From NCBI GenBank assembly GCA_024663395.1, contig JANFAH010000002.1, forward strand, positions 4,960,001-5,024,000: a stretch of 64,000 nucleotides of DNA. Direction: 5' to 3'. The notes beneath the pieces are model-generated. The model saw only the letters and a program-made list of their open reading frames with translations, was not told the origin of the DNA and did not search any database. Source of the DNA: Pisolithus tinctorius (Eukaryota; Basidiomycota; Agaricomycetes; Boletales; Pisolithaceae). The position numbers were made by a program, and so were the translations under genes. Positions 1-64,000 of the stretch are shown piece by piece (within the stretch, counting starts at the first letter, position 1; each line of letters opens with the position of its first letter).

Positions 1-1371
1 GCGCTGTGGCTACTACACTTCCATCGGGGCCATTCACAGAGACCTTGGGAATCTCGGGCTTCGGTGGAGCAGTTGTGGTAGTTGATGTCCCTGCAGTCTG
101 TTGTGGCTGCTGTGGTTTACGTGCTCCCGGCGGAACATAAGCATTCGCACCGCGGACAACTGCACCATACCTGACGTGCATAGCGCATGAGTGTAGGGAG
201 CATTAAGAAAAAGAAGCATGTTCCGCACTTGTCCTCTTCATTTATACCACTGTCATCGATGGCCAACCCCCTCTCCTCGGCCATATGGGGATTACTCGTC
301 GCACCCTGTCCAATGATCAGCACCATCAGTCGGTACACTTAATTTTAAGGTGGCTTACGCCCATAATCTCGCTAGCAATGCGCTGCGCCTTCTTCTCTCG
401 CTCCCTGAAATCTGGAGCATTGCGATCCAACTTGGTCGTGTAGAATTCCTCGTTAAATGAAGTCGTGACGCCAAACTTCTGCTCGTTCACGGCAAATTGA
501 TCCCACGAAACATTGGCGCCCGCACCCGGACCGAAAGTGACCTCGTCCCCTAGGCCTTCATGCACAGCCGCAGCACCGCTGCTGGAAACATCCTCCGGAG
601 ACTTCCAGGCTTGTAACTCGCGCTCGCGAGACAGTTTTGCCTTGGCGGCTATCTCGGTATCCGTCCTGAAGGCTGGAAGCACAACAATAGCGTCAGCGTC
701 AGTATCACGGCGGTCGCCAGGATAAAACAAGAAAACAAGGTGCACGAGTTGCACTGGTTGGGTCAACAGGTGGCAAACTCACAATCACCGTTCGGCACTT
801 TGGCATCGGCAGGGCCAGACTGCCATGTGTCGATGCTGGAAGAAGGGATGAAGAAGGAGTCCTTGAGCGGAGTTCCAGGTTTTGAAATTTCCCTAACGTC
901 CTTCAACGTTACGCCTTGCTTGTCCCCTTCGGGGCCTGTAGACGATACGGCACCCTCGTAGCGTAGTCCGCCCTTGGTGGTCAAGGTAATGGTGGTACCC
1001 TGTAACGCGATGTTGAGAGAGGCAAAGACAGAGCGAGGTGCGACGTACAATAAGACCTGTGAGGGACTGAATGATGCGATCCTGAGGCTGAGGCTGAGGT
1101 TGGGGCTGGGGCTGGGTGGCATCCTGAGGGCGAGAGCCATTGGCACCGGCCAATGGGGGGAATGCCCCCTGATTGTTGGATGGAGGAGGGCCGTTTGGGA
1201 GGCGAGCAGGGGAATTGGCAGGAGAGAAGGTGGGAGAGGCCCTGGCCCCTGACCACGCCTGGGTGCGGCTGGGAGAGATGAGAAGACAGGGCAAGGCTAG
1301 GGAAAGGATCTGGGGACAAACCGGGTGGTGGGTTCTCTCTTCTGAGTCTTCGGACGAGAAGCAGATGCCAT
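1..1371 (-). CDS. PBP1: Ataxin-2 / Pbp1 homologue, N-terminal part (runs off the window)
   Basis: Cytoplasmic RNA-binding protein of the ataxin-2/Pbp1 family, which acts in stress granules and poly(A) tail control. Proposed exons on the minus strand are 1371-1322, 1268-1049, 999-783, 672-359, 305-229 and 170 onward past base 1; all join in phase. Exon 2 is low-complexity, with a Pro-Gln repeat just before the Sm fold. Exon 3 carries the Sm-like ATX core (ITLTTKGGLRYEG). Exon 4 carries the LsmAD domain (WDQFAVNEQKFGV and FREREKKAQRIASEI). Exons 4-6 continue with NPHMAEERG, DDSGINEEDKYG and GANAYVPPGARK, the conserved block after LsmAD. The C-terminal half, including any PAM2 motif, lies outside the window. 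The least certain point is the short first exon, chosen because ATG at 1371 joins in frame through a GTTTGT donor. Confidence 0.88.
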
Positions 1372-3565
1372 TTGGAAGGGGGTAAAGTGAGAACAGAAAG
1401 CAAAGAAAGAAGAAACAGTGAGTAGTAAGAGCGAGCCAAAAGAGAGCTGAAATGTCGACAGATAGCGAGCACGACGCGACTGGGAAGCTGGGTGCGCTGG
1501 GTTGACCTGACCTGAGTGCGATGAACCAGAAAACTAGAACAGAAGGAAAGAAAAGAGAAAACAGCAGGGCCTGGCTACAAGCTGGGCGACCACAACGCTA
1601 ACCAAGTGTTTTCGACTGGGACGTCGTCGAAGAGTCAAGTCGCCAAATTCTCCAGCTAGCCAATAACAATGCAGCCACGGTCAGACCCCGGCCACCACAC
1701 CCCCACATATCGTCGCTGTCCACTGGCCCCGTCCTCATTCCTAGTGCTCCTACGACTATCCATGCTCGCATTTGCCATCTACGCTACTACCCCATACACG
1801 ACCAACATCCTCCGGTCCACCCGTCATTGCAGACGAGACCCGCCGTCGACACTCACGGAGTTTGAATCCCGTCTCCCGGGGTCCCAACGCATGCTTGTCC
1901 TCTGCAAGCCAGGCTGTACACCCGGCCATCCGACCCCCAATTATAACAGCCATCCCACCACTCCGCCTCCAATCCCCAATACGTCAGCAGCACTGCAACC
2001 TACCACGCGACGATTGATTTATGTATGTAGCTGCCGATTGTATGACATCGAACTCTGGGGCGCTTTCCCCGGATGACCTGCTTGCAGAACAAGGCACGAT
2101 GGTTAATCAATCCGCACGTAAGTGCGATACGCTTCGCTTCCGTGCTTCGACGATCATTTCTCGAGTATGTTTTGGCAATTCAAATCTTCATCGGCATACC
2201 ATCAGTGCCACGATAGTGACAAGTCAGCAATCAAACAACCATGGGACAGTCAGCGGTCTTGATGGAAGCTTCAGACTATCCGCGCCAGCGAGTCCTTGAG
2301 CCTGAGAAGAATAGAGCAGACAGACTATCTGCGGAGCGCTGGGAAGATATGGTTTACGACAGAGGGCCTGGGCCTGGAAGTGGCGACAACGCAAGGTACC
2401 GCCATGGTCGCAAGGTCCTCACGTACGCAAGTAGCGATCATAGAATTTGGGACGCAGGACTTCTACGTGACCACAAACTTCGAGTGGTATGCGCCCAACG
2501 ATATATGCACCATATCATAAGACTCGCCTCGAATTACGAACTTGAAGTAGTATGTTGCACGGCTGTCCACGGGAATGGATAATCAGGAAAACTGAAAACA
2601 ATGTCCCAATGCTGCAGTCCGGTACGGAAGCCCTGTCTTGTCGCCGGGAAGGCATGAGAAATCTATCGGTCGAGACCCGACCCGCTCATCCTGAACACGT
2701 CCAGTAATTATTATGGAGTTGACGCGGCCCCTCCGTCCGCATTGGAAGCGTTCTTCTCGCGATCAAAAGCCCGTACATTCACAACATTGATCATGAGAGG
2801 CTGTTCACAGAAAGATAGGCGATGACCCGACATACCTGCATGATACGGGGACAGCAGATGAACAGCTGCAGGATGTTGTTTCCCTTATCGCAAAAGGGCA
2901 AGTGTCGCTGGGGTGTTCTTGTGCGGTCAACCTCGAAGGAATATTAGACAGTGACCGCATCATTCGGCGGACGTTGTCTTGAAAACTTATTGGCCAGTGC
3001 CAGTAGCTGGTGCAGGTCGGATGATGAGATGGTGGTGGCTAACATCAGACTTCAGTTGCTTAGATGGCCTGCGCAGTCCGCTTTCTGATGGTCTCGTGGG
3101 GCCGCTGCGCAGACACGACAACACGTCATTTGTGTGGTGGCTGATACCAACGCCAGAACCACTTCCGTATGTACACACATAAGGTACGAGATTGACGGAA
3201 TGAACTACGGGATGCGATTTTGACTGACTACACTACCAACAGCACAACCAACCTCGCACATGCCAAGATCCGCAATTGCTTGCTCAAATTCTTGGATCCA
3301 TAGCCTATCGTTCGAAGCACATGATATGCATACACACTTCTGCCAGGGATTTCACTATCGGCTAAACTCTTGTTCCTCGAATGACAGAACCCCACATACA
3401 TACGTGCCTTATCAGACGTGGCACATTAACTCTGCACATGCTCGGTGATCCTACTTAGTACGGAGTTGCCAGGCTGGACCTTTAAAGGTCTGTTCGTGGG
3501 ATCGCTTTGACGTTGACCTTCCAAGTTCCCATCTCCTCCCCCCTTGACCGAGCCAGAGGCCTGTG
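1372..3565. other. Intergenic stretch, no supported gene
   Basis: About 2.2 kb between the ataxin-2 start and the first channel gene. It has only short overlapping open frames on both strands without recognisable domains or consistent splice signals. The first 300 bases must include the promoter of the minus-strand ataxin-2 gene. I see no repeat or RNA gene here. Confidence 0.5.
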
Positions 3566-5209
3566 ATGGCACGCGAAGTTGTCTACTTGCATGATGTTGA
3601 CCCTCGACCGAATTATATGTCCACCTGGGAACGGTTCAAACACAGGGAGGTACACTGGCTCGTCGAGATGCTTGCAGAAATGGTGGGCACACGCTGTCTT
3701 CTTTCTGTCGCGGACTCCAGTGGAAACTCAGCGGGATCGTATTGCAGCTCGGCGTATTCCTCTACGTGTATGCAGGTCAGACCGCCTTATTAATTTCCAG
3801 TGAATCCATCCTGACCGCGTCTTCATGCTGCAGGTTTGGGGCCAACAGCAGCACTAATTGTTGGAAACCTCACAGCGGAAAGCGGGATTGGATGTCGGTA
3901 GTCATTTTTTCGTCCCTTTGAAAGCAAACTTCAACGGAGAACCTCCACATAGCGCTGTACACCATCGGTTTCGCCTATGCAATCGGAATCGTCCTTGCTA
4001 TCACGTTGTGTTCGGCAGCATCTGGTGGCCATTTCAGTCCAGGTGTTACCATCACACTTGCCCTATTCAAAGGTTTTCCCAAGGCAAAGGCCGTGAGGTT
4101 CGTGCCTAATACCCCCTTTCGTTCATCAGCTGAGTGCGATGTCCCAATGTAGATATATCGTCGCACAGATACTCGGCAGTTACTTGACCTGCCTTGTAGT
4201 ATACGTGCAGTGGAAAGACCTCCTTGTCGTGAGTAACTACTTTACGTCTGGCACCAAAGACTGCCCATGTTCCTTTCTCAACAACCTTTTGGCCGATTCT
4301 GTTCCCATCAGGCTGCGGAAGAGGTGCTGAACGCAAAGGGGCTCTACAACACACTGATGTTTACGAACCTCGGCCCTGCTGGCGTATTCGCGCTCTACGT
4401 ATCCCCAGGAACAAATCTGCACCGCGCGTTGCTCAACGAGTTCGTGACTGTGCGTGACTCCGACTCCCTCATCATTTCTTCCGTTGATGGTTGCGAATCC
4501 CACGGTCGTGTATTACAGGACTTCATGCTTGGCCTCGCTATATGTGGCGTTATGGATCCAACAAATCACTTCATACCTCCCATGGTCGCCCCGTGGATCA
4601 TCGGCTTCACCTAGTAAGAGCCCCTATACTCCACTTCAGTCAAGTACTGTGCCTTACTATTAGTGTTCTGATACGCCACCTTCTCATGACAGCTCGGTCG
4701 CAATCTGGGGTTATGCTCCGACAGCCAGTGTGTTGCCTTTCCCGACGTTTAATGTGCTATTATTACATGTTATTCTTAACCAACTCTCGCAGTTGCCGCC
4801 AACACGGCCCGTGATGTTGGAGGTCGTCTGATGGCTCTTACTATCTGGGGGAAGCAAGCCGCTGGCGGTCCATATGCAGCTATAGCTGCATTGACGAACA
4901 TACCTGCAACCGCGCTTGCTTTCATCGTCTACGATCTCTTCCTTGGCTCCGGTACTCGCAGTACGTCCTTTTCTACGCACTTTACAAATGATCATAACTT
5001 GAACACTATTCACGCACACAGCATTGACCCCGTACCACGTCGACTTCCTGCGTGCTCGGGTCCAATACCAGCAAGACAACGGGCTTCCGCCCCAACTTCG
5101 TCCCGACGGTCTAAAGTCGGGCGAAAACTCACTCTCGAATGGTGCTGAGAAGCATATCGGCGATATGCCTGGAGTTGAAAGACGACCTACAGTCCGAAAC
5201 CATGTTTGA
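3566..5209 (+). CDS. MIP channel (aquaporin/aquaglyceroporin-like), paralogue 1
   Basis: Membrane channel of the major intrinsic protein family, expected to pass water or small uncharged solutes. Ten exons: 3566-3682, 3748-3775, 3834-3893, 3953-4097, 4153-4228, 4312-4449, 4519-4613, 4693-4727, 4793-4960, 5022-5209, giving 349 aa with all phases consistent. The two half-helix signature loops are present but altered. Loop B reads SGGHFSPGVTITL, so the usual NPA is SPG. Loop E reads AANTARDVGGRLM, so the usual NPARD is NTARD. Hydrophobic segments fit six membrane spans, with a hydrophilic N-terminal tail of about 30 residues and a C-terminal tail of about 60. The start is the ATG directly followed by AREVVYLHDVDPRP, which aligns with paralogue 2. 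Water versus glycerol selectivity cannot be told from this. Confidence 0.9.
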
Positions 5210-6846
5210 AAGAAATTTGGCCTTGGATGGTTTTGCCGCCGTGCAGACCAACTGAGGGGTCGAGGGTATCGAGCTGCTATACGATCGTGTGATTCGCCTT
5301 CGTAGCATGTATGCCAACCATCGTAAGGTCTTGTATAAGGAGGCTCTGCGACTCATCACCCTCATGCCTCAACGGATGAATGCGGCCCTCGTCGAGCGTT
5401 AATATCGTTATAATGCGGTCATATTTGATGTGGGACCTTGGTGGTGTCTGGAGAACACTATGAGTTGTCAGGCGATAGTGATGTGTGGATCTGTGTGCTT
5501 AGCAGTGCAGAAGGGTTGCGAAGAAAGTCCAGAGGGGAAAAAAGACCTTGAAGTTTGAACTGCCTGTGCTATAATGCAGGGACTATAGTGATACACTACG
5601 CTCCTCGCAGACTACGAGGAGGCACCACAACATAGAAGAAAGGTCCTTCCTCTCCGCTTTGGAGCCTCCACTGATCTGCAAAACTACCAGAGGAAAATAT
5701 CAGCCTGTCAATAACAACCTCCGTTTGGAAGCGACTGGTCGTAAGACCCCTGAAGCATCCAAATATTTCTATCAATACCGTGATGATGAACCGGCGTGGC
5801 CAAAAGCATCTTGGATAAAGAGTTTCACTGCAGGGCTCCCCTGCTTAGATGCGCAGAGCCTTCCATTGGGTGTGTCCAGAGCCTACAGTTAACTTCTTGG
5901 ATCGAGAGAACGTAATCTTCGAGTGCTCAAGCAGTCGATATCGAGACAAAAGGAGGGCGAGTCCTTTCATTTCTATTTTTGGCTCCTGCAAACCGCCTGT
6001 AACGAGTTGGGAACGTGACCGATCGATTCAACAGCACCTCATTGATGCTCTGCCGTGTCGAAACCTGCGGAACATTATTGTATTGAATTAAAAGAAGCCT
6101 GCTGTACCAGTGGTTGGTCAGTTTCTTGCTGGGGCCCGGAAGCATGGTCACGGCTTATGTCGCCAAAACACCCTCGTACCAGCAAACGGTCAAACCGTAC
6201 GGCAGCCCATTTAGAATTCCATATTACAAAGCCAGGGAGCATCCCGCAACAGGAGTCTTCCTAACAAGTGCGGAGGGGAGGATATTGAAAAAACCGCTAT
6301 GCTCGAAAGAGCGTGAGTAATATATTGTGGGATTGCGGAGTGGATCGCATTTTCTGTTCTCCCTCCGAACTCCGAATCAAGTAAGTCGGTTGTCATCTTA
6401 CTTAAGCGGGGCTCGGGGCATTTTTATTAGGCCAGAGAGATACAAGCCAGTTACAAGCAGTTCCGGTCTTGAAGTGACCTTGCGTATGTTACTTGGTAGT
6501 GGGTGGTTTGTCCTTACCAATTTACTTACCACGGCTCACTCCGAACAATCATCCGTTTTCACTCTGAGCTCAGAGGGTACGCCCCTTCCCCTGTGCGATG
6601 GAGTTCAGCTTGGTGCAAACGCACTGCAAAGAACTGACTGTATACGGGGCACAGGGGTGCAGTGTTCCCCCGCGTGTAAGTTAATTATAATGTAAGACTC
6701 CTCTATAACAGCATGTCTTCCTGTGTTGACCGGACCTGAGTTGCATACTGCGGGATACATGCCCTAGCCTCTCTGTCTGGTTCGGCTAGTGCACATAAAG
6801 GCATGCCAACCTCTCTCGGTTAGTCGTCCTTCTTAATCCTAACTTC
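5210..6846. other. Spacer between the two MIP paralogues, no supported gene
   Basis: About 1.6 kb with only short frames lacking recognisable domains. It holds the 3' end of paralogue 1 and the promoter of paralogue 2. I see no clear repeat, RNA gene or gene remnant. Confidence 0.5.
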
Positions 6847-8545
6847 ATGGCAGTACACGAACCCGTCATCCACTTACGCGATGTTGAGCCTCGATTGCCG
6901 GATATGACTGCTTGGGAATACTTTAAGCACAAGAAAGTGCACTGGCTCGTCGAAATGCTCGCCGAAATGGTAGGTGGATAACACGTCTCCCTTGCTCGGA
7001 GTTTCCGTTTAATATTAGCTCAGCTCGGCGCGTTTCTCTACGTCTATTCAGGTCAAGCAACTTTCCATGATAGGCTATAGATACTTGGACTAACTCTGCT
7101 GGTACATACAGGTCTAGGGTCCACTGCAGCATATATAGTCGGAACGATAACATCACAAAATGGGATCGGATGTCTGTAATTCCTTTTATTGAGGTAGAGG
7201 CTCCCTTATAATGTGGCATGCCATATAGCTCTACATACCGTCGGCTTTTCGTATGCCATCGGTGTCATAATTTCTATCACACTTTGCGCGGCAACCTCGG
7301 GTGGGCATATTAATCCGGGACTTACCATAACTCTCTGCATATTCAGGGGTTTTCCCATTGCTAAAGTGGCGAGGTTCGTATCGCGTGGCGCTTTTCCTTC
7401 GTTGATCATCTGTTCGAAGTTACCCCGCAGATACATCCTCGCTCAGGTACTTGGCGTCTATGTGGCTTGTTTAATAATTTACATGCAATGGAAAGACCAT
7501 CTAGTTGTAAGTACCTGTTTCCCAACATCCTGACACATTTCTTTATCTTGAGCTTCCGTGCTACTGCGAGGCTGCCGAAAATGTCTTAAAGGCGCAGGGA
7601 ACTTATGATACCACAATGTTCACGAATGTTGGGCCAGCGGGAGTGTTCGCACTTTACCCAACTCCGAAGGTGAACCTATATCGTGTGTTGCTCAACGAGT
7701 TCATGAGCGTGAGTCGTTGAGCTCGTTTCCCTGCTTGTATTGACGTTCAGAATGTTGTTCCCGTGACACGTGCAGAATTTCGTACTCGGTCTCGCTATAT
7801 GTGGATGTAGGGATCCGACGAATCACTTCGTACCCCCTGCACTCGCACCTTGGATTATCGGTTTCACATAGTGAGTGTGATTTTGTTTGTCCTCCCAACC
7901 CCCTGAGAATGCCACACTGGCAGTGCTGTTGTGATCTGGGGATACGCTCCGACAGGTGGTAAGTCGGACTTTCTTTAGTTTTTCAACAGAACGCAATGTG
8001 GAAATCGTTGTTCCGTAATCACTTTTTCAGCACCTGCTAACACTGCTCGAGATGTCGGGGGACGCCTAATGGCAATGACAATTTGGGGGCCGAAAGCCTC
8101 TGGGGGGGCATACGCCGCCATATCAGCGCTGACGAACACCCCTGCCACTATTTTGGCCTTTGCCGTCTACGATTTTCTCCTTGGCTCTTCGACTCGCGGT
8201 ACGTTTCAGTTGCTACTTAAATTTTCAGGTGTCTCTGTGACGCCGCCATCTACACCTTTTGTCATAGTAATCACTTCACATCACGCCGAAGTTTACCGCG
8301 CTCGTGCGCAATGCCACACAGAAAACGACCCCCCACTGCAAAACCCAGATCGTACTGCAAACGTGGCTAGAGCTAAATCTGTTGGGAGAACAACCACGGA
8401 CATGACTTCTACGGAGGGTCCGACGCTCCGAGAACATGACAGCAGGAAGCCGCCCTTCTCAGCCCGTTCATATCCTATATCTTGCTCCTCCCACTCTACC
8501 TCGGAGGTACAACCCTACTTTCATACGGACGGCCCAGTGTTCTGA
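6847..8545 (+). CDS. MIP channel (aquaporin/aquaglyceroporin-like), paralogue 2
   Basis: Second member of the tandem pair. Ten exons: 6847-6969, 7024-7051, 7112-7171, 7229-7373, 7431-7506, 7571-7708, 7776-7870, 7924-7955, 8031-8198, 8268-8545, giving 380 aa. Exons 2 to 7 and 9 have exactly the same lengths as in paralogue 1. Loop B reads SGGHINPGLTITL (NPG) and loop E reads PANTARDVGGRLM (NTAR). The last exon is 90 nt longer than in paralogue 1: the extra C-terminal residues are encoded by the first unit of a 149-bp tandem repeat that continues past the stop codon. The exon 6 acceptor is an unusual GAG. Intron 9 is open in frame, so a retained-intron form would still code. Confidence 0.88.
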
Positions 8546-8839
8546 GAACCCTTCCTGTGCACCCTGAATCTCGATTGGTGTGCGAGGACGTGAGGAAGCC
8601 GTTCTTCTCAGCCTATTCATATCTTATGTCTTGCTCCTCTCACTCTGCCTCGGAAGTATAATCCTATTTTCATACGGAGGGCCTGGCGCTCTAAGAACCC
8701 TTCCTGTGCATCTTGAATCTCACTTGGTGTGCGAGAATGCGAGGAGGTCGCTGTTCTCAGCCTATTCTTATCCTATGTCTTGCTTTGTTCATCTCGCTCT
8801 ACCTCGGAATAGTACTAGAGTATAATCTTATTTTCATCC
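8444..8839 (+). repeat. 149-bp tandem repeat, about 2.7 units
   Basis: Units begin at 8444, 8593 and 8742, exactly 149 bp apart; the third is partial and carries a small insertion. Unit 1 contains the last 34 codons and stop codon of MIP paralogue 2. Units 2 and 3 are downstream and decayed (the paralogous frame soon stops). Confidence 0.85.
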
Positions 8840-9024
8840 CTTACCAGTCGTAACGTAACCATGTCAATCCAACATACACCCTTTGCCTCTGCTTTGTCTC
8901 ATACTCCCCATCCTTGACCGTGTTCCTACTGAGACCCGCACAACGCTTCTCCGGGACACCGTCACTGCCGCTCATCTAATCAGAATGCGTCCATGGGACA
9001 TACCTCGCCGCATTCCCATTCTCC

Positions 9025-10605
9025 TTACAGCTTCGAAGATCCAGGACCAAGCTCGTCCGAGACCTTAACGACACTAGAATCCCAAATCAGCCCATGCCGG
9101 TTATTGCTACCTCTCGCCAGCCAGAGACAAACCACAACAACGTACAGTTTTCCGTCGTTAGCGCCAGAGTATAGCATCAATAATGCATTGGGCGCGTTCT
9201 CAAGACCCTCCACGATATGGAATCTTCGTTTGATGGATCCATCGGCGAGGCCAACGGCCAATTCTTTGATTGCCCTGGGATACTCTGATGCGTAATCAAA
9301 ACTGTGTTGTCATACGCTTGAGCATGTTGTCGACGACGACGATAACGACGACGCAATTCAGGGAGAATACCTACATTATGAAGCCTTCCATCTTTGCGCG
9401 TTGAGCGATAAGGTTCATGTAATTTTGAAGTCCTTGATGGGACTCCGCTGAGTCTGATGGAACATCAGAACAAGGGTTAGGGAGCATCGATGTCAACAAG
9501 TGACTGACTGTATGCTGAGATGGCACCTGGCGGACACCCAAGGTCATATCAGTACGGGTATGTTCATGAGTTCAGTGATAGCTCATTATATACCAACCAC
9601 ACAACGCAATTCGAGCACGTTTGTTCAACCTCGTGAGGGCAAGATCCAAGATATCGCCTCCCACATTATCGAAGTACACGTCCAAATACCCAACGGCGTC
9701 TTTAAAGTCCTGTTTGAAGGTGGGCAACTTGTAATTGAGGGCCTTATCGACGCCCAGCTCCGTTTCGACCCAGGCACACTTTTCAGGTGAGCCAGCGATG
9801 CCGATCACCCGCGCTCCTGCGCGTTTACCGAGCTGGCAGACAAGTGAGCCGACGGCACCTGCTGCACCAGAGACGACGAGCGTCTCGCCGGCTTTGAGTT
9901 TTCCAACGTCATGGAGACCCTGCGAATTTTAGTGTGAACTAGTGAACTACATAATAATTTCAGTACAAGAATTTTCCGACACCCACAAAGTATGCTGTCA
10001 TGCCTGTTGGGATCGAGCCCTGTTCAAAGAAATCATCTAACAGTACTCGGTTCGACCCACTCACCAGTCAAGCCGAGGGTATTCAAGAAGTCAAGAGATG
10101 TGCATCCTGGAGGTGGTCTGAACAACGATCGACAAGTCAATGATCTTCATGTGCCAAGAGGCTATTGCGAAGGAGGCATACGTTATCTTCTGAAGTTTCT
10201 TATCATCCAGTACAACATATGCTGTCCACCCTGTTTACGCCGATTACCATCGGGTTATAACAGCCCAGCTCACGAGCCACATTTTCAGTAAAACTCACCA
10301 ACAGTCCCAGATACGAGATCACCTTCCTTGAACTGGCTCCCGCTGCCCACCCGCACCACGACACCCAGCCCAGCTGCTCGCATGACCTCTCCGATCTGCA
10401 CCGGAGGCAAGTAACTTCTAGTGTCTCTCAGCCACCCGCGCATTGCGGGGTCGAGGGAGAGATATGTCACTCGAACGACAGCTTGATTTGGTCCGGGTAC
10501 GAGGTCATCCTTGGACGCCGTCTTCGTCTCGAAGGTATCAGGGAGGATATCGGCCACTGGGCGTTCGCGCAGGACGATGCGGGTATAGGTGCTAGCGCTC
10601 GACAT
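9025..10605 (-). CDS. MDR-family NADPH-dependent alkenal/one oxidoreductase
   Basis: Medium-chain dehydrogenase/reductase of the zinc-free leukotriene-B4-dehydrogenase/curcumin-reductase type, expected to reduce activated C=C double bonds with NADPH in the cytosol. Nine exons on the minus strand: 10605-10299, 10230-10182, 10117-10065, 10003-9987, 9919-9598, 9526-9509, 9453-9375, 9301-9146, 9073-9025; total 349 aa, all phases consistent. The N-terminal part has YLSLDPAMRGWL. A substrate-side segment follows (FLNTLGLTGMTAYFGL), then the Rossmann motif SGAAGAVGSLVCQLGK, FDNVGG, CGAISAYN, and the C-terminal FHIVEGLENAPNALLMLYSG. Exon 6 is only 18 nt and supplies most of the CGAISAYN motif, so automatic predictors may miss it. 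No zinc-binding Cys cluster was seen. Confidence 0.92.
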
Positions 10606-11436
10606 GATGATACTGGGCCGGTACAACGGTAGTAGACGGGAACGTTCACCAGCGATGTCGTGTCGGCTTCTCCCTTTACTTATATATGAAAATGACTTGA
10701 TCTCTCGTCTCACTACACATATGTGCGTCCGCAGCGTTAATGCTCCCTGTACGTTGACCGGGTGCTTGCATATCTGTGTTCGAAACCAAGAGGAATATCT
10801 ATCACAGTCGCCGTCTGCACCTTGCCCAATAAGCACTGAAGACGTATGTATGTGCTCGATGCGGGTTCCGTCGGGTCCCTACAGAGCCCGTGATATTACT
10901 ACCTAGAACGCTCTCTCCTAATTTGAATGGAACCTTAGTAACGGATGATATGATCATCCCGAGGACCATGTGGAATGTCGACAACCTCATGAGACGTATT
11001 TCATCGAGTATGTACCTGTCATCTTACGACTCAGGGGCATGCTGAGTCAGTTATCAGTGACGGAATGTATGTATGGGTACTCGATAAGTTTGGTGTTGAT
11101 ACGGGACATCAGTGCAGGATCAGACGCTCCAGGACGTCATTGCAGCTTCAGTGGCATGTAGTAACTGCTCCTGCGTCGAAGGATTATCCTCGGTAAGTCC
11201 TTCCCACTGCCCTTCGAACGGGGAGAATATGTATTTAGAAACACATTAGGAGTGCCTGTTCGAACAGTAGTGTTTGGAGACCGACAGCAGAAAGTGATAT
11301 CAAGATGGAGCAAGTCCAGGATTACGTGCGTATATCGATTACATATCCAACGGAGATTAAAGCAGCATTGAGCAGCAGCAGTACATCGTCTGGGAAAGCA
11401 GGTGAACAAAAGAGGACTAGCGAGTTGAAGGAAGCA
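10606..11436. other. Intergenic stretch, no supported gene
   Basis: About 0.8 kb between the oxidoreductase start and the 3' end of the small membrane protein gene, both on the minus strand. Only short frames without domains; it should hold the oxidoreductase promoter. Confidence 0.45.
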
Positions 11437-12087
11437 TCACGCTCGATGGATTTTGGGCGCTGGAAGTAAGCCAATTAAGCCAAATGTCAAAGCGTACAGA
11501 CCAGACGCTGATCGAGTGATTCAACAGGCACGTAGGATGAGAAACGGGGAGCAAAGGTTTACCTCCGATGATTCCTTCAATGTATCCGAGTTTCGACCAT
11601 TTTCCGAGAGTGATAGAGAGTAAGGACCACCCAGCAAGGATAGAGGCGGTAAGTACGGGAATGACAGAAGATAAAACGGGTGATTGGCGCCATAAACGAT
11701 ACTAAAAAGTGAGGGATGGGGGTAAGGCATTGTGGGATGTAAAGATCACCCGAAAGACGTACGTTCAGTTCGATGCCCTGTATCCAGGGTACAAATAACA
11801 CGTATAGGAACAACCCGACGACGAATGAACCAAGAGCGAGAGAAAGCAGGGCAGATAATCTGTGTATAAAATATATGATGCTGTTCAGGCATGAACAGGG
11901 GCAAGATGTATAGGGGGTATACTCGCCTTGCCATATTGCTCGGTTCTGAGTGGGTCGACAAGTCAAGAACGACGTGGTGAGTGTCAAAGGCGTATGTGAT
12001 GATGGCGCCGGGAATGATGAACTTGAGCTGACGAAATGTGTGTTTGGAAATGGACTCTCCAATAGACTGTAGACGGAATCTAGGCAT
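11437..12087 (-). CDS. Small multi-pass membrane protein, unrecognised
   Basis: Four exons on the minus strand (12087-11927, 11859-11763, 11701-11563, 11459-11437) give a 139-aa protein. I do not recognise the family. A charged N-terminus (MPRFRLQSIGESISKHTFRQ) is followed by a first hydrophobic segment at about residues 22-33. A clear hydrophobic helix follows at about 57-78 (SALLSLALGSFVVGLFLYVLF). A third is at about 97-115 (SSVIPVLTASILAGWSLLSI). The short C-terminus ends in APKIHRA. Intron 1 appears to use a GC-AG pair (GCGAGT donor); the other two are GT-AG. Its start is about 200 bp from the next gene on the plus strand, so the two may share a divergent promoter. Confidence 0.6.
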
Positions 12088-12290
12088 GATCTCGTGTCCT
12101 GGGGATCGCAAATCGATGTGCGAGTGTGTAGTTGGTTGCCCGAAGGTGTGGTGGGTCGTATCACATGCTATACGCATTGCCATGAAATTTCATTCCGTCG
12201 ACCCCCATTATGTTCCATATATGGCATGCCCCACCTCCACGCCCCCACAGCGAAACACGTTTGTCATATGTAGTCAAAGTAGTTTCTCTA

Positions 12291-13060
12291 ATGGCACGCG
12301 GAAAGCCAGCCAAGTCAATCGTAGTCAAGGTACCTCGTCATGGTGCCCAGCGTATAGGCACACGACTGACGGCGTCAGTCAACGCTGTCGTTCGAAAGGA
12401 TAATAAAAATCTAAAACCCAAGTCTCGCATCCGATATCATCACAACGGCAACCCACCGTCCGGAGCTCTCACACAAGCCATCGTGGGTTTCAGATAGATA
12501 CCGGCAACAGATCACTGACGTCGTAACACCCCAGGAATCAGCTTCAGAGTGGAACTCACTCCTCCTCACGGCTCGCGCAGAAAGAGGGCCGCAATGGGAC
12601 GTTGGAACACAGCAGTACGTCGACGGTCTGCATAATACTTGCCAAGATGACTGAGACATTTTATGTGCACCTTAGGTTTCAGGTCGACCGCGACTCTGAC
12701 CTTTATTACAACCCTACACCTCTGCTGGAAGCCGTGAAGCAGCAACGCCCCACCGAGGAAGAAAATATGCCCCCGCGAGTACCCATGATGCAAACCCCAG
12801 ATTTTCGACACGAGTCTCCACGCATCACGCGGAACCCCTCTGGGTCAACGCCGGGGCAACAGAATTATGTTTACAGTTCCCCACGCCACCCTCAACACCC
12901 TCCGCAAGGAACACCGTATGGTGGGATATCCCCAGGACATTTTTATGGCGACCCACGTGCAGGGGTTGGGCCTGTTGGAGTTGGGATGGGGGGTATGTCG
13001 CCGGATACTCGTAGGCGTTTAAGACCAGAGGACAGTTTCATTGCACTCCATGGACCCTAA
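12291..13060 (+). CDS. Uncharacterised protein with Pro/Gly-rich C-terminus (exon structure uncertain)
   Basis: The last exon, ending at the TAA at 13058-13060, looks truly coding. From about 12683 it reads VDRDSDLYYNPTPLLEAVKQ, then a Pro/Gly/Met-rich tail with SPGHFYGDPRAGVG and a basic RRRLRPEDSF end. Upstream, two more stretches look coding: one starting MARGKPAKSIVVK with a basic segment NAVVRKDNKNLKPKSRIR, and one in another frame with ESASEWNSLLLTARAERGPQ. They can be joined by GT-AG introns with donors near 12483 and 12617, but the model is tentative. No domain recognised. The gene lies head-to-head with the small membrane protein gene. Confidence 0.4.
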
Positions 13061-13402
13061 ATGTTTTTTTTTGTGTGTTGTGTAAGCATGCTATGCACTT
13101 TGCTATCTGCTGGGTCACAGTACTCTGATTCACTACACTAATACGTCCTGTGATACCTTTTCGTTGTGTGCCCGTTGTTCTCTGATCTACACCAAGCTGC
13201 AGTCATTACCAGCCATGACATCATGGTATCCAAGTCAGTGTCAGGTTACCGCTTCTTACGAATCATAGCTTCGGGAATTGCACGCCGCGTTATCGCGACT
13301 ATCGGGCAACCGCGGGGGTCTTATCTAACTTTCTTAAAGGTGGTCTTTTCGCAAGCCCATCTCACCACGGCAATCCACAACTTCAAAATCGCCAACCACC
13401 CC

Positions 13403-14454
13403 ATGGCCTCATTCATACACCTCAACGATGGGAACCAGCTTCCCTGGATCGCGTTCGGCACAGGTACAGCCCTGTACGGTCGCGACGCCACCGAATCCGT
13501 CCTGCGAGCTATCGATAATGGATTCATACACATCGACACCGCAGAAACCTACGGAAACGAAGCGAGCGTCGGCAGAGCTATCAAACTGTCAGGGAAACCT
13601 CGCTCGGAGCTGTACATCACCACGAAACTGGGTAAACTGCAGCAGCCAGGGGAAACCGTCAGAAGTGCGCTCTTGACGTCCCTGAAAAAGTTGAATCTCG
13701 ACTATGTAGACTCGTACCTCGTACATAATCCTGCGCGCCACCCGGGGAGGTTGCAGCAGATTTGGAAAGAGATGGAGGAGGTGAAGAGGGAGGGTCTTGC
13801 CAAGTCCATAGGGGTTTCCAACTTCTACGTGGAACACCTAGAAGAAGTCCTCTCCGTCGCAACGATCATACCAGCTGTGAACCAGGTGAGAACTGCGTCC
13901 GCGTCCGATCAATCTACCCATTACCATCACACAGATCGAATTACACCCCTATGTATGGAAAAGCGCCAAACCCACTATCGCTTTCGATAAAGAGCACGGT
14001 ATCGTCACGTCCTCATTCAGCGGTCTCTCCCCCATCGTTCGATTCCCAGGCGGCCCAGTCGATGCCGCCATCAAACAGATTCGTGCACGACTAGAGAAAA
14101 CACGTGGTGCTCCCGTGTCGGATGCCCAAGTCCTCATCAAATGGCTAAAACAGAACGGCATATTGGTCGTAACGTGTGTTCTCACAAATTCATCGTTGTT
14201 GTCTAACCATGTGACACTGGACTGAAACGCTGACTCCCCTGGTCTCGTTCCGCTCCCTTATTTATTTTAGAACGTCGTCCAAAGCAGAAAGGATCAGGGA
14301 ATATCTTGATACCATCAATGTTCCGGATCTCACAGAGGAGGAAATGAAGTTAATTGAGGCCAAAGGTGCCGAGCTTCACAGAAAAGCTTTCGTGAGTCTG
14401 TTACCTGCATACCTATAGTCGGCGCGGGTGGACTGAATCTGCTTTCCGTAGTGA
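13403..14454 (+). CDS. Aldo-keto reductase
   Basis: NAD(P)H-dependent carbonyl reductase of the AKR superfamily. Exons 13403-13885, 13935-14173, 14271-14391 and a terminal exon 14452-14454 holding only the stop codon give 281 aa. If the last intron is not spliced, reading through adds nine codons and stops at 14418. The TIM-barrel catalytic tetrad is visible: Asp and Tyr in HIDTAETYGNE, Lys in ITTKLGK, His in YLVHNPARH. SIGVSNF is the usual AKR signature, and IELHPYVW starts exon 2 as expected. The start is the ATG before ASFIHLNDGNQLPWIAFGTG, the normal first strand. Upstream in-frame codons lack AKR similarity. Substrate unknown. Confidence 0.92.
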
Positions 14455-14905
14455 GTCATTACATTCGTGTCTCTCGAGCCTGTACATGTGTATGTAATTT
14501 AACGTGCAGAGGGAAGACCTACTCTAGCACAAGTGTTTAAGAGGTGAGGATCATCGCGAACCAGGACAATTATCCTCAACACGAGCATGAATATCGTTAG
14601 CATACAAATATCACGCCATCTGTTACAGGTGATAAGCAACATGGACATCAGACCATTAATGATGCACATACATGCGATCAATTAGTACCATCCAGTCCAT
14701 CTTTTATCCATGGAGATCCCTGGCATAAAACGCATCAGATAAACTTAACCATCGATCGGTCCAAAGATGTCGGCACTCGCTGCTGCCAGGGTGAACAGTG
14801 GCATTCGCTATCGCTGGCTTACATAACCCATGCCGCTGAGCAACAGTCAACACGGCCTGCCGTCCCTCTACCAAACCAGGCTTCCAACGAATAAAGAACG
14901 TACTT
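14455..14905 (-). pseudogene. Duplicated 3' end of the C3HC/Rsm1 zinc-finger gene
   Basis: This stretch matches 23425-23920, the 3' end and downstream flank of the intact C3HC/Rsm1 gene, with scattered substitutions and indels. On the minus strand it still reads LVEGRQAVLTVAQRHGL, the Rsm1-domain end. The last coding exon is degenerate. It abuts the aldo-keto reductase stop directly, so the breakpoint lies near 14455. Confidence 0.75.
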
Positions 14906-14969
14906 AGCACGAAAATTTTGCAGGTGGCGACGTACGTAGCCTGGCACGAGCTGATTGATCATCAGATGA

Positions 14970-16907
14970 CACGGGATTGTGGGAGAGTTCCTCGTGTAGT
15001 CGTTCGGGTAACGGCAGACTGAACACTAAGCCACAACATGGTACTGACCCAGGCGACACCACCCAAGGGGGGTACCAGTCCACAGCAACCATCATTTGGA
15101 AGTGACTTATTGTAAGCCTTCTTTTGCACTCGCCGGGACACTCGCGGCCAATTTCAAGAGGGTTCGCTCAACCGCGAAAGCGCTGCTAACAGCCGCGTCG
15201 TCCGGTTGTCGGTAGTCCCAGAACCACCGGTTCACACGTAGTGGAGTCCCTTTGCGTAATGCTTCACTCACGTATGTACATGAGCTTATCTTGTTTCACA
15301 TGTACGGGGGACTAGCAATGATCCAAACGATAACGTTGTACCACCGCTATCGTCAAGGGTGGTGCTAATCCTGTGGCCTTCCCTATCTACGGGAAAAGTC
15401 CTTCCGGTGCTTTAACTAACCGGTGTGCCAGTGGTACCCACCCTCATTCTACGGCGCGTACATGTCAATCAAGGATGGTATTACTAGCCAGAAGGGTCGA
15501 AGGATCGAATGGTGAGTTCTCACCGACGTCATGGACCTAAACGAGGGTTTATTGCGAAGCTTCCAAACGTGTGCTAGTATTAGAGTTTGGATCCATACGA
15601 CGGCTCGCCTGAATTGCAGGTTTGAGGCTGTTGCCGGCTGCGAACACGGAGAAGGATATCCGTCTTCCCGGGAGAACGTCTGCCCCTCGGTTTTCCTAGC
15701 AAATCTTGGCTTCCTCTAACACAATGAATCACCTCAACACTGCCCGTATACGTACGAAGAAATGACAATAAAAGAGGTACCATGCAAGCTACTGTATGCC
15801 ACATACGATTCAGGCTATATGGGTAAGCCGTCTGTCTGATGTGGTTTCAAGTGACCCGCGATCAATAGGGTACCTTGCCCTTGGAAGAAAAGTGTGATTG
15901 TGAATTCTAGTAAGACGAAACTTTCTCGTTTGCCGCAACTCTAGTGGCAGAAGGAATACAAGCTGCCGAATGTTGATCACCACTGCTTAGATCAGTAGAG
16001 GAAAAGTGGTCTAATGCCGTTATAGGACTCCGGAAGTACAGGGCGTGGTTTTGGGCGATATATCTAATAAGTGTATAATGGCCGCCCGTCATCGCGATTC
16101 TAAAGACTGAATGAATGGTTCCTGCGGAATGCCGATTAACGGCACCTAGCTCCTCGGGAGGAAGGTTGGGTAGTATTGTTGCCTAGTATCGTTATAGAAC
16201 CCAAGAAGAACATTCAGCAGAGGCTCAAACACTGGATACAACGGAGGGTACTATTCTTGTGATGCTATTTAGGATCTCCATCTGACGTAGGCCATGGGCC
16301 AGGGCGGGTTATCTTTATTTGTGGGTCTTGGCTCATTAGCCCCTGTCCGTTCCCAGGCCCTGTCGGGAACCACTGACGCCCTCTCAAGTATCTCTTCACA
16401 TGTGACTAAAAAAGATGGTGGTGATCCTTCCTCCCTCGGACCTAACCTTAGCCGAAGCGAACAGCAGTTAACTGTACTCTAGTACTGTTATCAGGCGTGT
16501 TGCCAGCTCCACCACGCTCCAACGGTGGGGTCTTTCCAGAATCAGTTTGGATCCGAAGTGCAAGTTCTTCCTCGCTTCCTAGGGATACCTGCGATTCCAC
16601 CGCATCTCGTTCAGAACGTCCATCAGATCATCGGTCATGTGTCCCAGCACCGGTTTATCAAGGGTGGCCCAGTCGTGAGTTTGGGTTCTTCGTGATCTGT
16701 ACGGAAATCCCTTTCAGTGTTTCAGGTCGATCAGAGATCTTCTATTCGGAAGCCAGCTCCCACGCCATTCTCTCCGGTTATGCATCATTTAGCTAAGTAA
16801 CCGAGGCACAGTCTTGCTCACCTGCAGTTAACCGACACGTATTGTGACAAGAAACCAAAGTTCTACTGCTTCAGGATGGGGTAGCCTGATATACTGCTGG
16901 CTTGACC
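14970..16907 (+). repeat. Upstream non-coding part of decarboxylase module A
   Basis: Repeated non-coding DNA in front of decarboxylase copy A, similar in order and sequence to 26620-28250, 30480-31920, 46350-47880 and 51350-52740, and in reverse to 40640-43000 and 56580-58000. It includes two diverged copies of the short repeat around GTTATAGGACTC (cores near 16011 and 16182). No conserved open frame runs through the copies. Confidence 0.7.
15890..16230 (+). repeat. Pair of 160-180 bp tandem repeats, module A
   Basis: Two diverged units with cores at about 16011-16029 and 16182-16200. Each unit has the order TCTAGTAAG, CCGAATG, CCTAG, then the core resembling CCAATGGCGTTATAGGACT. More decayed than in module C. 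Confidence 0.55.
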
Positions 16908-17052
16908 GGATAAAAGGGCGCAGTTTTTTTCATCGTTCCTCAGGCTTGTGAGTCTCACAGCACCTGTTCTCTACCATAAGAGTTACACTCACGGGTCCCT
17001 TTCACCTCTTAGTGCCACCATACCCTCATACTGACTGTGATCAGCAGTAACC
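16908..17052 (+). promoter_or_regulatory. Core promoter of decarboxylase copy A
   Basis: A TATA-like GGATAAAAGGG at 16908-16918 lies 145 bp before the start codon, the spacing kept in all module copies. A pyrimidine-rich stretch and CATACTGAC follow. The 5'UTR intron seen in other copies has lost its donor here (CACGGGTCC instead of CGTGGGTCC), while branch-like and acceptor sequences remain. Confidence 0.6.
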
Positions 17053-18541
17053 ATGTCAGAAATCACCGCCTGCAGATGGCTTCCCGAGGACCCAGCGGTG
17101 GTTGAAGCGTTCGTGAGCAACTTGCTCGTGTGCAGTCGTATTATCCACGGTCGTCACCCTAAAACCCGCATGCGTTTTGCGGAGCCGGGTGAGAACCTGG
17201 AGACGGCGATAAGCAGAACTGACATTCAGTTCGACCTAAATCGCTTGCGGCACCACTATCACGTCGGCCAGGAGCAAGTTTATACTGTCCGCGGATTGCA
17301 TCCTATAGTACAGGAATTTCAAGATTTCATCAAGAACGAGGTTGTGGTCTATACTGCATTCCACGAAATGTTCGAACAAGCTCCCCCACCTCGGGTCCAG
17401 GACCAAGAACAGGTATATAATTTCGACTTTTGTGATTGTTACTCGGCTCATCTCAGTCTAGATCAAAGACTACGAGGACTTGATGGAGATGATCGACACG
17501 AACCTGTCGACGGCACCCAAGTATACTGGTGACCCCGTGAGCGCTATGGTAGCGCGTGTTCCATATTACGGTATCATCTCGCGTTTCTGCAACACTCCCG
17601 CAGGCTATATCGCGTTCACCCATCCCGGAGTCAATGAGAGATTCTCCAAGGTGCTCACGGAATGGTACAGGTTCCTCACGACGCCAGCATCCACCAGTGT
17701 CCTCAACACAAAGGACGGCTGGCTTAGTCCTCCAGCGCTCGAGGCCATTGTCGGAAGTTCTGGTGGTGACCCCACGAAGGATAGGTTTGACCGCATCTTT
17801 ATTTGCGATATCAACCATCCTACCTATGGTTTCAACTCCTATGACGGGTTCTTCATTAGGGAGTTGCATCCCAGATACCGTGCCCCTATTCTACCTGACC
17901 ACCCAGCGATCATCAATTCTGCATGCTGGTCTACTGTCCACAAGGTTTATGGCAACCTCAAGAAGACGGACAGGTTTTGGATCAAAAATACTCCTTACTC
18001 TCTTAACAACATCCTCGCCAAGGATGAGCTTGTTGATACCTTCGTCGGCGGGACCCTTCTCCAGGCTATACTTGACGCTAAAGACTACCACCGCTGGCAC
18101 AGTCCCGTGAATGGTACTGTCGTGAAGACACGCCTAATTTCTGGCGCAACGTATCGTGACTCACCACAAGTCCCGCATCCAACCTATTACGCGGCTCGCT
18201 TGGACGATGACAATGAGGATCTGGATGTCATCGCCCGCTCGCAAGATTTCGTCTCCAACATCTCCGCGCGTGCTTTGGTCTTCATCCAAGCTGATGAGCC
18301 GGTTGGCTTGATGTGCTTCGTGGGTGTTACCTTGGGCGAGATGTCAACCTGCAACATAAACGTCAAGAAGGACCAAAAGCTCAGGAAAGGAGATGAGCTA
18401 GGCCAGTTCCACTTCGGAGGATCTACCTACTGTCTCATCTTCCGCCCCGGCTTGACCGTGATGCCATTTGATCAAGGCGTCAAGGACTTGATGAGATCAA
18501 AGGTGCGAGTTGGCGAAGCCATCCTCAACGTAACAAAGTAG
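17053..18541 (+). CDS. Phosphatidylserine-decarboxylase-like protein, copy A (HRWH type)
   Basis: Pyruvoyl-dependent decarboxylase of the fungal PSD/PsiD-like family; substrate unknown. Exons 17053-17412 and 17462-18541 (49-nt intron) give 479 aa. Order: N-terminal block with CRWLPEDP and HGRHPKTRMRF (residues 8-50); PSDC-type domain with VQEFQDF, FHEMFEQAPPP and, across the intron, TPAGYIAFTHPGVNERF (about 90-230); catalytic PS-decarboxylase domain. DYHRWHSPVNG holds His330 and His333. The self-cleavage motif HFGGSTYCLIF would split Gly440-Ser441, leaving an alpha chain of about 39 residues with an N-terminal pyruvoyl group. No signal peptide or membrane helix seen, so probably cytosolic. 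Unlike the other copies it has Tyr rather than His after GGST. Confidence 0.93.
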
Positions 18542-18900
18542 AATTAAGACCATAGCTTTGCTCGTATGTTGATGTAAACCTTATGAACAGTTTCATTTCT
18601 CGTGTGTACGGTAGCAAAGTTGAATTGGTGTGTGGACGTCTTTGTGTACGATGTAACATATCAGGCTTTACGAAGGCAGTATCACCTTTATGCAAACCTT
18701 TGATCACCTGGTTCAGTTTAAGGTGCTAGCAGTGTGTCAATGGGGGCTAAAAACCCGGGGTCAGAGCAGCTCCACACTCCTTATCTTTTGGTCTGATTTA
18801 CCCTTAGTTGTGTTCGCTGCTCCCGCAGGGAGAGGTCAGCAAACATGTACAAGCCTGAGGGGTTTTCCCCTAACCTAACTTGGGCTGGAAGACTGTATCC
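18542..18900 (+). repeat. Conserved 3' flank of module A
   Basis: Sequence after the stop codon, including the GTACGGTAGCAAAGTTGAAT and CGATGTAAC elements, recurs after copies B, C, E and F and, reversed, after D and G. Probably 3'UTR and terminator region carried with each duplication. No coding frame. Confidence 0.55.
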
Positions 18901-19104
18901 GGGTCATATGTGTACAAGACTAATCGGGTTGGTTTGCGACGGCAGGTATGTTTTAACTCTCGGTACTTGGTAGCTTGGAGCGGGGAGTATATGCTCTCTC
19001 CTTGTTATTAGTTGGGACGGACATAACTAAGTTAGGTTGAATCTCTTTGGACCGAACGAACTCGTGCTCTTCTTCTATCGCTACGTTTGATCGCGTTTTC
19101 CTTG

Positions 19105-19335
19105 CTTCGTCCGAAGTGCCCTCCTGGCGTCCCTGAAGAAGTTGAACGTCAACCATGTAGATTTCGTACCTTAGGTTTCTCAGCCGCGCTACTAATCGAC
19201 TGCCAGCTGGTCGACGACGAAAAGGCGAAGGCCAGCAAATGAACAGCACCTTCGAGTTCGCTCTACATATATAAAGCCCAAGTCGTGTCAGAAAACGAGA
19301 CCAACCAACAAATATCCTCACAACTGCTGACCTTG
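19105..19335. pseudogene. Chimeric shard: aldo-keto reductase piece joined to C3HC exon 1-2 piece
   Basis: Bases of about 19111-19178 (plus) match the aldo-keto reductase segment coding SALLTSLKKLNLDYVDSYL, here decayed. Directly after it, about 19185-19335 (minus) matches exon 2, intron 1 and the end of exon 1 of the C3HC/Rsm1 gene (compare 25600-25755). The two genes lie about 10 kb apart as intact copies, so this is a secondary rearrangement product. Confidence 0.7.
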
Positions 19336-20074
19336 GTCGCCTCCGTTACCGTGAACCTGCGTGAACTTCTGGAGGTTAGGCGTCATCAATTTTCCATAAA
19401 CCCCGGATGATGGACGTCGTTCTGATCTCAATGCTGTTCCATTACTCACAAAGGCACCAAGGCAATACGTAGTCATATCCCGGGGTCATCATCGGGTGAT
19501 GGTAGATGGCGATGAGACAAGTCTCGTGCTCCCTCGCAAGACGCACGACACTCACCATCCGCTGGAGCTATCATATTTTAGCCGGAATTTGGTGTCCTGG
19601 AAAACGGAGGTAATGGAGTTGGTGGCCGCTTGACGTGGCAGCTAGAGAATGTGGATATCATTATAGTTTTGAGGAACCCCTTAAGGATGATAGCAAGGAG
19701 GATCACTACTGGGGTGGTCGCGATGCGAGGTTTACATACGGGCAGTCGTCGGAGCGCGCAGAGGATGTTGCCAACAGATGTCACGACGTTGGCGGGTCGT
19801 CCACTTGATGTGGTTGTCATACGTAATGAATGAGTGGGTCTTCGTCTTCGTCTAAGCTTTCGGTGTTCTGCCACTCGTTCTTGTTTGAGTTAAGATGCGC
19901 ACATGCTCCGTTTGTGCTACCTTGCCTTCGCGGTGGCTTTGTGACTTCCAGCGACGCGACGCGTCGGCGAATCGCATGGCACGTGGCCGCTAGACAATCG
20001 TTCCCTCACGACTGCACATTTCCCTCCCCTCGGAGTCCAGCGACACACCAGAGGTCTCATCCTTTGAACTTCCT
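19336..20074. other. Intergenic stretch before the F-box gene
   Basis: About 0.7 kb with only short frames of no recognisable content on either strand; it should contain the F-box promoter. I see no repeat matching the decarboxylase modules. Confidence 0.4.
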
Positions 20075-21690
20075 GTGAACAACACTGACAGTGATTGCTA
20101 TCACATTGACATTGACATTGCTATGGACGAACTTGCTGAAGCCCGAGCTAAACTGGTACTATTAGAAGCACAAGAACGACAAATACTCGAACACCTTTGC
20201 AACGTTCGCTCTGCTGTCCAGGTGCAGAAAAAGAGGGTCGACGAACTCATCGAACACATGATCCCCCCCCTGTTAACCGTCTACCTGTTGCAGCCCTTTA
20301 CCAGATAATCTATCTGGCAGTCAATGATGGTGGGCAGTCGGTCCTTGCCCGTCAGCGCACCAAGAAGGAGTTGGCTAGCGTGTCACATCGTTGGAGAGAC
20401 GTAGTTCTGACATCGCCCGGCCTCTGGACCAATATCACAATTCATCCTCAGTGGTCTGTCTCTTTGGTGTTAGCACACGTGAACAGAAGTCATGAATGTC
20501 CACTTGATGTTGAAATATCCTCCTGGCATTCCCGGGATGATTTGCGAAAATTCTCTCGAATCCTTGGTCTTGTCATCTCTTCTGGATACCGCTGGCGTAG
20601 CCTCATTATTCATGATAACGGCAAGAATTTGGAGGGGAACATCATGAGAACACTTTGGGACGTGCTGTTTCCCTCTCTGAGACGTGCTACCATCCACACG
20701 ACGCAGCAATGTGACTATCTACCGTTCCTTGATCGACACCATGCCCGTATGCTCGAAAATTTAGATCTTGGAGAAAGCATCAAACTTGATCACTTCTTGG
20801 CTCCCGCTAGCCTCAAAACCCTTAGGCTGCAGTGTTCTCCATTAATTGCATCACTGTTGCCATCGAGATCGTCGCTCAGGACGCTGACAGAGCTTTCAAT
20901 CTTTGGGTCGAGTGGAGCTCTACTTCCTGACAGCATCCACTTGCCACTACTCGATTCTCTCACGGTCGCACTCGAAGATCCCCGGTCATTTTTGGCGGCC
21001 ATCGTTACCCCAAGGCTCACTTATTTTAACTACATGCAACCTCCCAAAGAAGACCTCTGTTGGTCGACGGTATTTGCAGATCTTGAGGAAAAGTTCTCAA
21101 ATGTTCAGCATCTCTGCCTTAAAACTCCCGAGAACTCTCCGCTTTACACAAACACAAGTGCTGACGGCGCTTTTGCAATCTGTGCGGCGTTTCCTGGTGT
21201 ACGGCATGCCGAAATGGACGCGTACGAATTCATTTCTTTTTGCTGGGCGGAAGAGGAAGGTAGTTCTAAGGCCATTGCGGATCGCTGGATGCACCTCGAG
21301 CATTTGTCTCTCGAACAGTGCGGCTGCTGGATTCCCGATAGCTTTGTGAAGTGGCTTGGCGATCGACAGGTTGAGGGCCGACCTACCTTGCAAGTGACAT
21401 TGTTTAACTTCGATACTAAAGGCAAGCCAAATTGCCCATGGATGATATCCCTGTACAACTCGCTACATGAGTACTGCCTGCTGGAAATGCATGACGTTCC
21501 GCTGACGCTCCATCTGACTGTGCGCCCTTCTGACTCGGTATGTGTTTTATTCATGCACGTGAAGAGAAAGCCCATCTTTCTGCCCTCGTGGACTTCTCAG
21601 GTCATCTACGGAAATCCTCCTATTCCAGGTATGCTGGCATCAGCAATAAGCACTGAATTCGCACGTGCAACTATCGAAATGGATTTGTGA
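20075..21690 (+). CDS. F-box protein with N-terminal coiled coil (frameshift at a C8 tract)
   Basis: Putative substrate-recognition subunit of an SCF ubiquitin ligase. Residues 17-63 form a charged heptad-like helix (LAEARAKLVLLEAQERQILE). An F-box-like motif follows (VNRLPVAALYQIIYLAV, then ELASVSHRWRDVVLTSPGLW), and a long leucine-rich region of about 400 residues with short LRR-like steps such as LENLDLGESIKLDHFL. It ends at the TGA at 21688-21690. The N-terminal frame and the F-box frame differ by one base; the switch falls at a run of eight C at 20263-20270. One more C would join them. This may be a real mutation, a population polymorphism or a sequencing error. A decayed paralogue lies at 36652-38200 and 3' shards at 44990, 50240 and 59965. 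Confidence 0.75.
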
Positions 21691-23424
21691 GGTAGAAGTC
21701 ATCGATTCAACCAGCAGCCTTTCTCTGCCGTCTCTGATGCGTACCCAGTTGGCTCAAGCATGTCGCATTCCTTAGTACCTAGGTATCATGTAGTGTCTCG
21801 TATTCCTCCGGTGTGCAATGCATGCATTGCGACTCTAGTATGTTTCTCTTCGCTACGGTACTGACACATGGAAGAATATATGGGCCTATCCAGAAACAAA
21901 GGAATAAGTGCGCTCCACCCTCACTAACATATCAACTAATTGCCTGTGCCCGACGCTGATGTGAACAAAGCATAGGAATGCTACGAGAGAAGACAGAAGA
22001 ACAGTATCCAACTTACTGCCCCGAAAAAGAAACGGACGCCTACTCGCTCAGTGGCTTTCCAGCTGCAGCATTGGCGTTACCTAAAATATCACTGCCCCTT
22101 AGCAAAAACAGACCGGGTTTATACTAAGCGGAGAATCCTTACTATGGGTATCCTGACGGTTGATTGCCCACATGGCTCGGGATAGCGAGTCTCCAGTCTC
22201 GTGCGTCACACATCGAGGTTTACCCTATTTGTTATCAGCAGAGCTTGAACGCAGGCATGTTTCAATTTCATTGTCACTAATGTTGATGGAAAGGAGATGG
22301 ACCAAGGAGAATGTCCTTCAAGCAAGCGATCCAAGAGCGTAGTTCGACGACCACGATGACACGGATAAGATTGATATGAGACTAACATTCACCACTCGTA
22401 GAACATGCGAAAAGAAGGGCTCACTCAATCACGATCTTGCATCAGATCTTTGCTTCTGCCGGAACCTCCTTCGCCGTGGCCATCCTCCTCCGATGCCATG
22501 GAGGAAGGCCGCTGGAAGACGTTTTGGGAGGATTGGTGGTCTCATGACAATGCAAACTACGGTGCCAACTCGAGAAGGGTTTGTCTGACATCGTGCTGTA
22601 TATGTATCCCTCCACCTATCTGTCTTGGTTCATGTATGCTTCATCCACTGTCACAATTATTTCCCATCCGTCATTAGCATGGATACACAACGTATCCCAT
22701 GCATACCATACGTTGTAGTCACGAACACCGAAATCGTGCCGCCAACATTGCATGCACTTGTTCGTGCAGCCAACGGCGCCCACTAAGTTGGTGTGACGCG
22801 ATCGGGGTCGATCAACCGCTGGAAAGAAGAGTACGGCGGCTCCCCCGAAGACTGAAGTACTGAGAGTCTTAAGGTATTCTTCAGGATGGAAGTAGAGGAG
22901 CGGTTCGAGGGTCTTGTGGATAGCAAAGGCTACTAAGTCCGAGTTGTTAGGACTGGGTACAACGATATGGTACAAGTGGTAATGAACCGAGAAATTATGG
23001 AGAGGGTGAAACACCCATGCACGACTACCAGCTTACATGACTTCTCACCTCGTTGACAAGCCTACGTCGTTCATTGCGCATGATTATGAACAAGTATCCA
23101 ACTTACTGGCCTCGTTGATTGCGGTACTATAAATGGCCACGACTGAACAATACCCGACTCACAGTCAGAAATTTCTGTAAAGTGATCCTTCTCTTGACGA
23201 GTGTGAGTGATCCTACGGGACAGTCAACGTACGGGGAAGGGTAGCTGACGTATCCTGAAGGAATTTCGGAAGTTTCCGCAACTTGTGGTCATATTTGGGT
23301 AAGCTCAGACATTCCACTTGAGCAGCCCTACCGGGTCAATGTAACGATTTACTGGGGAATGCACGTTCAGTACACTCGCCTTCGCCAGGGGTACGCCTGG
23401 CTATGCGAAAGACAATTGTTAAAA
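21691..23424. other. Gene-poor stretch with one unrecognised minus-strand frame
   Basis: About 1.7 kb. The longest frame (22616-23014, minus, 132 codons) has the reasonable-looking segment SDLVAFAIHKTLEPLLYF but no family I recognise and no supported splice partners. It may be a remnant of a gene. The rest holds only short frames. Confidence 0.35.
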
Positions 23425-23633
23425 CGCTCGCGTCTCTCGAGCCTGTATGTGTATGTAAATTAACCTGCCGAGGGAAGACGTACTCTAGCATGAGTATTTG
23501 AGAGGTGAGGACTATCGCAAACCAAGACAATTAGCCTCAACATAAGCTTGAATATTGTTAGTGTACAGATATCACGTCAACTGTTAAATAACCTGGACAC
23601 TCGACCATGATGCATGTCCAATCAGTTCATCCT

Positions 23634-25820
23634 TTATCCAAGGAGACCCCTGACATATTTTATAAGGTCTCTTCCCTACAAAAGAAAACGCATCAGACGA
23701 AATCAACCATCGATATCCAAAAATCCCACTTACCCCTTTACTCTTCACACCGGCTACCATCGCCTCCACGCCTTCCAACTCCTCGTCTCGCCCTCTCTCG
23801 GTACCCTCGCTGCTACCAGAGACGAACCGCGACATTCGTTGTCGCTGACTTAACCCGTGCCGCTGAACAACAGTCAATACGGCCCGCCAACCCTCTACCA
23901 AACCACCGCCATTATTAGGGAGGTTGGATGTACCGGACGTCGTCGCGGAAGGAAGCGATGGTACAGCTGTTGATCGGACGACATACGGACAGTACGAGCG
24001 GTGCTCTTTTACGACATCGAAAGCTCTTCGAGATCGCGAGCCCGATGTCCTCGCTGCTGATGCGAACGCCGACAGGGATTTTCCGTTCGTCGATGACAAA
24101 GGCGCATGCTGCTGTTCCTGTTCCTCACCCATTGAACTCTCGTCGGCGAGCTCTACGGTTGCAAAGCTCCACAACCCCACGCGTCTCTGGCACAGCGGGC
24201 AATGTATGAGTGACATATCCTTTGCTGATGTGGACGACGTTGATAGTCCCATTGCAGATGCACTACTGGGAACCCCGTTGTTCGCGTGGAGTGGGCGAAC
24301 CGGGGATGCGCTGAGTTGTAATCTAGAGGCGCTCCTACCTATACGGGGCGATGCAGACGGGGGTGGCATCGGCGTAGGCGTGGACCCCCGGTCCGTGAAC
24401 GAACGCGAGACAGAACTTGCACGCGAAAGCGCGGGTGTGGACACAGAGGCTACGAACGACCCTGAACGAGACACCGACAAGGACGACATTGGTCGGCGAT
24501 CGTGAGGAGGTGAAGGCGCGGGCTGCCACCCAAAGAGGGCCACGATGAACGAAGTATCTGATAACTCGGCCGCTGGTGGCGGTGCGCTCTCATCGACTTG
24601 CATAGCAGAAGGATCTTCAGAAGGCGGGGTCGGGACAGTGGCCGTTGACACGGCTGAACGAAGGGAGCTCAGCTGCGAAGATGTCTGAGAAATAGGGGTT
24701 AGTAAGTGTCACTGAGAACGAATCTGAGTACGCATACAAGTGGGTGTTTGATGGCGATTTTAGATATGATAGAATCTAGTGCAACAGCGGTAATTCTCAA
24801 GTCGCGAGCAGTGAAACTCGGGGGTTGAAGGGGCACGCGGTACACAGAATCTGTGGGATAGATCAGATTATCCTTGGACGGCACAGGAGGAAGCAATACA
24901 CACCTTCGCATTGTCTCGTCTTCCATGGGCATCCATCCTTGTGCATGTCCACAAGCGAAACGCGTTGTTTTTCGATCAAAGCATTGGCTGTAAACCGAGC
25001 GCAGAACGACAGGGTGGAGAGAAATGTCCTGCTCAGCGGCAATCACACGTTCTTATAACCTACCTTCTTACCGGCTTCCTTGGTCATGCCATCTCGTCCT
25101 GCAAGCACCCACGACACGTCACATATCCCACATACCAACCTATCCTTTCCGTCGTTTACCCATCCACGCTTGGCTGCGGCCACAGCATCGATTTGTGGTG
25201 GCTTGTTGGCATACGTGGAGAGCTTGTACGTGGCAAGGCGAGACAGAAAGGATTGCGTCGAGGAAGGTCTGTATTCGGACGTTGCATGTACTGGAGGTGC
25301 AGAAGAGTGATTGAAGGTAATCGTTTTCTGATTGGACGGAGAACTTTGCGAAGAGCGAGATGCTGTGCGGGCGAGAATGGCGGCAAGGTGAGGTGCGCTT
25401 GTGGAGAGGTTGATGGTGTTTGAGATGCTACCAACGTGTTACCGTTACATTCAGCAAATGGCAGTTCCTGTGTACTAGATGTGAATTGGAACTGACTCGG
25501 GCGAGGAAGTGTGCTTGGTTTCGGTGCGAGACTCTATGCCATATTTTGCGAGTGTCGAGTAGAAAGAGCGGGAGGGATTTGGACGCTTAGCGAGAGGAGG
25601 CTTATCGGCCACGCTACTAATCGACTGCGAGCTGGTCGACGGCGAAACGGCGACGTCCAGTGACTGAATGGCATCTTCGAGTTTCCTCTGCGTTTAAGTC
25701 GTATCAAAAAGGAGACCAACCGACAACATCATCGCAATAGCTGACCTTGGTTGCTCGAATGGAAGACATTGAGGACATTGAAGCGGTTGTCGCTGACGGT
25801 GCTTGGACCTCTGCTGCCAT
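23634..25820 (-). CDS. C3HC zinc-finger / Rsm1-like nuclear protein (NIPA family)
   Basis: Nuclear protein related to fission-yeast Rsm1 (mRNA export) and animal NIPA/ZC3HC1. Seven exons on the minus strand: 25820-25746, 25687-25497, 25427-25072, 24987-24904, 24850-24738, 24684-23734, 23675-23634; 603 aa, all phases consistent. The zf-C3HC domain (about 135-245) starts FLSRLATYKLSTYANKP. It has the Cys pair in RLVCGICDVSWV and the His-Cys-Trp part VDMHKDGCPWKTRQC. A Ser/Pro-rich linker follows, then the Rsm1 domain with CPLCQRRVGLW and VKEHRSYCPYV, and EGWRAVLTVVQRHG. The C-terminus GRDLIKYVRGLLG comes from a 14-codon last exon. Start: ATG before AAEVQAPSATT, the first in-frame Met. This is the only intact copy; at least five fragments lie elsewhere in the window. 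Confidence 0.92.
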
Positions 25821-26619
25821 GTTCCTTGGTGTAAGTACCCCAGAAGAGTGCACGGACTTGACAAAATGCTGAATGGATTATGTAAGCTCCACTTTCTAAA
25901 TACGCTTGAAAACCCCTATCACGCTCCCCATCAGCCGCATCGTTTCAGTATCTTGAGGTTTTCGTCGAATAACACGCGTGATCGAACGCGTGAGCCACAA
26001 GACTTCCAACAATCCTACTCGGCCTATCTGAAGATTCTGAGCTTTATGCCTGAACAGCGCGAGAATCCCGATAAAGGTACAGACACGTAGGCATGCAAGG
26101 GAGGAGGGGGGGACCTGAGAGATGACGCTAGTGCTGGCAGACTGAAAATAGAGTAGGGAAACCGTAAGCATATCTCCACGAAAGAAGTCGCATGGCTGAG
26201 AATATGTACATATTGTTCTGCATCCGTCTTTCGCACCCCCCTCGATGATGTCGAGTATGTGACCAGCAGAGTAGTCTCCCAGCGGGCACCCCAAATTTCT
26301 ATGTTGGTTTTTGGTCCAGGTACCCAACAGGTACCAGTCCCTTGGCTCTGGGATTAGATCCGATAACGGTGTTACTTCGCCCCAAAGAGACGCGTCAGTC
26401 CAATTGTGTTGGATTCGAGACAGAGAAGCATGGAGGACGAGGGTGATGATGATATCATGTACATATCACGAGTCTCATCACAGATATCTGATAGCGAGGC
26501 GCAGCGTAGAAAGCCACTGGCAACTACATACTTACAAGCTCCGTGCGAGATACGGTTGGAGACCACCAAGTTGGCCAGCTTTCGGTTTGTAGACACTTCC
26601 AGCGAATAAAAAAAGGCAC
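25821..26619. other. Intergenic stretch upstream of the C3HC gene
   Basis: About 0.8 kb containing the C3HC promoter; only short frames, no recognisable product. The right edge grades into decarboxylase module B. Confidence 0.4.
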
Positions 26620-28253
26620 GAGCCCATCATTATAGGAGAGTGGTACCTCGTGTAATCTTTCGGCACTAGGCCACAGCATATATGGTACCCAGCTACACAG
26701 TCCTGACTCCTGACTTCTGCGCTAGTACCACAGGTCCACAGGGGTTGGTGGCGTGATGAACGTGAGTCTGCTTGCGTAATGCTGCACTCTTTCAGTTACG
26801 GGTCTTCCCCTGGGCCCGAGTCTCGACATGTGTGCTCCATATTTCGCTCGTACTGTTATTCCTTCTCGTTACACAAGTATGCCCACCGCAGTAACCTGCT
26901 ATCGATCGCAAGATGTGGCGAAATTCTCCGGAGGATCCAAATGATAACGCCGTGCTACCCACATCGTCGTGGGGGGTGCGTGATGTTCGGATTCTGCGAT
27001 CTTGTCCGACATCTGCCACGGAAAAAATCAACGTTCCTTGCTGTACTTTGGCTAACCAGTATGTCGGTAGCACCATCATGGTACGACGCACACGTGTTCA
27101 TGTTGCCTGATCAGAAGGGTGGAAGGTTCGGATGGTGTTTTCTCATTGGTGGTGATTGCCATATAGCTTCTAAAGTGGTATTGGTATTGGAATTTGGACC
27201 GGTTCAATGGCTCGACTGAATTGCAGACGCTGCCAACTGCGGACATGGAACTTCAAGGATGCCCCATCTCGCTGTCAAAACAGCTACCCCTCAATTTTCC
27301 TAACAAATCTTTGCTTCTTCTAACATAATGAAACCATCTGACTTTCCGTATACGTACGAAGAAATAAAAAAGGCTATACGCAGGCTACTTTATGTCGCAT
27401 ACGACGATTCGGTCTGTCCAGGCAAGTATCATCTACCTTTCTGATCATCATGGTTTCAGGTAACCCCTGATCAATAGAGTGCTCCATCCTCGGGGGAAAG
27501 GTGGGATTGTGAACTCTAGTAAGACACAACGTTCTCGTTCGCCACCATTCTAATGACAGCCCTGCCGAATGCCGATGAATAGTGCCTAGATCAGTGGACG
27601 AACGTTGTGGTATGATGTATTCAATTGTCCATTGGCGTTATTGGACTCAAGAGGTACAAGGCGTTGTTCGAGCAATGTATTGAATGTAAGTGTACTAATG
27701 AACTTTCTCACTTGCTGTGATTCTACGTAGTAACTGGATGAATGATGCCAGCCGAATACAGACAGCGACCCCTATGTAGTTCCTTGGAGGAACGTTGGGT
27801 ATTATTGTCTAATGACGTTATAGAACTCAAGGAGGATACCTGGCAGAAACTCAGAGGCATTGACCACCCGAGGGGGCGAGTTATTCTGTTCCCTGGGTGT
27901 GGCCAAGGTGAGGCAGATGGATCTGGTTTGAAGAAATCCACAGCCCTGAAACCGTGATGAACCTTCTCCTTGGAATCAATTCTGATTGGAGCGTCAGCTG
28001 TCTACACTCTGGCGCTGTCATCAGCTGTGTCATGGTACGGTCCTTCCAGAACCAATTTAGATTCGGCGCAAGATGCTGTGAGGAATTCTGTGTTTCAGGC
28101 TGATCAGACCTGTTACTCGGAACCTTGCTACCATGCGTTCATGTTTGCTCAGTGCGGCCAACTTGCACTCCTTGTGTCGAGAAGCCAAAGCTCCGACCGC
28201 ATTATGTATTGTTTTGAGATGGCCGCCCCTATATGCTTTGGCGGGCTGGATTG
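26620..28253 (+). repeat. Upstream non-coding part of decarboxylase module B
   Basis: Similar to 14970-16907 and to the other module upstream regions. It begins with sequence shared with 15000-15300 (CTTGCGTAATGCTGCACTC versus TTTGCGTAATGCTTCACTC). The block starting AACCTGCTATCGATCGCA near 26895 is also found near 46377 and 51359. No conserved coding frame. Confidence 0.7.
27530..27870 (+). repeat. Pair of 160-180 bp tandem repeats, module B
   Basis: Two units with cores at about 27629-27647 and 27809-27827 (180 bp apart), each preceded by GAACGTTG and the CCGAATGCCGAT or CCGAATACAGAC region. Confidence 0.65.
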
Positions 28254-28396
28254 TATAAAAGGTCACAGATTTTTCCTTCGTTCTCCAGGCTTTTGTCTTT
28301 GCGATATCTGTTCCGCACCACAACAGCTGTGCTTGTGGGTCCCTTTCACCCCTTGGTACCATCGTACTTTCATACTGACCGCAATCAGCATTAACC
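28254..28396 (+). promoter_or_regulatory. Core promoter and 5'UTR intron of decarboxylase copy B
   Basis: TATA-like TATAAAAGG at 28254-28262, 143 bp before the ATG. A predicted 54-nt intron (28335-28388, GTGGGT donor, CATACTGAC branch-like site, CAG acceptor) ends 8 nt before the start codon. Confidence 0.65.
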
Positions 28397-29912
28397 ATGC
28401 CCAAGACTACCGTCTGCAGATGGCTTCCCAAGGACCCATCAGTCATTGACGCATTCGTGAGCGACTTGCTCGAGCGCAGTCGTTTTATCCATGGACGTAA
28501 CCCTAGAACCCGCGCGCGTATTGCAGCGGTGGGAGAGAACTTGGAGAAGGCGATGGGCAAAGCCAAAATCCGGTTTAACCTACGCCGCCTGCGGGCCCAC
28601 TACCATTTCACTCCTGGCCAACCGCAAGTTTATACTGCCCGTGCATTGAACCCTATAGTACAGGAATTCAAAGAATACATTGAGCGGGAGGGTGTCGTCT
28701 ACGCTGCATTCAACCAAATGTTCGAGCAAGCTCCCTCGCCTCAGAACGACGACCAAGCAAAGGTATATAATTTCAGCTTTTTCGTCTATTACATCGCTCA
28801 TTTCAGTCCAGATCGAAGACTATGAGGACTTGATGGAGATGATCGACACGCAGTTGACGGCAGCACCCAGTTATGGCGGAGGCGCGAGTGATATGGCGGC
28901 CGCCGTCCCCTATTACGCTATCATTTCGCGTTTCTGTAACACTCCTGCGGGCTACAGCGCGTTCACTGACCCTGGAGTCAATGAAAGACTTGGCAGGGTG
29001 TTCAACGCATGGAACGAATACCTCAGGTCGGTGGACTCCACCGACGTCATTTACGATGGAGAGGGCGGCTGGCTCAGTACCGCAGCGCTCAATGCTATGG
29101 TCCAGCATGCTGGTGGAGACCCTGGACAGGACACGTTTGACAACTTCTACGTTTGCGATACCACTGATCCTCACTACGGTTTCAAATCCTATGACGAGCT
29201 CTTTGTCAGGGAGTTGAAGGCCGTCCGCCGTGCCGTAGTTTCCCCTGATGACACGGCGATCGTCAACTCCGCATGCACGTCTACGGTCTACGAGATTTAC
29301 TACAACCTTAAGAAGACAGACAGATTCTGGATCAAAGATACCCCCTACTCCCTCAACCACATGCTCGCTGAGGACGATCTTGTTGACACATTCGTCGGCG
29401 GGACTGTTATCCAGGCTATGCTTGCATCTCTCGACTACCACCGTTGGCGCAGTCCCGTAGACGGTACCGTCGTGAAGACGCGCCTCATTTCGGGCTTGAC
29501 GCATCCTAACCCACCACCAACCTACTACGCTGCTTGCTTGGATGATGTCCAAGACGATTTTGACGTCATTACTCGCTCGCAGGACTTCGTCACGGCCATA
29601 TCTACTCGTGCTTTGATCTTCATCCAAGCTGAGGATCCCGTTGGCTTGATATGCTTTGTGGGTGTTGGCTTGTGCGAAGTGTCGACTTGCGAAATTACCG
29701 TCAAGGAGGGTCAAGTGCTCAAGAAGGGCGATCAGCTGGGCATGTTCCATTTCGGAGGATCTACCCACTGCCTCGTCTTTGGTGGTGACGTGACTGTGAC
29801 GCAAATCATGCAGCCAGGCAAGGACGACGACGGTAACGACACCGAAGTGCCATTGGTGGGATCGAAGGTGCGGGTCGGCAAAGACATCCTCACGGTCTCA
29901 AAGCAGACTTGA
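28397..29912 (+). CDS. Phosphatidylserine-decarboxylase-like protein, copy B (HRWR type)
   Basis: Same family and two-exon layout as copy A: exons 28397-28762 and 28812-29912 (49-nt intron), 488 aa. The N-terminal TTVCRWLPKDP block and the PSDC-type domain (VQEFKEY, FNQMFEQAPSP, TPAGYSAFTDPGVNERL) are intact. The catalytic domain ends in HFGGSTHCLVF with predicted cleavage before Ser439. The active-site His motif reads DYHRWRSPVDG: His332 is kept but residue 335 is Arg instead of His, by one A-to-G change (CAC to CGC). The C-terminal tail has an insert with QPGKDDDGNDTEVPLVGSK that copies A, C and E lack but D and G share. A remnant of a further decarboxylase 3' end lies just downstream. Confidence 0.93.
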
Positions 29913-30049
29913 GAAATGATAGCTTCAATCGCGTGTCAAGTGTAACCTCATAAACAGTGACATATCTTGTGTGTACGATAGCAAGGTGATTTCTTGAAGC
30001 GTTTACGTACAGTGTAACAATTTCAGTGTTTACGACGACTATGCCGCTT

Positions 30050-30254
30050 TACTTGGTTCAGCTTCGTGTGTGCCGCTGACGTCCCCGGTCGAACAACGCG
30101 CCAGCGGTTGAAAGGAGATGGGTTCGGCCAGTTCCACTTCGAAGGATCTACCCACTACTTGCTCTTCCGCTGTGGTGTGCCTTATCTCGCCGACCCCGAG
30201 CAATACACCACTGATAAGACCGAGAGTAGGAATCGGCAAACATTCTCTCTGTAG
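30050..30254 (+). pseudogene. 3' remnant of a decarboxylase gene
   Basis: About 200 bp downstream of copy B reading LKGDGFGQFHFEGSTHYLLF, clearly the cleavage-site region of the same family with Gly changed to Glu (EGST). It ends in a stop at 30252-30254. No upstream catalytic part is present. The same shard, more decayed, follows copies C, E and F, so it was part of the module before amplification. Confidence 0.75.
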
Positions 30255-30479
30255 ACTGTTCCCCTAAGTCAGACTCGAAGAGTGTATCGCGGCATGTTCA
30301 ACACCGACGTGGCGACGACGTCTTTTCAACTCTGGGTCGGGGATAGGCTCGTAGTCACCAGAAGAACCTGGAATCACCGTCACGGTATCAAGCAAAGTGG
30401 AAGGCTAGGTCTTGTTCTGGACCCAGGACGACCCAAACTGCTCGCTGTACCATCGATATACATAGCCGGGGATTCCGTG

Positions 30480-31920
30480 CTTTAGCTTAGTCAACCGCAT
30501 GTCGGTAGCACCCTCGACCTCCTACCACGCACACTTCAAAATTGGTGTCAGTATTGGAATTTGAATCCATACGATGGCTTTCCTGAATTGTAGGCTGGAG
30601 GCTGCTCCCGGTTGCGGACACGAAGGTTACCCGTCTCCCCGGAAGAACGCCTGCCCTAACGAATCTTTGCTTCCTCTAGTAACACAACGAACCACCTGAT
30701 TGCCCATGAGTGTGCGAAGAAATGGAAAAAAAAGAGGTTCTGTGCCGGTTACTTCATGCCGCATACGACGATTCGGTCCATCCGGGTAAGTGTTATCCGA
30801 TATCTGTCTAATCATGACGGTTTCACCTACGATCGATGGGGTAGGTACCTCTCCCTTGGCGAAAAGATGTGATTGTGAATTCTAGCATTCTCGCTCGCCG
30901 CGATTCTAATGACAGCAGGCATCATGTCAGCCGAATGTCGATGACTGAATGGTGCCTAGATCAGTGGAGCAACGTTGTGGTATTATTGTCCAATGGCGTT
31001 ATAGGACTCAACGGCGTAGTTGTAGAAGATATATCCAGTAAGTATACCCATGACAGCATTCTCGTTCACCACGGTTTTAAAGACAGAATGAACGAGACCT
31101 GCCGAATGCCGGGTCAATGGCATCCAGGAGGAAGGTTGGATATTGTTGTCCAATGGCGTTATAGGGCTCAAGAGGAACATTCGACAGAAGCTCCAAAGCA
31201 TGACTGACACTGTTATTGGAGCGGACACTTGGATATACCGGAGGGTACTACTTACTCTTCTGATACTGCGTGGATGATCATATCTGGCATTGATCCTGGG
31301 CCGGGGCGGATTATCTTTACCCGGGTCTTTGCGACTATTGTTACTCAGGGGATAGCCGCGTTCGGAGCGGCCAAGACAAGGCACGTGTCTGATGTGAATG
31401 GATCTTGTCAGTGAGAACCATACGCTCACAGGTATCTCTTCGTGTGTAACTACAGATGATGACCTTTTCCCCTTGGTACCAACCACGGCTGAAACGACAC
31501 ATACTGATGCTGTTTTACGAGCTCCACCGCGCTCCAATGGTGCGGTCCTTCCAGAACCAGCTTCAGATTCGAAGCGTAGGCTCTTGTTTTCTAGGGATAC
31601 CTGTGATGGGGCTGCTGGATTATCTATCTGATTATCGGACATGTGTCCCAGTATCGGTTTGTTGGGTGGCCTAATCGTGGGTACGGGTTCTTCGTGATCT
31701 GTGGCGAATTCCGTCTCGCTGTTCCAGGTCAATCAGATCTTCCATTCGGCTTCCGCACTTGCTACCATTCTTTCTGTCAGTTACGCACCATTCCACGAAG
31801 CCGGGGGCAAAATCCCGTTCGTTCAGGGTCAACCGACACGTCTTGTGACAGGAAGTCAAAGCTCCGATTGTATTACTGCTTCAGGGCGGGTGGCCCGATA
31901 TGCTTTGGCGAACTGGATAG
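30480..31920 (+). repeat. Upstream non-coding part of decarboxylase module C
   Basis: Third plus-strand copy of the module upstream region, directly following module B with almost no spacer. Order and content match modules A and B from about 15480 and 27070 on. Confidence 0.7.
30880..31210 (+). repeat. Pair of 160-bp tandem repeats, module C (best preserved)
   Basis: Cores CCAATGGCGTTATAGGACT at 30990-31008 and CCAATGGCGTTATAGGGCT at 31150-31168, exactly 160 bp apart. Each is preceded by TTCTCG(T/C)TC(G/A)CC, a CCGAATG(T/C)CG element and TTATTGT or TATTGTTGT. Confidence 0.75.
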
Positions 31921-32061
31921 TATAAAAGGGCTCAGATTTGTTCTTCGTTCTTCAGGCTTGTCTCCTCAGCAACTGTTGCTCATTACAATAGCTATACTCG
32001 TGGGTCTCTCTGGTCTCTTAGTACCATCACACCTTCACACTGACCGTAATCAGCATTAACC
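31921..32061 (+). promoter_or_regulatory. Core promoter and 5'UTR intron of decarboxylase copy C
   Basis: TATA-like TATAAAAGGG at 31921-31930, 141 bp before the ATG. Predicted 54-nt intron 32000-32053 (GTGGGT donor, CACTGACCG, CAG acceptor) ends 8 nt before the start. Confidence 0.65.
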
Positions 32062-33550
32062 ATGCCCAGAACTACCGTCTGTAGATGGCTCCCCAAGGAC
32101 CCGGCAGCCGTTGAAACATTCGTGAGCGACTTGCTCGTGCGCAGTCGTGTTATCCATGGCCGTGACCCTAAAACCCGCGCGCGTGTTGCGAAGGTGGGGG
32201 AAAGCCTGGAGACGGCGATAAGCAGAACCGGCATTACGTTCGACCTAAGCCGCCTGCGGTGCCACTATCGCTTCACTGTTGGCCAGGAGCAAGTTTATAC
32301 TGTCCGTGGACTGCACCCTATAGTGCAGGAATTCCAAGATTACATTGAGAGGGAGGGTGTGGTCTACGCTGCGTTCAATGAGATGTTCGAGCAAGCTCCC
32401 CCGCCTCAGAACGAGGACCAAGAGAAGGTATGTATTTTCGACTTTTGTGACTATTACTCTGCTCATCTCAGTCTAGATCGAAGATTATGTGGACTTGATG
32501 GAGATGATCAATACGAACCTGACGACAGCCCCCAGTTTTGGTGAGGGTGTGAGCGCTATGGTGGCAGCTGTTCCCTATTACGGTATCATTTCGCGTTTCT
32601 GCAACACTCCTGCGGGCTATAACGCGTTCACCCACCCCGGAGTCAATGAGAGATTCTGTAGGGTGTTCACTGCATGGCACGAGTACCTTACCTCGACAGC
32701 GTCCACCAACGTCATCCACGATGGAGATGGCGGTTGGCTCAGTACCGCAGCGCTCAATGCCATGGTTCAAAGTGCTGGTGGCACTCCTGATCAGGATACG
32801 TTTGACAACTTCTTCATTTGCGACACCAGCGACCCTCACTACGGGTTCAAATCCTATGACGAGCTCTTCGTCAGGGAGTTGAAAGCCGTCCACCGTGCCG
32901 TGGTCTATCCCGACAACCCAGCGATCGTCAACTCTGCATGCTCGTCTACCGTCCACATGCTTTACTACAACCTCAAGAAGACGGACAGATTCTGGATAAA
33001 AAATACCCCCTACTCCCTCAACCACATCCTCGCAGAGGATGAGCTTGTTGACACATTTGTCAACGGGACTCTTATTCAGGCTATGCTTGGATCTCTCGAC
33101 TACCACCGCTGGCGCAGTCCCGTGAATGGTACTGTCGTGAAGACACGCCTCATTTCTGGTGCGACCCATCCTAACCCACCGCCTACCTACTACGCGGCTT
33201 GCTTAGACGATGACCATGAGGATCTGGACGTCGTTTCCCGCTCGCAGGACTTTGTCTCAAACATTTCCACGCGTGCTTTGATCTACATCCAAGCTGAGGA
33301 GCCCGTTGGCTTGATGTGCTTCGTGGGAGTTGGTTTGGGCGAGGTGTCGACCTGTAACGTTGTCGTCAACGAGGGTCAGGAGCTCAAGAAGGGAGATGAG
33401 CTGGGCCAGTTCCACTTTGGCGGATCTACCCACTGTCTCATCTTCCGACCTGGCGTGACTGTGACGCCGATTGACCAGGACGGCCAACCTTTGGAGGGAT
33501 CGAAGGTGCGGGTCGGCAAAGATATCCTCATCGCAACAAAGCAGCCTTGA
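32062..33550 (+). CDS. Phosphatidylserine-decarboxylase-like protein, copy C (HRWR type)
   Basis: Exons 32062-32427 and 32477-33550 (49-nt intron), 479 aa. The N-terminal block TTVCRWLPKDP and HGRDPKTRARV is followed by the PSDC-type domain (VQEFQDYIEREGVVY, FNEMFEQAPPP, TPAGYNAFTHPGVNERF) and the catalytic domain. The motif DYHRWRSPVNG keeps His332 but has Arg335 in the second His position. HFGGSTHCLIF predicts cleavage before Ser439, giving an alpha chain of about 41 residues. The C-terminus (SKVRVGKDILIATKQP) lacks the Asp-rich insert of B, D and G and resembles copy A. Expected to be a cytosolic alpha/beta pyruvoyl enzyme if self-processing works with Arg335. Confidence 0.93.
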
Positions 33551-33900
33551 AATGATAACTTCGGTCGCGTGTCTGTATAACCTCAGATTTAAACAGTGTC
33601 ATTGCTCGCGTGTACGATAGCAAAGTTGAATTGGTGCCTTGGCGTGTTTGTCTACAATGTAACATTTCAGGCGACGGCAGGAATGCTATCTTTCAGCGTT
33701 TCACTTGGTTCAGTGTGAGGTGTCAACAACGTGGTAGTTAAAGGTAGATAAGTTGGACCGGTTCCACTTCCGAGGGTCTAACCGCTGCCTCATCTGCTGC
33801 TCTGGCTTATGTCGCTGATCCCTCAGGGCGAGGACGCCACATTATTAGTAGGATTGTAGTTGCGAACCGGCGAACATAGTTTCTGTCTAAGGTGTTTCCT
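33551..33900 (+). pseudogene. 3' flank of module C with decarboxylase shard
   Basis: The conserved 3' flank (to about 33720) is followed by the same shard as at 30050. It is recognisable by TTCCACTTCCGAGGGTCTAACC at 33762 and the downstream AACCGGCGAACA, but with frame breaks. Non-functional. Confidence 0.6.
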
Positions 33901-35035
33901 CCAAGTCAGGATCGAAGACTGTATCTCGACGTGTTTGCAGAAGATTAGCTTCGCGACGGCGGTTACATGTTTTAACTCTTTGGATGTTGTTACTATCAGT
34001 GCGGGAGGTACGTGCATTGCTATATACGGTAGTTACGGACGCAATGCAAGATTCATGAATGCTGGGGAAGGTACTTGGGAAACTGAGAAGTAAGGAAGGG
34101 AGAGAATGTGGGAAGCGCGGAGCAATTTCCGACACCAGATGAGAGCAGGATCCTGTTGGAGGCGTGAGCTGCGAGGGCGGATGGGTACGCCTCGCAGGTT
34201 GTGCTGCTCCTGATGGGTCCGCTAACGCGCCAGGGGCCCCAGATTGGGTGGTCCTGCGAGGTGTCAAAAACGAAGAGTGTGAGGAAAGGGAGCGGAGTGG
34301 GGTGCGACGACGAGAGTGGTCGAGCAATGCGCAGAACGAGCGGGGCGCTGGAGACACGGGAATGAGAGAAAAAGTACTGATTACCTATGCTACTAACCGT
34401 TGCACCACTTGTAAGATCCTCTGGAATCGGTGCCTAGCTCTGAGGTAACCTTTTTAGTGTCAGGTAACAGGATGCGCTGCATGTATATCTAAAAACAATT
34501 TAGAGTACTCGCGTGGGGGGATTAATGAAAGGCGCATCACAACTTGAGCATGACCGTGCACCCTGCTCTGCTACCATAGATGCGTACCATTTCAAGCCAG
34601 TGCATTTCTTCACAGATCTTGGTGCATGTCCTAGAAACGGGCAGCTGTACAGTCTCGTGTCTATCTGCTGTCACGTATATAGGATAAGCAATGTGTGCAT
34701 TCAGCCTTTAGTGCTATGGTTGTCTTTGCTGTGGTCGCACACTGCAGAACGTATGAGCTTGGGAGTTGCAAACTAAAGAAGTAGCTTACGGCGTCGACAA
34801 GTAACCTGGTGCTTGGCCGGGAACCACCCCACACAAGACCACGACATGCGCACCCTGTATACCACTTTCGTCGAAGATTCACAGTTAATACATCAGCTAT
34901 GCAACACCGTAAAAGATGAGGCAGTGGGTAGATCAAACTCCTGGAGGCTGAATGCCACATCGCCATTGCGCACACGAGAGATGCAAACTTTTCGTAAGAT
35001 TACACCAACAATCGATCGAAATTGTGATCGCCTCA
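33901..35035. other. Spacer with minus-oriented module remnants
   Basis: Mostly anonymous sequence. Reversed module 3' material is seen near 34600-34650 (compare 49930-49990 and 54030-54070) and near 34905-34950 (AAAGATGAGGCAGTGGGTAG, the reverse of the shard's WYCCACTGCCTCATCTT region). No gene supported. Confidence 0.45.
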
Positions 35036-35440
35036 AACCTGCAATTCTACGCGAAGGAGATCTGTGCTGACTCGCACTTTCGATCCCATCAACCTTGGCC
35101 GTCTTGGTTAGTCGGCGTCACGGTCAGGTCAGGTCGGAAGATGCAGGCAGTTGGGTAGATCCTCCAGAGTCCTACGAGCGGAAAACGACATCTAAACCCT
35201 CATGGGAAGAGCAAGTTGGATGTGGTGGTCTGAGGCTCGTCTTCATGACAGTGCAAGTACGGGACTGCGCCAACGGTAGTGGTGGAAAGATCCAAACATC
35301 GCCAGGACAAGAGCCTAGCTCAGCGCCCTCGGACGATCGTCGAGTCGTTATGCAAAACAATGTCGCGGTGAATGGCTTTCGACTCCTTGACGGAGAGCCC
35401 ATCGTAGGACTTGAAACCGTAATGAGGGCCACCATCGGCA
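35036..35440 (-). pseudogene. Decarboxylase remnant, antisense
   Basis: On the minus strand this holds disconnected pieces of the decarboxylase second exon. The cleavage-site end lies near 35085-35165, the HRWR region near 35255-35290 (still CGC, i.e. Arg), and the PHYGF/YDELF region near 35395-35435. Large internal deletions and frame breaks. It runs directly into a plus-strand C3HC fragment. Confidence 0.7.
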
Positions 35441-36165
35441 TTAAACGTCACTCTTCTCAAAGTTCCCCGTCCAAACAGAAAACAGCCACCCTCACGTATG
35501 CATCATCTGAATACAGACCCTCGTTGATGCAATCCTTTCTGTCCCGTCTCGCCACGTACAAGCTCTCCACGTATGCCAACAAGCCACTACGAATCGATGC
35601 TGTGGCTGCAACCAAGTGTAAAAGAATAAACGACGGAAAGGATAGGTTAGTATGTGGGATATGTGACGTGTCGTGGGTGCTCGCAGGACGAGATAGCGTG
35701 GCCAGGGAAGTCGGTGGGAAGGGAAGCTTTAGGAATGTGTAATCAGGCCATTTCCTTCCACCCTGTCGTTCTGCGCACGATTTGCAGCTAATGCTTTGGT
35801 AAAAAAGCAATGCGCTTCGTTTGTGGACGTGGGTGTCCGTGGGGAACGAGACGATCCGAAGGTATGTATCGATTTGTCTGGTACTGTCCAAGGATAATCA
35901 AATCCATCCCACAGATTCCGTTTACCACGTCCGCTTCAGTCCCCGAGTTTCATGACTCACGACTTGGGATTGCATCGGATCCTATGGTATCCGAAAATTT
36001 TATAAAACATCCACCTGGGCGTGCTCTTAAATACGTTCACGGTGACTTTTACTAACACTTACTTCTCAGATACCCTCGTAAGTGAGTTCCCTTCATTCAG
36101 CGGTGGTACTCTGATCCCACCTCCCGAAGGTCCTCCTGCCGTGCAAGTCGACGAAAGTGCACCCC
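35441..36165 (+). pseudogene. C3HC/Rsm1 zinc-finger pseudogene, exons 3-6 start
   Basis: Plus-strand copy of the middle of the C3HC gene. It reads FLSRLATYKLSTYANKP and KDRLVCGICDVSWVLAGRD with good conservation to about 35735. Degenerate exon 4 (CAATGCGCTTCGTTTGTGGAC near 35808), exon 5 and the first bases of exon 6 (to about 36165) follow. It lacks exons 1-2 and the Rsm1 domain. Because exon 3 is open, an ORF reads through the antisense decarboxylase remnant into it; that fusion is accidental. Confidence 0.8.
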
Positions 36166-36651
36166 ACTACTGTCCCAGTTATTAGATATGCGGTCGTGCA
36201 GGTTCAGAACAATCAGGAAAGATCACGGACGCCGGATATTTTCAAGTCCACTTGTCAGATGGATAAGTCACGTTTAACAAAATCACAATCCATAGCTGAC
36301 AGTATAGGAGATGGAATGATGACTTCAAGCGGGGGGATGACCAATGAAAGTTTTTTTTTCTCTTGGAGGGCGGGGTTGGATCGGGCCGGCGGGCCGCTAT
36401 ACGATCTGCTCACAAAGGTGTACCCACTGGACCAGGACTGCACCGCACCCTGGAACATAGTAGTTGTTTACACTCGCTTGCAGCGGGATGTATCTTTTTG
36501 TTCTGACATACGCAACTAAGTAAGTTACGCGCATGAATTGGACTAACCCGTAGCAACTGCCGTTCTTCTATCGCCAAGTTCGATTTTTAGGCAAATTCGT
36601 TTTCTTTCCTTGGGCCGTGTCAGAGGTCTCCGTGTTCTTTCGAATTGTTCA
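36166..36651. other. Short spacer, no supported gene
   Basis: About 0.5 kb between the C3HC pseudogene and the F-box pseudogene; one open frame (36157-36519) without recognisable content and a T9 run near 36352. Confidence 0.35.
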
Positions 36652-38200
36652 TGGGCGGCACTCACAGTAATCGCTATAACGGTGACGCGACTATAGATGA
36701 ACTTGTTAAAGCCCGGGCTAAACTGGTACTGCCAGTTGGAAGAGCAAGAACGACAACCACTTGTTCGCTTTCGAAATGTCCGCACTGCTAGCCAGTGCAG
36801 AGAAACAGGATTGGCCACCTGCTCAAGCACGCCATAAAACCCCGATTAACCGTCTTCTTGTCACACCACTTTATCGGATCATCTATCTGGGAGTCAGTAG
36901 CTGTGGTTCTCCGACCTACGGCCATTGTTCTACCAAGAGGAAGTTGGCTAGGGTGTTAAGTCATTGGAGCGACGTGATTTCGACGTCTCCGGGCCTCCGG
37001 ACCACTGTTGTGACCCACCCTTCGTGGTTTACCTCTCTGGTAATAGCGCACCTGGAGAGAAGTTGTGAATGTCCATTCGACACCGAAATATCCTCCTGAC
37101 CTTTCCGGGACGATTTACCAACGTTCACTCGATTCCTCGTTCTTGTTATCTGTTATGGATGTCGCTGGCATAGTCTCGTCATCCAGCATAACGACAAGAG
37201 TTTGGAGGATGTCATCATGAGAAAATCTTGGGACGTGACGTTTCCTTCTCTGAGACGTGTTTCTATCTAATTTGCCCGTACGCTCGAGCATTTGAACCTC
37301 GGGGAGAACGCCAGACGTGATACCATTTCGGCAGCTCCTAGCTTCAACATCCTTAGGCTGCAATGTTCTCCATTAGGGGCACCACTAAAGTTGCCATCGA
37401 TAACCTCGTTCAGAACGTTGACGATACTAGGGTCGAATTGTGGAGTCCACTTCCTGCCAGTGTCCACTTGCCACTTCTCGAGTTACTCATAGTCAAGTTT
37501 GACGGTCCCTAGTCATTTTTAGCGGCCATTGTGACCTCAAGGCCCGGTCATTTCATCTACTCCCTTCCGATGCTCAGCGCCTCCTGCTCGAGGATATATT
37601 AGAAGAAAGTTCCCAAACGCTCGGCGCCTCTGCCCCCTAGATGATTAGAGCTCCCTCGGTTATGCGGTCATTGAAGACGTTGTAGCCGTCCATACGGTGT
37701 TCCCTGGTGTGTGTCATCCAGAAATGGACGTGTCTGATTTCGTTGCCTTTTGCTTGGCGGAACGTGGAGATGTGGCATTGACCACCACGGACCACCTGAG
37801 GTGCCTCGAGCACTCGTCCATCGAATAGTTCAGCTGCGCAGATCCCGGTGATGGCCTCGTTAAATGGCTTCGCGTTCGAAAACTCTAGGACCGACTTGTG
37901 TTGTGTGTGACATTGTCCGAGTTCTCCGCTGATGAGGGGCTGACCGTCCCGTGGTTGATCCCAATGTACAACTCGTTACATGAGTATTACTATTACCTAC
38001 TGGAATTGAAAGTCGTTCCGCTGACGTTCAATCTGACGGTGCGCCCATCTGACTTGGTGCGTGTTTCACCCATGCATACTAAGTGAACATCCATTTTTAC
38101 GTCTCTTGTGGGTTTTTCAGGATCTCCATAGAAAACCTCCTATCATGGGTATGGTTGAACGGGCAATGGGCACAGAAGTCGTACGTGCAAGCACTGGAAT
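36652..38200 (+). pseudogene. F-box pseudogene, paralogue of the 20.1-kb gene
   Basis: Collinear with the F-box gene at 20075-21690 from the coiled coil (GATGAACTTGTTAAAGCCCG) through the F-box (INRLLVTPLYRIIYLGV), SHWSDVISTSPGL and the leucine-rich region to the 3' end (MYNSLHEYY, VPLTFNLTVRPSDLV). Many stop codons and frameshifts break it, for example after DTEISS near 37099 and in the region 37265-37900. About the same length as the parent, so decay came after a full-length duplication. Confidence 0.82.
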
Positions 38201-38963
38201 AGCAGGTAATCGAGGGACGAATTGTTTGCCCAAGCACCAGGATCTCTGCTCTGCTATCTTCGACTTTGCCGGCATGTCTTGATAGATCTTTGGTGCTCGT
38301 CCTAGAAATGGGTAGTCCATACTATCTTGTGCTTAACTAACTCGATTTCACTCCGAGAGACCTTGAGTCCGAGTTACATAGGGGAAACACCTGGCATGGG
38401 GAATATCTTTGCCGGTTCGCGCCTCCGGTGCTAGCAATGGTATCGTCCTCACCTTATGAGATCAGTAACACCGGTAAAAGATGAGGCAGTGGGTATATCG
38501 AACTCATATCCTTTCGATTGCTGAGTTGTTCGAGTGTGGATGTCAGGGACACCTTGGGCTGAACCAAGTGAAATTCTGGGCCCTGACATTGTCGTCGTGT
38601 ACCTGGAGTTAAAACATGCAATCGCCGTTGCAAACCAAATGTGACTAATCTTCTGCAAAAATCCTACTGATGGAGTGTCACTCTCCCTGCGGGATCAGTA
38701 AACACAGCAATGTCAGAGCGGAAAATGAGGAAGAGTAAATCACCCGGAGTGGAACTGGTCCAACTCATTTCCATTCACCCCACGTTGTTTGCACCACAGT
38801 AGAATGAGATACAGGAAGATAGCACGCAACGCGTAAGGCCTGAAATGTTACATCGTATGCGAACACGTCAAGACACTGATTCAATTTTGCTATCGTACAC
38901 ACGGGCGATCAAGACATGATACTGTTTGTAAGTTTACATGAACACGCGATCGGAACTATTATT
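38201..38963 (-). pseudogene. Reversed 3' flank of module D with decarboxylase shards
   Basis: Reverse-oriented module 3' sequence. Shards with AAAGATGAGGCAGTGGGT near 38472, and AGTGGAACTGGTCCAACTCATTTCC near 38748, correspond to the cleavage-site shard seen after copies B and C. GCTATCGTACACACGGGCGA near 38889 is the conserved 3' flank. No coding capacity. Confidence 0.6.
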
Positions 38964-40488
38964 TCAAGCCGTCTTTGCTACAGTGAGGATGTCTTTGCCA
39001 ACTCGCACCTTGGATCCTACCAATGGCACTTCGATGGCGTTACCGTCATCGTCCTTGCCAGGCTGCGGGATCGGCGTCACGGTCAGGCCACCGCGAAAAA
39101 CGAGGCAGTGGGTAGATCCTCCGAAGTGGAACATGCCCAACTGATCTCCCTTCTTGAGCTTCTGGCCCTCCCTGACGGTAATTTCGCAAGTCGACACCTC
39201 GCATAAGCCAACACCCACGAAGCACATCAAACCAACGGGCTCCTCGGCCTGGATGAAAATTAAAGCACGGCTAGATATGGCCGTGACGAAGTCCTGCGAG
39301 CGGGTGATGACGTCTGGGTCTAACTCATCGTCCCAGCGACCCGCGAAGTAGGTAGGCGGCGGTTGGTTAGGATGATTCATGCCCGCAATGAGGCGTGTCT
39401 TTACGACGGTACCATTTACGGGACTGCGCCAACGGTGATAGTCAAGAGATGCAAGCATAGCCTGGATAAGACTCCCGCCGACGAATTGGTCGACAAACTC
39501 GTCTCCTGCGAGCATGTGGTTGAGGGAGTAGGGTGTATTTTTGAGCCAAAATCTCTCGGTCTTCTTGAGGTCCTGGTAGAACCGGTCGACGGTAGACGAG
39601 CATGCAGAGTTGACGATCGCTGGGTCATCAGGATGAACCACGGCACGGTGGACGGCTTTCAACTCCCTGACGAAGAAGTCGTCATAAGACTTGTAACCGT
39701 AATGAGGATCCGAGGTATCGCAAATATAGAAGTGTTCAAAGCTTTGCTGCGTAGGGTCTCCGCCAGCGTACTCGACAATCTCACTGAGTGCTTCGGCGCT
39801 GAGCCAGCCACCGACTCCGTCGTGAATGACTCTCTTGGATGCCGGCGACGTGAGGAACTCGTTCCATTTCGTGAACAGCCTGTACAATTTCTTATTGACT
39901 CCGGGGTGGGTGAACGCGACGTAGCCCGCAGGAGTGTTGCAGAAACGTGAAACGACAGCGTAAAAGGGAACAGACGCCGCCATTTCGCTGGCACTGTCCC
40001 CGCCATGGGAAGGTGCTGTGGTTAGGATCGTATCGAACATCTCCAATAAGTCTCTATAGTCCTTGATCTAGGCTGAAATGAGCCAAGTGACGGTTGCAAA
40101 AGCCGAAACTATATACCTCTGCTTCACCCGTGCCCGGAGTAGGCGGGGGAGCTTGCTCGAACATCGCGTTGAATGCATCGCGGACCACGGGCTCCTTCTC
40201 AATAAAATCCAGGAACTCCAGCACTATATCGTCAAGATTGCGGATAGTACAAACGATTTGCCTCTCGCCGCCGACGACGCGGTAGTGGCACCGCAGTTGG
40301 CGGGGGTCGAAGTCGATGCCGGATCTGTTTAACGCTGTCTCCAGCTTCTCCCCTGCCTGCGCGAAACGCGCGCCGGTTTTAGGGTTACGTCCATGGATAA
40401 GACAACTACGCTCAAAGTATCTGCCCACGAATCTGTCAACAGCTGCTCGGTCTTTGGGAAGCCATCTGCAGACGGTGGTTTGGGGCAT
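38964..40488 (-). CDS. Phosphatidylserine-decarboxylase-like protein, copy D (HRWR type, inverted)
   Basis: Minus-strand copy. Exons 40488-40117 and 40067-38964 (49-nt intron), 491 aa. The N-terminal block TTVCRWLPKDRAAVDRF is followed by a PSDC-type domain slightly diverged from the rest (LEFLDFIEKEPVVRDAFNAM) and linker TPGTGEAE before the intron. Exon 2 has VPFYAVVSRFCNTPAGYVAF, the His motif DYHRWRSPVNG (Arg338 at the second His) and HFGGSTHCLVF with predicted cleavage before Ser442. The C-terminal tail carries the Asp-rich insert shared with B and G. Opposite orientation to A, B, C and E shows that an inversion accompanied the amplification. Confidence 0.93.
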
Positions 40489-40633
40489 GTTTAATACTGA
40501 TTACTATCAGTATGAAAGTGCGGTGATACCATGAGTTGAAAGGGACCCACGAGTATGACTATTGCGATGGGAAACAGGTATTGCAGAGACAAAAGCCTAG
40601 GGAATGAACGAAAAACCAGAGCCTTTTTATCCG
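40489..40633 (-). promoter_or_regulatory. Core promoter and 5'UTR intron of decarboxylase copy D
   Basis: On the minus strand GGATCGGATAAAAAGGC (about 40638-40622) lies 134-150 bp before the ATG. Predicted 54-nt intron 40550-40497 with GTGGGT donor, CATACTGAT and CAG acceptor. Confidence 0.6.
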
Positions 40634-43010
40634 ATCCAGCTAGCCAGTGTGTACGGCAGGCCATACTGAAGCAGTAATGCAGTTGGAGCTCTCGCTTCTT
40701 GTCACAAGAACTTCGTGTCAGTTGACAATGCCGCAAACACGGCTTCGCCCACACTACGTGGAGTGATACGTAACCGAGAGAAGGAATGGGGACACGAGCA
40801 GGCATGCAGCGAACCTCTTGGGAGCAAGTGCGGAGCCGAGCGGAAGATACAATCAATTTAGAGCGCTGAAACGAAATTCCCTGCAGGTCACGGAGACCCT
40901 ATACTTACGATTAGACCACCTGACGAACCGCCCCGGGACACGTGTCCGATAATCAGATAAATGATCATGAACTAAATGGTATTGCAGTACTCATTCCCAG
41001 AAAGCGTGGAACAGTTTAGATCTGGAAGCGCCGTACCATCTGTGTGCCGTGGAGCTGATGACATACCTGATTGTAGCACCAGAGTGCGGCTAACTGTTGA
41101 TCTCTTCATATTCTTGGGTCCTATAACACCATTGGACAACATTACCAAACGTTCCCTTTTGACGCGTCATTGTCGTTGCTGTTGTCGTCGTCGTTTTGGG
41201 GTGGTCGTGGCCCTTGGTGTGGCGGTTGAGGTTGTCACGGGACTTGTCGAGACGTTGAGGCATTGACCCAGTAGGCAGTGTTGATCCGCATTCAGCAGGC
41301 ATCATTCTTCCTGTCATTAGAATCGCGGCGAGTGAGAAATGCTGTCATGACTACATACATTCTTATGTACTAGATATATCGTTGAAACGAGGCCTTCTTC
41401 TTGAATCCTGTAGCGCCATTGGACAATATTACCACAACGTTTCTCCACATCTAAGCACTACACGGCAAGCGTCATTCATCCTGTCAATAGAATCGCGGCG
41501 ATAGAGAATAATTACTAGAGTTCAAACCCACGCCTTTTCTTTGCTCCAAGGGTAACAAACCAGGGAATGGGGACTCATACGCAGGCATGCAGCGAACCTC
41601 TCCGCAGCAAGTACGGAAGCCAAACGTAAGAACCGATCAACCCGGGACACTGAAACGAAATTCCCTGCACATTACGGAGAACGTATACTCATCATTAGAC
41701 CACACGATGAATTGATCTGGGACACATGTCCGATAATCAGTTAAATAATCACGAACCAAGCGGTATTACGATACTGGGCGACTTCATGGAAATTCCGGAC
41801 AACCTGTAACGCTGGAACGTAATTTCCTGCAGATCATAAGTAGACCACCCGGTAAACTGATCCGGGACAAATTGCCGGTACCTGTCCCAGAAACCATAGA
41901 AGAGTGTGCGCTTCGAAGCCTAACTGGATCTGGAAGGAGTGCCGTGGACCTGTTAACATACCTGATGGTAGCAGCAGGATACGGCTAACTGTTGACCACT
42001 TCATATTCTTGGGTCCTATAACACCATTGGACGACGTTGACAAACGTTCCTCTCGAGGCGTCATTGTCGTTACCGTCGCGTGTGGTGGTCGAGGTTGGCC
42101 GGGGAGTTGTCGAGAAGTTGACGCGTTGACCCAGTAGGCAGCGTTGATCCGCATTCGGCAGGCATCATTCTTCCTGTCATTAGAGTCGTGGCGAGCAAGA
42201 AATGGTGCCAAGACTGCATACACACTTACTCGTAATATCGTTCAAACGGGACCTTCTGTTCTTCTTGAATTCACAATACCACAACGTTTCTCCACATCTA
42301 GGCACTATTCGGCAGATATCATTCATCCTGTCATTAGAAACGCGGCGAACGAGAACGCTTACTAGAGTTCCAGACCACGCCCTTTCTTTCCTCCAGGAGT
42401 AACATACTCCATTGATCATGAGATTTCTGAAAAAATACTGGATAGACGGACGGTGCAGACCGAATTGTCGTAAGCGACATAAAGCAGCCGGCATAGAACT
42501 TTTTTTTGTCTTTCGTTCTTCATGAACCTGTTGGTATATTCACCTCCACCAGTCTCGGAATTTGTCGAGGACCCAACCAACCAATTCCATGAAGTTCATA
42601 CGTACCGACACTCATTCCAATAGGTAAAACCCCCGTTTGAACCGTTCAGTCCTTCTGACCAGGTGATATGAGCTTCGATTGACACTTACGTGTCATAGAA
42701 TGAGGGTGGTACCAGCATGCTGGCAGTCCAGGGCGTCGTATTACATAGATGTTGGTAGGCAAGGTCACTCAAAGTGTTGTCGCTCGGATTTGGTTCGGAT
42801 CACTTCGCCCACGTGGTGGTAGCCACGTTTTAGGCAACCGGATCCGGGACAAGTCCGGCCCGGACGCAACGTGAACCGGACTCTGGAGGGCTGCATGTGC
42901 AAGTTCTGCCCGCGGCAAAGTGTGCTGAGGCAAGGCGCGCGACCCACTTCGCTTACTCGGACATGGACTCTATTCAATTTCTCTGGTTTCCTAGAATGCC
43001 TTTGGTATCA
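40634..43010 (-). repeat. Upstream non-coding part of module D, internally duplicated
   Basis: Reverse copy of the module upstream region, longer than the others because part of it is repeated in tandem. The block 40795-41500 recurs at about 41570-42330 (offset about 775-900 bp), with AGGCATGCAGCGAACCTCT at 40801 and 41584 and TGTCCGATAATCAG at 40946 and 41728. Cores of the 160-bp repeat lie near 41116, 41403 and 42011. A CGT-rich run lies at 41170-41200. No gene. Confidence 0.65.
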
Positions 43011-43089
43011 AGATTAGCATACTGACAACAGGGCCCTGCATGGAAAATATGCTGAACCATTTTCAGAACATGAATCCGTATGTGTGTAT

Positions 43090-44130
43090 CCCATGAGCCA
43101 CGACACCCAGTCTTTCAACGTCTTCGACATCTCCCGTTCGAGCAACCAAGGTCAGCTATTGCAAAGATATCCGTCGGTCTCGGACTCTCGTTCATGATAC
43201 GATTTAAACGCAGAGCAAACTCCAGGATGCAATTCAGTCGTCGGACGTCGTCGCGTCGTCGCCGACAGGGAAATCGAATAGCGAGAAATCTCCTCGGGCT
43301 AAGCGCCCCCATCTCTCCCGCTCTTTCTACAGGACACTCGCAAAATATGGCATAGAGTCTCGTTTCGATACCAAGCACGTTTCCTCTCCTGAGTCAGTTC
43401 CGATTTACTTCCAGTAAAGGTAGGGGCTTCCATTTGCTGAACGTAATGGTGGTATGTAATACAATGGTCGCATCTCAAACGTCGTTGACCTCTCCAAAAG
43501 CGCACCCCACTTCGCCGTCATTCTCGCCCGCACAACATCCTGCTCTTTCTCGAAGTTCTCCATCCGAACTGAAAACAGTTGCTTTCCATCACTCGCCTGT
43601 ATCTCCAATTGATGCAGTGTCCGAATAGAGATCCTTGTGGACCCAATCCTTTCTCTCCACGCATGCCAATAAATTGATGCTGTGGCTGCATCCAACTGCG
43701 CATGGATGAACGATGAAAAGGACAGGTTGGTATGAATTTGTGACATGTTATAGGTGCCCGCAGGATGAGATGGCATGGCCAGAGAAGGCCAGTAGGAAGG
43801 CAGCTTTTAGGAACGTGCAATTGCCGCCGAGTAGAACATTTCCTTCCATACTGTTGGGTTGGGATTCTCTGCGCACGATTTACAATTAATCCGTTTGTCG
43901 AAAAACAATGCTCTTCGCTTGCGGACATGCACGGAGTCCGTGGAAGGCGTGACAATACAATGGTATATATCATTTCGCCCAGTGCACTGTCCGGGGGTGG
44001 TCTAATGTCATCCAACAGATTCTACGTACCGCGTGCCCCTTCAAGCTTCAAGCTTCAATCCCCGAGTTTCACGGTTCATCGGATGAGAACTACCGCCACC
44101 TTAACTGTGTACACCCTCGCAAGTATTTCT
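43090..44130 (+). pseudogene. C3HC/Rsm1 zinc-finger pseudogene, exons 1-5
   Basis: Plus-strand copy running from the end of exon 1 (CGAGCAACCAAGGTCAGC at 43140) through exon 2 (KLQDAIQSSDVVASSPTG, ALAKYGIES-like region) and exon 3, then a degenerate zinc-finger region (43690-43790), exon 4 (43895-43965) and exon 5 (to about 44115). Several stops, for example TAG after ACAGTGTCCGAA near 43627. The Rsm1 half is missing here; a Rsm1-half fragment lies at 44670. Confidence 0.8.
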
Positions 44131-44149
44131 TCATTTATTTATGACTGAA

Positions 44150-44669
44150 AATGACGGCCTTTTGTGGTGACACCAATCTTGGCTCAAGTGATGAGCAGTC
44201 AGCCATACTCTGGTGCTACAATCAGGTGCGGTCCACGGCATGATCATCGGTATCGGCAATGTGTCCCGGATCAGTTTATAGGGCATTCTAATCGTGAGTG
44301 TAGATTCTCCGTGATCTGCAAGGAATTCCGTTTCTGCATTCCAAGTCGGTCAGACCTTCCATTCGGAAGCCTTCTCTCAGTTGCTACTATTCTTATCATT
44401 CCAGGCAGCTGGAGATATTTTCCCCAGTGTCAACTGATCCGAAGTTCTTCGGACAAGAAGTCGAAGCTCCAGTCGTGCTATTGTCGTCAGAATGGTAGTC
44501 GGATAAAAGGGTTTAAGCACTTGGCTCGTTCCTCAGGCTTGTCTCTGCAATACCAGTTCCCTATCACAACAGTCATACTCGTGAGTTCGTTTCGCTTCGT
44601 AACACCACCTCATTTTCATACTAACCACAGTCAACATCGACCATGAGCAAAACCACCGTCTGCAGATGA
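44150..44669 (+). pseudogene. Decarboxylase copy reduced to promoter and eight codons
   Basis: A complete module promoter is present: GGATAAAAGG at 44501-44510, 142 bp before the ATG at 44643. The reading frame MSKTTVCR ends at a TGA (44667-44669), where the other copies continue WLP (TGG), because the sequence switches there to a C3HC/Rsm1 fragment. A clean breakpoint between two duplicated genes. Confidence 0.8.
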
Positions 44670-45045
44670 CATGCTCACGTCAGGCCCTTCCGCGTCGCGT
44701 TGTAAAGGTAGAAGCGCCTCCCAAACACAACTCAGCGTGTCCCCAGTTCGTCCGCGCCAGTGCAAGCGACGCAGTCCTTGTTCGATGGGACTATCGACCT
44801 GATCAACCCCGGCAATAAGATATCTCGGTCGTGTGCTGTCGGGATTGTGGAGCTTTTCTGTCATTGTACTGCTATCCGAGGAATGCTTGACGAAAGACAG
44901 GAACAGCACCATATGCAATTGTTATTGACGAATGGAAAATCTCTGTCAGTCTTCGTTCCTGCAGATGAAGTGAAAATCCATTCTCTTCCTCTTGTGGACT
45001 TTTCAGAACACCTACGAAAAACCTATCGTAGGTGTGCTGGACACT
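44670..45045 (+). pseudogene. C3HC/Rsm1 fragment followed by F-box 3' shard
   Basis: Bases 44680-44970 match exon 6 of the C3HC gene (GGTAGAAGCGCCTCCCAA, GGAACAGCACCATATGC, ACGAATGGAAAATCTCTGTC) with frameshifts. Bases of about 44975-45045 match the last coding part of the F-box gene (compare 21565-21640). The same pairing of a C3HC fragment next to an F-box end recurs at 50240-50900 in reverse. Confidence 0.7.
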
Positions 45046-46255
45046 AGAACGAAGCCCTCACTGACAACAGGCATCTTGTTTGCCAGGGGTGACACATGCA
45101 CGCAACAATATTAACGCACATGTGCCAGTAAGCGGTTGCAAGGAATACCCAGGTGAGACTTTGAGATGGGTACAGGGTTTGTGAATGCCCGTTGTTGTTA
45201 GTCTCCTGGGTCTGCAGAACGGCTGGGAACGAGACTAGTGCAAACTTGCACAGCGAGAAAAGGCGGCGGGTGCCTCCTAGCACGGTCGGATATGTCCGGG
45301 TACTGAAGAGTGGCTGACCAGTGCTCCCTATCTTGAGATTGAAAGTAGGTGCGCTCCACTCACAGACATCAACGTTTTACTTGTACCCGTCCCCAAATGG
45401 GATCAACGTGGGATACTTTAGGAGTGACCAGCCTCCGGCATCCATGCTCCGGGGAAATTTGGGTAACTTGAACGCGTGAAAATATCACAGCTGACCTACT
45501 CACCGAACTTGTGCGCAACCAATGATTTCGAAGGCGTCCATGTACTTCGCCGAACTCGCCTTGAACGACCATCGCAAACTACTACGCAACTTCATTTCAT
45601 TCCTGGAACCTTGACACCAGTATACGGTACCTCCCTATGATCTAGGTTATACATCACAAAGACCATTTTAGCAACTGTTGTCTTCGAATGCAGCGCTCAC
45701 CTCACAGAACGATGATTCTACTGGCCCAAACTGGCAGATTTTTGCTTCTTCACTTCCATATCTGGCTCTCAGTCCTTCGGCGCGAGGTGGTGCTAGTTTT
45801 CCCTAGGTAGGCCAAAGAATCGAAGAAAGAGTATCATCCCTTCAAGTGGTGTGCACGGTAATGGGAAGCGACTTTCTTATATTCACCGCTCACGATGAAT
45901 GTCCGCAGGGCAACCCAAATGCTGCTCACATTGTCAAAAATGCGATCGATTTCTATGCGTCGTGATGGGAAATACCTAGTGTCTTTGCTGGCACCCTCTA
46001 TTTTGACGCGCAGTCGATAGCTGTGTTATGTCACGGAGGGTTGTATGAATCGCGCTGAATTTCCTATGCGTTCAATCCTTAAGCTAATACTGTAGTACTG
46101 GACTGGTAATACGATATGGTATGGTGGTACATTTCTTAATTTGGAACCCGACGCGACTCGCGAATATCTGGTTATTTGTCAACATTTTCACGAACTGCAC
46201 GGACCTCCTTCCTTCAACTTTGCGCATAGGCTCCACAAGTGAGGCGAAAGCATTA
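45046..46255. other. Gene-poor stretch between module remnants
   Basis: About 1.2 kb, only short frames without domains on both strands. I find no clear match to the module or to neighbouring genes. Confidence 0.4.
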
Positions 46256-47884
46256 GCTGCAAACTGCTAAATTGTGCACAGAACGACACAACCATGTCCT
46301 GCTCGCTGGCGATTACACATATCGGCCTTCCTAGCCATGTCATCTCATCCTTGTTAGACACACTACACAACCTACTATCGATCACAGCGTGGCGAGGTTC
46401 TCCGGACTCAACTAAACGATGACATTGCGCCACCAATATCGTCGAGAGTGGGGTTGATGCTATGACCTTGTCCCTTACGGTGCCCTGGACTAGCCGGCAT
46501 GTCGGTGGTACCCTCATTCAACGACCCTGTAACTGTCAGTAGAAAATCATATTGCCTGATCAGAAGGGTTGAAGGTTCGAACGGGGGCTTTTTCATTGGC
46601 AAAAGTGTCAGTACGTATTAGAATTTAGATCCGAAGCTGACTGATGTCAAGACCAATTGGACGTTTGCAACCGAAGACTGACAACTTTTTTCCCCACCAA
46701 CCTGCCCCTCCATTTCTTAGCAAGCCTTTTCTTCCTCTAGACACCTGATTGACCATATATGCACGACGAAATGAAAGAAAAAGTTTTGCGCAGGCTGCTT
46801 TGTGTCGCACACGACGATTCGGTTTATCCAATAAACACAATCTGGTTGTAATTCCAGACGTCCAATGATCGATAGTGTACCTTGCTCTTGAAGGAAGGGC
46901 ATAGTTTTGATCTCTAGTAAGCGTTCTCCTCTGCCTCAATTCTAGTAACAAGATGAACGATGTCTGATCAACAATGCCTAGGTGTCGAAGGTTGTTGGTG
47001 TTATTATTGACCAATGGCGTTATAGGACTTAAGAAGAGCGGGACCTCCCTTGGGCGAAGTGTCTAGTAACAGTGCACTCAAGCATTCTCATTCGCTGCCA
47101 ATTTAATGATGGAAAGAACCACGCGGGCCGTATGCGGATCAACAATGCCGAGTTTCCCGTTGAGGAACGTTGGATATTGGCATTGCTGTCTAATGGTGTT
47201 ATAGGTCACAGGGATAACGTTCGGAAGAAGCTCAGAAGCATTAACTGACACTCTTATCGGATTGGACTCTTGGGCCTGCCTGAGCTGTGTATCTTTACCC
47301 ACGGATCTTTGTGACCATCGTTCATTATCCCCTGTCCATGCTCAGCGCTCCGGCATACTTAGCCCCATTCGTGATTTGGACACCATAACCATTACGCCGT
47401 CACAAGTATCTCCATTTATTTGCGACCGAAGACGATAATCTTTCACCTTGGAACCAATCTAGGGTGAAGTGGTCAGCCGGGACCTCGTGCTGCGATCAGG
47501 TGTGTTCCATCCTTCCAGATCAAGTTGGACCCGAAGTGTAAACTCTCCCAAGTTTTCTGAGCGTAAGTACCTCCGACGCCAACTGATTCATGATTATCTA
47601 CCTGATTATTGTGTCATGTGTCCCAAACCACTTCGTCGGGTGGTCTAATTTTGAGTATAGCTTCTTGTGATCTGTGGGGAACCCCGTTTCTGCATTCCAG
47701 GCCAATCATATCATCCATTCGGCCTCTGCATTCATTCATTCACTCCGTCATGCATCATTCCATCTAGCGGGAGCGCTATCGTGTTCGCCCAAGGTCAGAC
47801 GGAGTTCTTCTGACAAGAATCCAAGGCTCCAATCGTATTACTGCTTCAGGATAGCCTGCCCTATACGCTTTGGCTGGCTGGATC
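46256..47884 (+). repeat. Upstream non-coding part of decarboxylase module E
   Basis: It starts with a reverse-oriented shard of the C3HC exon 3/4 junction (46280-46370; compare 25000-25110). Then comes the module upstream sequence from CTACTATCGATCACAG near 46371 to the promoter. No conserved coding frame. Confidence 0.7.
46915..47250 (+). repeat. Pair of 160-180 bp tandem repeats, module E
   Basis: Cores at about 47011-47029 (CCAATGGCGTTATAGGACT) and 47190-47208 (TAATGGTGTTATAGGTCAC), 179 bp apart. Confidence 0.65.
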
Positions 47885-48028
47885 GGATAAAAGGGCACAG
47901 GTTTTTCGTTCGTTCGTCAGGCTTTTGTCTCTGCAATACCTGTTCCCCATCGCAATATTCATACTCGTGGGTTCCTCTTGCCTCTTAGTACCACCGCACC
48001 TTCATACTGACCGTAATCAGCATTAACC
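47885..48028 (+). promoter_or_regulatory. Core promoter and 5'UTR intron of decarboxylase copy E
   Basis: GGATAAAAGGG at 47885-47895, 144 bp before the ATG. Predicted 54-nt intron 47967-48020 (GTGGGT donor, CATACTGACCG, CAG acceptor), 8 nt before the start codon. The promoter is intact although the coding N-terminus behind it is deleted. Confidence 0.65.
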
Positions 48029-49604
48029 ATGGACTTGGCAGTTTTCGTATTGGCCCCTGTAGTGCAGGAGTTCAAAAATCTCATTGAGGAGGATGGTGCG
48101 GTCTACACCGCATTCGACGAGATGTTCCGGCAAGCGGCAGCGGTGGAGGCGGCAGTGGCAGCAGAAGCAGCAGCGGAAGTAGCAGCGACAGCGGCAGTCG
48201 CAATGGAAGCGGCACGAGCAGCGGATGTGGAAGGAGCAGCGGTTGCGGCGTTAGCAGCGAAGACAGCAGCAGCAGCAGTAAGGTCGGCGGCTGCGGCGGG
48301 AACGGTGCAAGCTGCAAGGCAAGCGGAAGCAACAGCGAATGCCCAAGTGCTGGCGGCAGCGGAAGGGGTAGTGGCAGCGCAAGTGCTAGGAACAGCGGCA
48401 ACGGCAGCAGCAGTGGAAGCGGCAGCAGCAACGGCAGCGGTAGCGGCGGCGGCAAAAGCAGCGGCAGCAGTAACAAAAGCGGAAGCCCAGGTATATATTT
48501 TCGGTTTTTGTGGCAGTTACGCCCCTCATATCAGTTCAGGTCGAAGACTACGTGGAATTGATGCTGGTGATCAACACCCTTCTTTTGACACCACCTAGAT
48601 ATGGTCTAGGCCCAAGTGTCATGGCGTCTAGTGTTCCGTTCTATGCCGTCATCTCCCGTTTCTGCAACACCCATGCTGGCTACGAGGCGTTCACTAATCC
48701 CAGAGTCAATGCAAATTTATGCGGAGTGTTTACCGCGTGGCGTACTTTCCTTGAGTCACCGGGATCCAGGGTCGTCCTTGGTAATGGGCCGGGCGGCTGG
48801 TTCAGTGACGATGCACTCCGTGCTATGGTCGAGAGCGCTGGTGGAGGCCCCGATCAAACGTTTCAGGACTTCTATGTTTGCATCCCCGATGCTGCCCACT
48901 ACAATTTCACTTCCTATGACAACTTCTTTACCAGGGAATTACGCCCCGATCAAGTTATTCCTCCCGACGGTGATTCGTCGATCGTTAGATCTGCATGTTC
49001 GTCTACCGTCCACAGCTTTTACACCGGCCTCAGGAAGACAGAGAGATTCTGCATCAAAAATACCCCATACTCCCTCCGCCACATCCTCGCAGGGGATGAT
49101 GCTGTTGACACCTTCGTCGGCGGGACTCTGCTCCAGGCTATGCTTGGATGTACCGACTACCACCGTTGGCACAGTCCCGTGAACGGTACTGTCGTAAGGA
49201 CACGCCTGATTTCCGGCACGGAGGATCCACCATCAGTCCCCCATCCAACCTACTTCGCTGGTCTCTTAGACGGCGAACATAAGGATCCAGACGTCATTAC
49301 CCGCTCGCAGGACTTTGTCACTGCCATATCTACCCGTGCCTTGATCTTCATCGAAGCCCAGGAGCCCATCGGCTTGATGTGCTTCGTGGCTGTTGGCTTA
49401 TGCGAGGTGTCGACTTGCGATATTACCGTCAGTGAGGGTGATCCGCTCGTTAAGGGAACTCCGCTGGGTACGTTCCGCTTTGGAGGATCTACCCACTGCC
49501 TCATCTTCCGACGCGGCCTGAACGTGACGCCGATTAACCCAAATTTGGTGAAATCGAAAGTGCAAGTTGGCCAAAATATTCTCAACGTAGCAGCACAAGT
49601 TTAA
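48029..49604 (+). CDS. Phosphatidylserine-decarboxylase-like protein, copy E (HRWH type, alanine-rich insert)
   Basis: Exons 48029-48490 and 48540-49604 (49-nt intron), 508 aa. The usual first 85 or so residues with the CRWLP block are missing: the ATG is followed at once by the PSDC start (VVQEFKNLIEEDGAVYTAF). Where other copies have a 13-residue linker (EQAPPPQNEDQEK in C), copy E has about 119 residues made mostly of Ala with some Val, Glu, Thr and Lys. Exon 2 is complete and the most diverged of the set. It keeps DYHRWHSPVNG (His362, His365) and FGGSTHCLIF with predicted cleavage before Ser471; just before this, HF is RF. It lacks the Asp-rich insert. The catalytic half looks functional; the insert may be a flexible or helical linker. 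Confidence 0.88.
48133..48489 (+). repeat. GCN/AGCGGC low-complexity tract coding the Ala-rich insert
   Basis: About 357 bp of imperfect trinucleotide repeat, mainly GCA, GCG and GGA. In the coding frame it reads mostly Ala. The next plus frame is also open through it and reads Ser/Gly-rich, and the minus strand reads Leu/Pro-rich. The intron donor of exon 1 follows directly. Confidence 0.85.
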
Positions 49605-50235
49605 GGCGATAGCCTCGATCGCATGTTAGTGTAATCTTATACACAGTGTCTCGTGTGTACGATAGCAAGGTTGACTCGGTCTCTTGACGTATTTGCGTAC
49701 GATGTAACGTTCCAGGCTTACGATGGCAATGTTACGCCCCAGCAGTTTGTTTGATTAAACCTAAGCTGTGCCGTGGACATCCACACTCGGACAGCATACC
49801 AGATGTCGACAGGAGATGTGTTCGATCTATCCACTGCCTCATCTTGTTACGGTGTTGTGTAGTGTATTTAACTCTATTCCTTGACGAAGATATATAACGG
49901 GGACAGCAGGCAGAACGAGACTACCTCATGTACCAAGATCTGCCAAAAATGCGGCAGGCTTGTGCGTGTCGGACCAGGCTGAGCAGCTTGTTAGCGCCTT
50001 TCTATTCACGAAGTAGCTTATATGTTTTGTGTGCTGCCACAGCGAAGACAAGTATAGCGGTAGAGTTTGCGCGAACTAGGACCTGGGCAGGTCAATACGA
50101 GACAGCACAGACTATCTTTTTGCAGGAGAACAGTCAAAAACACGGCAAGCTCGAGTCCAAGGTACGTATCAGAGGTGGCAGAGTAGGGATCCCAGTGGAC
50201 CAGTTGACGACTTGTCCTGCTACTTGCACATACTG
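49605..50235 (+). repeat. 3' flank of module E
   Basis: Conserved 3' flank (GTACGATAGCAAGGTTGA near 49656), a decayed cleavage-site shard near 49810-49850, then sequence shared with 53975-54070 (CTGCCAAAAATGCGG). The last 200 bp are anonymous. Confidence 0.55.
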
Positions 50236-50239
50236 TATC

Positions 50240-51345
50240 AGTACTTCTTATGCGTTCTAGCATACCCATGATAGGAGGCCGTTCTTGTTCCGAGGAGTCT
50301 ACAAGAGGTAGAGAAATGGGTCATCACTTCGCATGCAGGGATGAATGCCGAAACAGACTTTCCGTTCGTCGATGGCAATGGTATATGCTGCTGTTCCTGT
50401 TTCTCACTCGTCATGCCATCCTCGGCTGGCATTACGACGGTCGCAAAGCTCCACAATCCACATGCCTTTGGCATAACGGACAATGCACTAGTGACATCCT
50501 TTGCTGACGTCGATAGTCCCACCGCAGGGACGAACCAGCGACGCGCTGGCTTGCACTTGGGAGGCGCTCCTACCTATGAGAGATAATGCAGACGTGCATG
50601 GCATTGGCGTAAGCATGCTTTCCCTGTCCGTAAGCGAACGCGAGACAGAACTTGCGAGCAAGAGCGCCTGTGTGGGGCATCGACGCAGAGATTACAAACG
50701 ATCCTAAACGGGACCCTGTCATGCACATTGGACGGTATACGCCGGTGATCATGGAGAGGCGAAGAAGGGGTGGCCTGCCAGTCAAAAAGGGTGACGATGA
50801 AGGACGTATCTGACAACTCGGACGGTGGTGGCCGTACGCTTTCATCGACTTACGTAGCAAAAAGATCAAGCATGGGCCGTTGACGCAGCTGAACGAAGGA
50901 AGCTTGGCTGCGACGGTGTCTGAGAAACAAGTATTAGAAAAAGTCCCCGTGAACGCATACGAGTGTACATACGGGTATATCTTTCATGACGATTTTAGAA
51001 ATCATAGGGACCAGTGCAACGGCTGCCAGTGGTCCTCGAGTCGCGTGCCGTGAAACACGGATTGAAGGGGCATGCAGTACACGGAATCTGTGAGATGGCT
51101 TATTATCCTTAGTACACTCTACGCCGTTCAACGCTTAGCCAAAGTACATGTGCGGAAGAGAAGGATAACGAGTGTAACGAGCCTACTGAATGTAAAACGC
51201 GGGAAAGCTTGGGGAAAGCATCATGCATCGTGATCAGGTACAAATTACCAAACTGTATACAGAGCGACGCGACGTCTTGCTCGGCGGCGATTACACATTC
51301 CTCAAACCTACCCAGCTCGCCCTGTAAGCACCCATGACACGTCAC
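50240..51345 (-). pseudogene. Reversed F-box end plus C3HC/Rsm1 pseudogene fragment
   Basis: Minus strand: an F-box 3' shard (about 50240-50330) and a C3HC exon 6 copy (50330-50900). The exon 6 copy contains ELSD-like SDTSFIVTLFDWQA, LWSFATV and a frameshifted Ser-rich linker. An exon 5 copy (about 50985-51095) and an exon 3/4 junction piece (51240-51345) follow. It lacks the zinc-finger core and is broken in several frames. Confidence 0.75.
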
Positions 51346-51349
51346 AGGT

Positions 51350-52740
51350 TCACAGCAACCTGCTATCGATCGCAGCGCGGCGGAGTTCTCCAGACGATCC
51401 AAACGATAACACGGCGCCACCGATACTCGTCGAGGGTAGGGCTGATGCTGTGACCTTGCCTATCTCCTTGCGGTGCTCTGGGCTAGCCAGCAGGTCGGTG
51501 ACACCCTCATTCTATGACACATAACTGTCAATCGAAGATGGTCAGAAGGGTTGGCTCATTGGAATGGGTGTCAGTATGTATTGGAATTTGGATCCGAGGT
51601 GAAGACCAATTGAACGTCTAGAACCGAAGACTACTGACTCGCTTCCTCTGGATTAATGAACCACCTGACTGTCCATTCATATGCACGAGAAAAGGAGGAA
51701 AAAGGTTCTATGCAGGCCGCTTTATGTCGCGTGCAATGGTCGGTCTATCCGGTTACAGTTTCAGACATCCTATGATCAATGGGTCTTGAAGAAAAGGCGT
51801 GATTTTGAACTCTAGTAAGCGTTCTCGTTCGCCGCGATTCTAATGTGCCTAGATGTGAAGAAAGTTCGTCATGTTATATTGTCCAATGGCGTTATAGGAC
51901 TCAAGAAGAACAAAGTTAGGCCTCGTTTGAGCGATGTGTCTAGTAAGAGTGTACTCATGACTTCTAATGGCAGAATGAATCATGCCTGCCGAATGCGGAT
52001 CAAGACTGCCTAGTTGCTCGTAGGGAAACGTGTTGGGTATTGAATTGTTGTCCAATGGTGTCATACGACCCAAGAATTAACATTCGGCGGAGCTCAAAAG
52101 CATTAGCTGACCCTCTTATCGTGGCGGACTCGTGTATCTTTACCCGCGGATCTTTGCGACCGTTGTTTATTAGCCCCTGTTCCTGCTCAGCGCTCCGCCA
52201 TACACAACCCCATTCCTGATTTGGACACCATAACCATGTACGCCCTCAGAAGTATCTCATCATATATTTGTGACTGAAGGAACCAGTCTTTGCTGAAGCG
52301 ATCAGCTGTTAGCCACACTCTGGTGCTGCAACTAGGTGTGTCAATAGCTCCACGGCGTACGGTCCTTCCAGATCCAGGTTGGACCCAAAGCGTAAACCGT
52401 TCCATGTTTTCTGAGGGTCAGTGCCTGCGATGCCATCTGGTTCATGATTATCTATTTAATTGTCCCGGGCCAGTCCATCAGGTGATCTAATCGTGAGTGT
52501 AGGTTCTTGATCTGTGGGGAGTCCCAATTCGGCGTTTCAGCTTGGATAGATCTTCCATTCAACTTCCGTACCCGTAACCATGCTTCCTCTCGATTATGCA
52601 TCATTCCGTTTAGCCGGAGCGCAATCATGTTCATCCCAGGGTCAACTGACACGAAGTTCAAGTTCCCGTGACAAGAAGCCGAAGGTTCAATTGTACTACT
52701 GCTTCAGGATTGCCTGCCCTATATGCGTTGGGTGGTGGAT
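51350..52740 (+). repeat. Upstream non-coding part of decarboxylase module F
   Basis: Module upstream region leading into the decayed copy F. It starts with CTGCTATCGATCGCAGCGCGG near 51361. Repeat pair cores lie at about 51883-51901 and 52052-52070 (169 bp apart). A weakened TATA-like element GGATAAAGTGG lies at 52742-52752. Confidence 0.7.
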
Positions 52741-52880
52741 CGGATAAAGTGGCTCAGGTTTATCGTTCGTTCTTCAGGCTTTTGTCTCTAATACTCGCTG
52801 CCCATCACAATATTCATACTTGTGAGTCCATTTTGCCTTCAGTACCGCTACATTCATACTCACTGTAATCAGCATTGACC

Positions 52881-53705
52881 ATGGACCCAAGTACTATTAC
52901 GAGCCAAAAAACTACTGTCTGCAGATGGCTTCCCGAGGACCCGTCAATCGTTGCAGAATTCGTGAGCGACCTGGTTCAGGTCAGCCGCGTCCTCCATGGA
53001 CTTCACCCTGTTACCCGTGAGCCTTTCGCGAGGCCGGGAGACAAACTGGACGAAGAGGTGTTACGCCGTGCCCAAATTGATTTTGACATAAAACGCCTAG
53101 ACATGTACAGGAAGAAATAGAGTACGGAAAAGAGGGAATATTGGACAGCTTAGAAAGATGGGACAGAGGAGAAAGATAGGAAAGGTGGGAGCTATGGAAT
53201 CAGTCTGCGTTTGTGTGTAAGAGTCTTCATTGATCAAACGTTGACACTTCGTCGGCGGAACTCTGTTACAGGCTAGGCTTAGATTACAGCCTCTGGCGCG
53301 AGGTAGGGTTGCGAGGACATGCCTCATTTCCGGCACGACGAACTCAGTACCAGTCCCATATCCAACATATTGCATTGCTTCTTGGACAACAATCATATTG
53401 GTCTGGGCGACCTTTCCCGCTCGCAGGTCATCTCCACTCGCTTTGGTCTTCGTCGGCGCTGCGCCGCCCGTTGGCTTGATGTGCTTCGTCAGCGTTGGCT
53501 TGGGTAAGGTGTCGACTTGTGAAATTACCATCGATGAGGATGATGTATTCCTGAATGGAAATCCGCTGGGCATATTCTAGTGACTTGGAGGATCTACCTT
53601 CAGCCTTAGCTTCCGACGTTTCCTGAACGCGACGACGTGCATGCGGCATCGACAGGATCGAAAGTGCGGGCCGACAAATATATTCTCAGCGTAGAACCAC
53701 TTTGA
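52881..53705 (+). pseudogene. Decarboxylase pseudogene, copy F
   Basis: The start is kept: MDPSTITSQK then TTVCRWLPEDPSIVAEFVSD, for about 75 codons. Then the frame runs into unrelated sequence and stops at 53118-53120. Sequence similarity resumes at about 53241 (ACACTTCGTCGGCGGAACTCTG) and runs to 53705. It covers the catalytic C-terminal part with VGLMCFVSVGL and KVSTCEITI, but the GGST region is destroyed (stop at 53578-53580 and loss of the FGGST codons). The whole PSDC domain and the first half of the catalytic domain are deleted. Confidence 0.85.
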
Positions 53706-54916
53706 GGCGATAGCTTCGATCGTATGTTAGTGTAATCTTACAAACATTGTCTTTCTGGCGCGTACGATGGCAAGGTTGAATCGGTGTCTCGACCTGTTTG
53801 CAAACGGTGCAACCTTTCAAGCATCTGACGGAAATGCCAGGTCCCAGCATTTTACTTAGTTCAGCCTAACATCCATACTCAAATAACATTCTAGGGGTCG
53901 AAAGGAGATGTGTTTGATTTTCCCACTACCTCATCTTTCACGGTGTTGTTAGTGCATTTAACACCAATCCTTGACGACGGCACATAACGGCGACAGCAGG
54001 TAGAACAAGACTGTACAGACTACCCATTCTAGAACATGCACGAAGATCTGCCAAAAATGCGGCGGGCTTGTCTGTGCCAGAGACAGCAGAGTGGGGATGC
54101 TGGTAGTCGGGCAAGTGACTTGACCATGTCGGCCCTCGAGTGCTCGAGCGCGAAATCATTCCACGAATCTATCGTTGGGATATGCGCGGGAGACCTTGGT
54201 GAGGGAAAACCGCTCGAGGCGCTCCGCAGTGGACATAACGCTGTCTTCCCTTTCCGCCAGGCAAAAAGCAACGAGATAAGCAATGAAACCAAATACGTCG
54301 TGGGTTCCATGGGTACAGGTAGGGGAGCAGAGGGGGGGGTGTACCCGTGGGTTCGGAGGCTGCATTCTATTGGCATACATACGATAACTGCCAGACTTTA
54401 TGTCTCGCCTTAGTCTCTGGGTGGCAGGTGGGTAAACGATAAAACTTTCATCTCTTGCTGCTCACAAAGAAGGCTGCCGAAGAAGATTGTAGCCCTGCAA
54501 GTACTGGCATGGCAGATACTCATCTACTTTCGACAACCTGGGTCGTTCAAGTGCAGGGAACCTTAAGCCAAGCCAAGTGGAGTGCTGGGGCCCGGCAATG
54601 CTGTCGTGAACCTCGGTAAAATATGTAACCATTGTTGCAAACCTGATCTGATTAACCCTACGCAACAATAATCCTACCAATGGTGTTACCCTCTCCCTGC
54701 GAGATCAGTCAACGCAGGCATCCCAGAGCGGAAGATGAGAGTAGAGAGAGACGCTAAGGGATGGTACTGCTGTCGTAGCGCGTCAGGCCCTGAAATGTTA
54801 CATCCGACATGCAAACACGTCAAGACACCAATTCAATATTGCTATCGTACACACGAGCGATCGAGACATGATACTACTTGTAAGTTTTACATCAACTTTC
54901 CATCGAAGTTATTACC
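53706..54916. other. 3' flanks of modules F (plus) and G (minus) facing each other
   Basis: Plus-oriented module 3' flank to about 54070, then about 350 bp of anonymous sequence with a G9 run near 54332. From about 54440 the reversed 3' flank of module G follows (CCAAGTGGAGTGCTGGGGCC near 54576; GCTATCGTACACACGAGCGA near 54839). No gene supported. Confidence 0.5.
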
Positions 54917-56435
54917 CTAAGCCGCCTCTACGGTGAGGATGTCTTTGCCAACTTGCACCTTCGATCCCACCAACGGCACTTCGGTGTCGTTACCGTCGTC
55001 GTCCTTGCCTGGCTGCATGATTGGCGTCACAGTCAGGCCACCGCGAAAGACGAGGCAGTGGGTGGATCCTCCGAAGTGGAACATGCCCAACTCGTCTCCC
55101 TTCTTGAGCACCTGACCCCTCTTGGCGGTAATTTCGCAAGTCGACACTTCGCATAAGCCAACGCCCACGAAGCATATCAAGCCAACGGGCTCCTCAGCTT
55201 GGATGAAGATCAAAGCACGAGTAGATATGGCAGTAACAAAGTCCTGTGAGCGGGTAATAACGTCGAAATCTTCATGGTCATCATCCAAGCAACCAGCGTA
55301 GAAGGTTGGTGGTGGGCTATGATGCGTCAGGCCCGAAATGATGCGTGTCTTCACAACAGTACCGTTGACAGGACTGCGCCAACGGTGATAGTCGAGAGAT
55401 GCAAGCATAGCCTGGATAATGGTCCCGCCGGCGAACGTGTCAACGAGGTCATCCTCTCCGAGCATGTGGTTGAGGGAGTACGGGGTTTCCTTGATCCAAA
55501 AGTCGTCTGTCTTCTTGAGGTCGTAGTAAAGTTGGTAGACGGTAGACGTGCATGCAGAGTTGATGATCGCCGGATTGTCAGGATAAACAACGGCACGGTG
55601 GATGGGTTTCAGCTCCCTGACGAAGAGGTCGTCATAGGAGTTAAAACCGTAGTGAGGATCGCTAGTATCGCAAATATAGAAATCCTCAAACGCTTGCTGC
55701 TCAGGGTTCCCACCAGCGTGCACGACCATGGCATTAAGCGCTGCGGTACTGAGCCAGCCGCCCTCTCCATCGTGAATGACGTTCTTGGACGCCGATGACG
55801 TGAGGTGCACGTTCCATGCCAAGAACACCCTCCCGAATCTCTCATTGACTCCAGGGTGGGTGAATGCGCTATATCCCCCAGGAGTGTTGCAGAAACGCGA
55901 AATGATGGCGTAAAGGGGAACAGAGGCCGCCATTTGGCTCGCACTGTCCCCGCCATGGGTGGGCGCTGTCGTGAGGATCGTGTCGATCATCTCCATTAAG
56001 TCTACATAGTCCTTGATCTAGCCTGAAATGAGTGGCGTAATGATGATCAAAGATGAATTTATATACCTTTTCTTGACCCGGGCTCTGAGGCGGGGGAGCT
56101 TGCTGGAACATCTGCTTGAACGCAGCGTAGACCACGCCCTCCCTCTCAACGTAATCTTGGAACTCCTGGACTATAGGGTGCAATGCACGGACGGTGCAAA
56201 CTTGCGGCTGGTCGACGGTGATGGGGCCGTAGTAACACCGCAGGCGGCGCATGTCAAACCTCATGCCGGCTTTGCTTATTGCTGTCTCCAGGTTCTCCCC
56301 GACATTGGCGAAACGCACGCGAGTTTTAGGGTCACGTCCATGGATAAGACAACTTCGCTCAAGCAAGTCGCTCACGAATGCGTCGACGACTGCCGGGTCC
56401 TTGGGAAGCCATCTGCAGACGGTAGTTTTGGGCAT
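54917..56435 (-). CDS. Phosphatidylserine-decarboxylase-like protein, copy G (HRWR type, inverted)
   Basis: Minus-strand copy. Exons 56435-56067 and 56017-54917 (49-nt intron), 489 aa. N-terminal TTVCRWLPKDPAVVDAF and HGRDPKTRVRF; PSDC-type domain VQEFQDYVEREGVVYAAF, FQQAPPP; then VPLYAIISRFCNTPGGYSAF (TPAG changed to TPGG). The His motif is DYHRWRSPVNG with Arg337 in the second His position. HFGGSTHCLVF predicts cleavage before Ser441. The C-terminal tail has the same Asp-rich insert (QPGKDDDGND) as B and D. B, D and G therefore form one subgroup by insert and by Arg, with C sharing only the Arg. Confidence 0.93.
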
Positions 56436-56579
56436 GGTTAATGCTGATTATCGTCAGTATGAAGGTGTGGTAGTAAGGCAAAAGGGACTCACGAGTATGA
56501 ATATTGCAATGGGGAACAGGTAGTGCAGAGACAAAAGTCTGAGGAACGAACGAACGCTCTGAGATCTTTTATCCGATCC
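56436..56579 (-). promoter_or_regulatory. Core promoter and 5'UTR intron of decarboxylase copy G
   Basis: On the minus strand GGATCGGATAAAAGA (about 56579-56565) lies 131-144 bp before the ATG. Predicted intron 56492-56444 (49 nt; GTGAGT donor, CATACTGACG, CAG acceptor). Confidence 0.6.
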
Positions 56580-58110
56580 AGCCAGCCAAAGCATATAGGG
56601 CAGGCCATCCTGAAGCAGTAATACGATTGGAGCTTTGGCTTGTGGTCGCCAGAACTTCGTGTCAGTTGACCATGGGGCGGACATGATTGCGCTCCGGCTA
56701 TGTGGAATGATGTGTAACCAAGAAAGAATGGTCACAAGTACGATCGACCCGGAACACCGAACGGACTTCCCCACAGGTCACTATACTCGCAATTAGACCA
56801 CCCGATGAACACATCACCGATAATCAGAAAGATAATCATGAACCAGCCAGCATTGCAGGGCCTTACCCCAGGAAAACATGGAAGAGATTGCGCTTCAGGT
56901 CCAACTCGATCCGGAAGGATGGTACACACCCGACCGCAGCACGAGGTCCTGGCTAACCGCTTCACCAAGATTGGTTCCAAGGCGAAAGGCAGTCTCCAAT
57001 AGACGGAGAGATATTTGTAATGGCGTACTGAAGTGCTGAGCAAGGACAGGGGATAAAAACAACGGTGACAAAGATCCATGGGTAAAGATACACAGCTCAA
57101 GCAAGCCCAAGAGCCCGATCCGATTAGTGTGACTTAATGCTTTTGAGCTTCCTCCGTATGTTATTCTTGGATCCTATAACGTCATTGGACAACTTAATAC
57201 CAATACCCAACATTCGTGAGCGGGGAACTAGTCAGTGTTGATCCGCGTTCGGCAGGCATGATTCTTTCTATCATTAGATTCGCAGCGAATGAGAATACAC
57301 TCTTACTAGATACAACGCCTAAGGGAGGCCCCGCTCTTCTTAAGTCCTATAATGCCATTGGTCGATAATAATACCAACAACCTTCTTCGACATCTTAGGC
57401 ACTGTTGATCAGATATCGTTCACTCTGTTACTAGAATTGAGGCGGACGAGAACGCTTACTAGTGATCAAAACGACGCCCTTCCTCCAAGAGCAAGGTATA
57501 CCATTGATCATGGGAGGTCTGCAATTATAACCAGATGGCATTTATTGGATAGACCAAATCGTCGTCGTAAAGCAGCCTGCACAAAACTTCTTCTTTCATT
57601 TCGTCATGCATATATGGATAATCAGGTGTCTAGAGGAAGAAAAGGCTTGTTAGGAAAATCGAGGGGCAGGTTGGTGGGAAAAAGCTGTTAGTCTTCGGTT
57701 GCAAACGTCCAATTGGTCTTGACATCAGTCAGCTTCAGATCTAAATATCAGTATATACCGACACCTTTGCCAATGAAAAAGCCCCCGTTCGAACCTTCAA
57801 CTCTTCTGACAAGGTAATATAATCTTCGACTGACAGTTATGGGTCGCAGAATGAGGGTACTACCGACATGCTGGCTAGTCCAGACCACCGAAAGGGGCAA
57901 GGTCACAGGATCAGCCCCACTCTCGACGATATTAGTAGTGCATCGTCATCGTTTAGATCAGTCCGGAGAACCTCGCCGTGCTGTGATCGATAGCAGGGTG
58001 TGTAGTGTCTAACAAAGATGAGATGGCATAGTTAGGCGGGCCGATATAGGTAATCGACAGCAAGCAGGATATGGTTGTGTCGCTCCGTTCACGATTTAGC
58101 AGTTTGCAGC
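56580..58110 (-). repeat. Upstream non-coding part of decarboxylase module G
   Basis: Reverse copy of the module upstream region. Repeat cores (reverse of CCAATGGCGTTATAGGACT) near 57170-57188 and 57344-57362. The far end (about 58010-58110) is a shard of the C3HC exon 3/4 junction, as at the left ends of modules E and F. Confidence 0.68.
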
Positions 58111-58160
58111 TAATGCTTTCGCCTCAAGTCCGCGGAGGACAACGGAAACGGATCAGAAGC

Positions 58161-59757
58161 TCACGTGAACCACGGATGTCGGATGACATCCTGTATGCGA
58201 ATCTTCTCCTCCGAGAAATACTTCAACATATTCAGCAAAAGATCCTGCAACAGCCCAACTTCTTCCTCATGCAGTCGCACCCCGGGCTTTTCAATCATCG
58301 GACCTTCGTTTTCAGGCGGCGGATCTTGCTCGCATATCTCGAACAACTTGGCCCTAATGGAGCTTTTATAAGCCTGCAAAGCACGCCGGCCCGTTCTCGA
58401 TCTTGCTCGCTCTTTGGTTGCCCGTCCCCTCGAACCATAGCATGCGCTGTTCAAAAGCAGCCCACCAGGGGTCGGGTAGTCGCCCCAGCATCTCAACAAT
58501 CTGCCTGAGAATGTCGACGTCACTTCCCAAGAACGATTCGAAGAGGACAAAGCCTGCGCGGATTGCAAAGATCGCGCATGCGAGCGCCCAGATGTCCGCC
58601 TCGAAGCCCACACACCCCTCAAACCGTGCCTCCGGCGACCGATAATTCAGCATCGTACCTGGCTCGAAGGACGGTGGTGGAGAGGCAACGATCTAGGGCT
58701 GGCCAGAATCGCTGACAACAATGCTTTCTTGAGGAAGCATTGCATCCGACATCCCGGAGTTCTCGATGAGTGCGACGAGCATGGCTGGTGCGTGAGGACC
58801 GGGCTGTTGTCCGTCATGGGTTCTGACACCCTGCGTCTCGGGGTCGCCAAGATGGGCATACGCTTCAGCGTCCGACCATTTGATGACGTGGGGCGATAGT
58901 CGAGACAAAATGTTCGATGTGGTCAGGTCTAGATGGAGTCGTTCGTCGGCACCTGACATCGTTGAGAAAGAGGCAGAAGATTGCTTATCTCTATAAACGA
59001 TGCTGGCGCAGTGCATGTGGTGTATCCTCATCGCTGTTTGTTTCGTGACATCGTGACATTCCTAGCCAAGTCTGCACGTAGTCGGCAGCTGCCCGGGTGA
59101 ATCACACATAGCGAGGATACTGGGACCAGCAAGAGGAAATACGAGAAATAGGTGGGAGCCGTTCGGATCTTGTACGAAAAAATGGTGATCAACAGTCTGG
59201 AAACCGATAGACTCGGAAGAAGGGAGAGACGTTCTAAGCGTTTGAGAAATAACCAATTCGGGGATGTCGCTCGGGACCTTGCATAAAGAAACATTGGCAC
59301 GCATTGCCTTGAGGGTGACGATTCTACGCCAGTTTCCCTCTTCCAGTTGATCGCGCGCCAGCCAAACAGTAAAGGAGCCTCCAAATCCAAGTTTATGGAG
59401 GACCCTGAAATGTCCTTGGTCAAAGCTGTCGCCAACAGATATTGGGTGGGAACGGCCGGGTCAGTAATCTTCGATGTCCTCGATTACACCAAGGCGCGAA
59501 GGGATGAAACGAGGGGCCATCATCGTGGAAGTACGACGCAAGACTGGACTGAAGAAGCGAGTAGGGGAATGAAGCGGTTCCCTGCAAGTCGAAGGAGGAC
59601 GAACATTCGAAAGCTTGAGAACCGGCCAACCACCTACATAGTACTCCCGATGACAGCGCCTAACTGGGTTAACCAGTACTTGTACTTGTACACAGAAAAA
59701 ATAACTGGACCACAGTAAGGTTCGCACGGGCCACGGTTCGGCGAGGAGGACGAGCAA
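58161..59757 (-). pseudogene. SRPK-like serine/threonine kinase pseudogene
   Basis: Minus strand, kinase domain of the SR-protein-kinase type. The N-lobe has HKLGFGGSFTVWLARD (glycine loop) and VTLKAMRA (beta-3 Lys). The catalytic loop reads LHLDLTTSN (expected HxDLxxxN). The DFG region reads VSDSGQ. Then comes the APE-like SPEARFEG, GFEADIWALACAIFEIR-type helix F region, and the end IRIQDVIRHPWFT. Breaks: in-frame TGA at 59463-59461, a frame change near 59070-59100, in-frame TAG at 58695-58693 inside the activation segment, and two one-base frame changes around 58440 and 58385. No single frame covers the domain, so it should not make an active kinase. Confidence 0.8.
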
Positions 59758-60755
59758 CCGGGAAAGCGAGAGGAGCGGCTGAGAAACGTGCGAGATGCGA
59801 CCCCGAGACCAGACTCAAGGATGGAGCTCGACGAGAAACTACGAGGAACGGTAGGCCCGCAGGTGGTGGGGGGTCTGCTCACGTGAGGCCTCGCTTTTCT
59901 CACGCATGGACTACCAAATCCCGTCCCACTGGCAGTACTATCCAAGGATAATCCAATCCATCCCAGCGCATCCCTGCATGCGAAGTGAAAACCCATTTCT
60001 CTGCCTCTTGTGGACTTTTTAGAACGTCTGCAGGAAGCCACCTGTCATAGGTATGCTGGAACGGGCAATAAGTGCTGATCTCGTATTTGCAAGTAGCGTC
60101 CCAGTTTAGTGAGGGACGCTCTGCCGCCTTTAATACGCATCTTGGGCCCAAGCTCGCCACACGTTTGACAGTTGTCCTGCGACCAAGTTCTCCTGCCTTG
60201 CCTCCGCTTCAAGCACTTTCCGCCCAACTTGTGGGATATCAGTAATTTTGAAGGTCGTCAAATCATCCCGTATTGATTTCGGCTCCGGAGGCGGTTGGCT
60301 GAGTACAGCTGAAAGGTTGATATGCTAGTGTGGGTGGTGCGCACTTACTTTTTGTCTCGATAGGGGGCACAGGGCGGTGCTGTGTACAAAGTCAAGTGCA
60401 CAGCGGCTCCAGGCTGAGCAGCTGGTCTTTTTGTTGTTCACGTAGGTCGAAACATGCTTTGGAACTAAATACTAGTGCCAACTACAACGCAGCTTGATTC
60501 CACTCCGAAAGTCTTGATGCCAACATAGGGCGCCTACCATACTACCTACAGCATCCCCCCACCACAGGGACTTCATTCAGCAAATGGTCGTCGTCGGATG
60601 GACCGTGCACCCTACAGCTCTCAAGACCGTGATTCTCCATGTTCTCACTGGTTTAGAAGGGTCCAAAAACCATGCCTCTTCATCTGCAAGTCTGGCACCC
60701 ATGATCTCCTGGTTCTTTGGCCTGATGTGGTGCCTAGGTAGGCCAAGGAATCTAA
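59758..60755. other. Spacer with an F-box shard, left flank of the transposon
   Basis: Apart from the F-box shard listed separately, about 1 kb of anonymous sequence. The last 160 bp before the transposon have an open frame on each strand with no recognisable product. Confidence 0.4.
59965..60105 (+). pseudogene. F-box gene 3' shard
   Basis: About 140 bp matching the end of the F-box gene (compare 21555-21675): CCTCTTGTGGACTTTTTAGAACG and GGTATGCTGGAACGGGCAATAAG. No frame preserved. Confidence 0.65.
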
Positions 60756-60770
60756 GGTGCTGTTCACCCT
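60756..60770 (+). repeat. Left terminal inverted repeat of the Harbinger element
   Basis: GGTGCTGTTCACCCT, followed by GTGAATGCAAAGTCCAAG; TTCACCCTGTGAA is itself a short palindrome. Confidence 0.85.
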
Positions 60771-60889
60771 GTGAATGCAAAGTCCAAGTTTTTGACTTCA
60801 GCTTTGGTTAAGAGGTTCATGTGATGTGAACTGTCATGTGCATCCACCTGAGGTATGAACCATTGTCACCTGGTTACTATGATCATTGA

Positions 60890-62145
60890 ATGTCTGGCTC
60901 ATCTGCAGGATCAACCTGCTCGTTGTGCTTGCACAGCCTTACAATCAATCCTCTAGACCCGCAGAACCCCCTGCCTCCCCCTAGGACTTGCAAGAAAGCT
61001 GTGGTATGGACAACAGAGGAGGAAGGCATGTTATTGGATTTCTTGGCCTCTCATCTTTCACAGGCTGGTGATGGGAACTTTAAGAAGGCTATGTGGAATG
61101 CTGCAGCAGCCCACATGGCTCATAATCATCCACTGAGTCCAGATAATGGCAATAAGACAGCTGAATCATGTGAGCGGAAGTTCAAGGCGGTAAGTTGTCA
61201 TATCATTCTTTTTTTTTGCCTTGCTAACAATTATCCAGCTTAAAAAATCCTACTATGCTGTCACTGATCTTAAATTGGTGGCCTCTGGCTTTGCTTATGA
61301 TGACAAGCATGGTGCGATGATCTTGCTGGACAACACTGATCTTTGGGATCGGTATGTAAAGGTAATGTAGTTTTTTTCTTGTCGGATCATCCACTAACAT
61401 CTAGTCAGGCACACAAAGACATGAAGCCGTTTTGCAATTCTGGGTTCCCCCACTTTGCCAGTGTCGAGCTCCTTCTCCCCTCGCATGGCCAAGGTCAGTT
61501 TATCTACCGGCCACATGCCACTACTGCACCTTGTACAACCATGACCTCTGCCTTCGATACTCCTGCCTCTACCGCACCCCCACTGCTTCAACCATTCCTA
61601 CCCCCCCTCCTTCCCTCTCCCTCCTCAACATGATGCATGCTCTCAATGCTCACCGTCACGAGGACACACAGTCCGTGGATCTGAACTCCATCCCCCCTTC
61701 CGCACCATCAAGTTTTTTGTCACATGCGTCAGCTGGGTCATCATCATCATCAGCTGTCACCAGCATCAGTCACGGAAAAAGGAAAGCCGAGTCTGTTGTG
61801 ATGTCCAAAGGTGGATCGAAGTGCTCTCAGCCCCTGTTGGCCAAAGTGCATGCTGAAGAAGATCGCAGTTCATTCATCACCGCCATCACCTCCAGGCTCA
61901 ATAATTTCACACATGTGATCGCTGCCCCATTGCCCCTGCCACCCACTACCAATCCCCTTGTCGACACTGCCGTGGACTACATCAACAGCATGCCGCAGCT
62001 CTCAACAGATGATTGGATCGACATCGGCGACTACTTCCTCAGCGCGACCCCAGATGAAGTGAATATTTTCCTCAAGCATCAGGAGCTGGCAAAGCAGATT
62101 TGGGTGCAGCATTGGCTGATGAAGTACTGGGATGGGCAGAGATAG
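60890..62145 (+). CDS. Harbinger Myb/SANT-like DNA-binding protein (possible frameshift)
   Basis: Second protein of PIF/Harbinger elements; by analogy it binds subterminal DNA and helps the transposase. Exon 1 60890-61189 has VVWTTEEEGMLLDFLASH and CERKFKA, the trihelix/SANT pattern. Exon 2 61239-61361 (LKKSYYAVTDLK, LLDNTDLWDRYVK) and exon 3 from 61409 (AHKDMKPFCNSGFPHF) follow. A Ser/Pro-rich region follows, then the C-terminal frame from about 61610 to the TAG at 62143-62145 (NMMHALNAHRHED, KRKAESVV, WIDIGDYFLSATPDEV). The exon 3 frame and the C-terminal frame differ by one base; the run of seven C at 61601-61607 is the likely site. I could not find an intron that joins them. Confidence 0.7.
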
Positions 62146-62360
62146 GTGTTTGTCTTGTTTTTTTTTTTTTACAATATACAAATGTACCCCCCCCCCCTGC
62201 ATATCCTTTCAAGTCCCCCCCCTTTATACAAACATGTACATAATAAAATGTACATGACTATGACTAGCTTCCTATTGACAATGGAAGTTATTTTTCTACA
62301 TGAGTGTGAAACAATTGTAAGAACATATATTTGTACACCATGAAATCTGAATGTTCAGGC

Positions 62361-63604
62361 TCAGAGAAGGCCCCTAATTGTAAGCTGGTGCTGATAGTCA
62401 ATCCACATCTCCTCTGCAATGTTGTCACACCTATTATCAGCCCTTCTCCTCTCTGCAGCATCTGCTGGTCCATCACCAAGGCTTCCAATACCATCATCCT
62501 CTCCTATGTCCATGGCAAGTTCAGGGTCAAAGAACTCTTCTGGATCATAGCTCTGTATGAAATTGTGGAGGGCACAGAGAGCAGCAGGTACTTGAGTTTG
62601 GGTGTGGATGCTATATTCAGGGGGAATTTGAAGAATCCTCCACCTGCGTTTTATAACACCAAATATCCGTTCAATGGCATTTCTAAGTCCAGCATGGTGA
62701 AGGTTGAATAACTCCTCTTGGTTTTGAGGTCTATAAAATAGAAGTTACAGGAACACTGAGCAGAATGGAATAGCAACTTACCTTAATCCAGCCTGGCACC
62801 ATTCTTTCAGATGGTAATGAACACCTCAATAGGGAACCAGAAGTGCATCACAGGTCCCAAACCCTGCATCTGCAAGAAGGTACTTCCCAGGTGGCATGTG
62901 CAAGTCATTCCTGTGTGCATCATGCCACATGGTTGCATCTGCAGTTGACCCATCAAAGCCAGTGAGGGCATATGTGAAGAAGAAGTCAAAATCACAGATG
63001 AAGAGACAGTTTTGAGATAGGTAGCCCTTCCAGTTCCTCATGTAAGGCTGGTCCTCAGCAGCAGTGAATGCTTGAATATGAGTGCCATCAACTGCACCAA
63101 TACAATCCTGGAAAAATTGGAAGCGTGGGTCACTAGTAATCATAGTTGATATGGGAGTGTTGTTGGTGGGGAATTGCACTTGGGATGCATAGAATTGTCC
63201 CCCAGAAAAGAAAGCCAACATTGCTTTGAAATATCTAAAAAATTGTGAGAAAAATATCAGACAGTCCAATGAACTCCCTACCTAGTGATGGTCCCTGGTG
63301 AGTGTTGGAACCTCTCAGCAACATGCTGGGATGACAACCCAGTAACACAGGTGTAGAGGAATATCCCAAGTTGTTCCTCCACAGACATTCCATTGCGAGA
63401 AGGCACAAAACCATGATGGGTGAGCACCTGCATCAGGTGATCAAAAACCCCATGGCTGACACCAAGGCAAGTCCATATCCTGTCTGGATGACCATTCAGG
63501 AGCTCTAGCATCCACCCCTCACCAGTCAGGATTGAGGTATGGTAGGGGATTGGTTCTGAGTCAGAATGAAAAAGGAGGTCATAGAGGCATAGCACCTGGA
63601 TCAT
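62361..63604 (-). CDS. Harbinger DDE transposase, interrupted by an in-frame TGA
   Basis: Cut-and-paste transposase (DDE_Tnp_4 type). Exons on the minus strand: 63604-63282, 63234-62782, 62730-62361; all phases agree, 381 codons before the stop. The helix-turn-helix region has GLSSQHVAERFQHSPGTITR. The catalytic acids are Asp in IGAVDGTHI, Asp in YLLADAGF and Glu in NAIERIFGVIKRRW. Between the second Asp and the intron, the codon after LLVPY is TGA (62828-62826), followed in frame by GVHYHLKEWCQAGLR. One C-to-T change from an Arg CGA codon would explain it. As it stands the protein would end before the catalytic Glu, so the element is probably not autonomous. Confidence 0.85.
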
Positions 63605-63733
63605 CACTGCTACTACAAGTGCAGCAAGACAGCGACAATGATGGTGCTGGAGCTGCTGTGCTTCAAGATCTATAGCAGAGTTGTTTGATCTGTTATCACA
63701 ACGTTATCTATTGAACTACAAGTTGTGTTGTTG

Positions 63734-63856
63734 TCTTATATAATCATCACATGACTACATTACTAAAGCAGAAGCCCGAAACTTGGACTTTGCATTTGCG
63801 TGAGCGTGCACAGCTTATATAATCATCATGTGACTACATTGCTGAAGTCGAAGTCA
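63734..63856 (+). repeat. Two 40-bp subterminal repeats in the right end of the Harbinger element
   Basis: CTTATATAATCATCACATGACTACATT at about 63735 and CTTATATAATCATCATGTGACTACATT at about 63814, 79 bp apart. They are followed by A/GCTAAAG or GCTGAAG elements. The palindrome AAAGTTTTCAACTTT lies at 63856-63870. Confidence 0.7.
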
Positions 63857-63878
63857 AAGTTTTCAACTTTGACTTTGG

Positions 63879-63893
63879 AGGGTGAATGGCGCC
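63879..63893 (-). repeat. Right terminal inverted repeat of the Harbinger element
   Basis: Reads GGCGCCATTCACCCT on the minus strand; bordered by TAA at 63894-63896. Confidence 0.85.
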
Positions 63894-63896
63894 TAA

Positions 63897-64000
63897 GGGA
63901 CATGGTCACTAAATCACAGTGTTATGCATTGCAGGCAATGTCAATACATGTCCGTGTATGCAGAGGAAGATGCAGGGCATGAAAATAAACTGTCTGAGAT
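63897..64000. other. Right flank of the transposon
   Basis: The last 104 bases are host sequence after the target-site duplication; no gene can be assigned. Confidence 0.4.

What the first reader, a model, noticed from the sequence alone, without database searches (positions are those of the whole stretch)
14970..58110. Local array of six full-length PSD/PsiD-like decarboxylase genes plus several dead copies
Six two-exon genes (A, B, C, D, E, G) with the same 49-nt intron, the same N-terminal block and the GGST self-processing motif lie within 40 kb, each behind the same non-coding cassette. Two are inverted. Dead copies (F, 44.6 kb, 35.0 kb, 3' shards) show repeated gain and loss. The family includes fungal amino-acid decarboxylases such as PsiD, so a local expansion suggests a species-specific decarboxylated metabolite or a dosage effect. 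Function is inference.
Basis: partly seen in the sequence, partly recalled or inferred. Interest (0 to 1): 0.9.

Follow-up and report, generated by a model that had tools for sequence, protein, structure and literature searches.

The report
Decarboxylase gene array in Pisolithus fungus
A root-symbiotic fungus carries a row of related, apparently working genes for self-cutting enzymes that probably strip carbon dioxide from amino acids; the enzyme family is known, but what these copies make is not, and one branch has gained a long alanine-rich arm.

Summary
The window is Pisolithus tinctorius. A, B, C, D, E and G are six intact two-exon genes with a 49-nt phase-0 intron; D and G are inverted. 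One correction: E lacks most of the shared N-terminal block and carries 119 alanine-rich residues. The array runs on to about 105 kb, with two more intact genes and several wrecks. Domains, fold and catalytic residues fit the PsiD-like branch of the phosphatidylserine-decarboxylase (PSD) superfamily, far better than true PSD. Solved relatives act on tryptophan (PsiD) and, by PDB title, arginine, so the substrate is open. Canonical PSD exons lie elsewhere in the genome. The genes are under purifying selection. 'Species-specific' is wrong: A, B, C, D and E have P. orientalis partners, and one P. tinctorius clade is rejected. New points: the conserved E-type insert, predicted as a helical hairpin, and five dead relatives of C elsewhere that share one frameshift and CpG decay. 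Verdict: a real, retained, genus-level expansion of a known enzyme family with unknown product.

The parts
17053..18541 (+). Gene A: exon 1 17053-17412, 49-nt intron, exon 2 17462-18541; 479 aa
   Evidence: identical to public protein P0001
28397..29912 (+). Gene B: exon 1 28397-28762, exon 2 28812-29912; 488 aa
   Evidence: 99.1% to P. orientalis P0024 over 436 aa
32062..33550 (+). Gene C: exon 1 32062-32427, exon 2 32477-33550; 479 aa; near-copy on C7, five dead relatives on C1, C11 and C53
38964..40488 (-). Gene D: exon 1 40488-40117, exon 2 40067-38964; 491 aa
48029..49604 (+). Gene E: exon 1 48029-48490 (alanine-rich part 48134-48490), exon 2 48540-49604; 508 aa; altered N-terminus
54917..56435 (-). 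Gene G: exon 1 56435-56067, exon 2 56017-54917; 489 aa
52908..53864 (+). F: broken copy, partial exon 1 and exon 2 with stops
35054..35427 (-). Broken exon-2 copy
30066..30182 (+). 3' shard of exon 2
33741..33812 (+). 3' shard of exon 2 (weak, E 0.03 as protein; 69-nt DNA matches)
44251..44668 (+). Orphan upstream cassette without a detected decarboxylase exon
16633..17052 (+). Proximal upstream block of A; the same block precedes the ATGs of B, C, D, E and G, with an ATAAA box by eye; read as promoter (inference)

Best explanation
This is part of a roughly 105-kb array of PsiD-like, pyruvoyl-type decarboxylase genes whose main duplications are older than the split of P. tinctorius and P. orientalis. 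Each gene makes a proenzyme with an N-terminal PSDC domain and a C-terminal PSD-type catalytic domain. By homology, the chain cuts itself at the GG|ST site, the new N-terminal serine becomes a pyruvoyl group, an amino acid binds to it as a Schiff base, CO2 leaves and an amine is released. Shown here: gene structures, family, predicted fold, conserved Asp, His and Ser, purifying selection, age. Inferred: self-cleavage, an amino-acid rather than phospholipid substrate, and that the paralogs now differ in substrate, regulation or assembly. The amino acid is not determined; tryptophan and arginine are leads from solved relatives only. The array grew by duplication of units of proximal promoter plus gene, with inversion and decay.
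Against: No activity, processing or transcript was seen. The residue after YHRW is Arg in B, C, D and G; the matching His of E. coli PSD is, from recall, part of its self-cleavage, so processing could differ, although the solved A. oryzae relative has Asn there. The genome search is by exon and lists may be incomplete. One paper on P. microcarpus spores ascribes a PSD signal to lipid metabolism (PMC5310086, passages).
Confidence: 0.72

Rival explanations
1. The array encodes extra phosphatidylserine decarboxylases that raise phosphatidylethanolamine supply, for example in spores.
For: Superfamily membership and NCBI names say phosphatidylserine decarboxylase. [quoted passage not shown] microcarpus, without saying which genes.
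Against: The six proteins are much closer to PsiD than to PSD, while a PSD exon elsewhere in the same genome behaves the other way round. PSDC (PF12588) matches were found with the array and its relatives, and none was listed at the C10, C23, C6 or C2:732-kb PSD loci.
Confidence: 0.1
2. The genes are tryptophan decarboxylases in the strict sense, making tryptamine for an indole product or auxin.
For: PsiD is the nearest solved relative. P. tinctorius makes the indole alkaloid hypaphorine (title in a reference list).
Against: GGST, not the GGSS that PMC6121855 (passages) calls unique to PsiD. A PsiD-like enzyme with arginine as substrate exists by PDB title. No P450, kinase, methyltransferase or transporter domain in the 26 distinct ORFs or exons of the window scanned (ORFs under about 150 aa not scanned). 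Cultures of P. albus and P. orientalis fed tryptophan: HPLC named tryptophan, indole-lactic acid, IAA and indole-ethanol, not tryptamine, though TLC could not separate tryptamine from tryptophan (PMC6941825, section 16).
Confidence: 0.13
3. Assembly artefact or relic array without function.
For: Many broken copies in and beyond the window; five dead relatives elsewhere.
Against: Eight intact genes, low dN/dS and stop-free reading, P. orientalis partners. A, D, E and G are each listed on two contigs, and the genes at 5049 and 5080 kb match Marx 270 proteins listed with another contig length at 100%. Public Pisolithus genomes were assembled from PacBio reads (PMC10066745, section 14); that this is the same assembly is my inference.
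Confidence: 0.04

Closest known systems
PsiD, L-tryptophan decarboxylase of Psilocybe (PDB 8x4q, 8zia)
   Different: GGST instead of GGSS; no psilocybin-type neighbours among scanned ORFs; tandem array instead of one gene in a pathway cluster; E form with alanine-rich insert
Arginine decarboxylase of Aspergillus oryzae, annotated PsiD-like (PDB 9jer, 9jf5, 9jfn)
   Different: 30 against 36% identity for PsiD; each of the six genes shared more columns with PsiD than with it; it is the outgroup in the tree
Phosphatidylserine decarboxylase, E. coli Psd (PDB 7cnw, 6l06)
   Same: Catalytic core fold; pyruvoyl chemistry by homology

Membership tests
PsiD-like decarboxylases (PSDC + PS_Dcarbxylase) | Both Pfam domains in one protein | tested here: met
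   Gene A exon 2: PF02666 106.5 bits (cut-off 22), PF12588 84.8 bits (23.4); exon 1 26 bits. Genome searches place both families at the other window genes too; E was matched by PF12588 only from its second exon
PsiD-like decarboxylases (PSDC + PS_Dcarbxylase) | Catalytic Asp, His and self-cleavage Gly-Ser | tested here: met
   Six of six genes
PsiD-like decarboxylases (PSDC + PS_Dcarbxylase) | PsiD fold | tested here: met
PsiD-like decarboxylases (PSDC + PS_Dcarbxylase) | Self-cleavage and amino-acid decarboxylation | not testable with these tools
   Needs expression
PsiD in the strict sense (psilocybin pathway) | GGSS motif | tested here: not met
   GGST in six of six; GGSS as hallmark from PMC6121855, passages
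PsiD in the strict sense (psilocybin pathway) | Clustered with P450, kinase, methyltransferase and transporter genes | tested here: inconclusive
   No such domain in 26 distinct scanned ORFs, but short exons were not scanned
Canonical phosphatidylserine decarboxylase | Closest solved relative is a PSD | tested here: not met
   PsiD 198 bits, E. coli PSD 26 bits for C; control exon of this genome is the reverse
Canonical phosphatidylserine decarboxylase | NCBIfam PSD equivalog score | tested here: inconclusive
   All below cut-off, but so is the control exon; the models are for prokaryotes
Canonical phosphatidylserine decarboxylase | Acts on phosphatidylserine | not testable with these tools
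   Needs an assay
Fungal PsiD-like arginine decarboxylase | Decarboxylates L-arginine | not testable with these tools
   Only fold and sequence likeness seen

The most novel reading that the evidence does not exclude
The array is a genus-level set of amino-acid decarboxylases with diverged substrates that supplies amine signals or defence amines in ectomycorrhiza or spores, and the E branch is a new enzyme form in which an alanine-rich helical hairpin of 119 to 148 residues, grafted into the N-terminal domain, changes assembly or location.
Probability: 0.22. Interest if true: 0.72.

Novelty: new variant of a known kind. Interest (0 to 1): 0.5.

Why it matters
Pisolithus is a model ectomycorrhizal genus, and P. 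tinctorius makes the tryptophan-derived signal hypaphorine (title in the reference list of PMC6941825; that it derives from tryptophan is recalled). A retained, diversified set of PsiD-like decarboxylases points to amines as a product class to look for in this symbiont. The family has tryptophan and arginine members in the PDB, so a natural series of paralogs could show which residues set substrate choice. The main text of the Pisolithus comparative genome paper holds no occurrence of 'decarboxylase' (PMC10066745; supplements not read). Searches for 'Pisolithus' with 'phosphatidylserine decarboxylase' (7 papers) and with 'tryptamine' (7 papers) listed no title or abstract start that describes such an array; of the listed papers I read passages of PMC5310086, PMC3948071, PMC11503967 and PMC6941825, and section 16 of the last. 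The library lacks most subscription journals.

Tried and rejected
Species-specific expansion: rejected by tree and AU test. The 39-row tree left out 35 of the 74 rows: all rows from fungi outside Pisolithus, Scleroderma and Astraeus, the clade-2 rows, P0051 and P0029. It warned of long branches (P0046, P0032, P0070), so deep nodes are unsure. The AU group was 11 P. tinctorius rows, among them the public models of a dead copy (P0009) and of the broken 5072 gene (P0025).

Psilocybin-type cluster: no such domains in the ORFs scanned.

A second gene hidden in the cassette: two cassette ORFs searched by tblastn gave only broken matches with stops or gaps in the other copies.

The C unit as a transposon: the unit ends alike in C, C7 and the dead copies looked at, but I saw no clear terminal repeats or target duplications, and its copy number is low. 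Not claimed.

The alanine-rich stretch as an intron: public models of E (P0031) and of the 5080 gene (P0028) leave all or most of it out, against my reading. For it being coding: E and the P. orientalis model P0030 keep 119 residues each, 105 identical, no gap. In E two of the three forward frames are stop-free, so openness alone is weak. No transcript was seen.

Calibrating the 99.1% identity of B with P. orientalis: the aldo-keto reductase used gave no clear P. orientalis ortholog, so it failed.

NCBIfam as a PSD test: not discriminating. Substrate choice by counting PsiD-like and arginine-decarboxylase-like columns: a slight lean to PsiD, not a specificity test.

Full report
Where it is. 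The window is C2:4960001-5024000 of a 92.5-Mb, 221-contig assembly. A protein search returned gene A at 100% as a Pisolithus tinctorius protein whose longest contig has the length of C2. This is an ectomycorrhizal basidiomycete.

What is there. Six intact genes were modelled: A, B, C, D, E and G, each with one 49-nt phase-0 GT-AG intron. Proteins are 479, 488, 479, 491, 508 and 489 residues. D and G are on the minus strand. Five have the same first exon. E does not: after seven residues its start leads into a late part of that exon, then 119 alanine-rich residues follow in frame up to the intron. F and the 35.0-kb item are broken copies; the 44.6-kb item is upstream cassette without a detected decarboxylase exon; short 3' shards lie at 30.07 and 33.74 kb.

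Beyond the window. Searches with PF02666 and PF12588 gave 55 and 36 matching pieces in the genome; a gene can give several pieces. The array goes on: intact genes at C2:5048737-5050225 and C2:5082360-5080676 and broken pieces near 5060, 5065, 5072-5073 and 5075 kb. Counted from A, the array is about 105 kb with eight intact genes. A second group at about 50% identity sits on C33, C3 and C7:626 kb.

Copies elsewhere. C has an intact near-copy on C7 (dN 0.002, dS 0.064). Five more relatives, two on C1, two on C11 and one on C53, share a 5-nt duplication at the same place that shifts the frame, so they probably multiplied after the gene was dead. Against positions where C and C7 agree, 80-86% of their changes are C to T or G to A, and 77-81% of those fall at CpG; C against C7 shows no such bias. 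Observed over expected CpG is 0.92-1.11 in the six window genes (E: exon 2 only), 0.91 in the C7 copy, 0.66 and 0.79 in the two outer array genes, and 0.43-0.72 in the five dead copies. The ranges of the outer genes and the dead copies overlap; the window genes stand clear.

Active site. In an alignment of 136 rows (120 public proteins, 14 P. tinctorius rows, PsiD and 9jer; a few rows repeat), the Asp of the SYDxxF motif, the first His of YHRW and the Ser of GGST are the same in all six genes. The residue after YHRW is His in A, E and PsiD, Arg in B, C, D and G, and Asn in the A. oryzae enzyme. From recall, the matching His of E. coli PSD takes part in self-cleavage; its absence in the solved A. 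oryzae enzyme suggests that it is not essential in this branch.

Selection. dN/dS (Nei-Gojobori, catalytic exon) among the six genes is 0.23-0.46 in 15 of 15 pairs; over all 36 pairs tested, with the two outer genes and the C7 copy, it is 0.04-0.55. Under simulated random change from C, 0-3 of 1000 runs stayed free of stops at the observed divergence for each of seven genes. The genes are maintained.

History. In a 74-row tree the array genes fall with Pisolithus, Scleroderma and Astraeus proteins (SH-aLRT 99). A, B, D, E and the broken 5072 gene are each sister to a P. orientalis protein, and the C group (C, C7 and a dead copy, with P. orientalis P0029 inside) is next to P. orientalis P0007. 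A careful 39-row tree agrees for A, B, C, D and E and rejects a single P. tinctorius clade with p-AU 4e-12. Thus the main duplications are older than these two species. The best 120 of 1791 hits hold 9 array-type rows from P. orientalis, 7 from P. marmoratus, 4 from Pisolithus sp. B1, 2 each from P. albus and P. microcarpus, and 1 each from P. thermaeus and P. croceorrhizus; rows are clusters at 90% identity, so these are lower bounds. Five P. marmoratus rows list one contig length and four P. orientalis rows another, which suggests arrays there too.

Upstream block. About 420 nt before the start codon align among the six genes, F, the C7 copy and the two outer genes, with an ATAAA box in 10 of 10 rows by eye, and not in the one clade-2 row. 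I read this as a proximal promoter duplicated with the gene.

The E branch. The gene at 5080 kb has the same layout with 148 alanine-rich residues, and P. orientalis P0030 has 119, of which 105 are identical to E with no gap; the catalytic exon is 85% identical. Public models of E and of the 5080 gene leave all or most of the stretch out, so transcripts must decide. AlphaFold draws the insert of P0030 as two long helices, residues 23-89 and 93-151, mostly at pLDDT 50-75. A search with P0030 listed 51 proteins, none but itself covering more than 75% of the query; only the 8000 candidates sharing most words were scored, and repeats may have crowded that list.

Function. Most likely these are self-cleaving amino-acid decarboxylases. 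The substrate is open. Against tryptophan: GGST rather than the GGSS of Psilocybe PsiD (PMC6121855, passages), no psilocybin-type domains in the scanned ORFs, and no tryptamine named among HPLC products of P. albus and P. orientalis cultures (PMC6941825, section 16; its TLC could not separate tryptamine from tryptophan). For it: PsiD is the nearest solved relative. Against lipid: the control above. For lipid: PMC5310086 (passages) assigns a spore-induced PSD signal in P. microcarpus to lipid metabolism, without saying which gene.

Verdict. The array is real, retained and older than the species. The enzyme kind is known; the diversified array in an ectomycorrhizal genus and the alanine-rich E form appear undescribed in what I could search.

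Noticed in passing
L015-L018, L020, L048-L052 (C1:1.39-1.55 Mb, C11:1.58-1.69 Mb, C53:0.09-0.19 Mb): Five CpG-decayed, frameshifted relatives of C sit in three regions of about 100 to 160 kb that also share another repeat of about 536 nt, seen only in those three regions among the matches listed. The C11 pair shares about 7.6 kb at 94%. What these regions are is unknown.
   Followed up: partly
28397-29912: B is 99.1% identical (436 aa) to P. orientalis P0024, while A, C, D and E are about 81 to 92% to their partners. Recent exchange or stronger constraint; calibration failed.
   Followed up: partly
23584-25782, 35448-36188, 43114-44057, 50343-51110: A NuBaID-type zinc-finger gene (PF08600, PF07967 matches) and fragments like it are interleaved with the decarboxylase array.
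   Followed up: no
20083-21690 and 36659-38190: A 512-residue open frame without a Pfam hit, F-box-like by eye only, is repeated at 67% DNA identity within the array.
   Followed up: no
60001-64000: CpG falls to 0.47 and 0.17 of expected, with a DDE transposase match (PF13359) at 62829-63281: a decayed transposon next to the array.
   Followed up: no
   Followed up: no
L013 (C2:5049 kb) and L021 (C2:5080 kb): The two outer intact array genes have lowered CpG (0.66, 0.79) and Cys or Gly in place of Arg in YHRW, perhaps early decay.
   Followed up: no
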